From Bacillus sp. ISL-45 (GTDB lineage: Bacteria > Bacillota > Bacilli > Bacillales > Cytobacillaceae): DNA of 64,000 bases. Both the position numbers and the translations under genes were made by a program. The DNA lies in the NCBI RefSeq assembly GCF_018613195.1, contig NZ_JAGGQQ010000019.1, positions 186,001 to 250,000 of the forward strand, read 5' to 3'. The notes beneath the pieces were generated by a model that made no database searches, was not told where the DNA came from, and worked only from the letters and a program-made list of their open reading frames with translations. Each line of letters starts with the position of its first letter. Positions within the stretch are counted from its first letter, which is position 1. Positions 1-64,000 of this stretch are shown one piece after another.

Positions 1-2
1 TT

Positions 3-425
3 GAGAGTAAAGATCTTTTAGTTTTGCCTGGAGGGACTACTTGGGGAGAAGTGATTCATCAACCAATCATGAAAAAAATTGGCGAAGCCTTAAAGCTCGG
101 CACCATTGTTGCTGCAATTTGTGGTGCAACTGAGGCTCTTGCGAATATGGGATACTTAGATTCTCGAAAACATACAAGCAATGATTTAGAGTATTTTAAA
201 ATGGTCTGCCCTAATTATAAAGGAGAAAAATATTATGAGATGAGACCTGCGGTATCTGGTGAGAATTTGGTTACTGCATCAGGGGTTGCGCCTCTGGAAT
301 TTACGATGGAAGTATTTAAAAAATTAGAAGTATTTGCACCAGATACTTTAAATTCATGGTATAACCTAAATAAGACTCATAAACCTGAATACTTCTTCCA
401 GTTAATGAATTCAATAAATAGATGA
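3..425 (+). CDS. DJ-1/PfpI family glutamine amidotransferase-like protein (5' partial)
   Basis: The reading frame is open from the left edge of the window, so the N-terminus lies outside. The visible part carries the DJ-1/PfpI landmarks: a PGG turn after a hydrophobic strand (LLVLPGG) and the nucleophile elbow AICGATEAL with its cysteine. The family includes Bacillus YoaZ-type class I amidotransferase-like proteins, often stress-related hydrolases or glyoxalases. The specific activity cannot be read from this part. It ends at TGA and is followed by two hairpins, so it is probably the last gene of its transcript. The internal TTG at 24 is a leucine codon, not the start. Confidence 0.8.
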   Translation, partial: ESKDLLVLPGGTTWGEVIHQPIMKKIGEALKLGTIVAAICGATEALANMGYLDSRKHTSNDLEYFKMVCPNYKGEKYYEMRPAVSGENLVTASGVAPLEFTMEVFKKLEVFAPDTLNSWYNLNKTHKPEYFFQLMNSINR

Positions 426-463
426 GCTAAAAAAACAACTTAGCAGATTTATATTAGTTTTAA

Positions 464-501
464 AAAAACCATGCTTTAGACAATGTCAAAGCGTGGTTTT
501 T
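464..501 (+). terminator. Rho-independent terminator after the DJ-1/PfpI gene
   Basis: The arms AAAAACCATGCTTT and AAAGCGTGGTTTTT pair with one G-U wobble around a short loop, and a T run closes the hairpin. It lies about 40 nt after the stop codon. Confidence 0.7.
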
Positions 502-505
502 AATG

Positions 506-552
506 AAAAAGCCCAATTTCTCTATTAATTAAAGGTGAAGTAGGGCTTTTTA
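506..552. terminator. Second hairpin with A/T-flanked arms
   Basis: The arms AAAAAGCCCAATTTC and GAAGTAGGGCTTTTT form a long near-perfect stem with A runs on one side and T runs on the other, so it could stop transcription in either direction. From here to 859 I see no gene, only AT-rich sequence. Confidence 0.55.
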
Positions 553-859
553 GTATAGAAAATTCCTTAACGTTGTAAATCCGCATTTTCCTGACGATAC
601 CCCTTCTTCTTTCTATTTTCGGCAATTAGCAAAAACCAAAAAACAAAGGGAATTTTCAGCCTGTATATAAATAACTATTCAGATAGCATATATTTTCTTT
701 GCAATTAGCTTATTGATTTCTATATTTACTATGATGAATTAATGGCCTTGATGGAATAAGAATTTTTCTTATTTAACATAAGAAGCAGGATAGTTAAACA
801 AGGTCTTTGTCTTTGTGGTAAAATATGGTGATGATACTTTTTTAAGGAGGAATATTATT

Positions 860-1052
860 TTGATAAAAAAAAGCTACAAACCTTTGATGATTTAATAGCT
901 TTGGTTCTTACTTTTCTTCTTGCACCCTTAATGGAAAAGGTATTTTAGGACTATTTATTGATTTAGATAATATTTTTTTATCATCCATATTAATAGGTAT
1001 TTTCATAATTTTAGCTTTTGTGATTACAGCCATTGAAATGTACCACCTCTGA
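860..1052 (+). pseudogene. Relic of a small membrane protein, frameshifted and cut at its 3' end
   Basis: A strong SD (AAGGAGG, 844-850) precedes TTG at 860, but the frame closes after 11 codons. Switching frames recovers a hydrophobic protein: KKLQTFDDLIALVLTFLL, then LFIDLDNIFLSSILIGIF and FVITAIEM. At least two frame changes are needed. The coding similarity stops where an insertion-sequence-like end begins at about 1039. No family is recognised; it would have two membrane segments. Confidence 0.4.
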
Positions 1053-1112
1053 CATAGTATTTACCACCTAATGACAAAAAGTGTACCACAGAATGACAGA
1101 CTGTTTACCACT
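1039..1112. mobile_element. Solo end of an IS21-like insertion sequence (relic)
   Basis: Four copies of a TACCAC-N3-ATGACA-like motif start at 1041, 1062, 1084 and 1106, a spacing of 21-22 bp or two helical turns. The segment begins TGTACCACC. IS21-family ends carry multiple short repeats of this kind for transposase binding, so I read this as one left-over end. No istA or istB coding sequence is present, and the element seems to truncate the small gene before it. The rest of the gap to 1413 holds only one half copy of the dispersed repeat (1256-1280). Confidence 0.4.
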
Positions 1113-1255
1113 ACTTAGATTAACCATTTTATTACGTAGTAGACTCTTACTGCCCAACAACGATTGTCATCATTGTGGAATATATGAATAATAATTCGTT
1201 ATCATCTGGTATGATTTTATTATGGAGTTTAGCAATATTGTGAAGTTCTTCACTT

Positions 1256-1280
1256 AAACTAACGATGCAGTTCAAGAAGA
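1256..1280 (+). repeat. Dispersed repeat, right half only
   Basis: Contains AACTAACGATGCAG followed by TTCAAGAAG, the conserved right half of the dispersed double-hairpin repeat that recurs between small genes in this window. The left terminator-like half is missing. Confidence 0.5.
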
Positions 1281-1413
1281 ACAGCAGAAAAACAGCCCAT
1301 CCCCAGACCTGTAAGGACTTTCATTGATATTCTCACCTTATGACTTTTGTCGCTTTGGAAAATTCTGATATTTGATATGATGAAATTGAATTCCAAAGAG
1401 AGAAGGATTGTTG

Positions 1414-2271
1414 ATGCCCAAATGGATATCGGTTACATTAATTGTATTTATTCTAATCCTTGTTTTATTGCTTGTTATTCCAAAAATCGCAAAAGTCCTG
1501 TTTATAAAAAATGCACAAGAAAAGGCATCGTTATTGCTTAAAGAATCAAATAGTGAAAATACAAAAAAAATTGAAAAAGCGGATATAAAAAACTTACCAT
1601 ATCCCGTGCAAAATTGGTTAATACATTCTAAGGTAATAGGAAAAGAACAAATTAGAACGGTTCGCTTAAAACAAGGTGGAAGAATGCGTACAAGGAAAGA
1701 CGGCACTTGGATGCCAGTAAAAGCAGAGCAATACTTTACCACTGACAAACCAGGGTTTGTATGGATTGCAGACGTCAAGATGGCACCTTTTATACAATTA
1801 TCAGGAAGGGATACCTATTTAGATGGTAAAGGGAAGATGAATATTAAACTGCTTTCTTTATTCCCAGTAGTAGATGCAAAAGGGCCGGAGATGGATTCTA
1901 GCACTATGATGAGATACCTAGCTGAAATGATGTGGTTTCCATCCGCTGCGCTAAGCCCTTATATTAAATGGGAGGAAGTTAATAAAAACGCTGCAAAGGC
2001 TACAATTGAATACAAAGGGCTATCAGTTTCTGGTGTATTCTTTTTTAATGAAAATGGTGATATTCTCCGTTTTTCGGGAAAAAGATATAGAGATATTAAT
2101 GGAAAGTACATCCTGAGCGATTGGGGTGGGGTAAATAAAGAATTTAAAGAGTTTAAAGGCATACGTATTCCCAGTAAGTCAGATGTTACTTGGTTTGAAG
2201 ATCACGAAGACTTTAAATGGTTTGAATGCGAGATAAAAGATGTAGAATACAACAAACATACTTTGTATTAA
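1414..2271 (+). CDS. DUF6544 family membrane-anchored protein
   Basis: A protein of about 285 residues with one N-terminal membrane segment (WISVTLIVFILILVLLLVI), so the rest is probably extracytoplasmic. The C-terminal two thirds match my memory of the DUF6544 family, with the motifs LPYPVQNWL and a tryptophan-rich stretch around MMWFPSAALSP. Function is unknown. I place the start at ATG 1414, because AGAAGGA at 1401-1407 is then 6 nt away. In-frame TTG codons at 1408 and 1411 sit too close to that SD. It stands alone, with no partner gene. Confidence 0.75.
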   Translation: MPKWISVTLIVFILILVLLLVIPKIAKVLFIKNAQEKASLLLKESNSENTKKIEKADIKNLPYPVQNWLIHSKVIGKEQIRTVRLKQGGRMRTRKDGTWMPVKAEQYFTTDKPGFVWIADVKMAPFIQLSGRDTYLDGKGKMNIKLLSLFPVVDAKGPEMDSSTMMRYLAEMMWFPSAALSPYIKWEEVNKNAAKATIEYKGLSVSGVFFFNENGDILRFSGKRYRDINGKYILSDWGGVNKEFKEFKGIRIPSKSDVTWFEDHEDFKWFECEIKDVEYNKHTLY

Positions 2272-2394
2272 TTTTAACACTAACCCCCTCTCCCCAAGAG
2301 AAGAAGGGCTTTTGCATATTAAGAGATAATTCCCAGGTCAAAGAGCCAACCAGGTAAATAAATATAAATAAACAACTCTTTTTTTGAAAAAATA

Positions 2395-2415
2395 GTTCCT
2401 TTAATCTAAAGGAAC
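2395..2415. repeat. Perfect 9-bp hairpin
   Basis: GTTCCTTTA-ATC-TAAAGGAAC. On the minus strand it is followed by a T-rich run, on the plus strand it is not, so it may end minus-strand transcription. Purpose unknown. Confidence 0.4.
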
Positions 2416-2481
2416 ATATGAACATGAATGCTATACTGAAGGACGTCTTCCAACCCAGGCAGCAAGCTAAAGGGGCAGGAG

Positions 2482-2880
2482 TTGAACAACCAACTTTATA
2501 GGAAGAAGATGAGGAATATGAGTAATAAAATAGTGCTTTTCTATGGAGTCGGTGTATTGCAACTGTTCATAGGACTAGGGGCTGTAGGTTCAGGAATAGG
2601 TTTTATATTAGAACCGAACGGTAGTAATTTAAGTATGTCAGGGGAGTTTTTGAAAGAATCCCCGTTTGAAGACTATTTAATACCTGGAATCACTTTATTA
2701 ACCATTAATGGACTTGGTAGCATTGTTGGAAGCTTCTTTTCTTTCAGGCGTCATCCTTTAGCGGGAAAAATAACAATGATACTTGGATGTCTAATGGTGA
2801 TATGGATTATAGCACAAGTATACTGGATTAACTGGATAAGTTTTTTGCAACCACTCTTTTTAGTATTAGGCAATAATTGA
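2482..2880 (+). CDS. Uncharacterised four-helix membrane protein
   Basis: A 132-residue protein with about four hydrophobic segments (near residues 18-40, 64-84, 94-110 and 115-130) separated by short polar loops. I do not recognise a family. The TTG start at 2482 has AAAGGGG at 2469-2475, 6 nt upstream; the in-frame ATGs at 2509 and 2518 are alternatives and would remove only a charged leader. It lies alone, followed by a long AT-rich gap. Confidence 0.6.
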   Translation: MNNQLYRKKMRNMSNKIVLFYGVGVLQLFIGLGAVGSGIGFILEPNGSNLSMSGEFLKESPFEDYLIPGITLLTINGLGSIVGSFFSFRRHPLAGKITMILGCLMVIWIIAQVYWINWISFLQPLFLVLGNN

Positions 2881-3013
2881 GATTTTTTTAGGCTTTAGCA
2901 TAGCAAAATTGCAAGATTAAGCCGAGATTGGTTAAATAGTTGGACTGAATGGGTTTCATTAAGCCAGACTGCTTATTAAACAAACGAGGCAGCATTCCTG
3001 TAATAAAGATAAG

Positions 3014-3058
3014 TTTGTGAATAAATGTACTTAAACTATAGGGTGCTTTAGTTTAACA
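3014..3058 (+). repeat. Short repeat shared with 6181-6222
   Basis: About 40 bp here (TTTGTGAATAAATGTAC, then a GGGTGCTTTAGTT block) is repeated with few changes at 6181-6222. Both are intergenic. It resembles the left edge of the dispersed double-hairpin repeat (TTAAACTATCGGGTGC at 5367). Confidence 0.45.
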
Positions 3059-3155
3059 ATAGCCTGCAGTCAATACAGGATCTTTTGTTGCACCGTACAA
3101 AGAAACTATTCAATAGAAAATAATAATCCATAATTAGCACTATTGTGGAAAACCC

Positions 3156-3200
3156 ATGCCTAATTCCTCGGTAAAGATAAGGAGGATTAGGCTTTTTTAC
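3156..3200 (+). terminator. Terminator-like hairpin in a 660-bp gap
   Basis: GCCTAATTCCTC pairs with GGAGGATTAGGC (one mismatch) and is followed by TTTTTT. No complete gene lies directly upstream, so it may be left from a lost gene. Confidence 0.55.
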
Positions 3201-3317
3201 TACAAAACCGTTGACATACTTCTATTGGTAAATAGGTTGGCGTAGGCTGGTAAAGTCCTTGGCGTAAAGTGGAAAAAAGATGGCAAGGGTGGTAAAATCT
3301 CTTGGCTGTATTCATTT

Positions 3318-3396
3318 TGCCTTGTTTAGATTACTAACCTCTATATTAACGGGCTTTATGATGTATCAAGTGAAAAAAATAACTAATGAGAAGTAA
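3318..3396 (+). pseudogene. C-terminal remnant of a small membrane protein
   Basis: An open stretch without a start encodes FALFRLLTSILTGFMMYQ followed by VKKITNEK and a stop. It reads like the end of a small membrane protein whose 5' part is gone. The rest of 2881-3541 holds only a terminator hairpin and repeats. Confidence 0.25.
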
Positions 3397-3433
3397 TATA
3401 TTAATCAATATATTTTAGATTGTGGAAATATGT

Positions 3434-3520
3434 ATTTAAACAAACGTGTGCGTTGATCCAGGGGGATTAACGCCTTTTTCCATCGAATTTGTTGTTGAAC
3501 AAACAATGCAGTTAGTTTCA
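3434..3520 (+). repeat. Dispersed double-hairpin repeat, full copy
   Basis: The left half is a terminator-like hairpin (GCGTTGATCC / GGATTAACGC, then CTTTTT). The right half is the conserved GAACAAACAATGCAGTTAGTT block. It lies just upstream of the DUF5412 gene. Confidence 0.6.
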
Positions 3521-3541
3521 TAACCAATAGGAGAGAAGTTA

Positions 3542-3907
3542 ATGAAAAAAATACTGAAAGCGCTTGTTATTGTCTCACTACTATTTATTACATTGGTCGG
3601 TTATGGAGTTTATTGGGCATTTTTTGATATGAATAGGTTACCAACAGGAGAATATCTTACTGAAGAGACTTCACCTGACGGAAAATATACTTTAAAAGCA
3701 TATGTGACCAATGGAGGTGCAACCACATCATATTCAATTCGTGGTGAATTAGTTTTTAATGATAGAAATAATAAAACTAAAAATATATATTGGAATTATA
3801 GAGAAGATAGTGCAAATATTAATTGGAGAGACAATGATACGGTAGTCATAAACGGACATACATTAGATGTACCACATGAAAAATATGATTTTAGAAATGA
3901 GAAATAA
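3542..3907 (+). CDS. DUF5412 family protein
   Basis: A 121-residue protein with an N-terminal membrane anchor (residues 7-29) and a small beta-rich outer domain. The order SPDGKYTLKAYVTNGGATT, then WRDNDTVVINGHTL, matches DUF5412 as I know it. Function unknown; probably anchored with its C-terminal domain outside the membrane. ATG at 3542 has AGGAGAG about 7 nt upstream. A full dispersed repeat lies before it and another after it, so the gene sits like a cassette between repeat copies. Confidence 0.75.
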   Translation: MKKILKALVIVSLLFITLVGYGVYWAFFDMNRLPTGEYLTEETSPDGKYTLKAYVTNGGATTSYSIRGELVFNDRNNKTKNIYWNYREDSANINWRDNDTVVINGHTLDVPHEKYDFRNEK

Positions 3908-3919
3908 TTTATGCCCAAG

Positions 3920-4008
3920 TGATGTATCGGCGCATTGATCCAGAAAGGATTGAGGCATCTTTTTAGTTAAATTCCTTATTTAACTAACGACAGATTAGTT
4001 GAAGAAAG
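3920..4008 (+). repeat. Dispersed double-hairpin repeat, full copy
   Basis: Left half GCGCATTGATCC / GGATTGAGGC with a T run; right half with AACTAACGACAGATTAGTT, itself an inverted repeat. It probably also ends transcription of the DUF5412 gene. Confidence 0.6.
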
Positions 4009-4069
4009 ACTTGGAAAATTAACAATACATCATGTGTTTATATTCTATAGTAAAGGGGCCAACAAAAAA

Positions 4070-4564
4070 ATGAGTGCAAATGAGATTTCACATATAGCTG
4101 GATTGGGGTATAAAAAAGTCCCGAATTCTCAAGATGTCATTAGTCAGCTTACTGCCTCACTAAACTTAGATAATCACCTTCCGTTTTTGTGGGAACACCT
4201 ATATAGCCATGAAAAGAAACTAAAGTATATTTATGTTGAGGAATTAAAAAATTTATTAATGTCATTGCAAGGTCCCCTCTTTGTCTTTCCTGAAATTACA
4301 GTTGTTATGGATCCACCCGAAGAGATTTCAGAAGAAGTTTTAAGCTGGTTACCTGATTCTCAAGCATACACTGTGGGAAAGAGGGAGGACACAGGCGTAT
4401 TTATTGTTTCAGATATAAATAAATTCATAAAAGACATTGGTAACTTTTTTGCTGATGATTTTTATATATTTGATGATTCCTACTCTTGGATAATTGCAAT
4501 TACTCACGAGGAACAAAACGAAAATGGAGACAAAATTATCTACCTAAACCACAATCATATCTAA
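4070..4564 (+). CDS. Uncharacterised soluble protein
   Basis: An acidic, soluble protein of about 164 residues without signal peptide or membrane segment. I do not recognise it with confidence. The C-terminal motif DDFYIFDDSYSWIIAITHE is of a kind seen in small orphan Bacillus proteins, some linked to immunity loci; that link is only an impression. ATG 4070 has AAAGGGG 11 nt upstream. The GTG at 4034 would add 12 residues and lacks an SD. It lies between repeat copies. Confidence 0.55.
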   Translation: MSANEISHIAGLGYKKVPNSQDVISQLTASLNLDNHLPFLWEHLYSHEKKLKYIYVEELKNLLMSLQGPLFVFPEITVVMDPPEEISEEVLSWLPDSQAYTVGKREDTGVFIVSDINKFIKDIGNFFADDFYIFDDSYSWIIAITHEEQNENGDKIIYLNHNHI

Positions 4565-4656
4565 TCTGTATAATAATTTTGTTTTGCAAAGAATATAATT
4601 TTTTTTGAGAGTTTAATTTGCGAACATTCTTTCGAGTAATAATTGGTAAATTTTCT

Positions 4657-4692
4657 TGTTGAACAAACGATGCAGGATAGTTCAATTAATAA
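4657..4692 (+). repeat. Dispersed repeat, right half only
   Basis: GTTGAACAAACGATGCAG followed by GATAGTTCAA, the conserved right half without the terminator-like left half. Confidence 0.5.
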
Positions 4693-4723
4693 TAAAGAAG
4701 TACATTGGTAAGGAGTTGAAGTA

Positions 4724-4897
4724 ATGTATTTGAATTTCCTCGAATTACTTGCTATCTTTACTACTTTTTATTTGATTAGGTTCTTCCTTGACACAAAATT
4801 TAAAGATAAGAAAAAGAATTATATCTTTTAAGATAATATTATAACGACTATTTTAGCTTTTGGTATTCAATTGTTAATATCATTCTTACTCAACTAA
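4724..4897 (+). pseudogene. Small two-helix membrane protein with an in-frame TAA
   Basis: ATG 4724 is preceded by AAGGAG and opens a hydrophobic frame (MYLNFLELLAIFTTFYLI). At codon 36 (4829-4831) there is a TAA, but the same frame continues with a second hydrophobic helix (ILAFGIQLLISFLL) to a stop at 4895-4897. One nonsense change seems to have split a 57-codon gene. A functional 35-residue peptide is the alternative. No family recognised. Confidence 0.4.
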
Positions 4898-4920
4898 AGA
4901 TGCAGTTTAGTAAAAGAACG
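4889..4920 (+). repeat. Dispersed repeat, right half only
   Basis: CAACTAAAGATGCAGTTTAG, the conserved right half, overlapping the end of the small membrane relic. Confidence 0.45.
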
Positions 4921-4965
4921 GACCTTAAAAATACCTTTGTTTGAACCCAATAAGGGGGTAATTAG

Positions 4966-5349
4966 ATGAAAAAGGCTGGATTTATGCTAGGTATAGCAAT
5001 AGTTATTATAACTGTATTCATATTTGTAAATAAATTATACTATCCCTCTCTTCCAATAGAGAATTTATCAGCAAAAGAAGCAATTGATAAACTAAAAGAA
5101 TCAGAAAGTAAAATAGCAGAAATTGCAGTAGAAGGCGATTCTATTTGGTATATCACAAATAGTGAGAACAAAGGTATATCGATTGCTGATGAAAATATCA
5201 AACAAATGATTGGTTCAAATGGATGGGAATTTAAAGAAAAAGATGGTGCTGGTCTGTTCTTTGAAAAAGACGGAAGGAGATTAATTGCCACCACTCAAAT
5301 GTGGACTGGAAATTATGTTCTTGTTAAAATCCCAGGTAATTTTAAATAA
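4966..5349 (+). CDS. Uncharacterised anchored protein
   Basis: A 127-residue protein with a lysine-containing N-terminus and one hydrophobic segment (residues 5-23), then a soluble domain of about 100 residues rich in short strands. It could be exported and anchored. No family recognised. ATG 4966 follows AAGGGGG at a good distance. A full dispersed repeat lies directly downstream and half copies upstream, the cassette-like setting of its neighbours. Confidence 0.6.
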   Translation: MKKAGFMLGIAIVIITVFIFVNKLYYPSLPIENLSAKEAIDKLKESESKIAEIAVEGDSIWYITNSENKGISIADENIKQMIGSNGWEFKEKDGAGLFFEKDGRRLIATTQMWTGNYVLVKIPGNFK

Positions 5350-5364
5350 TCTTGAGAGGTTTTT

Positions 5365-5455
5365 TATTAAACTATCGGGTGCGTTGTTCCAGTGGAGGAT
5401 TAACCGCTTTTTTTGTTATATTCCTTATTGGACGGACGGAGGTTAGTTCAACAAG
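5365..5455 (+). repeat. Dispersed double-hairpin repeat, full copy
   Basis: AAACTATCGGGTGCGTTG begins the left half, GAGGATTAACCGC closes it before a run of T. The right half is degenerate but keeps GGTTAGTTCAACAAGG. Confidence 0.55.
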
Positions 5456-5566
5456 GATAATGAATTTTCTTTGACTTAAATTAGGCTGGTTAATGCAACA
5501 GGGAAGTTAAGAACATTTAATAATTATGGTAGTCACTATTGAGGTAAATAATTGGGAAGTGAAAAT

Positions 5567-5650
5567 ATGAATGAGGAAGAATGTATAAACTTCATAAAAG
5601 ATTTAAGTTACTTGGGTTCAAAAGACATACAAAAAACGCAATTTAACTAA
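5567..5650 (+). CDS. Very short ORF between repeats, probably a gene remnant
   Basis: ATG 5567 opens 27 codons (MNEEECINFIKDLSYLGS, ending in KDIQKTQFN) with a weak upstream GGGAAGTG. It ends inside the left edge of the next dispersed repeat. It looks like the N-terminal remnant of a longer gene whose body was lost when the repeat arrived. A real micropeptide is possible. Confidence 0.3.
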   Translation: MNEEECINFIKDLSYLGSKDIQKTQFN

Positions 5651-5730
5651 CGGTGCATTGATCCAAGAAGGATTGAGGCACCTTTTTATTGAAATCTTAA
5701 TTAAACAAACGATGCAGGTTCACTAAATAA
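5643..5730 (+). repeat. Dispersed double-hairpin repeat, full copy
   Basis: AACTAACGGTGCATTGATCC opens it; GGATTGAGGCACC and a T run close the left half; AAACAAACGATGCAGGTT is the right half. Best preserved copy in the window. Confidence 0.6.
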
Positions 5731-5746
5731 TGAGGGAGTTGTTTAA

Positions 5747-6160
5747 GTGGAGGACTACAAGATTAAGGTTCAAAAAGTGATAAATGAACGGCAGTTAAGT
5801 TCCGTAATGAATAATACAAAATGGAGGAGATTACAATCGGCTATTAAGGAGGAATTCCCAATAACCCCTTCTTTTCAGGTTAAGTTTTTACTTGATGATT
5901 ACGTTAATCCTGAAGAGTTTGGAGAAGAAAATTGGTATTCGGGGGATTGGGAAGTAGATCTTGATCCTTTTTTTTCCTTAGAATGGATTAGAGTAAATCT
6001 GAAAGTTAAGGGCTCCGAAGGACTGCTGCTGGAATCTAAAGTAACAGATTACGCAGACGAATTCATTCAATTGCTCAAAAGCCTCAAGATTCCTTTTGTA
6101 AAAGAAGACAGTACAATCCTGATATATGGTTATGTAAGCAGTACAGATATTTTTAGTTAA
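5747..6160 (+). CDS. DUF6678 family protein
   Basis: A 137-residue soluble protein. The opening MNNTKWRRLQSAI after about 20 residues and the WYSGDWEVD block fit DUF6678, a small family of unknown role common in Firmicutes accessory regions. The GTG start at 5747 has GAGGGAG upstream. An internal ATG at residue 21 (MNNTKW) is a possible second start and matches the usual family N-terminus. It follows a full dispersed repeat directly. Confidence 0.65.
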   Translation: MEDYKIKVQKVINERQLSSVMNNTKWRRLQSAIKEEFPITPSFQVKFLLDDYVNPEEFGEENWYSGDWEVDLDPFFSLEWIRVNLKVKGSEGLLLESKVTDYADEFIQLLKSLKIPFVKEDSTILIYGYVSSTDIFS

Positions 6161-6180
6161 ACAAATTTGGTTTGTTTCCT

Positions 6181-6222
6181 TTGTGAACAAATGTACTTAA
6201 ACATAAGGGAGCTTTAGTTAAA
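6181..6222 (+). repeat. Short repeat shared with 3014-3058
   Basis: TTGTGAACAAATGTAC and GGGAGCTTTAGTT blocks match the copy at 3014-3058. Confidence 0.45.
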
Positions 6223-6357
6223 GATAAACTCGATGGACAACTATATGACACTCAACACAATTGCTAAACGATAATTCATTCTCCATATTAGTTCTGTTAG
6301 GAAAATTTAGGATAGTGCTTTTTCTGCTTAAAGTCCAACAAATTCACCATTTTTACA

Positions 6358-6387
6358 TTGACAATAAATTAGCAAAGGTATTATATT
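6358..6387 (+). promoter_or_regulatory. Sigma-A promoter for cdd
   Basis: TTGACA (6358-6363), 18-bp spacer, TATATT (6382-6387). The transcript would carry a short leader with a small CCAAC/GTTGG hairpin before the cdd SD. Confidence 0.6.
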
Positions 6388-6462
6388 AGAAGTCCTGCCA
6401 ACTTTTCGTTGGCGTAAAGGGGACTGTGAAAAGTTCATTCTTATGGGAAAGGGAATGATGAA

Positions 6463-6861
6463 ATGAACAAAGAGCAATTAGTGGAGAGCGCGCGTCAGAC
6501 GAAAAAGAATGCATATGCGCCTTATTCCAAATTTCCTGTTGGAGCAGCTTTGCTGCTAAAAGATGGCACCGTTTTCAACGGAGTGAATGTAGAAAATGTA
6601 TCATTCGGTGCGACGAATTGCGCTGAGAGAACGGCAATCTTTACAGCTGTGGCGAATGGTTACAAAAAGGGTGACTTCGAGGCGATCGCCGTCTCTGGAG
6701 ATACGGCCGACTTCCTGCCGCCTTGCAGCATTTGCAGACAAGTGATGGCTGAATTCTTTTCACCAGATATGCCGGTGTATCTTACAAATGATAAAAAAGA
6801 AATCCGCGAGCTGGCATTGAAAGAATTACTGCCATATGCGTTTACGGATTTAGATATGTAA
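6463..6861 (+). CDS. cdd: Cytidine deaminase
   Basis: A 132-residue homotetrameric-type cytidine deaminase, hydrolysing cytidine and deoxycytidine to the uridine forms in pyrimidine salvage. The zinc site is intact: NCAERTA supplies Cys and the catalytic Glu, PCSICRQVMAEF supplies the other two Cys. The N-terminal AYAPYSKFPVGAALL is also typical. Length is close to Bacillus Cdd (136). In B. subtilis cdd lies in the dgkA-era cluster; here it has its own promoter and terminator, so it is a single-gene unit and may be a second copy. GC is higher than in the neighbouring small genes. Confidence 0.93.
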   Translation: MNKEQLVESARQTKKNAYAPYSKFPVGAALLLKDGTVFNGVNVENVSFGATNCAERTAIFTAVANGYKKGDFEAIAVSGDTADFLPPCSICRQVMAEFFSPDMPVYLTNDKKEIRELALKELLPYAFTDLDM

Positions 6862-6879
6862 TATTACTTAAATAGGTTA

Positions 6880-6920
6880 AGAGCATGTTTCGATCATTGG
6901 ATTAAAACATGCTCTTTTTA
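6880..6920 (+). terminator. Terminator after cdd
   Basis: GAGCATGTTT pairs with AAACATGCTC (14-nt loop) and is followed by TTTTTAT. Confidence 0.8.
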
Positions 6921-7018
6921 TGTGGCTCTTTTTGTATTGATTGTTATGTTTAAAACACTTAGAAACCCCTTAATATAGTATAATTGTTACAATATTCAAT
7001 ATAAAGGGTGTAGATAGT

Positions 7019-7399
7019 ATGGAGGCAAATTTAAAGGAACATTTAAAAGCATTGGAGGAAAGCCACACAGGATTAGAAGTACGTACCAGTCGTGAAAAAC
7101 TAGATGAAATTCTATCAGACCAATTCTTTGAAATCGGCAGCTCAGGTTATATTTTTGATAAAAAAGAATGCCTCGAAACTGGGGTTGTGTTAACTGAAAT
7201 GTCTCTGCATAATTATGAAATTTATCCGTTAGCCTCAAATATAGTTTTATCTACTTATTTTATCGTTGATAAAACCAGGAATCGCAACACATTACGAAGC
7301 TCTATTTGGAAACTAATTGATGGGAGATGGCAATTATATTTTCATCAAGGCACTATAACACCATTGGAATTGAGAGAAGTTCTTAAAGAAAACAAGTAG
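7019..7399 (+). CDS. NTF2-like (DUF4440/SnoaL-type) protein, copy 1
   Basis: A 126-residue cytoplasmic protein with the cone-fold signature of small NTF2-like proteins: a helical start (LKEHLKALEE), the segment LSDQFFEIGSSGYIFDK, and the C-terminal RSSIWKLIDGRWQLYFHQGT. Such proteins bind small molecules or act as stress or immunity accessories; no catalytic set is visible. It is clearly paralogous to the gene at 13073-13504, with the same blocks in the same order. ATG 7019 has AAAGGGTG 8 nt upstream. Confidence 0.75.
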   Translation: MEANLKEHLKALEESHTGLEVRTSREKLDEILSDQFFEIGSSGYIFDKKECLETGVVLTEMSLHNYEIYPLASNIVLSTYFIVDKTRNRNTLRSSIWKLIDGRWQLYFHQGTITPLELREVLKENK

Positions 7400-7485
7400 G
7401 TTGTGTAGTTTGCTAAGAACATATTTATAGCGTATAAAAAAAGGATTTTGAGAAGTTGTTAAAAAGATTAGAGGGTGGGACAATC

Positions 7486-7670
7486 TTGAAAGTTAATGCA
7501 ACATATCTCATTCAGTTAGCCGCGCTAATCGTTTTAATCTTTGGCGGAACATTGATTATTGTGTTTTCCCAACTGGTAAAGTTCTAGTGGATCAACTGAT
7601 TGGTACAATCATTGGATTTGCTTTATTTATTGCCAGTCTGGCTTGGAGGAAAATGAAAAAATCAGAATGA
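7486..7670 (+). pseudogene. Small two-helix membrane protein split by a frameshift
   Basis: TTG 7486, with GAGGGTGGG upstream, opens KVNATYLIQLAALIVLIF and runs to TAG after 33 codons. Moving one frame gives VDQLIGTIIGFALFIASLAW to a stop at 7668-7670. The two halves make one coherent two-helix protein, so a one-base indel near 7585 is likely. Two overlapping small ORFs would be the alternative. Family not recognised. Confidence 0.4.
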
Positions 7671-7711
7671 TATTTTGAGGGTCCTGTGTCTGGGTCTATT
7701 CCAGGCTGGGG

Positions 7712-7840
7712 CCCCTTTTATTTTCCTGGTTTTCAATTCTTGTCTTGTCTCGAGGAACTTATCGGTGTTTTATTTTCCCGGTCACCTGCCCATGGCCAGA
7801 GCCGAGTACATTTCCGGGTTTTATTTTCCCGGTTTTCCTC
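7712..7840. repeat. Short palindromic repeat array, theme TTTTATTTTCCCGG
   Basis: Copies of TTTTATTTTCC(C/T)GG start at 7716, 7768 and 7819, that is 52 and 51 bp apart. The best copy is flanked as CCGG-G-TTTTATTTT-CCCGG, an inverted repeat. No gene is present between 7671 and 8064; the two long open frames here follow the repeats and have no coding character. Confidence 0.6.
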
Positions 7841-7885
7841 TCTTTACCGGAGGCTTGGAGCATATTTTGTATTGCTGTTGAGAAT

Positions 7886-7914
7886 AAGACTCGCTGTTAG
7901 ATGCTCCGAGTCTT
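7886..7914. terminator. Hairpin between the repeat array and malic enzyme
   Basis: AAGACTCG and CGAGTCTT are perfectly complementary with a 13-nt loop; the T run that follows is weak (CTTTATT). Confidence 0.5.
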
Positions 7915-8064
7915 CTTTATTAGGTGTCCTTCTCAAACATGAAGTTAATGGTCCAGTCTGAGGGATATTTTTGTGTTTGGACTGTTGCACAATCTCTGTT
8001 TTCACCAAATTCTGAAAAGGGTATACATACTTAGAACAGCTTACAAAAGAAAGAGGGGAGATTG

Positions 8065-9753
8065 ATGTCAAATTCTAATGTGATCCAGACTACTTTAAGA
8101 GGAAAGGAACTTTTATCGAATCCTTTTTTAAATAAAGGTACTGCATTTACCAGGAAGGAACGGGAGGAGTTGGGTCTGGAAGGGTTATTGCCGCCCCAGG
8201 TGCTAACGCTCGAGGAACAGGTGAAAAGGGTTTATGAGCAGTATTCAATCAGGACCACCAATTTATTTAAGAATGGTCTCCTTTATGATTTGTATAACCG
8301 GAACGTTGTCCTGTTTTACCGATTGCTCAAGGATCATTTAAGTGAAATGCTTCCTATTGTTTATACTCCTACTGTCGGGGAGGCAATTGAGCAATATTCA
8401 CAGGTTTATCGCCGTCCAGGTGGATTGTATTTATCGATTGATGACCAGGATGGAATTGAAACGGCGTTTAAGAACCTCGGACATGCCAAGAATGAAATTG
8501 ATTTGATTGTCGTTACCGATTCCGAAAGCATTCTCGGCATCGGAGACCAGGGGATTGGCGGCATCAATATCTCGATTGGTAAGTTAGCCGTTTACACAGC
8601 AGCTGCTGGGATCAATCCTAGCCGGGTTTTGCCAGTGGTGCTGGATGTGGGAACGAACAACAAGGCTCTGGCAGACGATCCATTTTACATCGGTAACGAG
8701 TTCCCGCGGGTCCGCGGCGAGCGTTATGATGAGTTCGTTGATGCTTTTGTCTCAACTGCAAGAAAATTTCACCCTGATGTGCTGCTTCATTGGGAAGACC
8801 TAGGCAATGTGAACGCCCGAAAGATCATGGAGAAGTATGGAGATAAGATTCTCACCTTTAATGATGATATTCAGGGTACAGGAGCTGTCACCCTTGCGGC
8901 CATAAAGTCTGCCTTGAAAATGACAGGCGGTTCATTGAAGAATCAGCGTATTGTTGTATTTGGGCCTGGTGCTGCAGGAATTGGCAATGCAGACCAGATG
9001 GTGGATGCCATGGTTTCTGAAGGATTATCAAAAGAAGAAGCTTATAAACAGTTCTGGGCGATTGATTACAGGGGCCTTTTGACGGAGGAACATGGAGATG
9101 TCCTGGATTTCCAAAAACCATATGTCCGGGGAGTTAACGAAGTGGAAAGCTGGGCACGGAATGACGAGGGCATTATCCCATTGATGGAAGCAGTCAAAAG
9201 GGTGAAACCGACGATTCTGATCGGTACATCTGGACAAGCTGGTGCTTTCTCGGAGGATATTATCAAAGAGATGGCTAGGTATACGGACCGTCCAATCATC
9301 ATGCCGATGTCCAATCCGACATCTCTGGCAGAAGCAGTCCCTGCTGATCTGATTCAATGGACGGAAGGAAGAGCACTGGTTGCAACGGGGAGCCCGTTTG
9401 AGAATGTAGATTACAGCGGAGTTTCCTATGAAATCGGCCAGGCTAACAATGCCTTTATTTTTCCAGGTCTAGGGCTCGGAGCCATTGTGGCAAAAGCAGA
9501 TTTCATCTCAAAAGGCATGTTCACCGCAGCTGCAGACGCTGTTGCCGACATGTGCTGCAATGATCAGCCGGGCGCGTCACTCCTGCCTAACATCAATAAA
9601 TTACAGGAAGTATCCGAAAAAGTTGCAATGACAGTTATCGATGCTGCTATCAAGGAGGGAGTTGCCAGTGCAGATATCACTGATGTCGAAAAGGCAGTGG
9701 CAGATGCAATGTGGAAACCGGTGTATAAGGAGATTAGAAGTGTTAAAAATTAA
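8065..9753 (+). CDS. NAD-dependent malic enzyme (malS/maeA type)
   Basis: A 562-residue enzyme that oxidatively decarboxylates L-malate to pyruvate and CO2 with NAD. The large-subunit signatures are present: [10 protein letters not shown] near residue 110, [17 protein letters not shown] with the metal-binding aspartates, a Rossmann turn [11 protein letters not shown] (second glycine of GxGxxG is kept), and SNPTSLAEA. Length equals the SfcA/MalS group (about 560) rather than the short YtsJ type. ATG 8065 has AGAGGGG 6 nt upstream. Single-gene unit. GC and codon use are core-like. Confidence 0.93.
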
Positions 9754-9879
9754 TATTATTCTGAGCACGGGGACGCACCCTGTGCTTTATTTAGTCATGC
9801 AAAAGAAAAGGAAAAGATCTCTTTAATATTGCATTGTGCTAGAATGGAAATATACGTTCGTTTTATAGAGGTGTTTATT

Positions 9880-10485
9880 TTGCTGATGAGTAAAGAAGAT
9901 GTTATAAAGCTAATTCAAACAGACCAAAGAATGATGGAAATAATTCATGCAGCAAGCACTCTTGATTTGCCAGACTGGTGGATCTGTGCCGGGTTTGTCC
10001 GTTCGAAAATCTGGGACACGCTGCATGGTTTCGAGGAGCCTACATTGACACCGGATGTAGATGTGATTTATTTCGATCCAGCGATTATTAATGAAGACTA
10101 TGAAAAAACACTGGAAAACCAGTTGAAAAGTCTTATACCTGACGTTCCCTGGTCTGTTAAAAATCAGGCAAGGATGCATGTCGTCAATCAGATTCCTCCC
10201 TATACTTCCTCAGAAGATGCCATCTCGAAATTTCCAGAAACAGCCACTGCTCTTGGCGTGAAGCTGGACAAAGAGAAGAGGCTGGTCCTGACTGCACCAT
10301 GTGGATTGGAAGATGTCTTTCATATGGAAATAAAGCCTGCTCCTTTTTTTACAGAAACGAGAGAGCGTGCTGCTATTTACGAGGAGCGGCTGATCAAGAA
10401 GAACTGGACAGCTAAATGGCCAATGGTGAAAGTACATCATATACCATTACTCTCCCGGGAAAAATCCCATTCGAATAGCTCCTGA
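9880..10485 (+). CDS. Nucleotidyltransferase family protein (NTP_transf_6 type)
   Basis: About 200 residues. The motif AGFVRSKIWD followed by LTPDVDVIYFD is the G-[ST/F]-x-R ... DxD pattern of small nucleotidyltransferases of this family (PF06042); substrate unknown. TTG 9880 fits best, with AGAGGTG 6 nt upstream; ATG 9886 is an alternative, and the upstream frame to 9829 has no SD. The C-terminus after KWPMVKV is short and polar and may be slightly altered. Probably a single-gene unit after the malic enzyme. Confidence 0.78.
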   Translation: MLMSKEDVIKLIQTDQRMMEIIHAASTLDLPDWWICAGFVRSKIWDTLHGFEEPTLTPDVDVIYFDPAIINEDYEKTLENQLKSLIPDVPWSVKNQARMHVVNQIPPYTSSEDAISKFPETATALGVKLDKEKRLVLTAPCGLEDVFHMEIKPAPFFTETRERAAIYEERLIKKNWTAKWPMVKVHHIPLLSREKSHSNSS

Positions 10486-10745
10486 AACTCTTATTCAGGA
10501 TACCGGTATAGTAGGCTAGAGGGTTTTTTACCAGCAGAGGTGTTTTCATTTTTCGGATCAGCTCTTTAAAAGAATCGAGGGAGACAGACAGAATGGTATT
10601 TGTCTCGTTAATTTTAGCAGAAAAACGAGCGAGCCTCTTTAATCCACCAATTCACCCTCTGAAAAATCAAGCTTGTGGACAGCCAGCCACATCTCCAAAT
10701 GATTGTTGAACTCACCTACCGAACTGAATTGCGATCATCCTTCAA
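10470..10745 (-). pseudogene. Relic of a Bacillus HTH (replication-regulator-like) protein
   Basis: No complete frame exists, but reading the minus strand and allowing frame changes gives VGEFNNHLEMWLAVHK, LDFSEGELVDLKRLARFS, TILSVSLDSFKELIRKM and KTPLLVKNPLAYYTGILNK. This order resembles the repetitive Bacillus helix-turn-helix proteins that end in NP-x-Y-x-G-I-L-N. Several indels and a missing 5' end make it non-functional. It explains most of the gap between 10486 and 10961. Confidence 0.45.
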
Positions 10746-10961
10746 ACACTCACCCTGATTTAATTGTCATGACTTTGCACCGCCCTTTCATTGTCTATAT
10801 ATAGATGGGCAGGCAGAAAGGACAGGTTAGGGAGGGTGACATTGTGGCAGTATTGTTACAGAATTAGATTATTTTACATAAGATTAGTCTAGTTTTAAGA
10901 CTCATTAAAAGACAGAAATTTTTTAAATAATTATAATAGACCAAAAGGGTGGTGAAGAATC

Positions 10962-11177
10962 GTGGATAAACAAATAATGGAACTTTTAACAGAGTTAAAA
11001 AAAGTAATTAAGGAAATCAAATATATGCTCAACACATTCGAAAGAGCGCAAACCGGGGACCTATTAGAAGGTACCAATAATAGGACGGAATCGGAACTTG
11101 AATGTTTGAATCACAGAATATTACAGATGGACAAGCGTATATTTTTCTTGGAAAAGCAATCCATTTATAGACGATAG
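10962..11177 (+). CDS. Small coiled-coil protein
   Basis: 71 residues with leucine/isoleucine heptads almost throughout (IMELLTELKKVIKEIKYML, then LNHRILQMDKRIFFLEKQ), so a cytoplasmic coiled coil is likely. It resembles the N-terminus and general plan of the broken coiled-coil gene at 11560-11908, suggesting two members of one family in tandem. GTG 10962 follows GGTGGTG. No function known. The 380 bp after it hold no recognisable gene. Confidence 0.55.
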   Translation: MDKQIMELLTELKKVIKEIKYMLNTFERAQTGDLLEGTNNRTESELECLNHRILQMDKRIFFLEKQSIYRR

Positions 11178-11559
11178 GCTGCTAAAGGTTGATTCGTTGT
11201 ATAAACATTCACTTCAGATTTCTTCAAAAGCATGTCCACCCAGAAAACTCCTGCAAACCCAACCATCGGTATGTTTATTAAACTCTCTTAGCATTAATCT
11301 TTTTTTATTGGTTCAATTTTTAATTCTCTTGTCGGCTTAAGCCTTATGACATCGTATTAAAACCAAATATTATTAAGTTCCTTATTGAAAGTAAGTGAGA
11401 GGGGAAATTGATCCTTATAAACGTTAATTACCAGGAAAAATTGGGGGAGCATCGGAACTAATCGAAAACTTAAGCAGTTTATTTTCCTCGATCTTTCATT
11501 GTTCTAGTTTGTAGGTCTAGATTATAATTATTTTATTAGAAATTGACGGGGGAAAATTT

Positions 11560-11908
11560 GTGGAAGAAATTTTAAAGCGAATTTTAAATGAAATTCAAGA
11601 AATGCGTCGAGGTATGAATGACCTAAAACAAGGCCAGAACGTACTGGAAGTCAATATCAAAGATTTGAAACAAGGCCAGACGGGCTGGAGGTCGATATCA
11701 AGGATTTGAAACAAGGTCTGTACAGACTTGAAGTGGATATTAAAGACCTGAAACAAGGCCAGAACAGACTGGAAATTGGACAAGAAAAATTACAAAAGAA
11801 TCTTTATACACAGATAAAATCGTTGAGCATATTGATGATAAGACAGAAGCGTTAAACAAAAGAGTTTACAAAGTAGAGACAGAGATCGAACGGTTGAGCA
11901 GACAGTAA
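11560..11908 (+). pseudogene. Coiled-coil repeat protein with two frameshifts
   Basis: GTG 11560 with ACGGGGG upstream opens MEEILKRILNEIQEMRRG. It then enters a repeated unit of 14 residues, DLKQGQNxLEVDIK, in about four copies encoded by 42-bp tandem repeats. A one-base loss near 11677 and another indel near 11800 break the frame; compensating for them restores the repeats and an end VYKVETEIERLSRQ. Such proteins form long helices. Slippage within the 42-bp repeats probably caused the damage. Confidence 0.65.
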
Positions 11909-11936
11909 GGGATTCGATTCCTTACTTTTTTCTTTT
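11904..11936 (+). terminator. Terminator after the coiled-coil gene
   Basis: GTAAGG and CCTTAC arms around GATTCGATT, followed by TTTTTTC. It overlaps the stop codon. Confidence 0.65.
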
Positions 11937-11980
11937 TATAGAACGTCTTATTATGGTGACTATAAATGAAGCTATGCTAA

Positions 11981-12712
11981 GCCCAGGTCCGGACAAAATC
12001 TTAATAATTTTAAACAAAGTTGTCCGAAGTAGCCCTGGCTTCGGACAAAATCAGGAAGATTTCCTTTAAAGTTGTCCGAAGTAGCCTCAGGTTCGGACAA
12101 AACCAGTAAGATTTCTAACGAAGTTGTCCGAAGTAGCCCTATGTTCGGACAAAACTAGGAAGGTTTCTATCAAAGTTGTCCGAAGTAGCCCTGGCTTCGG
12201 ACAAAACTAGGAAGGTTTCTATCAAAGTTGTCCGAAGTAGCCCTGGCTTCGGACAAAATCAGGAAGATTTCCTTTAAAGTTGTCCGAAGTAGCCTCAGTT
12301 TTGGACAAAACCAGAAAGATTTCTACCGAAGTTGTCCGAAGTAGCCCCATGTTCGGACAAAATCAGGAAGATTTCTATCAAAGTTGTCCGAAGTAGCCCT
12401 GGCTTCGGACAAAATCAGGAAGATTTCCTTTAAAGTTGTCCGAAGTAGCCTCAGGTTCGGACAAAACCAGGAAGATTTCTACCGAAGTTGTCCGAAGTAG
12501 CCCCATGTTCGGACATAACTAGGAAGATTTCTATCAAAGTTGTCCGAAGTAGCCCTGGCTTCGGACAAAATCAGGAAGATTTCCTTTAAAGTTGTCCGAA
12601 GTAGCCCTGGCTTCGGACAAAACCAGGAAGATTTCTACCGAAGTTGTCCGAAGTAGCCCCAGGTTCGGCCAATAACATAAAGAATTTCATCAAAGTTGTT
12701 CAGAGCCGCCCT
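11981..12712. repeat. 52-bp tandem palindromic array A (about 14 units)
   Basis: The block TGTCCGAAGTAGCC starts at 12021, 12073, 12125, 12177, 12229, 12281, 12333, 12385, 12437, 12489, 12541, 12593 and 12645, with a decayed copy at 12697: every step is exactly 52 bp. Each unit holds an inverted repeat, TTGTCCGAAG with CTTCGGACAA around a 9-nt loop, then an AT-rich linker. A partial unit precedes the first. Units differ by a few bases and by linker variants that alternate. It contains no gene. It is not CRISPR: the linkers are themselves repeated and there are no cas genes. Confidence 0.9.
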
Positions 12713-12731
12713 CACATCAAGAGCTTTAAGA

Positions 12732-12920
12732 TCATTTAAGTAACTTCTCAGGATTTTTCACCTTAATTGAAACCACTTCTCCACAAGCTAAACAAACTGT
12801 ATAAACCCTTTCGGATCCAATACTCATTTTTCTATCGACTGGCCGGAGATTGATATAATCCATTGCCTGGACGAAAGAGTTTCCGCTGCAGCTACTACAT
12901 TTCATTTCCTTATTACTCAT
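12732..12920 (-). CDS. Small zinc-ribbon protein
   Basis: 62 residues with two CxxC knuckles (CSSC and CLAC) 34 residues apart, the pattern of a zinc ribbon, and a lysine-rich end. Such small proteins occur widely in Bacillus without known role. The start MSNKEMKC (12920) lies 9 nt after AAAGGGG; the ATG three codons upstream abuts the SD and cannot be used. It faces array A, which may lie at the end of its transcript. Confidence 0.65.
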   Translation of the reverse strand: MSNKEMKCSSCSGNSFVQAMDYINLRPVDRKMSIGSERVYTVCLACGEVVSIKVKNPEKLLK

Positions 12921-13072
12921 TAAATGCATCCCCTTTCTATATATTTCCTATACGATTCAGATGTGCAGAGGTTTCACTTTTTAACGAGAAATGGCATTCT
13001 TTTACATTTAAGAAGGATATTCGCTGTCTTTGTTGAATTAGTCTTCTATTGATTGTAAAGGAGATTTCATCT

Positions 13073-13504
13073 ATGGATCTAAAAGAACATATTAAACATT
13101 TAGAGGAAAAATTATTAACGTCAGAAGTCCGTTCATCAAAAACGGAGCTGAAAAGGTTATTGGCCGATGAGTTCTTTGAGTTTGGCAGTTCTGGGAGAGT
13201 ATTGCATAAAGATGAAAATTTTAAGGACGGCGGAATTGGTATGATCAAAGCTACAATAAGTAATTTCGATATTCATACTTTATCAGAAAATATTGTTCTG
13301 GCAACATACCGAACTTTTAATGAACAGACGAAACAGCATGCGTTACGGAGTTCTATTTGGAAACTAAATGAGGGTATTTGGAAAATGGTTTTCCATCAAG
13401 GAACGAAATGGCCCCATCATTTTAAAGCTTTGCGAAGAAAGATTAAACAATATATTGAGCAAAAAAGCAATCTGTGTAATAATGAAATGGAAATATTTTA
13501 CTAA
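13073..13504 (+). CDS. NTF2-like (DUF4440/SnoaL-type) protein, copy 2
   Basis: About 143 residues. It repeats the plan of the gene at 7019: DLKEHIKHLEE, LLADEFFEFGSSGRV, LSENIVLATYRTF, LRSSIWKLNEGIWKMVFHQGT. Here the C-terminus is longer and basic. Function unknown. ATG 13073 has AAAGGAG 9 nt upstream; the TTG at 13049 would put the SD inside the gene. The two paralogues are 6 kb apart and diverged, so the duplication is old or the copies came separately. Confidence 0.75.
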   Translation: MDLKEHIKHLEEKLLTSEVRSSKTELKRLLADEFFEFGSSGRVLHKDENFKDGGIGMIKATISNFDIHTLSENIVLATYRTFNEQTKQHALRSSIWKLNEGIWKMVFHQGTKWPHHFKALRRKIKQYIEQKSNLCNNEMEIFY

Positions 13505-13520
13505 CGAGGAGTAAGTGGGA

Positions 13521-13664
13521 ATGGATGATTTAACAAAAGAACTAAAGAGAATTACCAAAAAGTATCCGGCTCTTACTACTATATTCTTAACACTTTGGAT
13601 TTGGTATGCTTCCTATCATCTGGGAGTCAATATGGGAGAGTTCTTCGCCAATATTAGGAATTGA
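13521..13664 (+). CDS. Small single-pass membrane protein
   Basis: 47 residues: a charged start (MDDLTKELKRITKKY), one hydrophobic helix (LTTIFLTLWIWYASYHLG) and a short tail. ATG 13521 has GAGGAG 9 nt upstream, and the gene begins 17 nt after the NTF2-like gene, so the two may be co-transcribed. No family recognised. Confidence 0.5.
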   Translation: MDDLTKELKRITKKYPALTTIFLTLWIWYASYHLGVNMGEFFANIRN

Positions 13665-13747
13665 GCATAAAAAGCCGAGCCGCCGGCATGTGAGATCGGG
13701 TATATATAGTATGGCACAACTGTCCTTAAGAGTTGAGGTGAAAGCGA

Positions 13748-14170
13748 GTGAAAAAATACATAGGTTTATTGATTTTAGTTTTGTTGATCCTTAACGCGTG
13801 TTCTAATAGTGATGAACCATACTGGGGATTAAGTGCTACTTTTACCAAGGATGGTAAGCACCTGTCCGGAACAGAGGATCAGTTTGGCATGACTAAAATG
13901 AACGGAGAAACCGATGAGCCTGAGTTTCCAGCAGGAAAAGGGAGACATTACAAGCTATATTTTCTGGACAATAGCAAAGATTTAACTGGTAAAAAGTATA
14001 AGATGATCGGAACACATAAAGATTCGGGTAAAAGTAGGGAACTTTACCAGCAGGAGATCATGAGTATGCAAAGCGAAGCAAAGTTTGGGTTTGACGAAAA
14101 AGGTCTTTGGAAGATTGATATATTTATTGATGATGAGGAATATAGCAGTTTCGTAGTAGAGGCAAGATAG
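13748..14170 (+). CDS. Lipoprotein of unknown function
   Basis: 140 residues with a classic lipoprotein signal: basic start, hydrophobic core and lipobox LNAC with Cys 18 as the probable lipidation site. The mature part is a small polar domain, so it is expected on the outer face of the membrane. GTG 13748 follows GAGGTGA by 6 nt. Family not recognised. It lies upstream of a membrane protein gene, with an 80-bp gap. Confidence 0.7.
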   Translation: MKKYIGLLILVLLILNACSNSDEPYWGLSATFTKDGKHLSGTEDQFGMTKMNGETDEPEFPAGKGRHYKLYFLDNSKDLTGKKYKMIGTHKDSGKSRELYQQEIMSMQSEAKFGFDEKGLWKIDIFIDDEEYSSFVVEAR

Positions 14171-14251
14171 TGATCTGGGCAGCAAAATTAAGCAAGTGCC
14201 AATCAAGGTGATTGCAAAATGGTTATTGATTGTAAATATTGAGGTGTTCTT

Positions 14252-14659
14252 TTGGGTGAATTACTATACGGCAACGAGGAAATTTATATCATTGTTTATT
14301 GCTTTATTTTATTGTGGATCAATCTCGACTACATAAAGGATTATAGAAAGATAAAGACCGGTCTTGGCGAAATATCTTCTGACGAAGAGCTGGAAGTGAA
14401 TCCAGAAGGCTTGTCTATGATTCTCATTGATTTAGTATTTAATTTTTTCAGAAGATGGTTATTGTATATCCTGGCGGTGTTAATCACTGGAGAAATATTC
14501 GTAATAGTCATGTCCGTCATATTATTTGCAATAAGTTTATATGATGTCTTATTTAATTACAGTCTGGCAAGGTTGAAAAAATCAAACCTTAAGTTTTATC
14601 TTGCAGGCCTGGATACGATCTATGTTTCGATTTTTGTTTTTTATCTGTTTCTCTCTTAA
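14252..14659 (+). CDS. Uncharacterised membrane protein
   Basis: 135 residues with about four hydrophobic segments (residues 11-26, 52-66, 70-98, 117-134) and an acidic cytoplasmic or outer loop (SSDEELEVNPEG). The TTG start at 14252 has GAGGTG 5 nt upstream. No family recognised. It sits between the lipoprotein and an MFS transporter, each apparently with its own signals. Confidence 0.6.
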   Translation: MGELLYGNEEIYIIVYCFILLWINLDYIKDYRKIKTGLGEISSDEELEVNPEGLSMILIDLVFNFFRRWLLYILAVLITGEIFVIVMSVILFAISLYDVLFNYSLARLKKSNLKFYLAGLDTIYVSIFVFYLFLS

Positions 14660-14783
14660 ATTCTTGTGATAAATCATCCCCCAGATTTACCGCCATTGAA
14701 AGGAGTATTGATGTAGATGAATAGTCCAATTTAAATTTTCCCGCTGTTAAAATAAACGTTCAATTTTAAACGGGGGATAAGAA

Positions 14784-15992
14784 ATGAATTGGAATAAGAA
14801 TTTCACATTATTGTTGACGGGTCAGTCTCTCGCCAATATGGGCGATGTACTATATATGGTAAGCGTGATCAGCACGATTTTTGTCTTAACGGAATCAGCA
14901 ACGGCAGCGTCTTTTGTTCCATTTACGATCACATCAGCCATGTTCGTATCAAGCCTCTTGACACCGCTTTTGATCGGAAAAGTTAATTTGAAATGGTTAA
15001 TGGCTGGAACTCAAATCGGAAAAACTTTTTTGCTTGTCTTACTTGGGTTAATTCTAATTGGATTATCAGCATCTGATTTTTACTGGATTTACGTATTAAT
15101 TGGATTGATAGCCTTCCTGGATGGCTGTGCAAACCCAATCAGCCAGACATTGATTCCTCACTATGTAAAACCTGAGGACTTAGTGCAGGCAAACGGAATT
15201 ACAGAAACGGTTGCGCAAATACTTCAGGCATTGATGTGGTTTATAGGCAGTTTGTTTTTACTTGTGTTGAATCCACCGCAGCTAGTCTGGTTAGTTGGAT
15301 TCTTATTTGCTATCTCAAGCAGCCTCCTTTGCTTTTTGGAATCTGTCAACCTTACGACGAAAGAGTCGAAGGGGAAACTTGAGCAAATCAAAGAAGGATG
15401 GCGAACCTTAGCAGACACGAAAGTTCTGCGGAAAATTGGCTGGATCTATTTATACGAAACACTCGCTGGCACGGTATGGATTGCGGCCATATTATTGGTA
15501 TTTGTCAGTGATGCTCTGCATACTGCCGAGAAATGGTGGGGTTTTATCAACGGTGCATTCTTTGCAGGCTTGATCCTGGGAAGCATCTATTGTATTAAAT
15601 ACTTCTCATTTATTGAGCGGAAATTAAGTGCTTTTATTTTCGTAGGTTCATTTGCAGGTTTCCTGGCAACGATCTTGTTCAGTCTAAACAGTGTGCCATC
15701 TATTGCCTTGGTTCTATCCTTTATAGTAGGAATTTCTGTACAGCTAAAAAGCATTCCTCAACAAACGGTCATCCAAACAAGTGTGCCGAAAGAACGGTTG
15801 GCAACAGTCTATACCTCTTTAGGGGCTATCGGAACAGGAGTGTTCGGGATAGGGTCACTTGTTATGGGCTTCCTTGCAGATTTGCTGGGGGTTAGATTCG
15901 TATTCATTATTTCAGGTTTATTGCTTATGGTGGTAAGCGTCATTGTTAATAAGAACAACCAGTTGTTTGTTAGAAATTTAATGGAACCATAA
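14784..15992 (+). CDS. MFS transporter
   Basis: A 402-residue major facilitator with about twelve hydrophobic segments. The start NFTLLLTGQSLANMGDVLY is typical of the MFS_3-like exporters of Bacillus, in which the first helix carries GQxxSxxGD. Substrate cannot be predicted; family members export drugs or macrolides, and some were never tested. ATG 14784 follows CGGGGGAT. Stands alone. Confidence 0.85.
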   Translation: MNWNKNFTLLLTGQSLANMGDVLYMVSVISTIFVLTESATAASFVPFTITSAMFVSSLLTPLLIGKVNLKWLMAGTQIGKTFLLVLLGLILIGLSASDFYWIYVLIGLIAFLDGCANPISQTLIPHYVKPEDLVQANGITETVAQILQALMWFIGSLFLLVLNPPQLVWLVGFLFAISSSLLCFLESVNLTTKESKGKLEQIKEGWRTLADTKVLRKIGWIYLYETLAGTVWIAAILLVFVSDALHTAEKWWGFINGAFFAGLILGSIYCIKYFSFIERKLSAFIFVGSFAGFLATILFSLNSVPSIALVLSFIVGISVQLKSIPQQTVIQTSVPKERLATVYTSLGAIGTGVFGIGSLVMGFLADLLGVRFVFIISGLLLMVVSVIVNKNNQLFVRNLMEP

Positions 15993-16110
15993 GGAAAAGG
16001 GAGGGTTTTGCTATTATTGCAAGATCCTTCTTTTTTAAAAAGCTCTGTTAGTATTCATTGTTGATATTTCAACGAAGCATTAAGAGTGAAATATAAAGGG
16101 GATAGTGGAT

Positions 16111-17142
16111 TTGGAGATGAATGTAACCTTAAACAAAGATGCATTTAAAGATCTCACCTTATATACAGAAAAAGTAAGAAGAGATATGAATGCATCAGGT
16201 TCTGCATTGGTTATTATGAAAGATAATAAAATAGTACATGAGTGGTATTCTGGAAGGCACCATTATGAGCAAGGTGCAATACAGATAAATAGCAATTCAA
16301 GATTCAATGTATATTCGGTTAGAGTTATTTATATTGGATTTGCCATTGCATTAGCTATATATGAAGGCTTATTAAACCTGGATGATAAATTAAGTGACTA
16401 TTTAGATGATGAATATAATAAAGACACCCTTGGAGAGGCAACAATTAGACATTTATTAACAAGATGTACTGGTCTAAAATTTGAAAATAGAACAGTTTAC
16501 CGTGTCTTTGATCTGGGAACTAATATTGAGGGAAAGAGACCAGAAATATTAGCGAAGATCTTATACAAAGCTACTGGCAGGACAGTAAATGAAGTCCTAT
16601 CAAACAGAGTGTTTAAGCCCTTGAATTGGACAAACACTGGATGGGTTACTGAAGGGAATAAAAATTTAGTCTGTGATATAGATACGTTAAAGAATTATCC
16701 TACATTAAGAATTGGCTCAAATATAGGTGATGAAAGAAATCTTTATGTAAGTGCCAAAGAATTAGCATTTTGGGGAAATTTACATTTAAACAAAGGGATA
16801 TTTGAAAATAGGTCAATACTTCCACAAGAAATATTTGAACTAACTACTACGGTGCAAAGCCCTAATTCCTTACCCCGTCAACTTCCGAAATTCGGGTTTC
16901 TATGGTGGGTTAAAGATGGTGAAGTATCTGTTGATTACAATGAATTAGGTTCAGAATTACCAGCAGGTTCCTACCAAATACTTGGGGCATCTGGATGTTC
17001 CTGTACTGTCATTCCCGAATATAATGCAGTGGCCGTTAGAATGTATAATAGTTTAAATGCATACGAGAAATTAGGGTTTGATTATATAAAAGATATTCAA
17101 ATGTTTGACAACCTGGTTATTTCGAATCTAAAAAACTTATAG
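16111..17142 (+). CDS. Serine beta-lactamase-fold protein with altered catalytic motifs
   Basis: About 343 residues with the class C beta-lactamase/esterase fold: RFNVYSVRVIYIGFAIAL, GLLNLDDKLSDYL, LLTRCTGL, ELAFWGNLHLNKG and FGFLWWVKDGE are in family order. The active-site set is not intact. The SxxK motif reads SVRV, the YxN region reads FDLGTNIEGK, and the HxG position reads GASG. It may therefore be a pseudoenzyme or a binding protein. No signal peptide is visible. GTG 16105 lies only 3 nt from AAAGGGG, so I prefer TTG 16111 (9 nt); ATG 16117 is also possible. Confidence 0.75.
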   Translation: MEMNVTLNKDAFKDLTLYTEKVRRDMNASGSALVIMKDNKIVHEWYSGRHHYEQGAIQINSNSRFNVYSVRVIYIGFAIALAIYEGLLNLDDKLSDYLDDEYNKDTLGEATIRHLLTRCTGLKFENRTVYRVFDLGTNIEGKRPEILAKILYKATGRTVNEVLSNRVFKPLNWTNTGWVTEGNKNLVCDIDTLKNYPTLRIGSNIGDERNLYVSAKELAFWGNLHLNKGIFENRSILPQEIFELTTTVQSPNSLPRQLPKFGFLWWVKDGEVSVDYNELGSELPAGSYQILGASGCSCTVIPEYNAVAVRMYNSLNAYEKLGFDYIKDIQMFDNLVISNLKNL

Positions 17143-17189
17143 AGTGGTAGCTATTGTAGTAACGGGGACGTTAAACAAAACAAACGATT

Positions 17190-17218
17190 AGGCTGTCATT
17201 ATATGGCAGCCTTATTTA
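17190..17218 (+). terminator. Terminator after the beta-lactamase-fold gene
   Basis: AGGCTG and CAGCCT arms with inner CAT/ATG pairing, then TTATTT. Confidence 0.6.
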
Positions 17219-17296
17219 ATAGTATAATCAACATTAAACGCTAACACAGCTTTTTAAAAAAGCTAGTTAAATAAAGTTTGAAATAGGAGGTTTGAC

Positions 17297-17938
17297 ATGC
17301 AGCAGGGTAAAATCGAGACTTTTGAAAAGAAATCTCGGGATTTTAATCCCTTTACACATTTTCATTCGCGGATTCAGGAGATGAAGAACAAGTCCGGTTA
17401 TGGGAATGAAGTTGCCAGGAAGTGGACTGAGATTGTGAATGAAACTCTGACCAGTGAAACTTACCCAGTCATTCATCCAATCGGACAGGAGACATTTTCC
17501 TTGTATGCAGAGTTCCCAACAGGAGTGTTTGAATATGCTTTAGACATTGATGGGGCCACGGCTCTAATAAAAGATAAAGGGATTAGACCAGTAAAGTTTT
17601 CACCAATCAATATTATTAATTCAGTTGATCCTGGAAATATAAATCAAGATCCAAATCAAATAAAAACCAACCATAAAAATCCTGTCATGGTCCTTCAAAG
17701 TCAGTATCTAACGGATTATAAGGCTTATTGTATTAATGGGAATCACAGGATATACGAAGCCTATCGTAAAAATGATCCGCTGATAGAAGTCTTTGTATTT
17801 AAAGAGTTTGAGTTTGCACCGTTCTTTTATGACCTTTTAAGCATAGGGCTCTACTTTTTTGAAATAGATTACGTGAATGTTATGGCGGACCAGAGTGAAA
17901 AAGGCCCATTTGCCCACGAGTTTTATAGAAGTATATAG
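17297..17938 (+). CDS. ParB-like domain protein
   Basis: 213 residues, soluble. The centre carries CINGNHRIYEAYRKND followed by a beta strand (IEVFVFKEF), the GNHR-x-x-A box of ParB/Srx-type nucleotide-binding folds; the N-terminal third is helical and unassigned. No DNA-binding helix-turn-helix is evident, so it is not a chromosome-partition ParB. Role unknown. ATG 17297 has AGGAGG upstream. A 52-bp repeat array begins right after its stop codon. Confidence 0.55.
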   Translation: MQQGKIETFEKKSRDFNPFTHFHSRIQEMKNKSGYGNEVARKWTEIVNETLTSETYPVIHPIGQETFSLYAEFPTGVFEYALDIDGATALIKDKGIRPVKFSPINIINSVDPGNINQDPNQIKTNHKNPVMVLQSQYLTDYKAYCINGNHRIYEAYRKNDPLIEVFVFKEFEFAPFFYDLLSIGLYFFEIDYVNVMADQSEKGPFAHEFYRSI

Positions 17939-17943
17939 CCCGA

Positions 17944-18096
17944 ATGTCTAGATAAAAGAAGTGTTCCATTGAAGGCAATTGGAACAGGAAATCAACTGTC
18001 TAGATGAAAAAAGTGTTCCAATGAAGGCTATTGGAACATGAAATCGACTGTCTAGATAAAAAAAGTGTTCCAATGAAGGTTATTGGAACATGAAAT
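17944..18096. repeat. 52-bp palindromic array C1 (3 units)
   Basis: TCTAGAT starts at 17947, 17999 and 18051, exactly 52 bp apart. Each unit holds GTTCCAAT ... ATTGGAAC as an inverted repeat. The same family occurs in opposite orientation at 45520-45627. Confidence 0.85.
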
Positions 18097-18110
18097 TACA
18101 ATCCAGTTAT

Positions 18111-18156
18111 GAACACAACAAAAGGCATTGCACTTGCAATGCCTTTTGTTGTGTTC
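18111..18156. terminator. Bidirectional terminator of the ABC operon and the ParB-like gene
   Basis: A perfect 21-bp stem: GAACACAACAAAAGGCATTGC pairs with its complement around a 4-nt loop (ACTT). A-rich and T-rich segments inside the stem suit both strands. Confidence 0.85.
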
Positions 18157-18162
18157 AATTAA

Positions 18163-18951
18163 TCAATCAAATTCCATAGTTCCTTTTGATCTCGACTGGT
18201 ATTCGGCGTATTTTAACAGTAAGAAGCTTATGGCAAAGAAAGCAATGCCTAACAGGATTTCTTCACCTAAAAGGACTGCCACATTTGAATAGTTTCCATC
18301 GTTCAATATGTCCTTTGTAAGTTGGACGCCTCTTGTCAAAGGTGTGAACTGCCCGAGGAGCTGCAGCCATTCTGGCATCCGGGAATAAGGATAGTTAGCA
18401 CCACTCAATAAAAGTAACAGGCTTGCCAGTATGTTTGACCATAGGTGCATAGAAGGGGACCAGAGACAAAAGGTTCCGAGTATGAGGCCAAGCCCAGCCG
18501 CTGAGAAGATCGAACAAAGCCAAATAATCAGCAGTACGAGACCTTCTTTTAAAGAAATCGTTAACTGAAAGAGAAGGATTCCAAACAGCAGGCCGATTAC
18601 TGCGGTTACCAGTCCATTTAAGACATGCGCGATGGACCGTGATAGAAATAAACTTACTTTATTGTAAGGTGTCGTCATAACAAGGGGAAGAGTTCCCATC
18701 CATCGGTCTGAAGTGATGACAGACATAATACCAAACACTGCATTTAACACACAAAGCAGGAGAGCATTGGCTGCTACATAGCCTAATAGGTTTTCCCCCT
18801 CGTACACATAGTTTACTAAAGTGGAAAAGAAAATTAGCTGGCTGAGTGGACTCAGCAGCATTACGAATAGATATACCTTCGGATCCAGCCAGCCAAATAA
18901 TGCCTTATACGATAGAAAACCGTGACGAATAAATCGTTGAACAGCTTCCAT
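18163..18951 (-). CDS. ABC-2 type exporter permease (second permease)
   Basis: 262 residues with six hydrophobic segments in ABC-2 order. It is the third gene of a minus-strand operon: its start is 2 nt after the stop of the first permease. The two permeases and the ATPase resemble the DrrAB/NatAB-type exporters that expel drugs or lipids; substrate unknown. A strong terminator follows. Confidence 0.85.
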   Translation of the reverse strand: MEAVQRFIRHGFLSYKALFGWLDPKVYLFVMLLSPLSQLIFFSTLVNYVYEGENLLGYVAANALLLCVLNAVFGIMSVITSDRWMGTLPLVMTTPYNKVSLFLSRSIAHVLNGLVTAVIGLLFGILLFQLTISLKEGLVLLIIWLCSIFSAAGLGLILGTFCLWSPSMHLWSNILASLLLLLSGANYPYSRMPEWLQLLGQFTPLTRGVQLTKDILNDGNYSNVAVLLGEEILLGIAFFAISFLLLKYAEYQSRSKGTMEFD

Positions 18952-18953
18952 TT

Positions 18954-19736
18954 TTAATACACCCCCAATTTCCCGTGAAATCTAGCTTTTTTATCCATTA
19001 ACCGATAGAAATACATTCCAAAGAGAATATACAACAATGTAAGAGAAACAAGGGCTGTAAAAGAAATCAGCACTGTTTGTGATGAGAGCGTTTCAGTCGT
19101 CACATCCCGTAAAAGTTGGATTGCCCAGGTAGGAGGCAAAACGTAAGAAATTCCTTGAACCCACGCTGGCAAATACGAAATTGGAAATAAAAAGCCGCAT
19201 ATTAGATAAATCGGGTACTCGATGAAATTCATCAACGCTTCCGCTTGCCTCGAAAGGGTAAAGGCGAGCGCCAGAAAGAAAGAGAAAACAGCCAGTGACA
19301 GCAGGACGGATAGTAGTGCTGTTAAAAAGACCCATGGATGATGAAAAACGAGGTCTAATTGGAAGACGAATTTTAAATAGACGAATGACAAAATCATTGA
19401 AATAAGTCCCCATAATGTATTAGCAATAATTTTTCCGGTCAGAGTGACTGCGAACGGAACCGGTGAAATGAAAATAATCTCGAGTGTTCCGTAAAATCGT
19501 TCTCTGTTCACGTCACTGGCAGATGAAAAAACGATCGAAGACCAGAGGGCCATGAATCCAGAGCCCAATACGACATACTGAAATAAAGTTTCCGTTGAGT
19601 CTTTTCCGTAAATAAAGATTGCCAAAGTCGAATAGAAAAGCGGTGAAATCCAGATGATGAACTTAAACATTGGACGTGCAATCGATAGCTTCATATGGAC
19701 AAGGATGGTGTGAAGAAGGGACGCAGCTAGATTCAT
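18954..19736 (-). CDS. ABC-2 type exporter permease (first permease)
   Basis: 260 residues, six membrane segments, with the conserved ABC-2 elements NRERFYGTLEIIFISP and PISYLPAWVQGISYVLPPT. Its ATG overlaps the stop of the ATPase gene by 4 nt (ATGA), so translation is coupled. It probably dimerises with the product of the next gene to form the pore. Confidence 0.85.
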   Translation of the reverse strand: MNLAASLLHTILVHMKLSIARPMFKFIIWISPLFYSTLAIFIYGKDSTETLFQYVVLGSGFMALWSSIVFSSASDVNRERFYGTLEIIFISPVPFAVTLTGKIIANTLWGLISMILSFVYLKFVFQLDLVFHHPWVFLTALLSVLLSLAVFSFFLALAFTLSRQAEALMNFIEYPIYLICGFLFPISYLPAWVQGISYVLPPTWAIQLLRDVTTETLSSQTVLISFTALVSLTLLYILFGMYFYRLMDKKARFHGKLGVY

Positions 19737-20713
19737 GATGCATTCTCTCCAATCGTTCTTACATATACATCCTCAAGTGTTGGATTCGAAATCGTTAAAT
19801 TGGTAATCACAGAATCTTTCATTGAATCATAAATAAATGGCACGACAAGCTGAGGTTCTGTTGTCTGGATCCGCAATGACCAAGCAAAATCATCATGGTC
19901 AACTTGTATATGGTGAATACTTTTAAGATTCTTTATTAAATCAATTTGTGATGATAAAGCTCCCAGGAGCGAGCAGTCGATGATGGACAGGTTATCCACC
20001 TTTTTCTTCAGATTGGAGGGCGTATCGATGTCGATTATTTCCCCTTTATTAATGAAGGCAATGCGATCACATAATTCGTCTGCTTCATACATGTAATGAG
20101 TTGTCAGCAGAATCGTTGTACCTTGGTTATTTAGTTTTCGCAAAGTCTCGCGAAGCTGCCTGGCACTAACAGGATCAAGGCCGATAGAAGGCTCGTCAAG
20201 AAACAGAATCTCCGGATTGTTCACAAGCCCTCTAGCAATCTGTAATCGCTGCTTCATTCCTTTTGAGAAGGTCTCGACCTTTTGATGGGCAACATCATGA
20301 AGGCCAACGAGCTTCAGTAAATCTTCTATTCTACTTTTCTTGATAGAATGAGGAATTTTATAAAGGTCAGCAAAATACGATAGGTTGTCATAAGCCGATA
20401 GCCGCCAGTATAAGTTCCGTTCTCCTCCAAGTATAAAATTGATTTTTGGCCTCAAAAGTCGGTGATCTGCTGCCGGATCAAGCCCTAAGATGGACACATT
20501 ACCAGAATGGGGGATCAGCATCGTAGACAATATTTTAATCATCGTTGTTTTACCAGCGCCATTAGGACCCAACAAGCCGAAGATTTCCCCTTTCTTCACT
20601 GCAAAAGAAACTCCTTTCAGTGCTTCTACCTTCTTCTTTTCTTTCTTGAAAACACCTACTTCCGTTGTGTAGGCTCGAGTAACATTTTTTACTTCAATTA
20701 CATTTTGGTTCAT
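19733..20713 (-). CDS. ABC transporter ATP-binding protein
   Basis: 326 residues. Walker A GLLGPNGAGKTT, signature TFSKGMKQRLQIARG (SKGMK instead of LSGGQ, common in this subgroup), Walker B ILFLDEPSIGLDP and H-loop TTHYMYEADE are all present, with a C-terminal DUF4162-like extension. It powers the two permeases encoded downstream. First gene of the operon; an ArsR-type operator covers its transcription start. Confidence 0.93.
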   Translation of the reverse strand: MNQNVIEVKNVTRAYTTEVGVFKKEKKKVEALKGVSFAVKKGEIFGLLGPNGAGKTTMIKILSTMLIPHSGNVSILGLDPAADHRLLRPKINFILGGERNLYWRLSAYDNLSYFADLYKIPHSIKKSRIEDLLKLVGLHDVAHQKVETFSKGMKQRLQIARGLVNNPEILFLDEPSIGLDPVSARQLRETLRKLNNQGTTILLTTHYMYEADELCDRIAFINKGEIIDIDTPSNLKKKVDNLSIIDCSLLGALSSQIDLIKNLKSIHHIQVDHDDFAWSLRIQTTEPQLVVPFIYDSMKDSVITNLTISNPTLEDVYVRTIGENAS

Positions 20714-20739
20714 GTCTTCGCCTCCAATGTAAGATAGTT

Positions 20740-20780
20740 ATCTTATAAGATGATTATATTACTACGTTTGGTGAAGTCAA
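20740..20780 (-). promoter_or_regulatory. Promoter and palindromic operator of the ABC operon
   Basis: On the minus strand TTGACT (20775-20780), a 16-bp spacer and TATAAT (20753-20758) form a good sigma-A promoter. Directly after it lies a perfect 12-bp palindrome ATCTTATAAGAT (20740-20751) covering the expected start point. This is the classic position for repression by the ArsR-type regulator encoded next to it (inference). A similar CTTATAAT segment lies in the regulator's own promoter region near 21890. Confidence 0.65.
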
Positions 20781-20799
20781 CCATTTTTTGCATAAAAAA

Positions 20800-20827
20800 A
20801 GTCTAATCCTCTATTTGGATTAGACTA
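20800..20827 (-). terminator. Terminator of the ArsR-type regulator gene
   Basis: AGTCTAATCC and GGATTAGACT are perfectly complementary; on the minus strand TTTTTTTAT follows. It overlaps the stop codon. Confidence 0.8.
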
Positions 20828-21856
20828 TAACTTCGGGTTTATAAATTCTTGCAATTGTTTTAAAGTTGCTTCTGCATGTTCCTGGTTGTAGGAAAAATAC
20901 TTAATCGTCCCGACTTTTTCTTCTTTAACAAAACCAGCTTTCTTTAAAAGTTCCAGATGGTGTGAAACGGTTGCCGTTGTAATACCGAGGTACTCAGCGA
21001 TTTTGGCACCGTATTCTTTATTACGGGCAAGCATTCTTAAAATAAGGATTCGATTCCGGTCGGAAAGTGCTTTCAATTGCACCTCCAATTCGGCACTTTT
21101 TTTTCGATAATCGACCAGTGGTGCATCAACTCCATAGATGATGATACATGTCTTGGAATCGAAAATCCTGATTCGATTAGCGGCAAAGAAGTATGAAGGA
21201 ATAAAGTAATACACTTGATATAAGCTTGTTCGCCTGAACGTTTTTCCCATTATGTATTGAGCTAATGCCAATGGTTCCATGTCAATCGATTTTACTTTAT
21301 CGATGGAATCCTGGGCAGCATTGCTTACTTTTGCAAGTTCATCTTTGATTATCCGGGATTGAGAAACATCTAACAAGAGAGTTATAAAGCTATTTCGGAA
21401 ATCAGGCAGGTTTTTAAGTATATCTTGAATAGTTGATTTTTTTTCGTCTGTTTCCCACCAGATCGTATCCTCGTAAGACATAAGCTTCTCTGGATCCTTG
21501 ATCAATTCTTTGATTTGCTTTTCAGGTAGAGACTCGCCAAAAAAGTGATACAAAAAATCAGGATCACTAAGAGTAGAGATCTTTTCAAGAAACAGTTCAA
21601 CATCATGAAAATAAGGACAAGGCAGAAGGAAATTAAAAAGGAAGGTGAAACTCCAATCGGTTTTTGTTTCCCAAAAATCCAGGAATCCTGCAGAGTTTTT
21701 ATCCAGTTCCTTGAGTAGTTGACCATATAAGCGGTCCTGTTCTTTTCTTGCATCAAGTAAAGATGAAGTAAAAGCAATATATTCCACAACAGTTGAGTGA
21801 AAATGCTCCACTACGACTTCATCAGCTTTTGAGCGGCTGTCCCACTCTAATGACAT
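20825..21856 (-). CDS. ArsR-family regulator with large N-terminal domain
   Basis: 343 residues. The C-terminal 80 residues are a winged helix of the ArsR type (LSDRNRILILRMLARN, ITTATVSHHLELLKKAGFV). The N-terminal 250 residues resemble the DUF5937-type sensor part of large Bacillus ArsR-like proteins. No metal-binding CxC motif is visible, so the ligand is probably organic. It is transcribed in the same direction as the ABC operon, has its own terminator, and very probably controls it through the palindrome at 20740. Confidence 0.85.
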   Translation of the reverse strand: MSLEWDSRSKADEVVVEHFHSTVVEYIAFTSSLLDARKEQDRLYGQLLKELDKNSAGFLDFWETKTDWSFTFLFNFLLPCPYFHDVELFLEKISTLSDPDFLYHFFGESLPEKQIKELIKDPEKLMSYEDTIWWETDEKKSTIQDILKNLPDFRNSFITLLLDVSQSRIIKDELAKVSNAAQDSIDKVKSIDMEPLALAQYIMGKTFRRTSLYQVYYFIPSYFFAANRIRIFDSKTCIIIYGVDAPLVDYRKKSAELEVQLKALSDRNRILILRMLARNKEYGAKIAEYLGITTATVSHHLELLKKAGFVKEEKVGTIKYFSYNQEHAEATLKQLQEFINPKL

Positions 21857-22121
21857 AACAACACCTCATTTCATACATGTTTATTATAAGGCAATCATCT
21901 AATAAAGGAAACATGAAAGGTTCGGAAACCTTGATTAAGGTTTGAATAGGCCTTATTAAGCAAGGCTAATCGGATTTTTTTACCATAAATAAGCATTCGA
22001 TACTCAGCTAATGTTAATTGGATTTCCATTTTTGAACATTCCAGAGGAGGATTAATGCTCTTTTTCTTGAATACTATGTATGTAGGAATGAGACGATTAG
22101 TTTATTTATAGGGAGAAGAGT

Positions 22122-22547
22122 ATGGAGAAATTTTATATTGCCTCGAGTTTTCGAAATATTGATGCTGTGAACTTAGTGACGAAACAATTAGTAAATAAAG
22201 GCTATATGCATACATATGATTGGACGAAAAATGCCAAAGCAAGGGAAGAAAAGACGTTTACATTCCAAGATTTAAAAGAAATCGGGCAAAACGAGAAAGA
22301 TGCCGTCATAGAATCTGATTTCATCGTAGTGTTACTCCCAGGCGGAAAAGGAACTCATATAGAATTAGGAATCGCGTTGGGCCTGGGAAAGAAAATCTTT
22401 CTTTACTCACCAGATGGAGCAATAAATCATTTTGAAACAACTAGCACATTTTATCATTTATCCGAAGTAGAAAAATGTTATGGGACACTGGATGAATTAG
22501 TAGAGAAAATCATCACTCAATTGCCTTTAAACCAACAGGTGTGTTAA
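22122..22547 (+). CDS. Nucleoside 2-deoxyribosyltransferase-like protein
   Basis: 141 residues with the Nuc_deoxyrib_tr plan: an N-terminal strand plus loop FYIASSFRN, an acidic DADFIVVLLPGG-like segment (SDFIVVLLPGGKGT), and HIELGIALGLGKKIFLYS, where E is the likely catalytic glutamate. Family members exchange bases between deoxynucleosides or cleave nucleotides. ATG 22122 has AGGGAGA upstream. Confidence 0.8.
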   Translation: MEKFYIASSFRNIDAVNLVTKQLVNKGYMHTYDWTKNAKAREEKTFTFQDLKEIGQNEKDAVIESDFIVVLLPGGKGTHIELGIALGLGKKIFLYSPDGAINHFETTSTFYHLSEVEKCYGTLDELVEKIITQLPLNQQVC

Positions 22548-22596
22548 TTCATAATGGTTATAGCTGAAGGGCTGAAAAAGAAAGGAAGATGACCGA

Positions 22597-22791
22597 ATTG
22601 ACAAAAAACTTTCTTTAATTTTATTGGGGGTATTAGCCTTCGCTGCCTTATTTTCAACTTTTTTATTTTTCAAGACCATTTTTTCAAATCTAGTTCCAGA
22701 GTTTATGACAGCTGAAGCAATTCCTTTAGCCATTTTTTCAGGATTAACATGGGTTGCACTTGCTATTACTTTAAGGAGTCTAGAGAAGTAG
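22597..22791 (+). CDS. Small membrane protein with ATT as the only well-placed start
   Basis: The frame encodes DKKLSLILLGVLAFAALFST, then a second helix (AIPLAIFSGLTWVALAITL) and ends RSLEK: 64 codons, two membrane segments. No ATG, GTG or TTG lies in frame near the start. ATT 22597 is 8 nt after AAAGGAAG. Either ATT is used, or a single G was lost from an original TTG-GAC start. Family not recognised. Confidence 0.4.
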   Translation: MDKKLSLILLGVLAFAALFSTFLFFKTIFSNLVPEFMTAEAIPLAIFSGLTWVALAITLRSLEK

Positions 22792-22836
22792 TTTGCATGC
22801 GGTGGTAACATGGAAATTTTTTAGGGGTGATTAATA

Positions 22837-22980
22837 TTGAAATTTATTGATGACTTAGCAGGCTCTATTTATGATATTTTTAAATTCATTATAAAGTCGC
22901 TTAGCTATTTTCTGGCAGGTATGATGATCGTAGCAATTCCAATGTACTTGATTGTTTGGGTATTTGGTTTTTTAAAATAG
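22837..22980 (+). CDS. Small single-pass membrane protein
   Basis: 47 codons from TTG 22837, with AGGGGTG upstream. An amphipathic start (MKFIDDLAGSIYDIFKFI) is followed by one hydrophobic helix (LAGMMIVAIPMYLIVWVFG). It belongs to a run of four tiny membrane protein genes (22597-23326). Family not recognised. Confidence 0.5.
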   Translation: MKFIDDLAGSIYDIFKFIIKSLSYFLAGMMIVAIPMYLIVWVFGFLK

Positions 22981-23048
22981 AAGCTGTTTCAGAATAGATT
23001 TTTCGATTACTTGTAAAAACAACTGACAACAATAAGGGGTAGGTTAAG

Positions 23049-23213
23049 ATCAAGAGTCCATTAAGTAAATTACTTTTGTTTGGTGCCTTGTTATCAGCGA
23101 TTCTTTCTTTTATTCTTGGCACTAAACTCGCTTTACTGTCGGCGGGATTCCTTTTAGCTAATGCAGTATTGCTTCAATCTTTGAAAAAAAGAGAAGATGC
23201 AGGAAGGAGTTAA
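23049..23213 (+). CDS. Small membrane protein with ATC as the only well-placed start
   Basis: 54 codons encoding IKSPLSKLLLFGALLSAIL, a second hydrophobic stretch (ALLSAGFLLANAVLL) and a basic tail. The frame has no nearby ATG, GTG or TTG; ATC 23049 lies 8 nt after AAGGGGT. Non-canonical initiation or a mutated start are both possible. Confidence 0.4.
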   Translation: MKSPLSKLLLFGALLSAILSFILGTKLALLSAGFLLANAVLLQSLKKREDAGRS

Positions 23214-23218
23214 GTGCT

Positions 23219-23326
23219 TTGGAAAAAGTGAGAACGCACCCATTCATTACTTTTTCGTTAATCCCTAGCTCATTTACAATGACACTATATGCCTATCTAT
23301 ATTTTACTAATCAAGAAATAGAATAG
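23219..23326 (+). CDS. Tiny membrane ORF, perhaps frameshifted
   Basis: TTG 23219, 9 nt after AAGGAG, opens 35 codons (MEKVRTHPFITFSLIPSS, then FTMTLYAYLYFTNQEIE). After the stop another frame continues with a helix (FFLIGLALYGFIRNQK) up to the next gene, so the original protein probably had two helices and one base was lost or gained near 23325. Confidence 0.35.
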   Translation: MEKVRTHPFITFSLIPSSFTMTLYAYLYFTNQEIE

Positions 23327-23409
23327 TTTTTTCCTAATTGGATTGGCTCTTTATGGTTTTATAAGGAATCAAAAGATGGACACTAAGATAGTGACGGTAC
23401 GGGGGAGTT

Positions 23410-23886
23410 ATGAATACTTACAAAACTGAAGATTTACCAAAAGATAAAATAATAGAGTTTTTTAAGTTGCATTGGGGATCTCCAGAAATGGTTATCTCAA
23501 GCGGCGTTTATGATTGCAGTACATTAGATGGTTTTGCCATCGTAAAAGAAAACAACATCATTGGCCTGATTACCTATGTCATTAAAGATTACGATTGCGA
23601 AATTATATCATTAGACAGTATTGAAGAGGGTAAGGGTATAGGAACATCGCTTGTTAAAGAAGTAGAAAACCTAGCTTTCGAGAAAAATTGTAAATTCATA
23701 AGACTTATAACAACAAATGATAATTTATTAGCATTAAAGTTTTATCAAAAACGAGGATTTGTCATTTCCAAAGTGATCAATAATGCAGTAGAGAAAGCTA
23801 GAAAGTTAAAACCAGAGATTCCTTTAATAGGTAATGATGGTATTCCGATAAGGGATGAGATTGAGTTAAAAAAATTATTGGACTAA
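23410..23886 (+). CDS. GNAT family N-acetyltransferase
   Basis: 158 residues. Motif A reads EEGKGIGTSLVKEVE (the acetyl-CoA pyrophosphate loop), and motif B ALKFYQKRGFVI follows. Substrate unknown. ATG 23410 is preceded by GGGGGAG. A full dispersed repeat starts right after the stop codon and doubles as its terminator. Confidence 0.85.
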   Translation: MNTYKTEDLPKDKIIEFFKLHWGSPEMVISSGVYDCSTLDGFAIVKENNIIGLITYVIKDYDCEIISLDSIEEGKGIGTSLVKEVENLAFEKNCKFIRLITTNDNLLALKFYQKRGFVISKVINNAVEKARKLKPEIPLIGNDGIPIRDEIELKKLLD

Positions 23887-23955
23887 CGTTGCGTTGACTG
23901 GAAGGGTTAACGCTCTTTCTGTTGAATTACTTTTGGACTAAGGTTGGTTCTTTTT
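23881..23955 (+). repeat. Dispersed double-hairpin repeat
   Basis: Left half ACTAACGTTGCGTTGAC ... GGGTTAACGC with a T run, right half reduced to GGACTAAGGTTGGTTC. Confidence 0.5.
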
Positions 23956-23983
23956 GCTGAAAAAATTAGAGAGTAGTGAGAAA

Positions 23984-24583
23984 ATGACTAAAAGCATCCC
24001 TTTTAGATTGATTGAACAAAAAGAAGGAACAGATAACTTAGTTATTGTTTTACCCGGAGCGGGTTACTCTACACATGCTCCGTTGTTATACTACACAACA
24101 GGGTTATTTTACAATAAAGGCTTCGATGTATTACATATCAATTATTCATTTAACAGGCAAGAGATTTCTTCTCTAAATGAAAGGCAACTGGCAAGAGATG
24201 TACAACTTGGGATTGATAACGCAACAAAGGACAAAAAATACAGCAACTATTATATAGTGGCTAAATCGATCGCAACAAAAGTTTTAAGGTGCTTGCTCGA
24301 ACAGACAATGTTTAAAGAGACCAAATTAATATGGTTGACTCCATTGCTGCAAAATGATGACGTATTTAATGCAATGCTTAACAGTAATCATAAGGGACTG
24401 TGTATTTTTGGAGAAAAAGATAGTCATTGCTTTATTCTGGAACGCTATGAAAAGTTGAAAAGTAATCGAAATCTTACCTTAAAAGTGGTTGAGGGTGGAA
24501 ATCACAGTTTAGAGCTTGATGAAGAACCAATAAAGTCTATTGATATATTAAAAAGTGTCATTTCTGATATTAATGAATTTTAG
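23984..24583 (+). CDS. Alpha/beta hydrolase
   Basis: About 199 residues. An oxyanion-type strand VLPGAGYS, the nucleophile elbow AKSIAT (Ser), an acid in FGEKDSHC and a histidine in EGGNHSLE give a complete hydrolase triad, in the short dienelactone-hydrolase-like format. Substrate unknown. I take ATG 23984; TTG 23954 would add ten residues and starts inside the preceding repeat. It lies between two copies of the dispersed repeat. Confidence 0.7.
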   Translation: MTKSIPFRLIEQKEGTDNLVIVLPGAGYSTHAPLLYYTTGLFYNKGFDVLHINYSFNRQEISSLNERQLARDVQLGIDNATKDKKYSNYYIVAKSIATKVLRCLLEQTMFKETKLIWLTPLLQNDDVFNAMLNSNHKGLCIFGEKDSHCFILERYEKLKSNRNLTLKVVEGGNHSLELDEEPIKSIDILKSVISDINEF

Positions 24584-24660
24584 ACTAATATCGGGCCGTT
24601 GATCCAGGAAGGCTAAACGCCCTTTTTATTGAATCCCTTATAAAAAGAACTAGGTTTTTT
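24582..24660 (+). repeat. Dispersed double-hairpin repeat
   Basis: GACTAATATCGGGCCGTTG, then GATCCAGGAAGGCTAAACGCC with a T run; right half decayed (AAAAAGAACTAGG). Confidence 0.5.
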
Positions 24661-24692
24661 AATGAAGATGAGGTTGTAAAGGAGGAGCTCAA

Positions 24693-24776
24693 GTGGAACA
24701 ACTTAAAACGTTTTTGTTAGCTTTAATCGCAATTGGAGTTTTGTATATTGCTTTTATTTTAACTGTAAAACCCTAG
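24693..24776 (+). CDS. 27-residue membrane peptide
   Basis: GTG 24693 lies 7 nt after a very strong SD, AAAGGAGGAG. It encodes MEQLKTFLLALIAIGVL, then YIAFILTVKP: essentially one membrane helix. The SD quality argues for real translation; toxin-like or regulatory peptides look like this, but nothing else supports a role. Confidence 0.45.
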   Translation: MEQLKTFLLALIAIGVLYIAFILTVKP

Positions 24777-24871
24777 AACCGTTTTAAAAGCCGTTTGAAT
24801 TAATTAGTGAAGAAGAAGGTTATTGGTGGATAATTGAATAAGCATTAAATAGGCAAAAGGTGTTGAACTAT

Positions 24872-25408
24872 ATGGATCGATGGAAATTCGATAATAAATC
24901 TAAGAGAAAGGTTAGAGGTCTAAGAAGAAGGAAAAGGGATTTAATGAATACCTTACATGAAATGACAGAACAATTGCCTAACCCCAATGATTATGGATTA
25001 GGCTATTGGCATTTGCATTTACCATTTGCACAAGAATATTTAGAGTCTGATAAAGTTCCCATTAAATTCAGAAAAGAAGTAATGCAAATTTTGATAGATA
25101 GAGTTAGCCATTTGAAAAATTTAAAGACACCATTGCAGGAGCAATATAGAATTTATACTGTAATAAGTCTGCCGAACTTATTTGATTCCCAGATCGCAAT
25201 GATACCAGACAGAAGCTGGTTTAATGGATTTTTTGAAAGGAATACTTCAGAACAAAAGTGGCTGCCTTTGAACTTGCAAAGAGACATTATTAAAGAATGG
25301 AAACTTAATCTGCCCCCTGGTTTAGAAGTGAAGGGGTTTAAGGAAATAATTTCGGACGAGGATTATTACTATGAAGGAGAACTCTGGTTTATAGGTGAGA
25401 TAAACTAA
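24872..25408 (+). CDS. DUF3916 family protein
   Basis: About 178 residues. The segments YWHLHLPFAQEYLES, VMQILIDRVSHL, ISLPNLFDSQI and the C-terminal DEDYYYEGELWFIGEI match DUF3916 strongly. Basic N-terminus, no membrane segment. Function unknown. ATG 24872 follows AAAAGG by 12 nt; GTG 24860 and TTG 24863 are too near the SD. Confidence 0.75.
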   Translation: MDRWKFDNKSKRKVRGLRRRKRDLMNTLHEMTEQLPNPNDYGLGYWHLHLPFAQEYLESDKVPIKFRKEVMQILIDRVSHLKNLKTPLQEQYRIYTVISLPNLFDSQIAMIPDRSWFNGFFERNTSEQKWLPLNLQRDIIKEWKLNLPPGLEVKGFKEIISDEDYYYEGELWFIGEIN

Positions 25409-25447
25409 GTATTTTTCTTGATTTGCTAACAGTAAGGGGGAAAAGTT

Positions 25448-25564
25448 CTGGATAAAACAAAGGTTATGGTTTACTTTAGTGCAGTAAGTGATGAATTCCC
25501 ATTAGAGGTAGTTACCGACACACTTGGTATTGAGCCCACAGAATCGTATAGAAGAAATAGCTAG
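25448..25564 (+). pseudogene. N-terminal fragment of a DUF4279 protein
   Basis: CTG 25448, 7 nt after AAGGGGG, opens DKTKVMVYFSAVSDEFPLEV and TDTLGIEPTESYR, the typical start of DUF4279 proteins. After about 35 residues the frame passes into unrelated sequence and stops. The 3' part was replaced by a GNAT fragment, see the next entry. The use of CTG as start is itself unusual. Confidence 0.5.
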
Positions 25565-25718
25565 AGAAAATAGGTGCAAACTAATTCAACTAGATACGTT
25601 TAGCTTTCAAGCCCCCAATTTCTATCAAAAAAATGGTTATGAGACAGTCGGTGTAATTGAAGACCATCCAAACATAGGAAATCAGCAGTATTACTTAAAC
25701 AAGAAATTAACTTATTAA
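25545..25718 (+). pseudogene. C-terminal fragment of a GNAT acetyltransferase
   Basis: The frame reads RIEEIARENRCKLIQLDTFS, then APNFYQKNGYETVGVIED and ends NKKLTY: motif B and the C-terminus of a GNAT without its N-terminal half or acetyl-CoA loop. It joins the DUF4279 fragment near 25530-25545 in another frame. Confidence 0.6.
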
Positions 25719-25765
25719 AAAGTCTAATTTCAAGTGTCTTAGTTAATTCAAGAACAAATTGCTTT

Positions 25766-25800
25766 GTTAATGAACATTGATGCAGGCTAACTTAAATAGT
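25766..25800 (+). repeat. Dispersed repeat, right half only
   Basis: TTAATGAACATTGATGCAGG followed by CTAACTTAA. Confidence 0.4.
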
Positions 25801-25812
25801 TAAAACATTTAG

Positions 25813-25844
25813 AATGCCACTCTTCATGAAGGATGCATGGCATT
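25813..25844 (+). terminator. Hairpin after the GNAT fragment
   Basis: AATGCCA and TGGCATT arms, 18-nt loop, short T-rich tail. Confidence 0.45.
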
Positions 25845-25890
25845 TCTATAGAAATATACAATTATCATGTTTTTGAAGGGGGAGTCTTAA

Positions 25891-26661
25891 ATGTCCAATA
25901 AATTTAATATTAATTATGGGGAACATCACTCACAATTTGGTGTATTACGTTTGCCTGAAAGTTCAGATCCATGCCTAGTAATAGTCCTAATTCACGGGGG
26001 ATTTTGGCAATCAAAATATAACTTAGAAGAGAATACCCCAATTGCTGAGGATTTAACTCGACGTGGTTATGCAACTTGGAATATCGAATATCGAAGAGTT
26101 GGTGAAGAACTAGAAGGATGGAATAGTATTTTTAATGATGTAATCGATGCTATTAACCATCTGTCTATTATTAAGGAGTCGTATCCTATTGACCTATCAA
26201 ATGTAACTGTTATAGGTCATTCAGCTGGAGGCCATTTAGCCCTTTGGTTACCTTCGAGAATTAACACGTCGAAATCCGATAGTGTATTTAATAAACTCGC
26301 TATACCTATTGAAAAAGTAATAAGTTTGGCAGGAGTCACTGACTTACAAAACATGTGGGAAATCCACGAACAAAAGGGGATCAGCAGTCCCGTAGCCGCA
26401 CTATTAGGCGGGGCGCCGCATGAAGTTCCTAATCGCTATAAAATGTCTTCTCCAATAGAGTTATTACCATTTGAAGTAGAGCAAGTGTTAATACATGGTG
26501 AGTTGGATCGTCATGTACCAGTTGAATTAAGTAAGAATTATTACCAAAGCGCTCTAGAAAAAGGAGATAAGGTGAAGTTAGTTGTTCTGCCAGATATTGA
26601 ACATTTTAAAGTCATTGATCCAACTTCTTCAGCATGGGGCATAGTTGTTGATTCAATCTGA
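25891..26661 (+). CDS. Alpha/beta hydrolase (kynurenine formamidase-like)
   Basis: 256 residues. HGGFW at the oxyanion region, GHSAGGHLA (nucleophile Ser), acid in HGELDRHVP and histidine in IEHFKVIDP give a complete triad. The HGGFW plus GHSAGGH pair is typical of esterase/KynB-like hydrolases; the natural substrate is not clear, and no tryptophan catabolism genes lie near. ATG 25891 follows AAGGGGGAG. C-terminus full length. Confidence 0.8.
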   Translation: MSNKFNINYGEHHSQFGVLRLPESSDPCLVIVLIHGGFWQSKYNLEENTPIAEDLTRRGYATWNIEYRRVGEELEGWNSIFNDVIDAINHLSIIKESYPIDLSNVTVIGHSAGGHLALWLPSRINTSKSDSVFNKLAIPIEKVISLAGVTDLQNMWEIHEQKGISSPVAALLGGAPHEVPNRYKMSSPIELLPFEVEQVLIHGELDRHVPVELSKNYYQSALEKGDKVKLVVLPDIEHFKVIDPTSSAWGIVVDSI

Positions 26662-26828
26662 AATTTTTTGAATTAAAGAGTCGGAAGAAGTTTTTCCTTT
26701 TACATCTAACGAACGGAAGAGAAGTAGCGGATTTCTCAATAAAAATGCAAACAGATGACTTACAAAGAATAGTCATTTTAAAGACTTTATTGCATATATA
26801 TGGAGACTCTTTTTAAGGAGGCTATCTA

Positions 26829-26981
26829 GTGTATTTTTTAATGCTTGCTCTATATGCAATTGGTCTTTTTGTTTTTGGATCTGCCATTTTGTTGTTCCTT
26901 GGAAGAATGGAAAAAATGAAAGCATTATTAATTGGGCTTATTGGTATTTTAATTAAGGTAGGGACTAACTTAATATTTTGA
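26829..26981 (+). CDS. Small two-helix membrane protein
   Basis: 50 residues from GTG 26829, 7 nt after AAGGAGG. Two hydrophobic helices (MLALYAIGLFVFGSAILLF and ALLIGLIGILIKVG) around a short charged loop. Followed directly by a terminator. No family recognised. Confidence 0.5.
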   Translation: MYFLMLALYAIGLFVFGSAILLFLGRMEKMKALLIGLIGILIKVGTNLIF

Positions 26982-26992
26982 TTCTTTAACTG

Positions 26993-27015
26993 GCTGCCAG
27001 ATGGCAGTTTTTTTG
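26993..27015 (+). terminator. Terminator after the two-helix protein
   Basis: CTGCCA-GA-TGGCAG followed by TTTTTTTG. Confidence 0.75.
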
Positions 27016-27144
27016 TTTATATCGCGCAGCATTCCAGTAAGTAAGGAAATTTTTCACAAATACTGCCGTAATGTTAACTATGTGTATTGGTTATTTATGG
27101 TATTATTAAATTTAGATAGGCTCCGATATTAGGAGGGAATTAGA

Positions 27145-27333
27145 GTGAAAAATAAGATAAAAAAGTCTTCAACAGATAAGTCTATAAGTGGTGTTTGTGG
27201 AGGTCTAGCTGAGTATTTTGGTATATCTTCTTTGGCGGTAAGACTCATATTTGTTTTGTTACCTGGCGCTAATATACTAATCTATTTAATTCTTGTTAAT
27301 ACGATGGATGATAGTCCTCCCTCGTTATATTAA
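27145..27333 (+). CDS. PspC domain protein
   Basis: 62 residues, nearly all PspC domain: SISGVCGGLAEYFGISSLAV, then a membrane helix LIFVLLPGANILIYLILV. PspC proteins sense or protect the membrane under envelope stress. The GTG start has AGGAGGG upstream. The next gene begins within 50 bp, so the two may form one transcript. Confidence 0.85.
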   Translation: MKNKIKKSSTDKSISGVCGGLAEYFGISSLAVRLIFVLLPGANILIYLILVNTMDDSPPSLY

Positions 27334-27379
27334 ATCAATGGGTGTATTACTTGAAAAAATATTTGAAAGGGATTTTTCT

Positions 27380-27721
27380 TTGAAGAAATGGAAATTGCTT
27401 ACGATACTTTTGACTAGCTTAATAATAGGTATATTACTTTATCACGATGCTCGAACTTTGGATCTTGATCGGTCTGATTTACCTGTCAATGATCAACTGG
27501 CGATTACAATAGCTCAGCGTTACCTTGCTGGTTATTGGACACACCCGGTTAAGCTGCATTTAACACCTTATGAGATGAAGAGTGTGAAAGATACAGCTGA
27601 AACTTATGTTGTGAATATAATCGATGAAAGGAATACAGCCAATTGTAAAGGATATCAGATTGTTGTTGAGAAGGATACTGGTAAAGTTATAGATAAAGAA
27701 GAGGTGAACTATTGCATTTAA
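27380..27721 (+). CDS. Membrane-anchored protein, PepSY-like ending
   Basis: 113 residues from TTG 27380 (AAAGGG 8 nt upstream). One N-terminal membrane helix (LLTILLTSLIIGILLYH), then an outer domain that ends YQIVVEKDTGKVIDKEEV, a strand-turn-strand like PepSY or YpeB modules. This is resemblance only. The longer frame from 27293 overlaps pspC and has no SD. Possibly co-expressed with the PspC gene and so also linked to the membrane. Confidence 0.5.
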   Translation: MKKWKLLTILLTSLIIGILLYHDARTLDLDRSDLPVNDQLAITIAQRYLAGYWTHPVKLHLTPYEMKSVKDTAETYVVNIIDERNTANCKGYQIVVEKDTGKVIDKEEVNYCI

Positions 27722-27812
27722 GAGGAATAAAATCTATTTAGAATATTGGAATTAGAATAAGTCAGTGTTGGTTCAAAAATATAATGGAAACCCTTTCTGA
27801 GGTGCTGCTACT

Positions 27813-28179
27813 ATGCTAAATCAAATAATTCAAAACTGGGAAATACGAAAACTTTGCAGGGATAGGTTCGACACGGAAAGTATATAGAGTTGCAGATTAT
27901 GTAATAAAAGTACATTTGCACCCTCTTGGATATAAACAATCGCAAAACGAATTAGAAATTTATACTTCAATGGTGGATAAAGGTTTAGATCCGTTACTCG
28001 CTCCGACATATTACGTTGATGAATTTATATTTGTCCAACAATACTTCAGACCTTTAGAACTAAAGGATAAACAAACCTATGAGATAAAGGTACAAGAACA
28101 TCAACATTTACTTCCTAATTTATACGAAGAAGTTTTAGATATTTTAGATAAAGACGTGGACTGTTTTGATTTATGTTGA
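27813..28179 (+). pseudogene. Kinase-fold (phosphotransferase) fragment with frameshift
   Basis: ATG 27813 with GAGGTG upstream gives LNQIIQNW and then loses frame at GGGAAATACG (near 27840). The next frame continues with YENFAGIGSTRKVYRVADY and VIKVHLHPLG, a glycine-rich loop and lysine strand like an N-lobe. The sequence stops after VDCFDLC with no catalytic HxD-x-x-N half, so the protein is both frameshifted and truncated. Confidence 0.5.
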
Positions 28180-28306
28180 AAGCTGCACTTTATATATAGA
28201 GTAAAGTGATCCGAGAAGGATTAAAGATACAAATTTAAAATAAACAGGAATTATCAAGATTATGCTTAAATCTTTGATAATACCAATAAAGATTAGGAGA
28301 TTTATT

Positions 28307-30298
28307 TTGAGTATTCACGAAAAAACATATCTAACTATAGAAGAGCTTATTTCTTTACCAACCTTATCAGGGATTAACATAAGTGAAGATGGTAAAAACG
28401 TGGCATTTGTCAAAAATACAGCTGACTGGGCAGGCAATAAATATAGGAATCACATATGGATATATGAAAAAAGTCAAGGATGTTACGCATTAACAACCAA
28501 CGACATAGAGGGCACATCACCATTATGGTCTCCAGACTCTAGACATATTGCCTACCTTAGTTCAGTTGGTGATGGGGAAGGGAAGAAATATCAGATCTTT
28601 GTTGAGTCATTCGATGGCTTAGGAAGGGTTCAAATAACTGATGAGAAAGAAGGAGTAAGTAAATTCAAATGGGATCCTGCTGGCAAGGGTTTTTATTACG
28701 TTGCGCAGTCAAATGAGTCTAAGCAGATCAAGAAACGCAAAGAGTTATACGGAGACTTCGAGCATGTAGGCAAGGATTACCAGAACCATTGTTTATATTA
28801 CATTGAAATAAAAAATATAAATGAGTGCCCAGAAGATTCTAGTTATGCTGGTAAGTTTAATGTTAAAACCGTTCCGCATCAACTAACTGACGGTAAGGAT
28901 TTTCATATCTATGAATTTAATATTTCAAACAATGGGGAAAAGGTTGTGTTTATGGCTGCACCAAGCCCGTCTGGTGAAGATGAGCAGAATCTAGACCTAT
29001 ATATACTAGATATAAAAACTGCCGAGCTGCAAAAGAAGTATGTTGATAAGTTATTGGGTACGAGTGTTTGCATTTCTCCTGAAGGCAGCAAAATATGTTA
29101 CTCCGCAAGCATAAGGGAGAAAAATTATTATAAGACACATATAAGAGACACTACACTATACATATATGATCTTTATAGCGGAGAGCTCAATCAACCTCTC
29201 ACAGACTTTGATAGTACAATTATTCCAATACGGTGGACAGCTAAAGGAATTTTAATAAAATGGCAGAATAAAACTAACTATCTTATTGGGTTATTATCTG
29301 AGAATGGCCCTGTGGAAATGTTAAGCGAAAAAGCAGATGGTTTTATATTGGATGCATCTATAACACAAGAGGGCAATCATCTATCCTATAGTAAGGCTGC
29401 AGCAAACGAAACCTTTGAAATCTATTTAGACGAAAAAAAGATAACAAATGAAAATAGCTTTTTCAAAGGAAAGCTTAAAAGTAACAGGGAAGTCATCTCT
29501 TGGAAAAGTACTTCTGATCTTGAAATAGAAGGGGTTTTATCAACACCGGTAGACTTCGATCCTAATAAAAAATATCCTTTATTAATACTCATCCATGGTG
29601 GCCCCAATTGGGCGTCTTTCCCGATCCATTCAGGCTGCTTCAATGAGAAATATCCTGTAGAACAGTATATTGAAAAGGGCTTCATCGTTTTAGAACCAAA
29701 CTACAGAGGAAGTTCAGGATATGGGAATGAATTTTTAAAAGCAAACTATAGAAATATGGGAATTGGTGACTACCAGGATATCACATCTGGAGTGGATCAC
29801 CTTGTAGACATGGGTTTTGCAGATAAGGATCGAGTGGGGATTATGGGGTGGAGCCAAGGTGGATATATATCAGCCTTCTGTTCTACATATTGTGATAGGT
29901 TTAAGGCGGTTTCAGTCGGCGGAGGAATTACAAATTGGAGTAACCATTATGTAAATACAGACACACCATATTTCATTAAGATGTATTTAGGAAAAAACCC
30001 ATGGAATGATCCAGAGATATATAGTAGAACATCACCTATTACTTATATTAAGTCAGCCTGTACCCCCACTTTAATCCAGCATGGCGAAAAGGATGCAAGA
30101 GTTCCAACCACAAATGTATTTGAGCTATATCAAGCGCTAAGGGATATGGAAGTTGATACAGAATTAATTATATTTAAAGGAATGGCATATAGTTCTGACC
30201 AGCCAGGAATGAATGTAGCTATTATGAAGCAAAATTTGATATGGTTTTCGCACTATATTCTTGGAGAGAGCATCGAAAACTTAAGGTTCTTGGATTAA
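28307..30298 (+). CDS. S9 family peptidase (acylaminoacyl-peptidase-like), catalytic His position altered
   Basis: 663 residues: an N-terminal beta-propeller (TolB-like repeats such as WSPDSRHIAYLSS) and a C-terminal alpha/beta hydrolase domain from about residue 410 (LILIHGGPNW). The nucleophile is in GWSQGGY, the acid in HGEKDARVP. The usual GxGH that supplies the histidine reads GMAYSSDQPG, so the histidine is not in its normal place. Such enzymes release blocked amino acids or oligopeptides. The start is TTG 28307, with AGGAGA 6 nt upstream, rather than the frame-opening ATG 28262. No signal peptide. Confidence 0.85.
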   Translation: MSIHEKTYLTIEELISLPTLSGINISEDGKNVAFVKNTADWAGNKYRNHIWIYEKSQGCYALTTNDIEGTSPLWSPDSRHIAYLSSVGDGEGKKYQIFVESFDGLGRVQITDEKEGVSKFKWDPAGKGFYYVAQSNESKQIKKRKELYGDFEHVGKDYQNHCLYYIEIKNINECPEDSSYAGKFNVKTVPHQLTDGKDFHIYEFNISNNGEKVVFMAAPSPSGEDEQNLDLYILDIKTAELQKKYVDKLLGTSVCISPEGSKICYSASIREKNYYKTHIRDTTLYIYDLYSGELNQPLTDFDSTIIPIRWTAKGILIKWQNKTNYLIGLLSENGPVEMLSEKADGFILDASITQEGNHLSYSKAAANETFEIYLDEKKITNENSFFKGKLKSNREVISWKSTSDLEIEGVLSTPVDFDPNKKYPLLILIHGGPNWASFPIHSGCFNEKYPVEQYIEKGFIVLEPNYRGSSGYGNEFLKANYRNMGIGDYQDITSGVDHLVDMGFADKDRVGIMGWSQGGYISAFCSTYCDRFKAVSVGGGITNWSNHYVNTDTPYFIKMYLGKNPWNDPEIYSRTSPITYIKSACTPTLIQHGEKDARVPTTNVFELYQALRDMEVDTELIIFKGMAYSSDQPGMNVAIMKQNLIWFSHYILGESIENLRFLD

Positions 30299-30583
30299 AT
30301 ATCAAGTGGGCCATAAGTTGAATTAATTCCTGAGATTATTAGTGAACTTTTATAGTGGTTCGTATTTTAATATTTCTTATTCTTTTTTCGATTGAGCACA
30401 AGAAACAAAGAAATAACAATCTTATTAACATAACTATTCTTACTTCTTATATATGGACAAAAGTTTTTTTGTAATCTTTTTTGTTTTTTATTCCTGCTAG
30501 GTTTGCTGTACTTTTTAATTTATGAAAAATTTTACTTAAACCCGGTTGTAATTGAAAATTGAGCTTCAAGTATAGGGGGGCTT

Positions 30584-30934
30584 ATGAAATTCTTTAACGA
30601 AGTTAGTGATTTTTTTGGATTTACAAAACTAAAAGAGAGATTTTCCAGTAGTGATCATGGTGGCCTTTCAGAAGCAGATAGGGAATATATAAATCGTATT
30701 AAAGGTCAAAACCCTTTTGGTATCATATCGATGTTTATAGGTGGGGTTTCTTTTGCCTTTGGACCGATTTATGTTGCTTTTCCCATTATAATCATCATCT
30801 TTTGTTTCTTAACTTGTGGAACATTTGATCGAGAAAAAGAAGATAATCCATGGACTTTCATTATAGGTTTTTGTTTGGCTTTAATAGGCTTATTTTTGTA
30901 TTTAAGAGGCGTAGTCCATGAGCTAATAGTATAA
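30584..30934 (+). CDS. Uncharacterised membrane protein
   Basis: 116 residues: a soluble 45-residue start (KFFNEVSDFFGFTKLKERF) and three hydrophobic segments after it. ATG 30584 has AGGGGGG upstream. The first part looks like an amphipathic region. No family recognised. The 285 bp before it are AT-rich and hold no gene. Confidence 0.55.
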   Translation: MKFFNEVSDFFGFTKLKERFSSSDHGGLSEADREYINRIKGQNPFGIISMFIGGVSFAFGPIYVAFPIIIIIFCFLTCGTFDREKEDNPWTFIIGFCLALIGLFLYLRGVVHELIV

Positions 30935-31047
30935 AAACTGGCTAAGTGCGTAAATCCCGTAGAGATTACTGCTTCGTGGAGCTTGTTATTGTTCATAAGG
31001 GGGCATAACAAGAAAGGTTGTCCGTTAAAAAGATGGGGGTGAAAATT

Positions 31048-31476
31048 TTGAGGAGATATTTGTATGGTTCTTTGTTATTAATACTCATTGCCGTCATTTC
31101 TTTTAATCTTTATAAATATCGCGTGCAAAATTTAGCTGATTTAGTAGATATAAACCGTGTTGAGAAAATATATATTGTGCTTGGGAATACAAGGCCCGAG
31201 GGCCAGTTTGAACTTTCAAAAGCAGACGATGAAACAATGAAGAAACTCGCAGACTTTCTTAGTCAATATCGGGTAAGGCTTACGACTAATGGAGGTTATA
31301 GTTCAGATCATCCGAGTGAAAAGTTTGAACTATACCTCGGATATAAAGATGGAGATTTAGGTTGGTATATCTTTGAACGGGATATTGTTGCAGGGGGAGG
31401 AATTCATAAGGTATTGAATCCTCCTCTGGATTATAAAGTGATAGAAAAACTTGAACAAGACATTAATTCTAAGTAA
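31048..31476 (+). CDS. Anchored protein of unknown function
   Basis: About 142 residues: a short N-terminal anchor (RRYLYGSLLLILIAVISFNLY) and an outer domain with YIVLGNTRPEGQFELS and KFELYLGYKDGDLGWYIFE. Similar small anchored proteins occur across Bacillus accessory regions. TTG 31048 has GGGGGTG 6 nt upstream; ATG 31033 would overlap that SD. A strong terminator follows. Confidence 0.55.
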   Translation: MRRYLYGSLLLILIAVISFNLYKYRVQNLADLVDINRVEKIYIVLGNTRPEGQFELSKADDETMKKLADFLSQYRVRLTTNGGYSSDHPSEKFELYLGYKDGDLGWYIFERDIVAGGGIHKVLNPPLDYKVIEKLEQDINSK

Positions 31477-31499
31477 TTTCTAAATTCTCCAGTAATTCT

Positions 31500-31542
31500 T
31501 AAATGTCCAAACCCTTGGCAAATATGGGTTTGGACATTTTTT
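31500..31542 (+). terminator. Strong terminator
   Basis: AAATGTCCAAACCC and GGGTTTGGACATTT are perfectly complementary and followed by TTT. Confidence 0.85.
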
Positions 31543-31555
31543 AATTATCCCTTTT

Positions 31556-31625
31556 TGCTTGGAAAAGGATTAACGCTATTTTTGTTTTATTCCATATTCA
31601 GGTAAAGATGCAGGATCATAAGAAC
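31556..31625 (+). repeat. Dispersed double-hairpin repeat, partial
   Basis: GAAAAGGATTAACGC with a T run is the end of the left half; GGTAAAGATGCAGGATCA is the right half. The rest of 31477-31839 holds a possible 35-codon remnant (GTG 31681) and nothing else I can support. Confidence 0.45.
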
Positions 31626-31839
31626 CGTAATTCCAAATAAAGTATTTTTTAGTTGTAAGATTAAAGAAGGGAAGAGTAATGTGTGGTACATAAGATTCTT
31701 GAACCACTTAATTATTACTGTAGAATTACAGTTCTTTAACAATTCGCAGAAAAAGACGGAATTGCCAATCCGGTCGCGAAGTATATAGGTACAGAGAAAA
31801 ATAGGGGGCAATATCAGAAGCTAATTAGGGGGACTACAT

Positions 31840-33084
31840 ATGCTAGAATTTGAAGCTAATATCGATCAATTTGCCACTATAAAAGTAATTGGGGTTGGCG
31901 GCGGCGGAAATAATGCCGTGAACCGGATGATTGAGGACGGCGTGCAGGGAGTGGAGTTCATTGCCGTGAATACAGATGCGCAGGCTCTCAACATGTCAAA
32001 AGCGGAAGTCACGATGCAAATCGGCGGTTCGCTGACCAGAGGCCTGGGGGCCGGAGCAAATCCTGAAATCGGTAAAAAGGCTGTTGAGGAAAGCAGGCAG
32101 CAGATCAGGGATGTCTTGCAGGGTGCTGACATGGTGTTCGTAACGGCCGGAATGGGCGGCGGAACCGGGACTGGAGCTGCACCGGAGATAGCCCATATTG
32201 CGCGCGAACTTGGCGCACTAACTATTGGAGTAGTGACTCGTCCGTTCACTTTTGAAGGCCGCAAGCGGGCGCAAAATGCGGCATCCGGAATTGAAGAGAT
32301 GAAGAAAGCTGTCAATACCTTAATCATCATACCAAACGAGCGATTGTTGGAAATCGTCGATAAGAAAACGCCGATGCTTGAAGCCTTCCGTGAGGCGGAC
32401 AATGTCCTCAGACAGGGTGTCCAGGGCATTTCCGACTTGATTGCGGTACCAGGCTTGATTAACCTGGACTTTGCTGACGTGAAAACGATTATGTCCCATA
32501 ATGGAACGGCGCTCATGGGCATTGGAGTGGCTTCAGGCGATGACCGTGCTGCTGAGGCTGCCAAAAAGGCCATCTCCTCACCACTGCTTGAAACAAGCAT
32601 CAATGGAGCTAAAGGAGTGCTAATGAACATCACCGGCGGAGTGAACCTCAGTTTGTATGAAGTCCAGGAAGCGGCCGATATTGTGGCGGCTGCAACAGAT
32701 GACCAGTTAAACATGATTTTCGGGTCGGTTATCAATGAAAACCTGACTAATGAAATCATGGTGACTGTGATTGCTACCGGATTCGATCATGATGAGGAGG
32801 TAGCACCACCATCGAACACATCGCGCCGTCCTGGAGACATGATTGCCAATTCCCGTGAACAATACCATGCTCAGTCGAGACAGCGAGAGCCTGTTGCTTA
32901 TGCAGAATCGAGGGATTACGGTCAACCCCAAACCTACAGCCAATCCGGCAACTACGGACAGTCCGGCCATTATAGCAAGCAGCCTGCCTACGAGGAGCCA
33001 GCAAATTACGACCGTGGTACTCAGCAGCCAGATGACTCGCATGATATTCCAGCGTTCTTGCGGAAGCGAAGCAGAAGGCGGTAA
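31840..33084 (+). CDS. ftsZ: FtsZ cell-division GTPase (solitary, probably a second copy)
   Basis: 414 residues. The tubulin/FtsZ landmarks are complete: [20 protein letters not shown], the GTP-binding [22 protein letters not shown], the T7 loop NLDFADVK and, at the very end, the tail [13 protein letters not shown] that docks FtsA, SepF and other partners. It forms the Z-ring scaffold by GTP-dependent polymerisation. Two oddities: there is no ftsA or other dcw gene beside it (a small orphan gene upstream, ggt downstream), and the linker (about residues 335-400) is rich in Tyr, Gln, Ser and Gly and longer than in B. subtilis FtsZ (382 residues). High GC compared with its neighbours. ATG follows AGGGGG. 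Confidence 0.93.
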
Positions 33085-33206
33085 ACCTGCGAAAAGAACC
33101 CAATCGGGTGTGATTGTTCACAAGATGAGAAATTAAAAGATTAAAGCCTATAATTATAATTAATAGTAAGAGTAGATTAGGTTTGGTAACCAATATAAAC
33201 AACTTA

Positions 33207-33246
33207 AAAAATGGATTACATTGTAGTTTCAATGTAATCCATTTTT
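33207..33246 (+). terminator. Terminator after ftsZ
   Basis: AAAATGGATTACATTG and CAATGTAATCCATTTT, perfect 16-bp stem, T-rich end. Confidence 0.85.
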
Positions 33247-33303
33247 AAAATTGAACGGAAAAATTTATAGGGGATGATTTTATTATATTATAAAAGATGA
33301 ATT

Positions 33304-33343
33304 AAAATAGACCATCAAATACTACTATATTCAATGGTCTATT
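33304..33343 (-). terminator. Terminator of ggt
   Basis: AAATAGACCAT and ATGGTCTATTT; on the minus strand the T-rich side follows. Lies 70 bp after the ggt stop. Confidence 0.7.
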
Positions 33344-33412
33344 TCCCTTGCATAGATTAAGCTTTTGACAGGTTAGAGAATCTGTAAGGGAACTCTCCCA
33401 CCTTCTTTTGGT

Positions 33413-35185
33413 TTATTTTCGTTTGCCTTTCAGGTTGACTCCGATTGCTGCTCCGTTTCTGCTTGAGTCAGCAACTCCTTTAAAAATACCATTTTCACGA
33501 TCGATGAGAATGCTTTGTACATTCCCAATCGTTGTTGGACTAGGACCAAATTTATGGCCCATCGTGTTCAGTTGGCTAATCGTATCAGCGCTAATGCCTT
33601 CTTCATAACGATAGGAATTAAGATTGTTGGTATAGATTCTTGGCTCTTCGACTGCATCTTTGAGTTCCATATCGTACTCAATTGCATGGATAATGGTTTG
33701 CAGTACTGATGTTATGATGGTCGGGCCTCCAGGGGAGCCTACGGTTAAGACTGGTTCACCTTCGTTATCAAAAACGATAGTCGGTGTCATGCTGCTCAGT
33801 GGGCGTTTGTTTGGCTGGACTTCATTCGCGCCGCCTGGGACTGCGTCGAAGTCGGTCAATTCATTGTTCAGCATGAATCCATAACCAGGCACCATGATGC
33901 CTGTTCCAAAAACCTGTTCAATGGTTGTTGTGTAGGAGACGACATTTCCCCATCTGTCTGTAACCGAAAAATGTGTTGTTTCTCCATATTTCCGATCATT
34001 TGGCTGGCTTGCTTTTGCATAGTTGGCTTCGGAATCTTCGTACTTCCAAGGGTCGCCGGCTGTTGAATTTTGATTGACTGAATCCAGACTGATCAGTTCC
34101 TGGCGCTCCTTGATATAATCCGGGTGTAGAAGTCCATTCACAGGCACATTGACAAATTCAGGGTCACCAGCGTATGCTGCTCGGTCCGCGTAGGCAAGGT
34201 GCATGGCTTCGGCCAGAAGATGATATTTTTCTGCTGATCTAACATCATATTGTGACAGATTGAAATCATCAAGGATTTTCAGCATTTGCAGCAGGAAGAC
34301 ACCGCCTGAGCTTGGTGGTGGCATGCTGGCAATTTCGTAGCCTTGATAGTCTCCCCACACTGGCTCATCCACTGTTACATCATATTTTTCCAGGTCCTCT
34401 GAAGTCATTGAACCTCCAAATTCCTGGACAACGTCTGCAACCGCATCGGCGATTTCTCCTTTATAAAATGCGTCCGAACCTTGCGAGCGAATCAGCTTAA
34501 AGGTTTTAGCCAAATCGTCCTGAACAAGAACATCTCCCTCTTGAAGTGGCTCTCCGCCAGGGAGGAAGACCTCACTTGCTGCAGATCTTGATAACTTGTC
34601 CTGATTATCCGCAATCGCATCTGCCAGGACCGAATCAATCGGGAATCCCTTGTCAGCGAGCTTAACGGCCGGTCCAATCAGCTGTTGCAGCGGGCGAGTT
34701 CCCCACATTTCAAGCGCTGTTTCGAGCCCCTTCAGCGTACCCGGCACTCCCACTGCTGTACCGCCAGTTGATCGAGTGGAGAATGGAATTGGATTTCCGT
34801 TCTGATCCAGGAACATATCTGGTGTCGCGCCTTCAGGAGCACGCTCGCGACTGTTCACAATCTTGGTTTCCTTTGTTTTTCCGTCATAAACCATCATGAA
34901 ACCGCCGCCGCCGATTCCGGACATCATGGGCTCTACTACTGTCAGTGCAAACTGGATGGCAACAGCAGCATCAACCGCATTTCCTCCCTTGCGAAGAACT
35001 TCAGCACCAATCTCAGATGCAAGTGGATGGGCTGTTGCAACCATACCATCTTTGCCAATATCAACCTGGCTGTACTGGTCGTAGCTGAATTGCGGTTTTT
35101 TAGCCAGTCCCGCTGCAGGCATGGTACCGGCGAGCAACAGAACACTTAGCAGAGCAAATAGCCCAGTACGTAAGAAACTTTGCAT
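33413..35185 (-). CDS. ggt: Gamma-glutamyltransferase
   Basis: 590 residues, the usual GGT length. Signal peptide (residues 1-29, hydrophobic core LFALLSVLLLAG), then the large subunit with NAVDAAVAIQFALTVVEP and SGIGGGGFM. The self-cleavage site is ETTHFSVTDRWGN, where the second Thr becomes the catalytic N-terminus of the small subunit; SSMTPTIV and GSPGGPTI follow. It is secreted and cleaves gamma-glutamyl compounds (glutathione, polyglutamate). ATG 35185 follows AGGAGGG. Single-gene unit. Confidence 0.95.
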   Translation of the reverse strand: MQSFLRTGLFALLSVLLLAGTMPAAGLAKKPQFSYDQYSQVDIGKDGMVATAHPLASEIGAEVLRKGGNAVDAAVAIQFALTVVEPMMSGIGGGGFMMVYDGKTKETKIVNSRERAPEGATPDMFLDQNGNPIPFSTRSTGGTAVGVPGTLKGLETALEMWGTRPLQQLIGPAVKLADKGFPIDSVLADAIADNQDKLSRSAASEVFLPGGEPLQEGDVLVQDDLAKTFKLIRSQGSDAFYKGEIADAVADVVQEFGGSMTSEDLEKYDVTVDEPVWGDYQGYEIASMPPPSSGGVFLLQMLKILDDFNLSQYDVRSAEKYHLLAEAMHLAYADRAAYAGDPEFVNVPVNGLLHPDYIKERQELISLDSVNQNSTAGDPWKYEDSEANYAKASQPNDRKYGETTHFSVTDRWGNVVSYTTTIEQVFGTGIMVPGYGFMLNNELTDFDAVPGGANEVQPNKRPLSSMTPTIVFDNEGEPVLTVGSPGGPTIITSVLQTIIHAIEYDMELKDAVEEPRIYTNNLNSYRYEEGISADTISQLNTMGHKFGPSPTTIGNVQSILIDRENGIFKGVADSSRNGAAIGVNLKGKRK

Positions 35186-35468
35186 GTGAATCCCTCCTGT
35201 TTAATTTTGGAATCATCCTCATGGTAGGGGAAAAGAGAGATTGATAGCAAATAATTTGCCGAATTTTCTCAATTTTAAATCTTTATAACTAGCTGTACTG
35301 AAAAGTTTAGTAAAAAAGGCACCTCTACAAGTTAGGGCAAAAGAATGATTAAGTTTTGAGCCTCAATTTAATTGTGTGTTCTAAATTTTCGATTGTCTGG
35401 TAAAAAGGAATCCGTAGGTTTCAAATGGAATAAATAAACAAGAGGTTTCTTTATATGGAGGTGAATTC

Positions 35469-35860
35469 ATGCTAAACGAAGCGATCAAAGCAGTTGAGGA
35501 GTATCGTTCTGTTTTAAACACCAGTGATGGAATGAAGTGAACAAATGGATTTCAAGTGAGTTTATTGGGTATTTTGGATATTACAATGACCGGGATTACG
35601 AGGTTTATAATGGGGACTCTTATAAAAGATCAAATATTGAAACCTTTGAGTCATATAAAGGGCAAAATCCTCAATGGCAATATACAGATTTAACTCGCAA
35701 TTTTCGGTCGGAAAATGAAATTATTTATTCAACCATAATCGATTTCTATTTATCTGGTGAGAAAGTAGCAAGAGCATTGGCAATTGAAATATTTAAAAAA
35801 GAACAGGAAGGCTGGAAGTTATATAGACAGCATATGGAGAGATATTCTTCTGGTTGGTAA
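35469..35860 (+). pseudogene. Small soluble protein broken by a frameshift
   Basis: ATG 35469, 6 nt after GGAGGTG, encodes MLNEAIKAVEEYRSVLNTSD and stops at 35538-35540. One frame over, and overlapping it, runs KWISSEFIGYFGYYNDRDYE, then WQYTDLTRNFRSENEI and IFKKEQEGWKLYRQHMERY to 35860. Together they make one protein of about 130 residues resembling NTF2-like small proteins. An indel near 35530 separates the halves; the second part has no SD of its own. Confidence 0.55.
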
Positions 35861-35896
35861 AATTCCGGAAAATAATTTTTATTAATTGGGTTATAG

Positions 35897-36433
<537 letters not shown>

Positions 36434-36495
36434 TGTGACTTGATTAAAACCAATGGATGATCAGCTTTCTTAACTTATGTAAATAACCTATACTT

Positions 36496-36553
36496 AAAAA
36501 AAGCCGACTATATGCCAGTGGTGGATAAAAACCTGCATATGATCGGCTTTTTT
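36496..36553 (+). terminator. Terminator after paiA
   Basis: AAAAAAGCCGACTATATGC pairs with GCATATGATCGGCTTTTTT around a 20-nt loop. Confidence 0.75.
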
Positions 36554-36564
36554 CTCACATTATG

Positions 36565-37290
36565 TTTTTAATGTGACGATAAATTCCATCTCAGGCTTTT
36601 TATCCGCCCAATATTCTATTTAATGTGACGATAAATTCCATCTCAGGCGTATGATCCGCCCAATATTCTATTTAATGTGACGATAAACTTCTTCTCAGGC
36701 TTTTTATCCGCACAATATTCAATTTAATGTGACGATAAATTCCATCCCAGACGTATGATCCGCACAATATTCAATTTAATGTGACGATAAATTCCTTCTC
36801 AGGCTTTTTATCCGCACAATATTCTATTTAATGTGACGATAAACTTCTTCTCAGGCTTTTTATCCGCACAATATTCAATTTAATGTGACGATAAATTCCT
36901 TCTCAGGCATATTAACCGCACAATATTCAATTTAATGTGACGATAAATTCCTTCTCAGGCTTTTTATCCGCACAATATTCAATTTAATGTGACGATAAAT
37001 TCCTTCTCAGGCTTTTTATCCGCACAATATTCTATTTAATGTGACGATAATTTCTATCTCAGAAGTTTTAACCGTACAATATTCAATTTAATGTGACGAT
37101 AATTTCCATCTGAGGCACATGATCCGAACAATATTCAATTTAATGTGACGATAAATTCCTTCTCAGGCGTATTAACCGCACAATATTCAATTTACCGTGA
37201 CGATAATTTCCATCCCAGACGTTTTATCCGCCCAATATTCTATTTAATGTGACGATAAATTCCTACCCGAGCGGTTTATCCGCACGATGT
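36565..37290. repeat. 52-bp tandem array D (14 units)
   Basis: ATGTGACGATAA starts at 36571, 36623, 36675, 36727, 36779, 36831, 36883, 36935, 36987, 37039, 37091, 37143, (37195, changed to CCGTGACGATAA) and 37247. Every step is exactly 52 bp. Each unit has GATAAA ... TTTATC arms and an AATATTC(A/T)ATTTA linker. It shares period and copy number with array A but no sequence. No gene between 36434 and 37520. Confidence 0.9.
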
Positions 37291-37520
37291 TCTTTTGGAT
37301 CCTCTGTGCGTCCTGCAAAAATTAATACTGTTATGTATGTAAGCGAAGAATGTCATGCCACCCGGTTAACCCTGATCTTTAAGTGATTAGTAGGTCTAAA
37401 GTCCAAATAGAAGTTTGTCTTTTGTTGTCTAAATATTCATTCTTTTTACACTATTAATATAGTTCTAACTTAAACTATCATTTATTTAGCGTCCCGAAAG
37501 GTGTAAAAAGGAGGGGAGAT

Positions 37521-37571
37521 ATGAAGGGGGCGACGACTTTTCGGAAGGGGTACATAAATGAAATCGTTTAA
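37521..37571 (+). CDS. Possible 16-codon leader peptide before the M14 gene
   Basis: ATG 37521 is 6-7 nt after the strong SD AAGGAGGGG and reads MKGATTFRKGYINEIV to a stop at 37569, overlapping the next start by 14 nt. The M14 SD (GGAAGGGG) lies inside it, so its translation would affect expression of the peptidase. Confidence 0.3.
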   Translation: MKGATTFRKGYINEIV

Positions 37572-38691
37572 GAGGTTAATAAAAATTACATCGGCTATTA
37601 TGATCCTTATGGTTGCATTCAGCTCTGCATCATATGCAGCACTTCAGCCTGGGGGACCATCCACGAACGGCAATACGAACATTAACAGCACCCTGTCTTA
37701 CCAGGAAGTTGTCAAAATCCTTGAAGACCTCGAGAGAACAAGCAAAGGAAAGGTTGATGTATTTACACTCGACCAGTATGGGAAGTCAGAACAAGGTCGA
37801 AGCATTTATGTCGCAAAAGTTGGGACAGGCCCCCAGAAAATTTGGATCCAAGCCCAAATCCACGGTAATGAGAAACTGGTTACCGAAGCAGCACTCCAGC
37901 TTTTAAAGACTTACGCACAGAGCGGAGAGAAGGATGTTGAGAGGGTTCTGGAAGAGTCTACACTTTATTTCATCCCCATGTACAATCCGGATGGAGCAGA
38001 AATGAACCTGCGTCAAACCCAACTTGCGAATAGCGGTAAATTGATTGATCTTAACCGTGATTGGACGGCAGCTGGTTTTGAAGCAGTGGAATCCAGAGTG
38101 GTTTATGCCTACTGGGCAGACGTGAACCCTGATTTTGCGATAGACCTTCACCATCAGGGGTTTAAACAAGTTTATGGCACGAACGAATCCACGTCATTCT
38201 CCCTTGGAATCTCACTTGCTCCAGACGGGCCAACATTGCCTGGTACCGGCTATAACGAGATCACCAAGCAAATGATGGCGTATGTTTATGATGAGTTGAA
38301 AGATTACGGATACACCCATATTGACCGTTACCAGGTTGCTGTGAATCGAGAAGCAGGAATCGGCTATGATATCGATATCAGGGGCGGTGTTGTTTCAGCG
38401 ATGATGATGGGGCTAAACTACAATAACTTGAATCCTGAAGGCCATAGCCATCCTGCAGTATTTTTCGAAACAAAAGGGAATTCTTCTGATGGCAGCCTTG
38501 GCCAAAAGTCAAATGGGTACCTGACAAAGCAGAATTACCTGGCATTGAAGTCATTGGTCCATGGATATGTAACCGCTGAAGTTGAGAAAGTGAACCCAGA
38601 TGACTGGTATAACATACCGTATTATCCTCTCGCTGGATACTTTACGGATTATAATGGGGTCGTCCCTGCAGGAGCAGACAACAGGTATTAA
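37558..38691 (+). CDS. Secreted M14 family zinc carboxypeptidase
   Basis: 377 residues with a signal peptide (basic start, IMILMVAFSSASYA, likely cleavage after SYA). Zinc ligands are in QIHGNEK (HxxE) and DLHHQGF (H); substrate-binding YNPDG and DLNRDW and the catalytic glutamate in FFETKGNSS are present. It releases C-terminal residues from peptides outside the cell. Single-gene unit with a terminator; no cell-wall-binding repeats. Confidence 0.88.
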   Translation: MKSFKRLIKITSAIMILMVAFSSASYAALQPGGPSTNGNTNINSTLSYQEVVKILEDLERTSKGKVDVFTLDQYGKSEQGRSIYVAKVGTGPQKIWIQAQIHGNEKLVTEAALQLLKTYAQSGEKDVERVLEESTLYFIPMYNPDGAEMNLRQTQLANSGKLIDLNRDWTAAGFEAVESRVVYAYWADVNPDFAIDLHHQGFKQVYGTNESTSFSLGISLAPDGPTLPGTGYNEITKQMMAYVYDELKDYGYTHIDRYQVAVNREAGIGYDIDIRGGVVSAMMMGLNYNNLNPEGHSHPAVFFETKGNSSDGSLGQKSNGYLTKQNYLALKSLVHGYVTAEVEKVNPDDWYNIPYYPLAGYFTDYNGVVPAGADNRY

Positions 38692-38702
38692 TATCTTTTT
38701 GA

Positions 38703-38733
38703 TAGAGTGTCGTAAAAGGCACTCTCTTTTTTC
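38703..38733 (+). terminator. Terminator after the M14 gene
   Basis: AGAGTGTC and GGCACTCT arms, then TTTTTT. Confidence 0.75.
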
Positions 38734-38855
38734 GCGGATTTTTTAGGAAGATAAAATTAATGGAATAATTGGTATTTTTAGCTTAAAGTTCCAGCATACA
38801 TTTATAATAGAGTCATAGAGTTTATTTTATGGCTAGTTGTATAGGGGGAAGTAGA

Positions 38856-39407
38856 ATGGAAACAGCTTTATTGCCACAGGTAGTTTTGAGGGAGTTAATT
38901 TTACAGGATGCAGAGGATCGGTATAACTGGTGCCTGGATAAAGATGTGACGAAACATTTGAATATGCCAGAGAAATACCCTCCCTTCAGCAAGGAAGAGA
39001 CACAAACGTGGATAAAAATGTGTATTGCCAAAACAAATGGATATGAGCAAAAAGCAATCTTGACCGAAGACGGTAAACACATAGGCTGGATTGATTTAAA
39101 GAATATCGATAGGTTAAACAAGCATGCAGAGTTAGGTATTGCGGTAGGCGATAAAAGTTACTGGGGCAAGGGGTATGGCTTATCTGCGATGAATGAAATG
39201 CTACATTGGGGATTTAAAGAATTAAAGTTAAATAAGATATGGCTAAGAGTGGAGATCGATAATGAGAAAGCCATTAAGTCTTATAAGAAAATGGGTTACA
39301 TAGAAGAAGGAATCCTGAGAGAAGACCGATTAAGAAACGGTGAATTTGTCGACCGGTTAAGAATGAGCATTCTTAAAAATGAATTTTACAGCAAAGTGGA
39401 TATTTAA
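38856..39407 (+). CDS. GNAT acetyltransferase (RimJ/RimL type)
   Basis: 183 residues. LRELILQDAEDRYNW is the typical N-terminus, GDKSYWGKGYGLSAMNEML the acetyl-CoA loop, and KAIKSYKKMGYIEEGILRED the C-terminal motif of the RimJ/RimL group, which acetylates protein N-termini or small amines. ATG 38856 follows AGGGGGA; the longer frame has no SD. Confidence 0.88.
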   Translation: METALLPQVVLRELILQDAEDRYNWCLDKDVTKHLNMPEKYPPFSKEETQTWIKMCIAKTNGYEQKAILTEDGKHIGWIDLKNIDRLNKHAELGIAVGDKSYWGKGYGLSAMNEMLHWGFKELKLNKIWLRVEIDNEKAIKSYKKMGYIEEGILREDRLRNGEFVDRLRMSILKNEFYSKVDI

Positions 39408-39475
39408 GATAAGAAGCGTGAAACGTTTTTAGAAATGAATCGTAATTATACTTACTAGACTTGGAGGTGTCATGA

Positions 39476-39661
39476 ATGTACGAATATCAATTTGTAGAAA
39501 CTTCACTCGGAGGATTTTTCTCTTCCCCAACACACCGGGAAACCATTAGTGAGTATGCAGCTGAGGGCTGGAGATTGGTACAGGTGTTGCCTTTACAGTA
39601 CAATGGCCACGGAAAACCTACTTCTTATGAGATCATCTTTGAAAGACCGGTTCAGGATTAG
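39476..39661 (+). CDS. DUF4177 family protein
   Basis: 61 residues. MYEYQFVETSLGG, YAAEGWRLVQVLP and YEIIFERPV are the full DUF4177 pattern, a small beta-rich domain of unknown role. ATG 39476 follows GGAGGTG. A GC-poor gap with repeats follows. Confidence 0.8.
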   Translation: MYEYQFVETSLGGFFSSPTHRETISEYAAEGWRLVQVLPLQYNGHGKPTSYEIIFERPVQD

Positions 39662-39719
39662 TCTATAAACTGTTCAGTTTGAGAGGCGAACGGATGATCA
39701 GATATTCGAGTGGGTATAA

Positions 39720-39922
39720 GAATGCATAAGCGGAGAATTTCCGGCTATTGTAAAAAATGACGCTTATGAAGCAGAAATAAGCGGAGAATTTCCGTTTAAC
39801 TGATATAAAACTGAAAAAATCCAACTATTTTGAGTCAATAAGCGGAAAAATTCCCCTTATTTTGACGGAAAAAAGGCTTGTTTCTAATTTAAGCGGAATT
39901 CTTCCGTTTATTTTTTATGCAA
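39720..39922. repeat. Palindromic repeat array E, theme AAGCGGAGAATTTCCG
   Basis: AAGCGGA copies start at 39728, 39779, 39840 and 39891 (steps 51, 61, 51). Each is an inverted repeat, CGGA with TCCG around an A/T core, and the copies have drifted. No gene between 39662 and 39996. Confidence 0.7.
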
Positions 39923-39968
39923 CACATTTTTAAAAATTCCTTAAGGAATATATTCATGATTATAGGGT

Positions 39969-39999
39969 AAAAGGCATTGCAATATTTGCAATGCCTTTA
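39969..39999. terminator. Terminator of the EamA gene
   Basis: AAAGGCATTGCAA and TTGCAATGCCTTT with a 3-nt loop; overlaps the stop codon. The core GGCATTGCA/TGCAATGCC is shared with the terminator at 18111. Confidence 0.75.
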
Positions 40000-40941
40000 G
40001 CTGACTCTGAGCGGTTCTTCCTTTATAGGGTGCTGGCTGGCTTCGGGACTAGACTCTTTTTTCAAAGCCAACAAAAGAATCATTCCGATGATGCAAGCTG
40101 TACCAACCCATTGGAAAAAACCAAAGGGTTCTTTTAGCCAAAAGACCGTGGTTAGTACAGCGGCTAGTGGCTCAATGCTGCCTAAGAGACTTGATTCCTT
40201 TGCCTGAAGACTTTGCAGGCTTTCAATATAGAACCAAAATGCAATCATCGTACCGAAGATGATGACAAAGACTAAATATAAATAAGCTTCTAAATTCAAT
40301 GTCTCAAAGTTCATTTGCCACGGTGGATGGATCAAGCTTAATGCAAACCCACCAATGATCATCGCCCAACCCACAATGACAAGTGAATCAAACTGCTTTA
40401 GTAATGGAATGGCATATAGAGTATAAAACGCTAAAGCTGCGCCAGATAACACACCCCAAACAATGGCAGGTGTCGGCACTGATAATTGAGAAACTGAGCC
40501 GTTAGTCAATAAGAAGAAACTACCTATTAAAGCCAGGGAAACAGTCATCAAATCTCTGCGGGTTAGGGCTGCCTGTTTGCGAAAAATTAAGTATACGATG
40601 ATCATTATCGGTGCTAGATACTGCAAGAGCGTTGCTACAGCAGCGTTTCCATGTTTTATTGAGGCCATATATGTGTATTGAACCGCCAGCATACCGAGTA
40701 AGCCGAAGATCATCAAAGGGACAGCTGTGCTTCGATTTTTCCAAACACCAAGTATTTGGGAACGATCACCTCTGAAAAATTGAACTGTTAAAAGTAAAAA
40801 ACCAGCTATAAGCAACCGGGTCGTTACCAGCCAGTTTACATCGATCAGAAAATCCTGAAAAAGCTTTTTAGCAACTGTACCACCAATCCCCCAAAACACC
40901 GCTCCGGTTATGACAAGAAATATTCCCTTTCGTCTATTCAT
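39997..40941 (-). CDS. EamA/DMT family transporter
   Basis: 314 residues, ten hydrophobic segments in two EamA repeats ([16 protein letters not shown] at the start of the first, [22 protein letters not shown] in the second). DMT exporters carry amino acids or metabolites; the substrate is not predictable. SD GGTGGAG lies before the ATG on the minus strand. The 395 bp upstream hold no gene I can support. Confidence 0.85.
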
Positions 40942-41336
40942 AGTTGGTTCTCCACCTTTAATTATAAGGATAGTATATGATAGTTTATATGATAAGCAGA
41001 AAAGCTCTGAATTAATACTTAAATCGAATCAAAAATACAAGAATATTGAGGTGGGAACCAAATTCCACCGTCTCAGATGTTGCCTGTCAAGTAGTTTTAA
41101 CAGCACAAGCTATTTCATTGATAAGTTCCGGAAATCGATGGACATGACACTATTGGGATACAAAAAGCATAAAAATACTTTAGGTGAAAAGAGAAAATCA
41201 ATATATCAGAAGGCGTGGCAAAACTGTTCAGTTTACACGTCATTTTTTTGATCATTTATAGTTATCTATCTTAAAAGAGGGATTTTTTGGAAAAATAAAA
41301 GAATTAAAGAAGAGAGAATATACTAGGAGTCTTTTT

Positions 41337-41960
41337 ATGATAAAACTATACATTACGAGGCACGGAGAAACAAGCTGGAATACGGAAAAAAGAATGCAGG
41401 GATGGCTTCAAGCCTGACGGACAATGGCAAGAAAAATGCAGAGTCTTTAGGAGAAAGCTTAAAGGTTATTGAATTTGAAGCGGTATACTCGAGTCCTAGC
41501 GGGAGAACAAAAACTACTACTGAACTGGTAAAAGGCGATCGAAACATACCTGTTATTTTCGATGATAACCTGAGGGAAATGAACCTGGGAATTTGGGAAG
41601 GTCAAACGATGGATTCAATTAAAGAAACAAACCCTGCAGAGATCGAACATTTTTGGAATGCGCCAGAACTTTTTGTTTCCAGTTGGCGGTGAAACCTACA
41701 GTGATGTTAGAGAAAGAGCGTTAAAGATCTTAGAAAGAATTAAAAACGACCACTTAACAGGTAACATTCTGATCGTTACTCATTCTGTCATGATCAAAAC
41801 TTTATTTACTATTTTTAAAGATTCACCTATTGAAAAATTATGGGATCCGCCTTTTATTCATGATACGAGCCTATCAATTGTTGAAATGAATGAAGATGAA
41901 TATAAGATCGTTTTGGAAGGAGATATTTCTCATAAATCTCCTAGTGCCGTTAATCAATAA
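41337..41960 (+). pseudogene. Histidine phosphatase (phosphoglycerate mutase family) with two frameshifts
   Basis: ATG 41337 (AGGAG upstream) starts KLYITRHGETSWNTEKRMQG with the catalytic RHG, then stops at 41415. A second frame continues LTDNGKKNAESLGESL, VYSSPSGRTKTTTELV and LREMNLGIWEGQTMD. A third frame carries VGGETYSDVRERALKIL and NILIVTHSVMIKTL. All family motifs are present in order, so the gene was complete and lost its frame near 41410 and 41680. Confidence 0.8.
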
Positions 41961-42047
41961 TCTGCAAATTTTCAGCTGCCATCAAGGTGGCTTTTTCTTC
42001 GATAATCGGTGGATTTTAAAAAGGTAATAAATCAGGAGGGATGCTTA

Positions 42048-42911
42048 ATGTTAGATCGAGTCATTCAGCAATTTGGAATTCGGAAACAATCGATGAATGA
42101 GGTTGAAGATTCTCATAGTTCAACAGTCTATAGATGTACTTTGTCAAAAGGTGAAAATGTTTTCGTTAAAATTCCTTATACAAAACTGAAATTTAAGCGG
42201 GAGCTAGAAGCGTATGAAATATTAAAAGGAAAAGTGGCCATTCCTGAACTTTTGGATTATTGGTCAGGTGATGAAGAGTGCCCTGGTGCTTTTTTATTAT
42301 CTGAACTGAAAGGAAGCTCTTTGACATTGGAGTCATCGCCAACAGTAGCGTTTCAAGTGGGAGTCCTTCAAGCTGAGATGCATACCATTCAACCGCCTGC
42401 TGATAAGGTGTTAACTGGGATAAAAAATGAATTTATGAACTGGTCTGATTTTGTTGAAAAGCAATTTTACAGTTTTGCTGAGGATGTAAAAGGTGTCTTG
42501 GATCCACAATTATACCGACAATCGATTGAAAAATTTGAGAATATGAAGCATCTGCTGCCGTCTCCGGATGGACCAAGCTTTGTGCATATGGATTTCCGAC
42601 CTGCCAATATCATCGTTGACGGTAATAAAGTGTCAGGAGTGATTGATTTTGAGAGTGTCCGATTTGGTTCTACAGAAGGTGATTTCACAAAGCTGTATCG
42701 TGATTTTTTAAGTTTTAATCCTGCCTTCTATCATTCGTATAAAGAAGGATATAACAGCATCAGGCCATTGATTGACTTAGACATTATCCTGCCTTTTTAT
42801 CAATTCACAGATGCCTTTAATAGCATCGGTTGGTGCAAGCGTCGAGGAATCGAGAAAAACGCTCTGTTCCTGGAAGAAAATTTAGTGAGATTAAACGATT
42901 TTTTACAGTAA
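42048..42911 (+). CDS. Aminoglycoside phosphotransferase (APH) family protein
   Basis: About 287 residues of kinase fold: a lysine strand (NVFVKIPYTKLKFKRELEAY), the Brenner motif FVHMDFRPANIIVD and the metal-binding GVIDFESVRFG. Natural substrates in this family range from antibiotics to choline or sugars; none is indicated here. ATG 42048 follows AGGAGGG. The next gene begins 49 nt after its stop. Confidence 0.85.
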   Translation: MLDRVIQQFGIRKQSMNEVEDSHSSTVYRCTLSKGENVFVKIPYTKLKFKRELEAYEILKGKVAIPELLDYWSGDEECPGAFLLSELKGSSLTLESSPTVAFQVGVLQAEMHTIQPPADKVLTGIKNEFMNWSDFVEKQFYSFAEDVKGVLDPQLYRQSIEKFENMKHLLPSPDGPSFVHMDFRPANIIVDGNKVSGVIDFESVRFGSTEGDFTKLYRDFLSFNPAFYHSYKEGYNSIRPLIDLDIILPFYQFTDAFNSIGWCKRRGIEKNALFLEENLVRLNDFLQ

Positions 42912-42960
42912 AGTGATGGGGTGTAAAGAGACCAATACAAGGGAAGCTAAGGAGATTCGT

Positions 42961-43416
42961 ATGAAATCAAGGGTTAAATCAATGGTATGGTGGTTCGGCC
43001 CAAGTGTTGTGTTTATTTACCTGGTGGATTTATTTACATTTAAACCTCATGTGATATCTGGGAATGGCAATTTAGGGCTTTTATTTGTCGGGCCAGCACT
43101 TATAATCTTTATCTTTTTTGCAATAAGTTTGTGGAAAGGTTTAGGCATTCTTAAATTAAAATCCAGCTCAACGTTATTGTTTGGTTTCGGGGCACTTGCT
43201 CTTTCTATCGTTTTTTGTATTTTAGAGTATAAATTCGCTGCTGATCTAGTAGACCATTTAGGTGGTTCTCCTAAAGAACCTTCTTCAAAAATATATCGTT
43301 ATCCCTGGTTAAATCAGTTTACGAATACGATTTTCATTAATTTTTACACCCTGGGGATATTGGCGACCGGACTCACTTTTTTGAAAATATTAGTTAAAAG
43401 AATAAAAGGGAAATAA
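42961..43416 (+). CDS. Uncharacterised membrane protein
   Basis: 151 residues, four hydrophobic segments (VVFIYLVDLF, LGLLFVGPALIIFIFFAIS, LLFGFGALALSIVFCIL and FINFYTLGILATGLTF). ATG 42961 has AAGGAGA upstream; the frame from 42913 overlaps the intergenic region. Possibly co-transcribed with the APH-family gene. No family recognised. Confidence 0.6.
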   Translation: MKSRVKSMVWWFGPSVVFIYLVDLFTFKPHVISGNGNLGLLFVGPALIIFIFFAISLWKGLGILKLKSSSTLLFGFGALALSIVFCILEYKFAADLVDHLGGSPKEPSSKIYRYPWLNQFTNTIFINFYTLGILATGLTFLKILVKRIKGK

Positions 43417-43499
43417 CTTAAATAATTAATAAATTATATGATTTGGAAAAACATCACTAAATGTATAGGGATTTCAGTGCTAGAAATGGAGGAGAAAAA

Positions 43500-44015
43500 G
43501 TGGAAATACAAAATTCAGTTGCCAAAGTGCTCCGCATCATAGGGTTCGCAGTTATGATAGGCGGCTTTATCCTTGCAACGATTGAGGGTCCCGGAGAATC
43601 TAATGGGAGGATGAGTTTAACCGCCCTGTTTTCCAGCTTTGTCACAGGTATGCTTTTCATAGGTTTCTCTGAAGTCATTGCCTTGCTGCAAAAAATTTAC
43701 CTACAACTTTCTCAGAACAGCTCCAGTGCTCATGCTATGTCAAACGACAAAGACGAGGTTGAACAGCCACAAGTCCAAAAAGATTGGGAACTGTCACCAC
43801 AAGACCTTGATGCTATTCAAGAACTATACCCTGGTCAAAATGTAAAAATCTTAGCCACACCTTTTGAAGATTATTGCGTAATACAGATAGAGGGAGAGGT
43901 ACACATAGAAGTGGTAGAACTCGGTGGTTTCAAGCCAAAGAAAATAACTGCTGATTCCCAACCCAAACTTTTTCACAAAATACAAGAATGGGTTAACAAC
44001 CGCTCTTCCGATTAA
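43500..44015 (+). CDS. Membrane protein with soluble C-terminal domain
   Basis: 171 residues: two N-terminal helices (VLRIIGFAVMIGGFILATI and LFSSFVTGMLFIGFSEVI), a polar linker, and a small domain from about residue 100 (WELSPQDLDAIQELYPGQNV, FEDYCVIQIEGEVHIEVVEL). GTG 43500 follows GGAGGAG by 5 nt; the frame from 43461 has no SD. No family recognised. Confidence 0.6.
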   Translation: MEIQNSVAKVLRIIGFAVMIGGFILATIEGPGESNGRMSLTALFSSFVTGMLFIGFSEVIALLQKIYLQLSQNSSSAHAMSNDKDEVEQPQVQKDWELSPQDLDAIQELYPGQNVKILATPFEDYCVIQIEGEVHIEVVELGGFKPKKITADSQPKLFHKIQEWVNNRSSD

Positions 44016-44077
44016 AATCTGCTAAAGGAAGTTAGGATTCTATCAAAATAAAAAAGAATATTTTAAGGTGATGAAAG

Positions 44078-44842
44078 ATGAGCATCAGTAGTGCAAGTGA
44101 TCAAAACAAGAAAGCCTGGGAACATCGGGCGTATGAATTTTGGAATAGGCGTTATGGAAAACCAGAGGATTTGGCTGTTCGGATCAGAGAAAATCCAATA
44201 GAACAGTTAAAGAAACACAAGTCATATTTTGATGACATTTCTGGAAAAAAGATTGCCAACCTTTGTGGTTCAAATGGCAGAAAAGCAGTACCTTTAGCTT
44301 TATTAGGTGCGGAAGTAACTGTATTTGATATATCAGAGGAAAATAAACAGTATGCATTAGAACTGGCAGCGTACTCAAAGACATCTATCGAGTATATTGT
44401 CACAGACCTATACGATATTGATCAAATCAAATATGATGGCTTCTTTGATATGCTTTATCTTGAAGGGGGCATTTTACATTACTTCCACGATCTTAACCGC
44501 TTAATGTCCTTGCTTTTTTCGATGCTAAAAGCTGATGGTTTGTTGGTTTTAAGCGATTTCCATCCTATTATAAAATGTATCACGAAGAAAACAGACGGCC
44601 AGTATCAAGTTAAAGATAACTATTTTGATGAAGAAATACATAGCGGAGATGTGGCCTTTAAACATTTTTTTGATGAACAAGAGCAAGAAGACTTCCCTGG
44701 TGTTCGTGTCAGATACTACACGATCAGTGATATCATTAACTCTTCCATTGCAGCGGGCTTTAAACTGCAAAAATTCGAAGAACATCGAGGGTGGAATGGC
44801 GAAAATATCCCATGGGAATTTACTATTGCTGCTAGTAAGTAA
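44078..44842 (+). CDS. Class I SAM-dependent methyltransferase
   Basis: 254 residues. Motif I reads KIANLCGSNGRKAVPLALLG, motif II EVTVFDISEENKQYA, and YDGFFDMLYLEGGILHYF sits where motif IV is expected; LKADGLLVLSDFHPI is motif VI-like. The target is unknown. ATG 44078 follows AAGGTGATG. Confidence 0.85.
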   Translation: MSISSASDQNKKAWEHRAYEFWNRRYGKPEDLAVRIRENPIEQLKKHKSYFDDISGKKIANLCGSNGRKAVPLALLGAEVTVFDISEENKQYALELAAYSKTSIEYIVTDLYDIDQIKYDGFFDMLYLEGGILHYFHDLNRLMSLLFSMLKADGLLVLSDFHPIIKCITKKTDGQYQVKDNYFDEEIHSGDVAFKHFFDEQEQEDFPGVRVRYYTISDIINSSIAAGFKLQKFEEHRGWNGENIPWEFTIAASK

Positions 44843-44882
44843 ACTGGTAAGCCAAATGATATAAAACTGAATGGAGAACAGT

Positions 44883-45461
44883 ATGAAATGGAAAACATTA
44901 AAGTCAGAGTATCTTTATAAATCGCCTTTTGGAAATTTGTGAATGGATGAATGTCAACTTCCAAATGGATCTGTTCAAAATGAATACTATGTAAATGAAT
45001 ACTCTGATTGGGTTAACGCCATCGTCATCACCAAGGGAAAAAAGGTTGTACTTGTTGAACAATATCGCCATGCTGGCGGTGAATTCTATTTAGAAATTCC
45101 TGCTGGCAAAATGGAAGAAAACGAAACATACGAGGAAGGAATACTAAGAGAATTAAGCGAAGAAACGGGATTCACATCAAGCATCAGGCCAATAAAATTA
45201 GGTGAATACATGGTCAATCCAGCCACTCAAACTAATAAAGTCATAACTTATCTTATTACTGATGCTTATAAAGAATCGGACCAAGATTTAGATGACAATG
45301 AAAATATTAAAGTCCACTTGATTGATTTCCTTGAGTTTGGAAAGGCGTTAAAAGAAAACTCAATTAAAACCCAGCTCTTTACAGCAAACGCCTATTATAT
45401 GGCAAAGGATTTTCTTGCTGAAAACTCCTTGAATTCTATGGAACAACTTAGAATTTTATAA
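44883..45461 (+). pseudogene. Nudix hydrolase with an in-frame TGA after 19 codons
   Basis: ATG 44883 encodes MKWKTLKSEYLYKSPFGNL, then TGA (44940-44942), directly followed in the same frame by ATG 44943 and the rest of an ADP-ribose pyrophosphatase-type Nudix protein. The Nudix box is perfect: G-x5-E-x7-REL-x-EE-x-G within AGKMEENETYEEGIL and RELSEETGF. Relatives read through this point with an arginine, so CGA to TGA is likely. Termination-reinitiation at TGAATG could still make a 172-residue enzyme that lacks one N-terminal strand. Confidence 0.75.
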
Positions 45462-45487
45462 TGCTAATTAAATGGGGGGAGTCATAA

Positions 45488-45881
45488 ATGAAGGGTTATT
45501 ATTTGGAGCAATTATCATAATTACATGTTCCAATAGCCTTCGTTGGAACACTTTTTTCATCTAGACAATCGATTTCATGTTCCAATAGTCTTCATTGGAA
45601 CACTTTTTTTATCTAGACAGTCGATAGCTGGGATCATACTATCTTTGTTTCCACCGAAAAAGATTAATAGTCTTTATGGATATAGAACTGCGAGTTCAAT
45701 GAGAAGGGAGGAAAATTGGGAACAGGCAAATAAATATAGCAGCAGATTAATGATTATTTTCGGAATTCTAATACTTTTAATTTCGTTTATATTTAAAAGT
45801 GCAATTCTAAATCTAATCACGCTTGGCGTTTCAATAGTAATTATTTTTATTTTAGTTGAAACTAAAATTTCAAAGAGATGA
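45488..45881 (+). pseudogene. SdpI-family membrane protein interrupted by two 52-bp repeat units
   Basis: GGGGGGAG and ATG 45488 start a hydrophobic segment (LLFGAIIIIT in the frame one base over). Array C2 then intervenes (45520-45627). The gene resumes with AGIILSLFPPKKINSLYGYR, the SdpI signature P-P-K-x-I-N-x-x-Y-G-Y-R, and a membrane tail to 45881. Removing about 104 bp restores one protein of about 110 residues like YfhL/SdpI, which gives immunity to toxic peptides. The gene is probably inactive. Confidence 0.7.
45520..45627. repeat. 52-bp palindromic array C2 (2 units) inside an SdpI-family gene
   Basis: CATGTTCCAATAG starts at 45524 and 45576, 52 bp apart. The family is the reverse complement of array C1 at 17944-18096 (TTGGAACACTTTTTT, ATCTAGACA shared). 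Confidence 0.85.
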
Positions 45882-46042
45882 GATAAATGATTTACATTCC
45901 AGGTATAAAAGTTATTGTAATAAGTTATGTCGCCAAAACAGGCGGCATTTTTTAATATCCAGATGGAAAAAGGAAGGAATCATTTTACCCATTAACGAAT
46001 TATAATCTTCAGAGACAATTTTGGTATAAAATGGAGGGAGTG

Positions 46043-46966
46043 ATGAGTTTACCTACGATAGCTAGAAATACATTAGGCATCATTGGCGTGCCCCTTACAC
46101 TTTGGAACTTATATATGAATAGAAAAAACAAAGTTAGTCCGCCTGGACAGATCATTAAAACAAAATTGTCAGAGGTGCATGCAATTGTAAGCGGGGAAGG
46201 ACCTGTCACTGTCATACTTGAAGCAGGGTTCAGTTCCATCTCAATTGATTGGTGTTATATACAGCCGGAAATTTCTAAGCATGCTCGTGTCATTTCTTAT
46301 GATCGAGGGAATTACGGATGGAGCAAGACGAAGAGGAAAACTATGACCTCTTTAGATAGTGTCGAGGAAATAAGGGAAATCCTTCGTCACCTCAAAATAA
46401 AACCACCTTATATACTAGTCGGCCATTCATTTGGTGCTCTTTCTATGAGACTCTTTGCAAGTATGTACCCAGATGAGGTTGTAGGCCTTGTTTTGGAGGA
46501 TGCTGCACACGAGAATCAGTATATGCTTTCTCAGGAGAATATTAAACGTATAAAGAAATTTAAGAGGCTAGTGACATTTGGATATGTGACCTCATTAGTC
46601 GGTATACCAAGAGTGTTAAAACAGAAGATAGGCAGGAAGTTCCTTGCAAAGGAATATGATGAATCACTTAACTATATCGGATATACGCTAGGCGCATATA
46701 AATCAGCATACCAAGAATATGTGGATTCCATTACATCCGCTTCGCAACTATTAGCTGCCAAACCATTGCGGCAGGATTTACCAGTTATTGTGATCAGCGC
46801 AAAAAACCAAACTGAAAGCTGGAAGAAAAATCAGCTGCTGTTAACCGAGTTAACCAGCAATACAGAAGAAATTGAAGCAGACACGGGGCACTCAGTCCAT
46901 CTCGAAAATCCTAAGATTGTAATAGACAGTATTATAAAAATGATAAGAAGAAATCAACCATTCTAA
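46043..46966 (+). CDS. Alpha/beta hydrolase
   Basis: 307 residues. An N-terminal hydrophobic segment (LGIIGVPLTLWNLYM) may anchor it. The core has VILEAGFSS at the oxyanion strand, YDRGNYGWS, nucleophile elbow ILVGHSFGALSMRL, and a histidine in DTGHSVHLENP. Typical of the Bacillus proline-iminopeptidase-like group with unknown substrate. Start ATG 46043, GGAG 6 nt upstream; ATG 46031 is possible. Confidence 0.8.
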   Translation: MSLPTIARNTLGIIGVPLTLWNLYMNRKNKVSPPGQIIKTKLSEVHAIVSGEGPVTVILEAGFSSISIDWCYIQPEISKHARVISYDRGNYGWSKTKRKTMTSLDSVEEIREILRHLKIKPPYILVGHSFGALSMRLFASMYPDEVVGLVLEDAAHENQYMLSQENIKRIKKFKRLVTFGYVTSLVGIPRVLKQKIGRKFLAKEYDESLNYIGYTLGAYKSAYQEYVDSITSASQLLAAKPLRQDLPVIVISAKNQTESWKKNQLLLTELTSNTEEIEADTGHSVHLENPKIVIDSIIKMIRRNQPF

Positions 46967-47104
46967 TAACAGATGTTAGCGAATCATAAAGCCTGGATAA
47001 AAGATTTCTTACTACATTTAGCCTTGTTTTTGCTTTTTCAAATAACGGAGAGACAAGTATATGACGGATATGACTTAATCTTAAAAGTTAAGGGAGATTG
47101 CATT

Positions 47105-47524
47105 TTGAAATCTTTAGAGATAGCTCAACTCCTTGATCTAGACAGTATTGTGAAAATTGATGAGGAAGTAATCGGCAACAATAGAAGGCGTGCATACATA
47201 AGGAATTCGATAGAAGACGAGAGATGTATAGTTGTCAAAGATATGAATCATATTGTTGGCTTTTTAATATTTGATACTCGTTTCTTTGATTGTAGCTTTA
47301 TATCCCTGATCATTGTTAAACCAACTGAAAGACGAAAAGGATATGCTACATCGCTTATTGAATATTTCACAAGCATTTCCCCAACGTTGAAAATTTTTTC
47401 TTCAACGAATAAATCGAATCACGAAATGCAAGAAGTTTTTAAGGCAAATGGATTCATACAGAGTGGTTTTATTGAAAATTTAGATGAAGACGATCCAGAG
47501 ATTATTTACTTTAAATCTATATAA
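47105..47524 (+). CDS. GNAT acetyltransferase
   Basis: 139 residues. ERCIVVKDMNHIVGFLIFD, the loop ERRKGYATSLIEYF and the end FKANGFIQSGFIENLDEDDP fit the GNAT plan. TTG 47105 follows AAGGGAG by 8 nt; the long upstream extension to 46973 has no SD and is hydrophobic filler. Substrate unknown. Confidence 0.78.
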   Translation: MKSLEIAQLLDLDSIVKIDEEVIGNNRRRAYIRNSIEDERCIVVKDMNHIVGFLIFDTRFFDCSFISLIIVKPTERRKGYATSLIEYFTSISPTLKIFSSTNKSNHEMQEVFKANGFIQSGFIENLDEDDPEIIYFKSI

Positions 47525-47591
47525 TAACTTGTTCGATTTTTTTATACTAAGAATTGTTATGGCGTGTACCATTAAAAAGGAGGAGTTAAGG

Positions 47592-47759
47592 ATGAGAAAA
47601 AGTGGAGTTTTTACGTATACAGCATTGGCATTTTCTATGGGTATGGTCTTAGGATTTTTGATCTCTCCAGCAAAGAATGGTTTTGGCAATAATTCTGGTA
47701 ATAACATAAAAAATTACTATTATAACAACCCTTCAGGAGATGATGAGTCAGCTCGTTAG
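47592..47759 (+). CDS. Small membrane protein with Asn-rich tail
   Basis: 55 residues: one helix (TYTALAFSMGMVLGFLISP) and an outer tail rich in Asn and Tyr. ATG 47592 has AAGGAGGAG upstream. The plan recalls small YtxH-like proteins, but without the charged body. No family assigned. Confidence 0.5.
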   Translation: MRKSGVFTYTALAFSMGMVLGFLISPAKNGFGNNSGNNIKNYYYNNPSGDDESAR

Positions 47760-47831
47760 CTTAGGAAGGAATTGCCCGGAAAGATATTGAATATTAAATA
47801 TGAGGATGTATCTATATCAAGGAGGGCTAAC

Positions 47832-48008
47832 ATGTCAGATAAAAAACCCATTAATGACGCAATGGAGCATATGAGTAACATCGAAGGGTACCCAACCAAT
47901 GTAGATATAAAAGGTTTACCGAAACCATTAAGATATTTTGGATATTTCATGATCGGCTTCTTTTCACTATCTATACTCTTTATCATTATAGCTAAATTTT
48001 TGACGTAA
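47832..48008 (+). CDS. Small single-pass membrane protein
   Basis: 58 residues from ATG 47832 (AAGGAGGG upstream): a soluble start (MSDKKPINDAMEHMSN) and one C-terminal helix (FGYFMIGFFSLSILFIIIA). The longer frame from 47772 lacks an SD. Followed by a terminator. Confidence 0.5.
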   Translation: MSDKKPINDAMEHMSNIEGYPTNVDIKGLPKPLRYFGYFMIGFFSLSILFIIIAKFLT

Positions 48009-48021
48009 CAATCGACTCTCT

Positions 48022-48050
48022 AACCGGCTGCTTAAAGCCGGCTTTTTATT
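48022..48050 (+). terminator. Terminator
   Basis: CCGGCT and AGCCGG arms with a 6-nt loop, then CTTTTTAT. Confidence 0.7.
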
Positions 48051-48108
48051 AAGCGAAAGCGGAAGTTGAGCACAAGAACTGTGATTTTTGAAGACAAAGG
48101 GGCAAGTA

Positions 48109-48336
48109 ATGATTAGAAAAACCGGTGTCATTTTATTTGTTATTATCTGTTTTTTGATATGGCTGTACTTTGCAATATATGAATCTTCAATTAATAGCTG
48201 GTGGACAGTCAACGAGATAAAACAGGCAAGTGGTGATACTGTTCGAATTGGTGTCTCGTTTGTAAAGGTTTTAGGTGGGGCGGTTTTATTTGTTTTAAGT
48301 GGCTTTTTAGTCTATTTAATGAGAAAGAGAAATTAA
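48109..48336 (+). CDS. Small two-helix membrane protein
   Basis: 75 residues from ATG 48109 (AAAGGGG, 6 nt). Helices IRKTGVILFVIICFLIWLYF and VLGGAVLFVLSGFLVYLM frame a polar middle. It begins 100 bp after the previous gene and 20 bp before the methyltransferase gene, so it may be co-transcribed with the latter. Confidence 0.55.
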   Translation: MIRKTGVILFVIICFLIWLYFAIYESSINSWWTVNEIKQASGDTVRIGVSFVKVLGGAVLFVLSGFLVYLMRKRN

Positions 48337-48356
48337 TTTTTAAAAAGAGGTGAAGT

Positions 48357-49064
48357 ATGAAGGATAAAATAAGAGACACCTTCGATAGCCTAGCCAGTGT
48401 TTATACAAATACAGTGGACATAGAAAGCTTATATAATACCGAATATGAAAGACCCTCAATGTTGAGACAGTTACCACAAAGTTTAACTAATATGGATATT
48501 CTTGATGCTGGTTGTGCTGCGGGCTGGTATACTCAGGAATTAGCCAGCAGAGGAGCCAATGTGGTTGCAGCTGATATTAGCCCTGAGATGGTTCGTTCAA
48601 CTATAAGGCGTGTTGGAGATAAAGCCACTGTTCTCTGTTTGGATCTGGAAGCAAACTTGCCCTTTAAAGATAACTCTTTTGATTTTATTATTAGTTCTTT
48701 AACTCTTCATTATATAAAGGATTGGAGTCTTACTTTTAGTGAATTTCAAAGGGTCCTAAAGCCGAATGGAGTATTTTTGTTTTCCATTCACCATCCATTT
48801 ACAGATGTGAAATTACTCCAGAATGCTCACTATTTCTCTACTGAAATGATTATTGATAACTGGATCAAAGAAGGGAAATCATTTGAGGTTCCCTTTTATC
48901 GAAGACCTCTGCATATAATTTTGAACGAAACTCTGAACTATTTCTCAATTGAAAAAGTCATTGAACCAAAGCCTACAATGAACTTCAAGGCAAAAGCACC
49001 AGAAAAATATGAAACGCTTATGAACAGCCCTCAATTTCTCATAATTAAAGCCTCTTTGAAATAA
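48357..49064 (+). CDS. Class I SAM-dependent methyltransferase (UbiE/Methyltransf_11 type)
   Basis: 235 residues. Motif I ILDAGCAAGWYTQELASRG, motif II NVVAADISPEMV, motif IV FDFIISSLTLHYI and LKPNGVFLFSIHHP are all in place. Target unknown. ATG 48357 has AGAGGTG upstream. Confidence 0.88.
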   Translation: MKDKIRDTFDSLASVYTNTVDIESLYNTEYERPSMLRQLPQSLTNMDILDAGCAAGWYTQELASRGANVVAADISPEMVRSTIRRVGDKATVLCLDLEANLPFKDNSFDFIISSLTLHYIKDWSLTFSEFQRVLKPNGVFLFSIHHPFTDVKLLQNAHYFSTEMIIDNWIKEGKSFEVPFYRRPLHIILNETLNYFSIEKVIEPKPTMNFKAKAPEKYETLMNSPQFLIIKASLK

Positions 49065-49212
49065 TGTCTTTAGCGACCGTGTTATTGAAATATACGACTG
49101 GTCAGGAAAAGGTTGTGTTGCAGCTTTTTTTAAAAAATTCGGAAAACAAAGGAATCCTCTATGTTTTCATTGAAATAAAATAGATGATAAGGAATAAAAG
49201 GGGAGAGTATTA

Positions 49213-49845
49213 TTGGGATCAAGAATAATGCATTCGATTATTGGGGAAAAAATTGCACAGGCATTATCAATTGAGGACAAGACCTCATTTTTGCTTGGAA
49301 GCATTGCTCCTGATGCTGTTTTTTCACACCATGAAAAAAATCTATCACATTTCTTTATAGGGGATGTGCACGATTATTCAAGAAGTGTTGATTATAAAGG
49401 GTTTATACATAAATATGGTTCGCAAATAGATCATCCTTATATACTGGGGTACTTTGCTCATTTAATTGCTGATGATATTTGGTTAAGAGGATTTTATCTT
49501 TCTTGGTTAAAGGACAGAATGGATGCCGATGAAGGACTATATAAGTTATATCATAATGATTTCCGATTACTAAATGGAAAGTTATTAGAACACTATGGCT
49601 TAACAGGTGAATTGAGGAAGTCCTTTAATCATTTTCCTTCAATCATCGACTTGGAAGAAGTCACTTCCAAAGATGTTGAAAAATTTGTTCCTTATGTATT
49701 AGGAGACATGGAGTACGATAAAGAAGTCATAGATGAAGAGCTTAATGTCTTTACTTTTAATCAGATGGTGGGTTATATAGAGACATCCGTTGATCAGGGA
49801 ATACTGAACATCAAACCGATTCTTAAAAAACAAACCTGTAGATGA
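49213..49845 (+). CDS. Zinc-dependent phospholipase C family protein
   Basis: 210 residues. Histidines and aspartates of the family are visible: MHSIIGEKIA, LLGSIAPDAVFSHHEK, SHFFIGD and GYFAHLIADDIW. Members bind zinc, and most are uncharacterised; unlike the secreted enzymes, this one has no signal peptide. TTG 49213 follows AGGGGAG. Confidence 0.72.
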   Translation: MGSRIMHSIIGEKIAQALSIEDKTSFLLGSIAPDAVFSHHEKNLSHFFIGDVHDYSRSVDYKGFIHKYGSQIDHPYILGYFAHLIADDIWLRGFYLSWLKDRMDADEGLYKLYHNDFRLLNGKLLEHYGLTGELRKSFNHFPSIIDLEEVTSKDVEKFVPYVLGDMEYDKEVIDEELNVFTFNQMVGYIETSVDQGILNIKPILKKQTCR

Positions 49846-49913
49846 CCATAAAGTTATTCACACAAAACGGTTAATGTTGTTTATATATAATCATTTTTTT
49901 GGGAGCTTTATTA

Positions 49914-50786
49914 ATGAATAAATTCATCGAAAGTATACAGCGTGACTACCCTAATTTGATCATTAAGGATTTTTATGTTAATGAAATCGGCCAGAATAAT
50001 GACGTGATTGTTGTTAATGATTCTCTGGTCTTCCGATTTCCAAAATATGAACAAGGGATCGTGCAATTAAGAAGGGAAACCAAGATTTTGAGATACATAG
50101 AAAATAAAGTATCTCTTCCAATCCCAGTTCCAGTTTATGAGTCTTTTGACGAGTTAGAACCTGGAAAGGTTTTTAGTGGTTATCACTTGATTGAAGGCAA
50201 TCCTTTGTGGAAAGACAGTCTGCTCGAAATCAAGAATGATGAGCAGGTTAGAGGGCTGGCATCACAACTGGCTTCTTTACTTGCAGAACTACATTCTGCC
50301 TCTGGAGAAACAGCAATTTGTGAATTACATTTGGATTTACGTCATCCTCGTGAGGAAATGAGTGATCTTTATAAAAAAATTAAACATAAATTATTTCCTT
50401 TTATGAGAAAAGAATCCCAAGAGGCAGTAACGGAATCCTTCGAGAATTTTCTAAAAGCGGAGTCACTTTCAAATATAAATCTTGCATTGATACATGGGGA
50501 TTTCGGTGCATCCAACATCTTATGGAACCAAGAAACAAGTGAAATTTCCGGGATCATCGATTTTGGCGGCTCTGGTATAGGGGATTCGGCATATGACTTT
50601 GTAGGAATACGTGCGAGCTATGGCGAAGATTTTTTAAATATGTGTATTGATCGATATCCAAACGGCAAGGAAATAGCTAACCGTGTTCATTTTTATAAAA
50701 GTACTTTCGCCATGCAGGAGGCGCTGCATGGGATTGAAGTTGACGATCGACAGGCTTTTGAAAATGGAATCAAAGGCTATAGGTAG
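49914..50786 (+). CDS. Aminoglycoside phosphotransferase (APH(2'')-like) family protein
   Basis: 290 residues. Lysine strand LVFRFPKYEQGIVQLRRE, Brenner motif ALIHGDFGASNILWN and GIIDFGGSGIGDSAYDF are complete. The order resembles the APH(2'') and macrolide kinase branch, but most such chromosomal genes are not shown to give resistance. ATG 49914 has GGGAG upstream. Confidence 0.85.
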   Translation: MNKFIESIQRDYPNLIIKDFYVNEIGQNNDVIVVNDSLVFRFPKYEQGIVQLRRETKILRYIENKVSLPIPVPVYESFDELEPGKVFSGYHLIEGNPLWKDSLLEIKNDEQVRGLASQLASLLAELHSASGETAICELHLDLRHPREEMSDLYKKIKHKLFPFMRKESQEAVTESFENFLKAESLSNINLALIHGDFGASNILWNQETSEISGIIDFGGSGIGDSAYDFVGIRASYGEDFLNMCIDRYPNGKEIANRVHFYKSTFAMQEALHGIEVDDRQAFENGIKGYR

Positions 50787-50898
50787 GATTCTTCTTCTCT
50801 TAAAGGGGTTTTTTTTAAAAATCCTAAAGCTGCCTAAGAACATTTAAGAAATCTGTATGATAATAAGTAATAAACTGGGGAAGAAGGGGGAAGAAGAG

Positions 50899-51819
50899 AT
50901 GCTCCAGAAACTTGGAAAGGCACCGTATTTGCTGCTGGTTATAGCTGCTTTGTTTTGGGGCGGCAATGCCGTGGCGGGAAAGTTCCTCGCTGGTTCCCTT
51001 CCGCCGGTGACGATTTCGTTCACTCGTCTGGGGATTGGGGTACTGATTATGTCTCCAGTGATCATCAGACTGTTCAAAAATGAAAGAGCTTCACTCCGGG
51101 AGCATTTCAAGCTGCTTTTGTTCCTGGCGGTCACGGGTGTGATTGGCTTCAATCTGCTGATCTACTGGGCTGTCAATTATACGACGGCCATCAATGCAAC
51201 TTTGTTGAACAGCACGAGCCCATTGTTTATTTTCCTGCTGTCCGCACTCTTGATTGGAGAAAAAATGGAGCTGAAGTATTGGATATCAATGGCGATTTCG
51301 ATGCTTGGGGTGCTAGTCGTCATCACACATGGTTCGGTTGAAAGAATGCTGGCCTTGCAGTTTAATGTTGGGGATTTAATTATGGTGCTGGCGGTCATCT
51401 CATGGGCACTGTATTCCATTTATATAAAAAAGATCTCAGGAAAACTCCCTTCTCTGGCAATATTCGGTTTTACCCTAGCGATCGGATTTATGCTGATGAT
51501 TCCTGCAGTGGCGATCGAACTGTCAATTGTTCCGGTTGGTACGGTGGGTCTTGAGGAGTGGACTGCTTTATTTTACATAGGAATCTTTCCGTCGATTTGT
51601 TCTTTTTTATTATGGAATCGAGGGGTTGCGATGATTGGACCGTCGAAGGCATCGATTTCCTTGAATCTCATCCCGGTGTTTGGAACCCTGTTCGCCTTCT
51701 TTGTTCTTGGTGAGGTGATTTCCGTGCCACAGATCATTGGAGGATGTCTAGTTTTTACCGGAGTGTTCATTACTTCTTTTTCTAAAAAGAAAACAGTACA
51801 AGTGGCTGAAGAAGCATAG
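50899..51819 (+). CDS. EamA/DMT family transporter
   Basis: 306 residues with ten hydrophobic segments in two EamA halves (LFWGGNAVAGKFLAGS in the first, VISWALYSIYIKKIS in the second). Exporter of amino acids or metabolites, substrate unknown. ATG 50899 follows AGGGGGA. GC content is higher than in the flanking genes. Confidence 0.88.
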   Translation: MLQKLGKAPYLLLVIAALFWGGNAVAGKFLAGSLPPVTISFTRLGIGVLIMSPVIIRLFKNERASLREHFKLLLFLAVTGVIGFNLLIYWAVNYTTAINATLLNSTSPLFIFLLSALLIGEKMELKYWISMAISMLGVLVVITHGSVERMLALQFNVGDLIMVLAVISWALYSIYIKKISGKLPSLAIFGFTLAIGFMLMIPAVAIELSIVPVGTVGLEEWTALFYIGIFPSICSFLLWNRGVAMIGPSKASISLNLIPVFGTLFAFFVLGEVISVPQIIGGCLVFTGVFITSFSKKKTVQVAEEA

Positions 51820-51840
51820 TATTACTAATAGACTAAGCAA

Positions 51841-51874
51841 AGAGTGTCTCGTAACGATTGGGACACTTTTTTTT
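51841..51874 (+). terminator. Terminator after the EamA gene
   Basis: AGTGTC and GACACT arms around an 11-nt loop followed by TTTTTTTT. Confidence 0.75.
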
Positions 51875-51979
51875 ATATGCTCGGCGAAAAAGGAAATGAC
51901 GCTGTTTAGGCGAATTTATTAGGTATTGAATTAAGTACCTTTAGTTTATTTTTAGTATAGAGAATTGTAAGGAGGCCAT

Positions 51980-52804
51980 ATGGAATCTTTAAAGCCAATC
52001 AAAAGAAGCCCAATAAGAATTTATCTTGGAAAAAAATATTACCGTTCCAAGAGATATTTTGATTGGATCTTTGGGAACAAGAAATTCTCTTTGAAAAAAG
52101 AAGTTCATCCGCTGAAATATCAGGTGCTCGCCCATCAAACTTTACTCCTTCGGGAATTGAAGAATGTAGATATGTGGTTACAGCATAATAAGGTAAAGAA
52201 TCTCGAAATCGCTACTCAAAAGCTGAACAAAATCATCATCCGGCCAGGGGAAACCTTTTCTTATTGGCGTTTACTTGGCAATACAACGAAAAGTAAAGGG
52301 TATGTGGATGGAATGATCCTTCATTATGGCAAAGTCACTACCGGGGTAGGTGGGGGGCTATGCCAACTATCGAATTTGATTTATTGGATGACATTACACA
52401 CTCCCTTAACCGTCACTGAAAGATACCGCCATAGCTATGATGTTTTTCCCGATTCCAAAAGAAGTCAACCTTTTGGAAGTGGAGCTACATGTGCTTATAA
52501 TTATCTTGACTTACAGATTAAAAATGAAACGAATAACACTTATCAATTAGTAGTTTATCTAAATGACACCCATTTAGTTGGTGAATGGAGATCAGATTCA
52601 CCTCCACTCCAAACATATGAAGTATATGAACGTGAGCACGCAATCACTTTAGAATATTGGGGAGGATATGTCAGGCATAATCGAATTCATCGTAAAGTAT
52701 ATAACCATGATAAAATACAGATTGATGATCAGTTCGTTACAGAAAATCACGCGATTATGATGTATGAACCTTTGCTGGAGCAAGACATTGTCAAAAATAT
52801 TTGA
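51980..52804 (+). CDS. VanW family protein
   Basis: 274 residues. The VanW core is clear: IIIRPGETFSYWRLLGNTTK, GVGGGLCQLSNLIYWM and a cysteine/aromatic C-terminal part. VanW occurs in some vancomycin-resistance operons, but its role is unknown; here there are no van genes. ATG 51980 follows AAGGAGG. Confidence 0.87.
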   Translation: MESLKPIKRSPIRIYLGKKYYRSKRYFDWIFGNKKFSLKKEVHPLKYQVLAHQTLLLRELKNVDMWLQHNKVKNLEIATQKLNKIIIRPGETFSYWRLLGNTTKSKGYVDGMILHYGKVTTGVGGGLCQLSNLIYWMTLHTPLTVTERYRHSYDVFPDSKRSQPFGSGATCAYNYLDLQIKNETNNTYQLVVYLNDTHLVGEWRSDSPPLQTYEVYEREHAITLEYWGGYVRHNRIHRKVYNHDKIQIDDQFVTENHAIMMYEPLLEQDIVKNI

Positions 52805-52916
52805 TGTGTGTACTTTTGTGTTAGTTTACAAGGTCATACAGAATTTATGCTCATAAATAAGTAGAACGTGTTGCAAGCTTTGGAAATAGTGAAAAAAGTA
52901 TATAGGAGGATTACAT

Positions 52917-53792
52917 ATGTACGAAGAAGGTTTTGTTAAGGTTACTGGCGGAAGAGTCTGGTATGAGGTTTACAATAAGGAAGCAGAAGGGACACCTGTG
53001 ATTATTTTACATGGAGGGCCAGGATCTTCGACTTATTCGTTAAAGAGATTGAAGGAGCTTGGAAAGGATCGCCCTGTGGTAATGTATGATCAGCTTGGCT
53101 GCGGAAAGTCGGACCGTCCGGATGATCTTTCATTATGGAAGATTGAACGGTTCGTTGAGGAGTTAGGGCAGGTTCGGGAGGCACTTGAGCTCGACGAAGT
53201 ACATATTCTTGGACATTCCTGGGGTACGACATTGGCGGCGGCTTATGTTCTGACAAAGCCAATTGGAGTAAAGAGTGTCATTTTTTCAAGTCCATGCTTG
53301 AGTGCCCCGATGTGGGAAGAGGATCAGAAGCATAATATCGCCAAGCTGCCAGTTGAGGTGCAGGAAACCATTTTGCGCTGCGAAGAAAGCGGAGAGACCG
53401 ATTCTGAAGAGTTTAAGGCTGCAATTAAAGAGTTTAATAAGCAATTCGTTTTCCGCGGTGAGCCAGATTTGGAATGGCTTAAGGCAGGAGCGGGCATGAA
53501 GAACCCTGTTGTGTATGAAACGATGTGGGGACCTTCAGAATTTACGGTGAAGGGAAATCTCAAGACATTTGATTGTACATCTCAATTAAATGAAATCGAC
53601 AGTCCAACGCTCTATACTTGCGGCCGTTATGATGAGGCGACTCCGGAATCGACGCAGTATTACGCCAAGTTGACACCAGGAGCAGAGTTCCATGTTTTTG
53701 AAAAAAGTGCCCATATGCCATATATGGAAGAGCCGGAAGAATATCTGCAGGTGATTGGTGATTTTCTTATGAAAGAAGATCGCCAGGTGTGA
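52917..53792 (+). CDS. pip: Proline iminopeptidase
   Basis: 291 residues of the S33 family: HGGPGSS (oxyanion), YDQLGCGKSDRP, nucleophile elbow LGHSWGTTLA, acid in CGRYDEATPE and histidine in SAHMPYMEEPE. The enzyme removes N-terminal proline or similar residues in peptide recycling. ATG 52917 follows AGGAGG. Intracellular. Confidence 0.9.
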   Translation: MYEEGFVKVTGGRVWYEVYNKEAEGTPVIILHGGPGSSTYSLKRLKELGKDRPVVMYDQLGCGKSDRPDDLSLWKIERFVEELGQVREALELDEVHILGHSWGTTLAAAYVLTKPIGVKSVIFSSPCLSAPMWEEDQKHNIAKLPVEVQETILRCEESGETDSEEFKAAIKEFNKQFVFRGEPDLEWLKAGAGMKNPVVYETMWGPSEFTVKGNLKTFDCTSQLNEIDSPTLYTCGRYDEATPESTQYYAKLTPGAEFHVFEKSAHMPYMEEPEEYLQVIGDFLMKEDRQV

Positions 53793-53867
53793 CTTTTGCT
53801 ACACTCCCTTGTGAAACCTTTATGCTAAGTTAATAGTGTTAATTAAGTCATAAAGGAGTTTTTTCTC

Positions 53868-54107
53868 ATGAGCTGTGGATGTTCTAGATTAGAAGATGGC
53901 AAAGCGATTGTTGACCATGTGAAAAGCAAGGGCAAGGAAAAGATAAAGCCACGTGTCGCGCACCAGATTGCTTGCGAATGCGGTGAAATGTTCACGATGG
54001 AAACGGTCATCAAAAACTGCCCAAGCTGCGGCATGACATACGGCGTTACACCTTGCAGTTCCGGGGATCTCAATAAGGTCAAGGCTGCTGGAATCCAATA
54101 CGCATAA
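53868..54107 (+). CDS. Small cysteine-rich (zinc-binding) protein
   Basis: 79 residues. Cysteines in MSCGCS at the start, then CECGEMF and CPSCGMTYG form a likely zinc site; C-terminal VTPCSSG adds one more. No family recognised with certainty. ATG 53868 has AAAGGAG upstream, and a clean terminator follows. Confidence 0.7.
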   Translation: MSCGCSRLEDGKAIVDHVKSKGKEKIKPRVAHQIACECGEMFTMETVIKNCPSCGMTYGVTPCSSGDLNKVKAAGIQYA

Positions 54108-54114
54108 TGAAAAA

Positions 54115-54143
54115 ATCTCTCGAGATGTCGAGAGGTTTTTTTG
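54115..54143 (+). terminator. Terminator after the cysteine-rich gene
   Basis: TCTCTCGA and TCGAGAGG arms, 4-nt loop, TTTTTTT. Confidence 0.8.
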
Positions 54144-54248
54144 TTGGTCTTGGAATGATGGGAGTGGATTGGGTTGCGGGGAAGAAAACTTAACTGCGCT
54201 AATGGATGCTGCCACCCTAGCGGATCAATATGTTCAAATGTGGAGGGA

Positions 54249-54428
54249 CTAGATAGCCGGATCAGCTTCCTCAACATGTTCAAAGTGAGTTTTGAATACT
54301 GTATGCTTTTTGCCAAGTTTATTTGTGACGATATAGGTCGCTTCAAACTCTCGATCAACTTCATATTGGTCCCCTACGTTGAATTCCAGCTCTAAGCCTT
54401 CATTATTGATGCATTTGACTTTTCTCAT
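54249..54428 (-). CDS. Small soluble protein (59 residues)
   Basis: On the minus strand AGGAGG stands 6 nt before ATG 54428; the frame reads MRKVKCINNEGLELEFNV, then REFEATYIVTNKLGKKHTVF and ends EADPAI. It has the look of small beta-rich SH3-like Bacillus proteins (DUF6501-like, uncertain). No membrane segment. Confidence 0.65.
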   Translation of the reverse strand: MRKVKCINNEGLELEFNVGDQYEVDREFEATYIVTNKLGKKHTVFKTHFEHVEEADPAI

Positions 54429-54561
54429 AATTATCCTCCTGGGAAATGAATCCTTGTTTTATATAGTTTCGCATGGAGAGTACATTTTATGTCTTTTTTT
54501 TAGAGTGGGTGAGGGTTTGTAATTAAAATGAAAAATTAGTAATAAATACTGTGGATTTCCG

Positions 54562-54640
54562 ATTCGCCAATAAAAATGTGAAAATCGCCAATAAAATCTT
54601 TTTATAGCCAATAAAATGAAATTATCGCCAATAAAATTTC
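54562..54640. repeat. Short repeat cluster G, theme CGCCAATAAAA
   Basis: Copies start at 54565, 54586, 54606 (AGCC variant) and 54626, about 20 bp apart. Not palindromic like the other arrays. Lies in the gap before the HEPN-like gene. Confidence 0.65.
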
Positions 54641-54738
54641 AGAACACCTTAAGAATGACTTCCAATTTACGGTTTACACTTAGATGATCCTATTATTATG
54701 TTAAAATCATAGTTAGACTACAATCGGGGGACCATTTT

Positions 54739-56274
54739 ATGAGTGCGAATACATATTTTTATCAATTTTTAGAGCCGATTTCAAAGGAATTGGCATTATT
54801 GGCCAAAGAGTTAGAAAATAGTATTTTTTCAAGCCCAAGAACGATGCTTACGCATTCACGGGTGTTTATTGAAAATATTTTGCAGCAGGTGACGAAAGAA
54901 GAGGCAATTGCTGTGGATGCTTGGACTGGTTTGAAGGAGCAGCTGGATTTGCTCAATGACCAGGGTTACTTGATTCCTGAGATTCGCGACGCACTGCATT
55001 TGGTGAGGAGAATGGGAAACCAGGCGGCACATGATGCGCGGATGTTTCGCTTTTCTGAGGCGCTTTTATCATGGGAAGCTTTGTATAGCATTGTGAAATG
55101 GTATGTTGAGGTGTACGGTCCAGTGGATGTGGTCGTGCCGGAATATCAGGATCCATCCCCGCAGGCAGAAAAGGCGTTCGACATGACCGAGCTTGAGATC
55201 AGGTTGAAGGGATTGGAGGACCTGTTGAAAAATCCTCCACTGCAACAAGCTGAAACTCAGGCACAGGAAGAAGTAGCGGCGGCTGTTGCTGCACCTGCTG
55301 CAGAGGTCCAGGAAACACCCGGCTTTACAACGATCCGGACGATCACTTACAAAGGAAGGTCTCTTGAGATTCCATATTTCTTGCGTGATGCATTTCTGTT
55401 GCCGCAGCGTTTCGATAAATCGGAAACCTTTCTTATCCGCCTCGGTGCTGAGCAGGAAGCGCGGATCATGAGTGAGCTTCCTGGCAATCTTGATGGCCTG
55501 CACAAAAATGTGAAACGATACAACGAGAAGAATGATGAGCAGTTTTTCGAAGAGCTTGGAGCCTTCATCGAAGAAGAGAAAGTTCGCCGGCACCTGACAA
55601 TGAAGCGTCAGGGGGAGCTGTTCTTCTTTTACAAAGCGAGTCATATTGTTGTGACAGAAGAATTGAAAAAGGTTCCGCTAACTTCGGAGGAATTCACAGG
55701 AATTCCAAGTTTGTTAAGGCAGTTGAATGAAGATCAAATCTATACTGTTGGCCAGCTTCCAATGGAGCTTGTCATTTTAGCGAAGTATGACAATGTAGGT
55801 GTAGGGACTGTTGAGAAATTGTTCGATCAGTTGAAGGCAAAGGTAACGAATAATGCTGACCAGGCAGATGGCGACATTCCAGAGGAGCGGAAAGGTTACA
55901 AGAAATGGGAAACATTATATGTGAATGTGAGGCTCAGAGCCCAAAAGTCAGTAATTGAAGGAAATAGCGTTCCGATTATTTGGAAGGAAGCGTTGAAATG
56001 GATTGAAGAAAATCGCCTGCCCCTGCATGATCTTGCAGAAAAAGGAATCATTCTTGGTTCTACTGATAATGGCAAGCGTTATGCCATTGCACTTCAGCCG
56101 ATACATCCTGATCAGCGGCCATTTACGCAGCTTCATACCTACCAATCACAGCTCTCGGGTGAAGTCTACTACTTAGAAACGAAAATTAATCCGAAGTCGG
56201 GACTTGAGACACTGGGTAAGGTCTTGACGCGATTGGGAGTCGAAGTGGATATTCCTTTATTGAAGGATGAATAA
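54739..56274 (+). CDS. Large protein with DUF4145/HEPN-like N-terminal domain
   Basis: 511 residues. The first 125 residues are helical and contain LVRRMGNQAAHDARMF, the R-x6-H pattern of HEPN/DUF4145 domains, many of which are RNases or toxin parts. An Ala/Gln-rich linker follows (about 185-205). The remaining 300 residues (ITYKGRSLEIPYFLRDAFL onwards) are not recognised; they contain VGVGTVEKLFDQL, a helix-hairpin-helix-like turn. No nuclease partner or defence genes are adjacent. ATG 54739 has GGGGGA upstream. Core-like GC. Single-gene unit with terminator. Confidence 0.7.
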   Translation: MSANTYFYQFLEPISKELALLAKELENSIFSSPRTMLTHSRVFIENILQQVTKEEAIAVDAWTGLKEQLDLLNDQGYLIPEIRDALHLVRRMGNQAAHDARMFRFSEALLSWEALYSIVKWYVEVYGPVDVVVPEYQDPSPQAEKAFDMTELEIRLKGLEDLLKNPPLQQAETQAQEEVAAAVAAPAAEVQETPGFTTIRTITYKGRSLEIPYFLRDAFLLPQRFDKSETFLIRLGAEQEARIMSELPGNLDGLHKNVKRYNEKNDEQFFEELGAFIEEEKVRRHLTMKRQGELFFFYKASHIVVTEELKKVPLTSEEFTGIPSLLRQLNEDQIYTVGQLPMELVILAKYDNVGVGTVEKLFDQLKAKVTNNADQADGDIPEERKGYKKWETLYVNVRLRAQKSVIEGNSVPIIWKEALKWIEENRLPLHDLAEKGIILGSTDNGKRYAIALQPIHPDQRPFTQLHTYQSQLSGEVYYLETKINPKSGLETLGKVLTRLGVEVDIPLLKDE

Positions 56275-56282
56275 ACATGACA

Positions 56283-56312
56283 AAATGCCGTGGTGATGCC
56301 ACGGCATTTTTT
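56283..56312 (+). terminator. Terminator after the HEPN-like gene
   Basis: AAATGCCGTGG and CCACGGCATTT, 5-nt loop, T run. Confidence 0.85.
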
Positions 56313-56424
56313 CGTTCTTAGGAAATTATTAAATTAATTAGTTGTGGTAACTATATAAGTTATTGTAATCCTGCTCCAGCGCCTAGCCCCTAGCGACGCT
56401 TGCGCTTTTTGTTCTGCACTTTGG

Positions 56425-56550
56425 TTACTTTCTCTTTTGCGCTTTCAGCTTGTTCATTTCCAGTTCAGCCGAATATTCCTCTTGTGATTTGCCTTGCTTG
56501 AAGCTTTCTGATTGAATTTTCCTGAACTTGTTGTCATTTTGATTTGGCAT
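56425..56550 (-). CDS. Small Lys/Gln/Ser-rich protein
   Basis: 41 residues on the minus strand: MPNQNDNKFRKIQSESFKQG, KSQEEYSAELE, KLKAQKRK. The SD AAAGGAGGTG is excellent. The start MPNQN and composition recall gamma-type small acid-soluble spore proteins, but the repeat body of those is absent. In another frame a basic tail (KVQNKKRKRR) continues, so a recent frameshift is possible. Confidence 0.5.
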   Translation of the reverse strand: MPNQNDNKFRKIQSESFKQGKSQEEYSAELEMNKLKAQKRK

Positions 56551-56753
56551 GTGTACACCTCCTTTTGAACATAAGTATTTTGTTCAAAGCAGGAATGTTT
56601 ATTCTGAATCTGTTCCTATAACCTTGGATAAATTTCTCATAATTCTATATTATTTTGCTATTCCGGATTTAATGAAAGCGCTTTACATGTGAAACTATTC
56701 ACAAGTATAATAAGAGTGTAAATAAACATTATTCATTTCCGGGAGGAATCGCA

Positions 56754-56900
56754 ATGTTAGCTGACCTTATCTATGAATTCAAAAGCTGGTGGATGGGAGA
56801 TTTACCAAAGGTCGGAAATGAGGAATTTGAAAGAATCGAATCGAAGCATACAAGGGTTCATCATGATGAAGATATCTATGAAATCATTCGGGTGCATTAA
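56754..56900 (+). CDS. Small soluble protein (48 residues)
   Basis: ATG 56754 has GGGAGG upstream. The frame reads MLADLIYEFKSWWMGDLP, then EEFERIESKHTRVHHDEDIY, EIIRVH. Acidic with a tryptophan pair. Terminator follows. No family recognised. Confidence 0.6.
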   Translation: MLADLIYEFKSWWMGDLPKVGNEEFERIESKHTRVHHDEDIYEIIRVH

Positions 56901-56921
56901 CATACTATAACTCAACAAGCA

Positions 56922-56956
56922 GCAGTCCGATTTCAAGTGAATTGGACTGTTTTTAT
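56922..56956 (+). terminator. Terminator after the 48-residue gene
   Basis: CAGTCC and GGACTG arms with a 15-nt loop, then TTTTTATTTT. Confidence 0.75.
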
Positions 56957-57071
56957 TTTGTAGATATTACTGTCTGACTGTTGTATGCTTATACTTCATT
57001 ATGTTTGGTTTTTACTAGAGAGAAATGGTTAAAACTAATCAATGAACGTCCAAGAAGATGGAGATGATTTT

Positions 57072-57245
57072 TTGAGTAAAGCTAAGGGTAAGAGCGGAAC
57101 AGGCAGAGGAACTGGTAAGAAAGGCTGGAATCGCTGGCAGGCTAGTGCGAAAAAAGCCAAGAATGCCAAACCGTATAAGAGTAAAGGTGTGAAACACGGG
57201 AATGCTTCCAGGGCAGGTAATAATGATGATAGTTCTGAAAAATAA
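57072..57245 (+). CDS. DUF3934-type small basic protein
   Basis: 57 residues, TTG 57072 with GGAGATG 6 nt upstream: SKAKGKSGTGRGTGKKGWNR, WQASAKKAKNAKPYKSKGVK. Very basic, glycine-rich, probably nucleic-acid-associated by composition. The pattern matches DUF3934 as I recall it. The longer frame from 57042 starts inside the SD region. Confidence 0.65.
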   Translation: MSKAKGKSGTGRGTGKKGWNRWQASAKKAKNAKPYKSKGVKHGNASRAGNNDDSSEK

Positions 57246-57261
57246 TGACTGTTGCACACTA

Positions 57262-57300
57262 GAGGCGTTGATCCATTAATGGGATTGACGCTTTTTTGTT
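57262..57300 (+). terminator. Terminator, dispersed-repeat-like hairpin
   Basis: GCGTTGATCC and GGATTGACGC with a T run: the left half of the dispersed repeat used as a terminator. Confidence 0.75.
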
Positions 57301-57413
57301 TATTTTGTTATTATGTTTCAATAAAATAATGATAAGAATTAATAAAAATTTATTGTAAAACGATAAATAACATGGTAAATTCAAATTGACACTATATGAA
57401 TGAGGTGCTTGTT

Positions 57414-57905
57414 ATGAAAAAAGGGTCAACAATTTTTTTGAAGGTAGCAGTTATTTTAATTGGCCTTCCAGTTCTCGCTTTATGCCTGTTTGTATTGCCT
57501 CAGATTGCGTCTGAAGCGAATGAAGCAGTGGAAAGGGGTTCAGATCTGGCTTTTACAGTTTACGCCATTTTAATGGTTATGTATGTTTCGGCCGTTCCAT
57601 TTTACTTCGCTCTGTATCAATCCTTTAACCTTTTAACGTATATCGATAGAAACCAGGCTTTCTCTGACTTATCTGTATTAGCTTTAAAGAAAATTAAAAA
57701 TAGTGCGATCATTATCAGCGGCTTATACGTGGTTGCCCTCCCATTCGTCTATGTTTTAGCGGAGGTTGATGATGCGCCTGGCTTGATCCTCATTGGAATG
57801 GGCATGATTTTTGCTCCACTTGTGGTTGCTGTTTTTGCGGCAGTCCTGCAGCGTCTTTTACAAGAAGCCATCGAAATCAAGGAAGAAAACGACTTAATAG
57901 TCTGA
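57414..57905 (+). CDS. DUF2975 family membrane protein
   Basis: 163 residues with four hydrophobic segments (VAVILIGLPVLALCLFVLP, FTVYAILMVMYVSAVPFYF, IIISGLYVVALPFVYVLA, LILIGMGMIFAPLVVAVFA). DUF2975 proteins are paired with a small HTH gene in many Firmicutes (yoaS-yozG in B. subtilis), and so here: the next gene follows after 10 nt. ATG 57414 has GAGGTG 6 nt upstream. Confidence 0.88.
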   Translation: MKKGSTIFLKVAVILIGLPVLALCLFVLPQIASEANEAVERGSDLAFTVYAILMVMYVSAVPFYFALYQSFNLLTYIDRNQAFSDLSVLALKKIKNSAIIISGLYVVALPFVYVLAEVDDAPGLILIGMGMIFAPLVVAVFAAVLQRLLQEAIEIKEENDLIV

Positions 57906-57915
57906 GGTGAAAACA

Positions 57916-58131
57916 ATGGCAATTATAATCAATATTGATGTGATGTTGGCGAAGAGGAAAATGAGCGTAACAGAACTTTCAGACCGGGTCGGAATCACGA
58001 TGGCAAACCTGTCTATATTGAAAAACGGAAAAGCAAAAGCGATCAGGCTTTCCACATTGGAGGCCATTTGCAAAGCGTTAGAATGCCAGCCCGGAGATAT
58101 TCTCGAATATAAAGAGGATGAAGAATATTAA
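57916..58131 (+). CDS. XRE-family HTH regulator (YozG-like)
   Basis: 71 residues, nearly all helix-turn-helix: INIDVMLAKRKMSVTELSDR, VGITMANLSILKNGKAKAIR, TLEAICKALECQPGDILEY. This is the small Cro-like type that accompanies DUF2975 genes; the membrane protein probably modulates it. ATG 57916 has TGAGGTG 6 nt upstream. Confidence 0.88.
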   Translation: MAIIINIDVMLAKRKMSVTELSDRVGITMANLSILKNGKAKAIRLSTLEAICKALECQPGDILEYKEDEEY

Positions 58132-58191
58132 AAACCACGGGAGAATCGGTAAAGTGCTGATCAAGGTTTTAAAATGTAAGGAGCAACAATT

Positions 58192-58341
58192 ATAAATTTT
58201 GATGTTAAAAAATAATTCAAGGTATGTGTCTTCAAAAATGGCTATATTAGTGAGTCTTTTCCGTCAAAGATAATAGGATTGAACGGTGATTATCTAGATG
58301 GAAAGAATGAACTAAAATACTTACTTGTTCTACAAATATAG
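58192..58341 (+). pseudogene. Short gene with in-frame TAA and no canonical start
   Basis: After AAGGAG the frame reads INFDVKK, TAA (58213-58215), then FKVCVFKNGYISESFPSK and GLNGDYLDGKNELKYLLVLQ to a stop. The only start-like codons are ATT or ATA. The coherent sequence on both sides of the stop suggests a decayed small gene. Confidence 0.4.
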
Positions 58342-58383
58342 TGTGCGGTAATCCAGGACAGAAAGGATTACCGTACTTTTTTA
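58341..58383 (+). terminator. Terminator, dispersed-repeat-like hairpin
   Basis: GCGGTAATCC and GGATTACCGT arms followed by ACTTTTTTATT. Confidence 0.7.
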
Positions 58384-58509
58384 TTGAAAATTTCAGCTGG
58401 ACCGAGTTAGATTTAATCGGATAAATATAATAGTTTGAATAGCATGCAAGAATAAGGACATATACACAAACATATTATGGGGGTGAAGTCTGTATAAGGG
58501 GTGGGGAAA

Positions 58510-59304
58510 ATGGCTAATCCAATTGTCGCTAGGTCGTTGGACGAAATTCAGTTTTGGTCCAGAATCATGAAGGAACATGCTCTGTTTTTAAGCCTCGGAT
58601 TTACTTATGAACAACAGCAATTGATTGCTGAGGCTCAGCAATTTATTACTCTCTTTGAACGAATCGAGGAAAAACTGGCAAGGTTTTCTATAAACACGGA
58701 TATACGCCAAATTCAAGCTTTTAACAATGAAGTTTACCAAGCAGCTGTTGCTATATGGAGTTACAAAAGAAAGGTGCTAGGGCTAACCTTACGCTGTGAA
58801 ATCAGGACAAATAATTTTCCTTTATTGGTTGACCATGTTAGCAGAGAGGCAGCTTATTTTGCCAACAGGTTAAAAGAACTTAACGAAGGAAAACTAGCCC
58901 CCGAACCTGATAAGATCATTCAAGAAAATCTTTTCTTTTTAAAGATTATGGCCGACCATGCAAAATTCATCGGACATCTCTTAGATCCTTCTGAAAGAAA
59001 ACTAGTAGAACAAGCAAATGAGTTTAGTCATGATTTTGATCAGTTGGTATTCCAGGCGGTTGATTTAGACTCCATGCGACCGCAATCTGAAACAGTGCCA
59101 ATCCTGGATCAATTCCTGGATCAAAATAGAGTTTCAGTCGCTTCATTAAGGGATTTTAAAAAGACAGCAAGAGAATTAATAGAGGCTTGCCGAATTAAAA
59201 GTAATATTCATCCACTCTTGGCGGACCATACATTTAGAGAAGCGGAGAGATTCTTAGAGATTATAGATTTATTTGATACTCACCTTACAACAGCAAAGCA
59301 ATAA
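58510..59304 (+). CDS. DUF2935 family protein
   Basis: 264 residues made of two similar helical halves: EIQFWSRIMKEHALFLSLGF ... PLLVDHVSREAAYFANRL, and ENLFFLKIMADHAKFIGHLL ... PLLADHTFREAERFLEII. Conserved His/Glu pairs in each half fit the ferritin-like metal-binding fold of DUF2935. Function unknown. ATG 58510 has AAGGGG upstream; GTG 58501 overlaps the SD. Confidence 0.85.
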   Translation: MANPIVARSLDEIQFWSRIMKEHALFLSLGFTYEQQQLIAEAQQFITLFERIEEKLARFSINTDIRQIQAFNNEVYQAAVAIWSYKRKVLGLTLRCEIRTNNFPLLVDHVSREAAYFANRLKELNEGKLAPEPDKIIQENLFFLKIMADHAKFIGHLLDPSERKLVEQANEFSHDFDQLVFQAVDLDSMRPQSETVPILDQFLDQNRVSVASLRDFKKTARELIEACRIKSNIHPLLADHTFREAERFLEIIDLFDTHLTTAKQ

Positions 59305-59520
59305 CAAAACATTGTTTCAGATTCGGTACAGAGCAGCGATTTTTATTTTAGAAGCCATACTCACCACCTAGGACATATTAATTTTTTTTAAAGTTAAACA
59401 TACCTGTTTACTTGCATCACTTATCTACTTAAAAGAAAAGAAAACAGATAATGATGCCAGAAAAAAGGAGAAAACGAGAATCTATGCTTGCTTTACCGAG
59501 AAACCATAGAAAGGAATTTA

Positions 59521-59549
59521 TTGACAACAAATGGATTAACAGCTAAAAT
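59521..59549 (+). promoter_or_regulatory. Promoter of the T-box operon
   Basis: TTGACA (59521-59526), 17-bp spacer, TAAAAT (59544-59549). The expected start point is about 59556. Confidence 0.65.
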
Positions 59550-59555
59550 ATTTAA

Positions 59556-59846
59556 AAAATCCATATAATATAAGCGTTGAAGAGAAGAGTAGTTATGCTT
59601 GAATATTTTTAGAGAGCTCCTGGATGCTGAAAGGGAGTAATATTCCGCTTAATAAATAAAGTCTCGGAGCTTCTTGCCAATCTGATTATAAATCAGGGAT
59701 CACAAGACGGATTCTTCCGATATAAAGATAGGGTATGAACGTACCTGAAGAGGTTGGTTTGGCGACAAATCAACAAACTGAGGTGGTACCGCGAAGTCAA
59801 ACTCTCGTCCTCAAGATTCATTTCTTGTGGGCGAGCGTTTTTTTTA
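59556..59846 (+). promoter_or_regulatory. T-box leader (tRNA-sensing riboswitch)
   Basis: The diagnostic T-box sequence AGGTGGTACCGCG is at 59781-59793. Upstream lies the stem I region (GAAGAGAAGAGTAG ... AGAGAGCTCC ... GTCTCGGAGCTTC). Downstream is a terminator, CTCGTCC-T-CAAGA pairing with TCTTG-T-GGGCGAG (59803-59836) and eight T. The TGGT of the antiterminator bulge fits a tRNA with discriminator A. The specifier loop reads TAAATAAAGT; if AAA takes the place of the usual GAA, the specifier is AAA (lysine), which is uncertain. It controls a GNAT gene, not an aminoacyl-tRNA synthetase or amino acid transporter. Confidence 0.88.
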
Positions 59847-59880
59847 TGCAAAAATCCATAGAACGGTGAGGGGAAATAAA

Positions 59881-60447
59881 ATGCCAAATCCTATATTATT
59901 CGATATTCCATCCCAGATAGAAACAGAAAGATTATTACTTCGGGCACCACATCCTACTGGTGACGGAAATATTGTTAACCAGGCGATAAGGGATTCTTTT
60001 GATGAGTTAAAAGCATGGCTGCCATTTGCGCAAAAGCTTCCTGCAGTTGAAGAAACGGAGATTAACCTGAGAAATGCCCATATCAAGTTTTTAAAGAGGG
60101 AAAGCTTCCGTTTTCTCATATTTCGAAAAGAGACAAATGATTTCATTGGGACTGTCAGCCTTCAAGGGATTGACTGGTCCATTCCTAAATGTGAAATTGG
60201 TTATTGGATTAATACGAAGTTTGGGGGAAACGGCTATATGACAGAAGGGGTAAAAGCATTGACTGTTTATGGGCTAAATCAACTTGAATTTAAGAGAATT
60301 GAAATAAGATGTGAATCTACTAATCTGAAAAGCCGAGCAATCCCTGAAAAACTTGGATTTGAACTAGAAGGTGTTTTACGTAATGATGATTTATCGGCTG
60401 ACGGCAGCAGGCTGACCGATACATGCTTCTATTCGATAATTTCATAG
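59881..60447 (+). CDS. GNAT acetyltransferase (RimJ/RimL type) under T-box control
   Basis: 188 residues. IETERLLLRAPHPTGDGNIV is the RimJ/RimL start, EIGYWINTKFGGNGYMTEGV the acetyl-CoA loop, and KSRAIPEKLGFELEGVLRND the end. Members acetylate protein N-termini or small amines. First gene after the T-box, so its product is made when the cognate tRNA is uncharged. ATG 59881 has GAGGGG upstream; the frame from 59827 runs through the terminator. The next gene starts 87 nt after its stop. Confidence 0.88.
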   Translation: MPNPILFDIPSQIETERLLLRAPHPTGDGNIVNQAIRDSFDELKAWLPFAQKLPAVEETEINLRNAHIKFLKRESFRFLIFRKETNDFIGTVSLQGIDWSIPKCEIGYWINTKFGGNGYMTEGVKALTVYGLNQLEFKRIEIRCESTNLKSRAIPEKLGFELEGVLRNDDLSADGSRLTDTCFYSIIS

Positions 60448-60533
60448 ACTTGCAGATTTCCCAGGAGGATTCATGCGTCTTTTTGTGGAAATTCTTCATT
60501 AAAAATACTTTTGGAGCAAGGGGGAAAACTGAC

Positions 60534-61727
60534 ATGGAGTATTATACGATCCGAACCTCTAAAGATTTAACAAAATCAAAGCTGGATCAATATTGGCCGG
60601 GATTTGAAATGGTAGCTTATGCCTTCTTTGATCGTTCGCACGTATATTTATTCAATCATCCTAAATTCAACCGGGCACGAAAAAAATTAAAATGGGATGA
60701 ACAGTTTATGGGTTGTACCCATATTCTTTATGAAGAATATCCAACTGCAATTGTAGATTTAGAATTATTTGAGGACTATGAAAGCTTGTTTTCGATTCTC
60801 GTACATGAATTATTTCACGGTTATCAATATCTGAAGGGCGAAAAGCGGTTTCCAAATGAAATTCTGGGGATTACTTATCCATTATCGATAGAAAATATTT
60901 CTTTAAGGAACCTTGAAAGATTCTCCCTTTACCATGCTTTGCTGGAAAATGACCCTCAAAAGAAGCAGCAATATCTCTCTACATTCATATTCCTTAGAGA
61001 TGAAAGAGTTTCGAAAATTAAAGAATACCATTTATATGAAACCTTGATAGAAACGGTAGAGGGACCTGCTTGGTATGTTGAATTCAAGGCATTTATGGAG
61101 AAAAGTCCCTTAGAAAATGAGACGGTTTTGAAAAAGTACGGAGAATCTTTACTAAACCAATATGAATCTACCTCCCATATACGGAGGAGCTGCTATAGTT
61201 CCGGATTGTTTATGTGTTTATTATTAGATGAGTTTTCACCAGGCTGGAAGGTAGATTTTCTGGAAAGAGAAGACTCTTTATATGATTTTTTCAAAAAGAC
61301 GGCAGGGAATATTAATACCGAACCTCAACACCATATGGAAGTAAGCTTAGACACGGACGCAGCGATCAATTTTTCCCTTGAAAGCAGGAGAAATGAATTT
61401 ATAACCTTTGAAGAACAAGCAGGTTTTCCTCTGACTATTGAGGGTGAAGTGACAGCAGTATCTTTTGACCCCATGAATATCGTATTCATGGAAGATACAC
61501 TTTTACATAAAAACTTTCTGAAAGTTAAAATGGGCAATCAACATTTTCTGATGCATCAACCTGTTATGGCACAGTTCAAAGATAGAATTCAAAACATTAC
61601 TAAACTGAGACTAGTATTAAAAGAGAAACCTGTCGAAAATATGGACTCGCTAACAGTGGAAGGAGTTGGGGAAATTAAGGGAAGGTATATAAAAGAGGGG
61701 GAGAGTTATCACCTATTTGTTAATTAA
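60534..61727 (+). CDS. Uncharacterised protein with HExxH motif
   Basis: 397 residues, soluble, no signal peptide. At about residues 97-105 it reads VHELFHGYQYLKGE, a zincin-type HExxH; a possible third ligand is the glutamate in ETVEGPAWYVEFKAF about 90 residues later. The last 110 residues form a beta-rich domain (FPLTIEGEVTAVSFDP onward). I do not recognise the family. If it is a peptidase it would be cytoplasmic. ATG 60534 follows AAGGGGG. It lies between two GNAT genes downstream of the T-box. Confidence 0.7.
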   Translation: MEYYTIRTSKDLTKSKLDQYWPGFEMVAYAFFDRSHVYLFNHPKFNRARKKLKWDEQFMGCTHILYEEYPTAIVDLELFEDYESLFSILVHELFHGYQYLKGEKRFPNEILGITYPLSIENISLRNLERFSLYHALLENDPQKKQQYLSTFIFLRDERVSKIKEYHLYETLIETVEGPAWYVEFKAFMEKSPLENETVLKKYGESLLNQYESTSHIRRSCYSSGLFMCLLLDEFSPGWKVDFLEREDSLYDFFKKTAGNINTEPQHHMEVSLDTDAAINFSLESRRNEFITFEEQAGFPLTIEGEVTAVSFDPMNIVFMEDTLLHKNFLKVKMGNQHFLMHQPVMAQFKDRIQNITKLRLVLKEKPVENMDSLTVEGVGEIKGRYIKEGESYHLFVN

Positions 61728-61773
61728 AAGAAGCGCAAAGACTGTTAACATTCAAGTAGGGAGTTTTAACCAA

Positions 61774-62226
61774 ATGATGAACGAAGTGTACTCTAGAGAT
61801 ATTGATCATACAAATGAATGCACTGTGAAATATATAAAATTAAAACCAGGCCAGGAAAGATTCATCGAAACCGTGGACGAGTGTTTAAAAGAAGCTGGAC
61901 GTTATCATGAATGGCATCCGGCAGCTATATATTTTGATGAGGAAGTCATTGGATTTGCTATGTACGGTTCTTTTGGTCCAAACAAAGATACTTGGATTGA
62001 TAGGATAATGATTGAAGAAAAATTTCAAGGCAAGGGTTTTGGAAAAAATGCCATGGTGAATCTTATTGATAAAGTTTCAAAAGAGTATGGTGTTCAGGTT
62101 GTCTACTATTTAAGTATTATCGAGGAAATCACAATAGCCCAAAGATTATACAAAGACTTGGGATTTTAATACACCAATGAAAGAGATCCAAATGGTGAAC
62201 TCATATTTAAATATACTATCCACTAA
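61774..62226 (+). pseudogene. GNAT acetyltransferase (BltD-like) with premature TAA
   Basis: The product has ETVDECLKEAGRYHEWHPAA, GFAMYGSFGPNKDTWIDRI, the loop EEKFQGKGFGKNAMVNLI and RLYKDLGF, close in plan to the spermidine acetyltransferase BltD. At 62167-62169 a TAA interrupts the frame exactly where relatives continue; the same frame goes on for 18 codons (YTNERDPNGELIFKYTIH) to a stop at 62224. The first 132 residues contain the whole acetyl-CoA site, so some activity is conceivable. GGGAG lies 10 nt before ATG 61774. Confidence 0.7.
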
Positions 62227-62320
62227 ATGTCTTCTGGTTAATTTTATTAACTGAATATTGAAACCTTTTTTTAACACACTCGTAAAGTTTATATATAAAA
62301 CGGTACAGGGTGTTGAAATC

Positions 62321-62542
62321 ATGGGATGGGGCTTGGCCAGGAATACAGATTTTAGTGGGCATGAAATTGAAATTGCTGCAATTTTTGCAGTATTCATCGT
62401 AATCGGAATTTGGGTGTACTATGATTCTGACAAATATTTTGTGGGGATCAAGAGACATATCTTCTGGGGATTAACAATCTTAACGGGTCCAATAGGTCTG
62501 ATCATTTATCTAGTACAGAGGAAAAAAGAGGGATTGGTTTAA
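62321..62542 (+). CDS. Small two-helix membrane protein
   Basis: 73 residues from ATG 62321: MGWGLARNTDFSGHEIEI, helix AIFAVFIVIGIWVYYD, basic loop, helix WGLTILTGPIGLIIYLV. A weak SD (AGGGTG) is 8 nt upstream. Similar to short phospholipase_D-nuclease-N-like anchors only in plan. No family assigned. Confidence 0.5.
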   Translation: MGWGLARNTDFSGHEIEIAAIFAVFIVIGIWVYYDSDKYFVGIKRHIFWGLTILTGPIGLIIYLVQRKKEGLV

Positions 62543-62631
62543 TAGGATTGGTTATTTTAGAAAAAGTACGTTCTGATCTAGTTACTATAATCCTAAAAAC
62601 GCATTATTGGTTAAAATGGATTATAGTACGA

Positions 62632-62795
62632 CTGAAAGTGCCCGGTAGAAGAGCTCTATCGGCCAAACGGAGGCTGTGACCGAGGAAAAGTGTCCAATAG
62701 AAGGGTTCTATCGGCCAAACGGAAGCGGTGACTGAGGAAAAGTATCCGATAGGAGAGATTTATCGGCCAATACTCAAAAGTACTGGGACGTACCC
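62632..62795. repeat. 52-bp palindromic array F (3 units)
   Basis: Units start at 62638, 62690 and 62742, exactly 52 bp apart. Each has an inverted repeat of CCGATAG and CTATCGG type followed by a CCAAACGGA linker. No gene between 62543 and 62859. Confidence 0.8.
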
Positions 62796-62859
62796 TGTGA
62801 TTTTTTGAAGCTTAAATCCTCCCCTATGCTTAATCTAACAAAGCAACCTCATAAAATGA

Positions 62860-63057
62860 TTATAACTCATTTTTTTTAGTGGTCTTTTCCATTTTTTCAA
62901 TAATAAAAGAACCTGCCAATCCGACCCAAAGGGATACTAAAAACCATAATAAATTCGTTTGAAAGAACTCTTTGCCTATTTCAAAAAAAGATAAAGTTAG
63001 GGCTAGTGCTCCAATTCCTCTTAACAGACTAAATAGCCCACTTAATTTATCCTTCAT
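62860..63057 (-). CDS. Small two-helix membrane protein
   Basis: 65 residues: MKDKLSGLFSLLRGIGAL, helices LALTLSFFEIG and LLWFLVSLWVGLAGSFII, then a Lys/Glu tail. GGGGGTAGGA precedes ATG 63057 on the minus strand. No family recognised. Confidence 0.55.
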   Translation of the reverse strand: MKDKLSGLFSLLRGIGALALTLSFFEIGKEFFQTNLLWFLVSLWVGLAGSFIIEKMEKTTKKNEL

Positions 63058-63274
63058 TTGATCCTACCCCCATATCCTTCTTCTATCTTTATATAATTAT
63101 ACAATATTTTCCGTTTTTAGGAATGCCTATCTATTCATGAGACTTTAAATATTAACGGATCAGTTTGGCTACGGACCTAATACTGTTTTAAATAATCATC
63201 GCCAATGACCCGCCATATGGAGCAGGGCCTCTGAATCTGAAAAACCAATTGTAAATCTTTTTAATTAAATAACA

Positions 63275-63323
63275 AAAAATAAAACCATTCCAACAAGTCA
63301 ATACTTTGGCGTGGTTTTATTTA
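63275..63323. terminator. Hairpin in the gap before the ArsR-rhodanese gene
   Basis: AAATAAAACCA and TGGTTTTATTT with a 26-nt loop; suitable as terminator in either direction. Confidence 0.5.
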
Positions 63324-63326
63324 ATA

Positions 63327-63377
63327 TTTACAAAGAGAATGTTAGAATGTTACTATTCAACTAATCAGTTGAATAGT
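63327..63377 (+). promoter_or_regulatory. Promoter and palindromic operator of the ArsR-rhodanese gene
   Basis: TTTACA (63327-63332), 18-bp spacer, TACTAT (63351-63356). A perfect inverted repeat ACTATTCAACT-AATC-AGTTGAATAGT (63352-63377) overlaps the -10. ATTCAA/TTGAAT arms are typical of ArsR/SmtB operators, so autorepression is likely. Confidence 0.7.
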
Positions 63378-63398
63378 TGTTTTTTGGAGGTGTTTATT

Positions 63399-64000
63399 AT
63401 CGGAGCTCGGGAATTTAAGGATTTCATATATGGCGAGTTTTCGCGGATTGGAAAGGCAATATCCAGTCCAAAGAGGATTGAACTTCTTGACCTGTTGACT
63501 CAAGGTCCCAAAACGGTTGAAGCTTTGGCTTTGGATACGAGAATGAGCATAGCCAACACCTCAAAGCATCTCCAGACCTTGCATGACTCTAAGCTTGTCA
63601 CTTACTCAAAGGACAAAAATTATGTTATTTATCGTTTGGCCAGCGAACAAGTATTGATGCTTGTATTGGCGTTAAGAGGAACGGCTGAGGAGCGAATATC
63701 AGATGTGAAGCTTGTAAGGGAAGGTCACATCCTGAGAGAAAATTCACTAAATCCTATCTCGTTTGAGGAGTTAGGTGAAAAGTTGAATAGCGGTGCTGTC
63801 ACTTTATTGGATGTAAGACCGTTTGAAGAATATAAGCATGGTCATTTGCCTCACGCTTTATCGGTGCCGATTTCGGAATTAGAAGAACATCTGGATTCAT
63901 TGCCAAAAGAAAAAGAGATTGTAGCATACTGCCGGGGACCCTATTGTGTATATGCAACTGAAGCGGTAGAGTTTCTAAAATCAAGAGGATATCAAGCTAC
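63399..64000 (+). CDS. ArsR-family regulator fused to a rhodanese domain (3' partial, ATC start)
   Basis: The frame from 63399 encodes IGAREFKDFIYGEFSRIGKA, a winged helix (SSPKRIELLDLLTQGPKTVE, MSIANTSKHLQTLHDSKLV), a linker, and from about residue 125 a rhodanese domain (LLDVRPFEEYKHGHLPHALS, VAYCRGPYCVYATEAVEFL with the active-site Cys of CRGPYC). Such fusions sense sulfur or persulfide species or thiosulfate. GGAGGTG (63386-63392) is exactly 6 nt before ATC 63399, and no ATG, GTG or TTG lies in frame before codon 35, so ATC (or ATT at 63396) seems to be the start. The gene runs off the window. Confidence 0.8.
   Translation, partial: MGAREFKDFIYGEFSRIGKAISSPKRIELLDLLTQGPKTVEALALDTRMSIANTSKHLQTLHDSKLVTYSKDKNYVIYRLASEQVLMLVLALRGTAEERISDVKLVREGHILRENSLNPISFEELGEKLNSGAVTLLDVRPFEEYKHGHLPHALSVPISELEEHLDSLPKEKEIVAYCRGPYCVYATEAVEFLKSRGYQA

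Follow-up and report, generated by a model that had tools for sequence, protein, structure and literature searches.

A hairpin grammar shared by part of the 52-nucleotide tandem repeats of a Mesobacillus genome and other Bacilli

The tandem arrays in the window (the whole stretch of 64,000 nucleotides analysed here) belong to an already known class of constant-size 52-nt repeats, to which a common grammar can be added. Among 62 array consensuses from this genome and its relatives, 24 bear the motif TGTC-N19-GACA repeated every 52 bp, eight more nearly do so, and the other 30 are without it (13 in class II, eight in class III and nine in none, classes II and III having been named after the fact). 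Each unit of these class I arrays holds a hairpin of 27 nt in total, with a conserved TGTC/GACA base, a stem of about 10 bp and a loop of 7 nt; the interior of the stem differs in sequence between subfamilies, and its self-complementarity is kept.

Arrays of the window and the known 52-nt class

A near-constant period of 52 bp had been claimed for seven places in the window. The period is exactly 52 bp at five of them (about 11.97–12.72, 17.92–18.12, 36.54–37.31, 45.49–45.65 and 62.60–62.79 kb), but the arrays at 7.7 and 39.7 kb are weak. The 12-kb array (12015–12699, + strand) comprises about 14 units of 52 bp and belongs to class I (TGTCCGAAG...CTTCGGACA); exact TGTC-N19-GACA occurs in 12 units set in 52-bp steps (11 x 52, with no exceptions), and the array carries a three-unit (156 bp) higher-order repeat. 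The 62.6-kb array (62635–62770, + strand) spans roughly 2.6 units of 52 bp and fits class I apart from a single mismatch (TGTCCGATAG...CTATCGGCCA); the orthologous site in genome G011 holds some six to seven units. At 17.9 kb (17945–18096, + strand) three units of 52 bp show TGTT-N17-AACA, a short relative of class I; they have a gene stop on one side and what by eye is a terminator-like hairpin on the other. The orthologous site in genome G015 is empty of this array, and G011 yielded no collinear site. The same theme recurs on the opposite strand at 45.5 kb (93% over 108 bp), where exactly 104 bp, or two units of 52 bp, are inserted at 45522–45625 (− strand) inside an SdpI-like frame. The 36.6-kb array (36567–37292, − strand), of 14 units of 52 bp in 13 steps of 52 without exception, is of class II (TGTG..CACA-like), starts right past what by eye is a terminator-like hairpin behind a GNAT gene, and is missing from both G011 and G015.

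The 7.7-kb candidate (7750–7860, no strand assigned) consists of two 51-bp copies with 65% identity; it falls in no class, and TRF at score 40 made no call there. That at 39.7 kb (39743–39915, likewise without strand) is made of irregular AAGCGGA...TCCG hairpins, lies below every threshold applied, and has a homologue located elsewhere in G011 and G015. The same repeat scan on three Markov-shuffled windows gave zero repeats. Elsewhere in the window, a T-box at 59568–59815 is the sole match to Rfam 15 at gathering scores.

The preliminary description counted six different sequences, with one common to 17.9 and 45.5 kb. That shared theme is confirmed, but the six are not unrelated: the 12- and 62.6-kb arrays follow one grammar, the 17.9/45.5-kb theme is its 2-bp shorter relative, and the 36.6-kb array follows a second grammar. 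The palindromic character noted at the outset extends to the wider set, in which 45 of 62 consensuses lie above the 95th percentile of shuffles. A location at gene ends was borne out in part. Of 52 arrays sampled, with nine at stretch edges left out, 29 lie between co-directional, 11 between convergent and three between divergent genes; divergent gaps are avoided (3 of 43 against 19%, p=0.026), but convergent gaps are not clearly enriched (p=0.10). Such a pattern would be expected of any tolerated insertion.

The genome belongs to the genus Mesobacillus, and 945 kb of it hold 60 arrays of period 30–120, of which 33 have units of 51–53 bp, a count that takes in weak arrays such as that at 7.7 kb; the suspected genome-wide peak at 52 is therefore real, and extrapolation gives about 160 arrays per genome. 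The same predominance is seen in the relatives. The supposition that no such class had been described does not hold, since Subirana and Messeguer reported 52-nt and 20–21-nt repeats of constant size, variable sequence and unknown function in 2021 (PMC8161180), with several families per genome and a unit of 51–53 nt in 1886 of the 4029 tandem repeats from 176 Bacillus genomes. Those authors call the 52-nt repeats enigmatic, and their list includes B. selenatarsenatis, a congener of the present genome; for B. subtilis 168 they give a single tandem repeat. The arrays studied here share with that class the unit length, the several sequence families in one genome, the strain-variable copy number, the short signals that recur in reverse within one repeat, and the presence of a 20–21-nt class in the same genomes. 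They are likewise non-coding: in a test on unmasked sequence, one of 52 arrays of period 50–54 lay inside an ORF of 100 aa or more extending 150 nt beyond both ends, and five of 52 were covered by any ORF of such kind. The one exception has a period of 54 and was dropped as coding; two of 64 consensuses (period 54, one of them in a coding region) were set aside to leave the 62. According to the published description, sequence is not conserved from one species to another. The grammar revises this for a part of the class without affecting membership: a class set by unit length rather than sequence is right in that the length is constant, but about half of the arrays hold a cryptic grammar as well.

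Grammar, stems and mutation pattern

Both TGTC and GACA occur in 24 consensuses, always at a spacing of 23 bp (of 62 consensuses that are not independent, some loci being common to G000, G011 and G015; shuffles gave a mean of 0.04 and a maximum of 1). Of the 27 published families, six contain both tetranucleotides and five of these keep the spacing (shuffles: mean 0.009, maximum 1 of 2000); the tandem grammar is present in 99 of the 151 family genomes, against two for the reversed control. At least two grammar matches on one strand were found in 10 of 398 genomes of class Bacilli, from five families. Among eight arrays of period 49–54 from other genera, TGTC..GACA occurs at 23 in one and at 29 in another, and the pair is absent from six. 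Within locus L178 the spacing is 22 twice and 23 once. Spacer and linker are free in sequence but fixed, or nearly so, in length; at some loci the linker measures 24–26 bp, which accounts for periods of 51–53. Many unlike arms coexist within one genome. Single linkage of themes joins 60 of the 62 consensuses, a figure uncorrected for the number of comparisons and on which nothing rests. In a listing for genome G003, no replichore polarity of the TCCGAAGT subfamily was apparent by eye. No description of TGTC-N19-GACA was found in the parts consulted of the literature, including PMC8161180, PMC8625621, PMC3733652 and PMC6749651; it may stand in a 2020 J Bacteriol paper or in supplementary tables.

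The stems covary. The 35 sites compared were hand-picked, one to four per genome; a letter-for-letter check was possible for 11 of 15 genus sites and for eight of 15 outer sites or fewer, and some of the sites, those of the published table included, are consensuses of whole arrays and so may seem a little more regular than individual units. The covariation score is 0.740 against 0.197 (sd 0.032), a value reached by none of 500 shuffles, with slid frames giving at most 0.244; a set cut down to 13 unlike sites still gives 56 matches in 78 pairs, compared with a mean of 26.4 and a maximum of 45 in 5000. Two of five covariation measures (double-change pairs and further pair types) were not above shuffles (410 and 105 of 500). 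Within arrays, 16 double changes were counted where 10.7 were expected, eight of the 16 being compensatory, so that enrichment is not clear. Covariation of this kind would also be expected of palindromes bound by a homodimeric protein that drifts in its DNA specificity.

Among the 62 arrays, 34 have three or more units and a stem score of 8 or higher; in these, substitutions are three-fold rarer in stems than elsewhere (0.046 versus 0.135), and stems are the lower in 33 of the 34. Length appears to be held as well: in 37 arrays of at least four units there were 0.021 indels per substitution, against 0.154 in intergenic DNA. Simulated neutral arrays would read 0.093–0.113, leaving a depletion of about five-fold once detection bias is allowed for. 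The grammar shows that 'same length, no shared sequence' can mask strict conservation of shape, and as a searchable pattern of 16 letters with near-zero background it makes the puzzle of the 52-nt repeats testable.

Maintenance and spread of the arrays

Array copy number shifts mostly by whole units, and when species are compared, 16 of 21 length differences tied to arrays are multiples of 52 to within 2 bp. Most of these are copy-number changes at sites that the species share, which fits plain recombination. The 45.5-kb insertion is the only fully clean one: its 104 bp break the SdpI-like gene, the remainder of which follows at 45626–45881 (+ strand), and the site is empty in the relatives G011 and G015; the ortholog in G011 (L038:1438-1755) matches PF13630. 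Because of a 2-bp AT at the junction, the borders can be placed only to within 2 bp. The earlier suggestion that arrays are products of a dedicated insertion activity gains support from this exact two-unit insertion.

We tentatively favour the view, without regarding it as probable, that the arrays are for the most part selfish, self-propagating satellites made of fixed-size hairpins and maintained by something able to read both hairpin and unit length. The building block would be one kind of site, a fixed-size hairpin recurring every 52 bp, that presumably forms in the cell and is read by some factor for its hairpin and its unit length. Units would stay intact because copying continues only for those with an intact stem and an intact length; the copying process, not host benefit at each locus, would be what keeps them so. 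If it is such reading, and not local host benefit, that maintains the units, then they would be mainly self-propagating. Arrays would grow and shrink in place through exchange between units, and pieces of whole units may now and then re-insert elsewhere, perhaps by way of a circle n x 52 nt long. It is an extrapolation to suppose the same of classes II and III. Solitary units, the conceivable seeds, are few: 34 loci of the G000 sample overlap with arrays and seven do not, though diverged single units could escape detection. No driving enzyme was found, Y1 transposases having been tested.

A protein ladder on double-stranded DNA, one of two published proposals (a polymerising protein; PMC8161180), is an unlikely though serious alternative. 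Each unit would be a homodimer operator with 10-bp arms and a 7-bp spacer, and 52 bp would be five helical turns, so that operators lie on one face and the protein polymerises along them, for example in nucleoid organisation. The nearly fixed length of spacers and linkers whose sequence is free argues for it, as do the depletion of indels and the closeness of both 52 and 20–21 bp to whole helical turns. Yet one protein could not read the unlike arms of one genome beyond TGTC/GACA, and complementarity is kept in them nonetheless; linkers of 24–26 bp at some loci also fit poorly, and ParB_N, the sole binder family tried, has two or three copies in 22 genomes regardless of array abundance.

It seems rather improbable that the arrays act as structured RNA, transcribed from the upstream gene as tandem hairpins that serve as mRNA 3' ends, a protein sponge or processed small RNAs. 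Stem covariation suits such a role, and the 52-nt repeats of B. coagulans are visible in RNA-seq according to the part of PMC8625621 consulted. On the gene strand, G.T pairs outnumber A.C pairs by 62 to 14 in 21 co-directional arrays (11 arrays against 4), and six of seven further same-strand arrays, two of them probably orthologs, agree; but the excess in the later arrays is owed largely to a single fixed pair, T10.G18, in one subfamily, and L192 shows the opposite. Array orientation (22:9) does not exceed the bias of plain intergenic DNA (99:21) and seems to reflect a general strand skew, a comparison that omits L191, a probable ortholog of L185, 12 edge arrays having been dropped in the strand follow-up. 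RNA hairpins would not be expected to fix loop and linker lengths, and the arrays of the window match no Rfam 15 family at gathering scores.

Neutral minisatellites, in which replication slippage amplifies chance palindromes of a length inherited from one ancestor, would account for copy number changing by whole units and for the decay of outer units, both typical of slippage, but are very improbable given the depletion of indels relative to substitutions, the conserved stems and a geometry constant over five families.

Extended to the wider group, the favoured reading of self-propagating hairpin satellites would make much of the 52-nt satellites of Bacilli one ancient element, with the grammar TGTC-N19-GACA every 51–53 bp, free stem sequence and obligatory complementarity, read by a dedicated factor that senses the fixed-size hairpin and the unit length, and separate from RAYT, integron, CRISPR and ParB systems; this we put forward as a possibility to which we lean still less. 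Genome G012, which has no grammar matches, is a natural class I negative within the genus and offers a contrast for a gene that tracks the pattern.

Comparison with known systems

One parallel is with REP/RAYT elements, which are GTAG- and CGTC-tagged palindromes in the part of PMC3733652 consulted. On that account both are short, many-copy palindromes whose subfamilies have a constant tag and stems of free sequence, and both are likely to be mobile; but the arrays here are tagged on both arms (TGTC/GACA), stand in strict 52-bp tandem, include few solitary units, where REP copies are mostly solitary or paired, and have no tie to Y1 transposase genes. RAYT/IS200 transposases as the driver are disfavoured both on presence and absence and on flanks: Y1 (IS200/RAYT) searches gave no match in G016, G019 and G020, where the grammar matches 514, 63 and 534 times, but four in G012, and all three Y1 loci of this genome (L111-L113) are without an array of period 50–54 or an exact class I or class II match within about 1.5 kb.

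CRISPR arrays resemble these in regular spacing and palindromic parts; here, in contrast, the entire 52 bp repeats, unique spacers are absent and the loci are many. The tandem repeats of centromeres, for example sopC of the F plasmid, and parS have units each with an inverted repeat, and the half-site TGTTCCA at 17.9 and 45.5 kb presumably resembles the Bacillus parS half-site; but centromeres number one or few per genome against the far larger number of arrays extrapolated here. ParB_N paralogs do not track the arrays in copy number, with two matches in 19 of 22 genomes and three in the other three, array-rich or not. Beside the published 52-nt class (PMC8161180), to which the arrays belong, what is added here is the common grammar, the covarying stems, the indel-rate test and the insertion with its empty site.

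Period and genomic setting of the arrays

The window genome (G000; 4.6 Mb in 27 contigs) finds its nearest named matches, judged by malic enzyme identity, in Bacillus sp. ISL-41 (93%) and Mesobacillus selenatarsenatis (92%). Scanned with Tandem Repeats Finder and by autocorrelation, five of the seven window arrays had a period of exactly 52, while those at 7.7 and 39.7 kb proved weak; three Markov-shuffled windows yielded zero arrays. In 945 kb of sampled stretches of the same genome (contig 12 contributed 261,636 bp, other parts of the genome 683,491 bp), 33 of the 60 arrays of period 30-120 lay at 51-53, and the second-largest group, at 40-42 (10 arrays), represents doubled 20-21. Period 52 was found in 9/15 arrays of the congener G011 and 4/5 of the congener G015, at least one array of period 51-53 in each of six more congeners (20-40 kb sampled apiece), and period 51-52 in 7/21 arrays from other genera of the family (40 stretches, 20 genomes). 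The sampled stretches therefore do show the peak at 52 whose absence would have spoken against the preliminary description, and the observation made there stands for five of its seven arrays. Several arrays have three-unit (156 bp) higher-order repeats (window 12015-12699; fetched loci L005:14852-15541, L017:19108-19665 and L031:7824-8128). The second published isometric class, of 20-21 bp, also occurs in G000 (for example L008:15442-15555, L010:5999-6104, L025:8820-8930); TCGCTATAAAAA is one of its themes, and its period was frequently called as 40-42 bp.

Among 52 sampled arrays only the dropped period-54 repeat lay inside a long ORF. Two flanking ORFs were present for 43, of which 29 were co-directional (19 of them closer to the upstream stop than to the downstream start), 11 convergent and 3 divergent. 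Arrays avoid gaps between divergent genes (3/43 against 19%, p=0.026; 4/61, p=0.006, when later, partly pattern-chosen loci are added), a pattern that tolerated insertions would show.

Other elements were encountered alongside. A 42-bp repeat at 11626-11774, a multiple of three and apparently coding, falls outside the 52-bp class. The AAGCGGA/TCCGCTT hairpin region at 39701-39915 has its homologue at a different locus in G011 and G015, and on our reading may have moved or been re-inserted. A MITE-like element whose termini are GGCTCTGTTAAA...(A)ACAGAGCC occurs in G000 (L004 from 15157) and on contig 2 of G015 (about 33219-33520), in the latter directly behind the same terminator-like hairpin that precedes the 36.6-kb window array. 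Two more interspersed repeats (L006:11339-11517, ~180 bp, and 18133-18253, ~120 bp) have many copies in G011 and G015, and a T-box leader (RF00230, 114 bits) lies at window 59568-59815, upstream of the ORF at 59827.

A fixed spacing within the repeat unit

Consensuses were compared for 62 arrays, which are not independent because orthologous loci are included. They came from G000, G011, G015, six more congeners and one locus of Bacillus sp. ISL-41; another named locus that was examined held no array. All 24 consensuses containing both TGTC and GACA have them exactly 23 bp apart (TGTC-N19-GACA, class I), compared with a mean of 0.04 and a maximum of 1 in shuffled consensuses. Outside arrays this distance is not special (23 occurrences, mean 17.8, maximum 32 at another distance). 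One mismatch admits six more consensuses, and a shorter relative, TGTT-N17-AACA, accounts for the 17.9- and 45.5-kb arrays. Class II (TGTG-N31-CACA-like; 13 consensuses, including the 36.6-kb array) and class III (53-bp CCCTTATG...; 8) carry lower weight, having been defined post hoc with one mismatch permitted; nine consensuses belong to none of the three. For one subfamily, a pattern with the loop free at N4-N10 gave 52-124 matches per genome over both strands of six closed congeners and zero in reversed controls, and the loop was N9 in every match among those listed.

The spacing recurs beyond the genus. Both tetramers appear in 6/27 consensus repeats of other species in Table 1 of PMC8161180, 23 bp apart in five of the six (coagulans twice, litoralis, thermoamylovorans and alkalitelluris; shuffles, mean 0.009, maximum 1 among 2000). 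TGTG-N31-CACA was matched by one published family, a count not above the shuffle maximum. A tandem class-I pattern, with first gap (17-21) and linker (23-27) left free, matched 28 of 398 genomes of the taxonomic class: ten had at least two matches on a strand and represent five families, one of which belongs to another order, and the remaining 18 never exceeded a single match on a strand, which was also the level of the reversed control (11 genomes, counted from the matches listed). At seven of eight array-bearing loci fetched from this search 23 was the leading distance, the exception being L178 (22 twice, 23 once); the next distance was 28-30. Family-wide, tandem matches occurred in 99/151 genomes (95 with at least two) and reversed matches in 2; within the genus, counts per strand were 17-632 in 20 congeners and 0 in one, G012. 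Among eight arrays of period 49-54 from other genera the pair stood at 23 in one, at 29 in one (L142, from genome G086, which lacked a tandem match in the family search) and was absent in six, so the grammar accounts for only some members of the class.

Pairing, constraint and changes in length

Covariation was assessed on 35 class-I sites chosen by hand, of which 15 came from the genus, 15 from other genomes and 5 from published repeats. The six pairs enclosed by the tetramers were 78.8% paired, and the covariation score was 0.740 against 0.197 (sd 0.032) in shuffles, reached by 0/500, and at most 0.244 in slid frames; two of five measures, pairs with double change and further pair types, were not above shuffles. 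After thinning to 13 sites with unlike arms, 56 of 78 pairs were Watson-Crick; swapping arms 5000 times gave 26.4 on average and never more than 45. Since a single genome holds many unlike arms, the conserved property seems to be self-complementarity itself.

Differences from the array consensus amounted to 0.046 per site in the stem and 0.135 at other positions, the stem being lower in 33/34 arrays; within arrays compensatory doubles showed no clear enrichment. Fitting 37 arrays to a periodic consensus gave 32 indels to 1550 substitutions (0.021), against 951 to 6175 (0.154) where intergenic DNA of the same species was aligned, or 0.123 for the 757 indels of at most 3 bp. Arrays simulated at 0.123 were read by the pipeline as 0.093-0.113; detection bias therefore does not explain the depletion, which is about five-fold once allowed for.

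Comparison with G011 and G015 (aligned blocks 87-95% identical) revealed 21 array-linked length differences, some being one event counted in two comparisons. Sixteen departed from a whole multiple of 52 by no more than 2 bp; the others were 32, 40, 97, 465 and 567 bp, and some arrays were lost together with their flanks. The 45.5-kb array is one clean gain: the window is exactly 104 bp longer than both congeners, and the G011 frame at the site is intact, encoding an SdpI-family protein (PF13630, 2.4e-17). The inserted theme is 93% identical to the 17.9-kb array, bearing out the earlier suggestion that these two share a sequence. At the junction stands a 2-bp AT, which could reflect a 2-bp overlap or be coincidental. 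In a second case, with blurred borders, the difference in G015 measures 104 bp against G011 and 97 against G000.

Possible origins and the published 52-nt class

The leading reading, advanced tentatively, is that the arrays are self-propagating satellites of fixed-size hairpins. A protein ladder on double-stranded DNA is a rather unlikely alternative. Symmetric arms would also be expected of a homodimeric protein family if its specificity drifted; the covariation therefore favours a hairpin and does not prove it. A structured RNA appears improbable. In the strand tests, G.T exceeds A.C on the gene strand (62:14 in 21 arrays) and 6/7 further same-strand arrays agree, one being opposite, but the excess in these later arrays comes mostly from one fixed pair of one subfamily, the purine-rich strand coincides with the gene strand no more often than it does in intergenic gaps lacking arrays (22:9 against 99:21), and Rfam gave zero matches in the window arrays.

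As regards a factor for such hairpin satellites, the IS200/RAYT transposase domain Y1_Tnp (PF01797) is present in 128/151 family genomes and in G012; it was not found in the array-bearing G016, G019 and G020, and repeat units flank none of the three Y1 loci in G000. ParB_N has two copies in 19/22 genomes and three in the other three. G012, of the same genus, listed as 100% complete and without a class-I tandem match, offers a natural negative case in the search for such a factor.

The preliminary description knew of no described class of this kind; the class is in fact already known. Subirana and Messeguer (PMC8161180) reported repeats that vary in sequence but keep to one of two lengths, 52 or 20-21 nt, with 51-53 nt in 1886/4029 repeats from 176 Bacillus genomes, B. 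selenatarsenatis being included in their table. The literature searched was found to contain neither the grammar and its covariation nor the indel test or the empty site, which appear new relative to it. According to Subirana and Messeguer, a genome carries several repeat families, conservation between strains is partial and the function is not known; the authors consider small RNAs and a polymerising nucleoid protein. PMC8625621 describes repeats of this kind in B. coagulans as transcribed.
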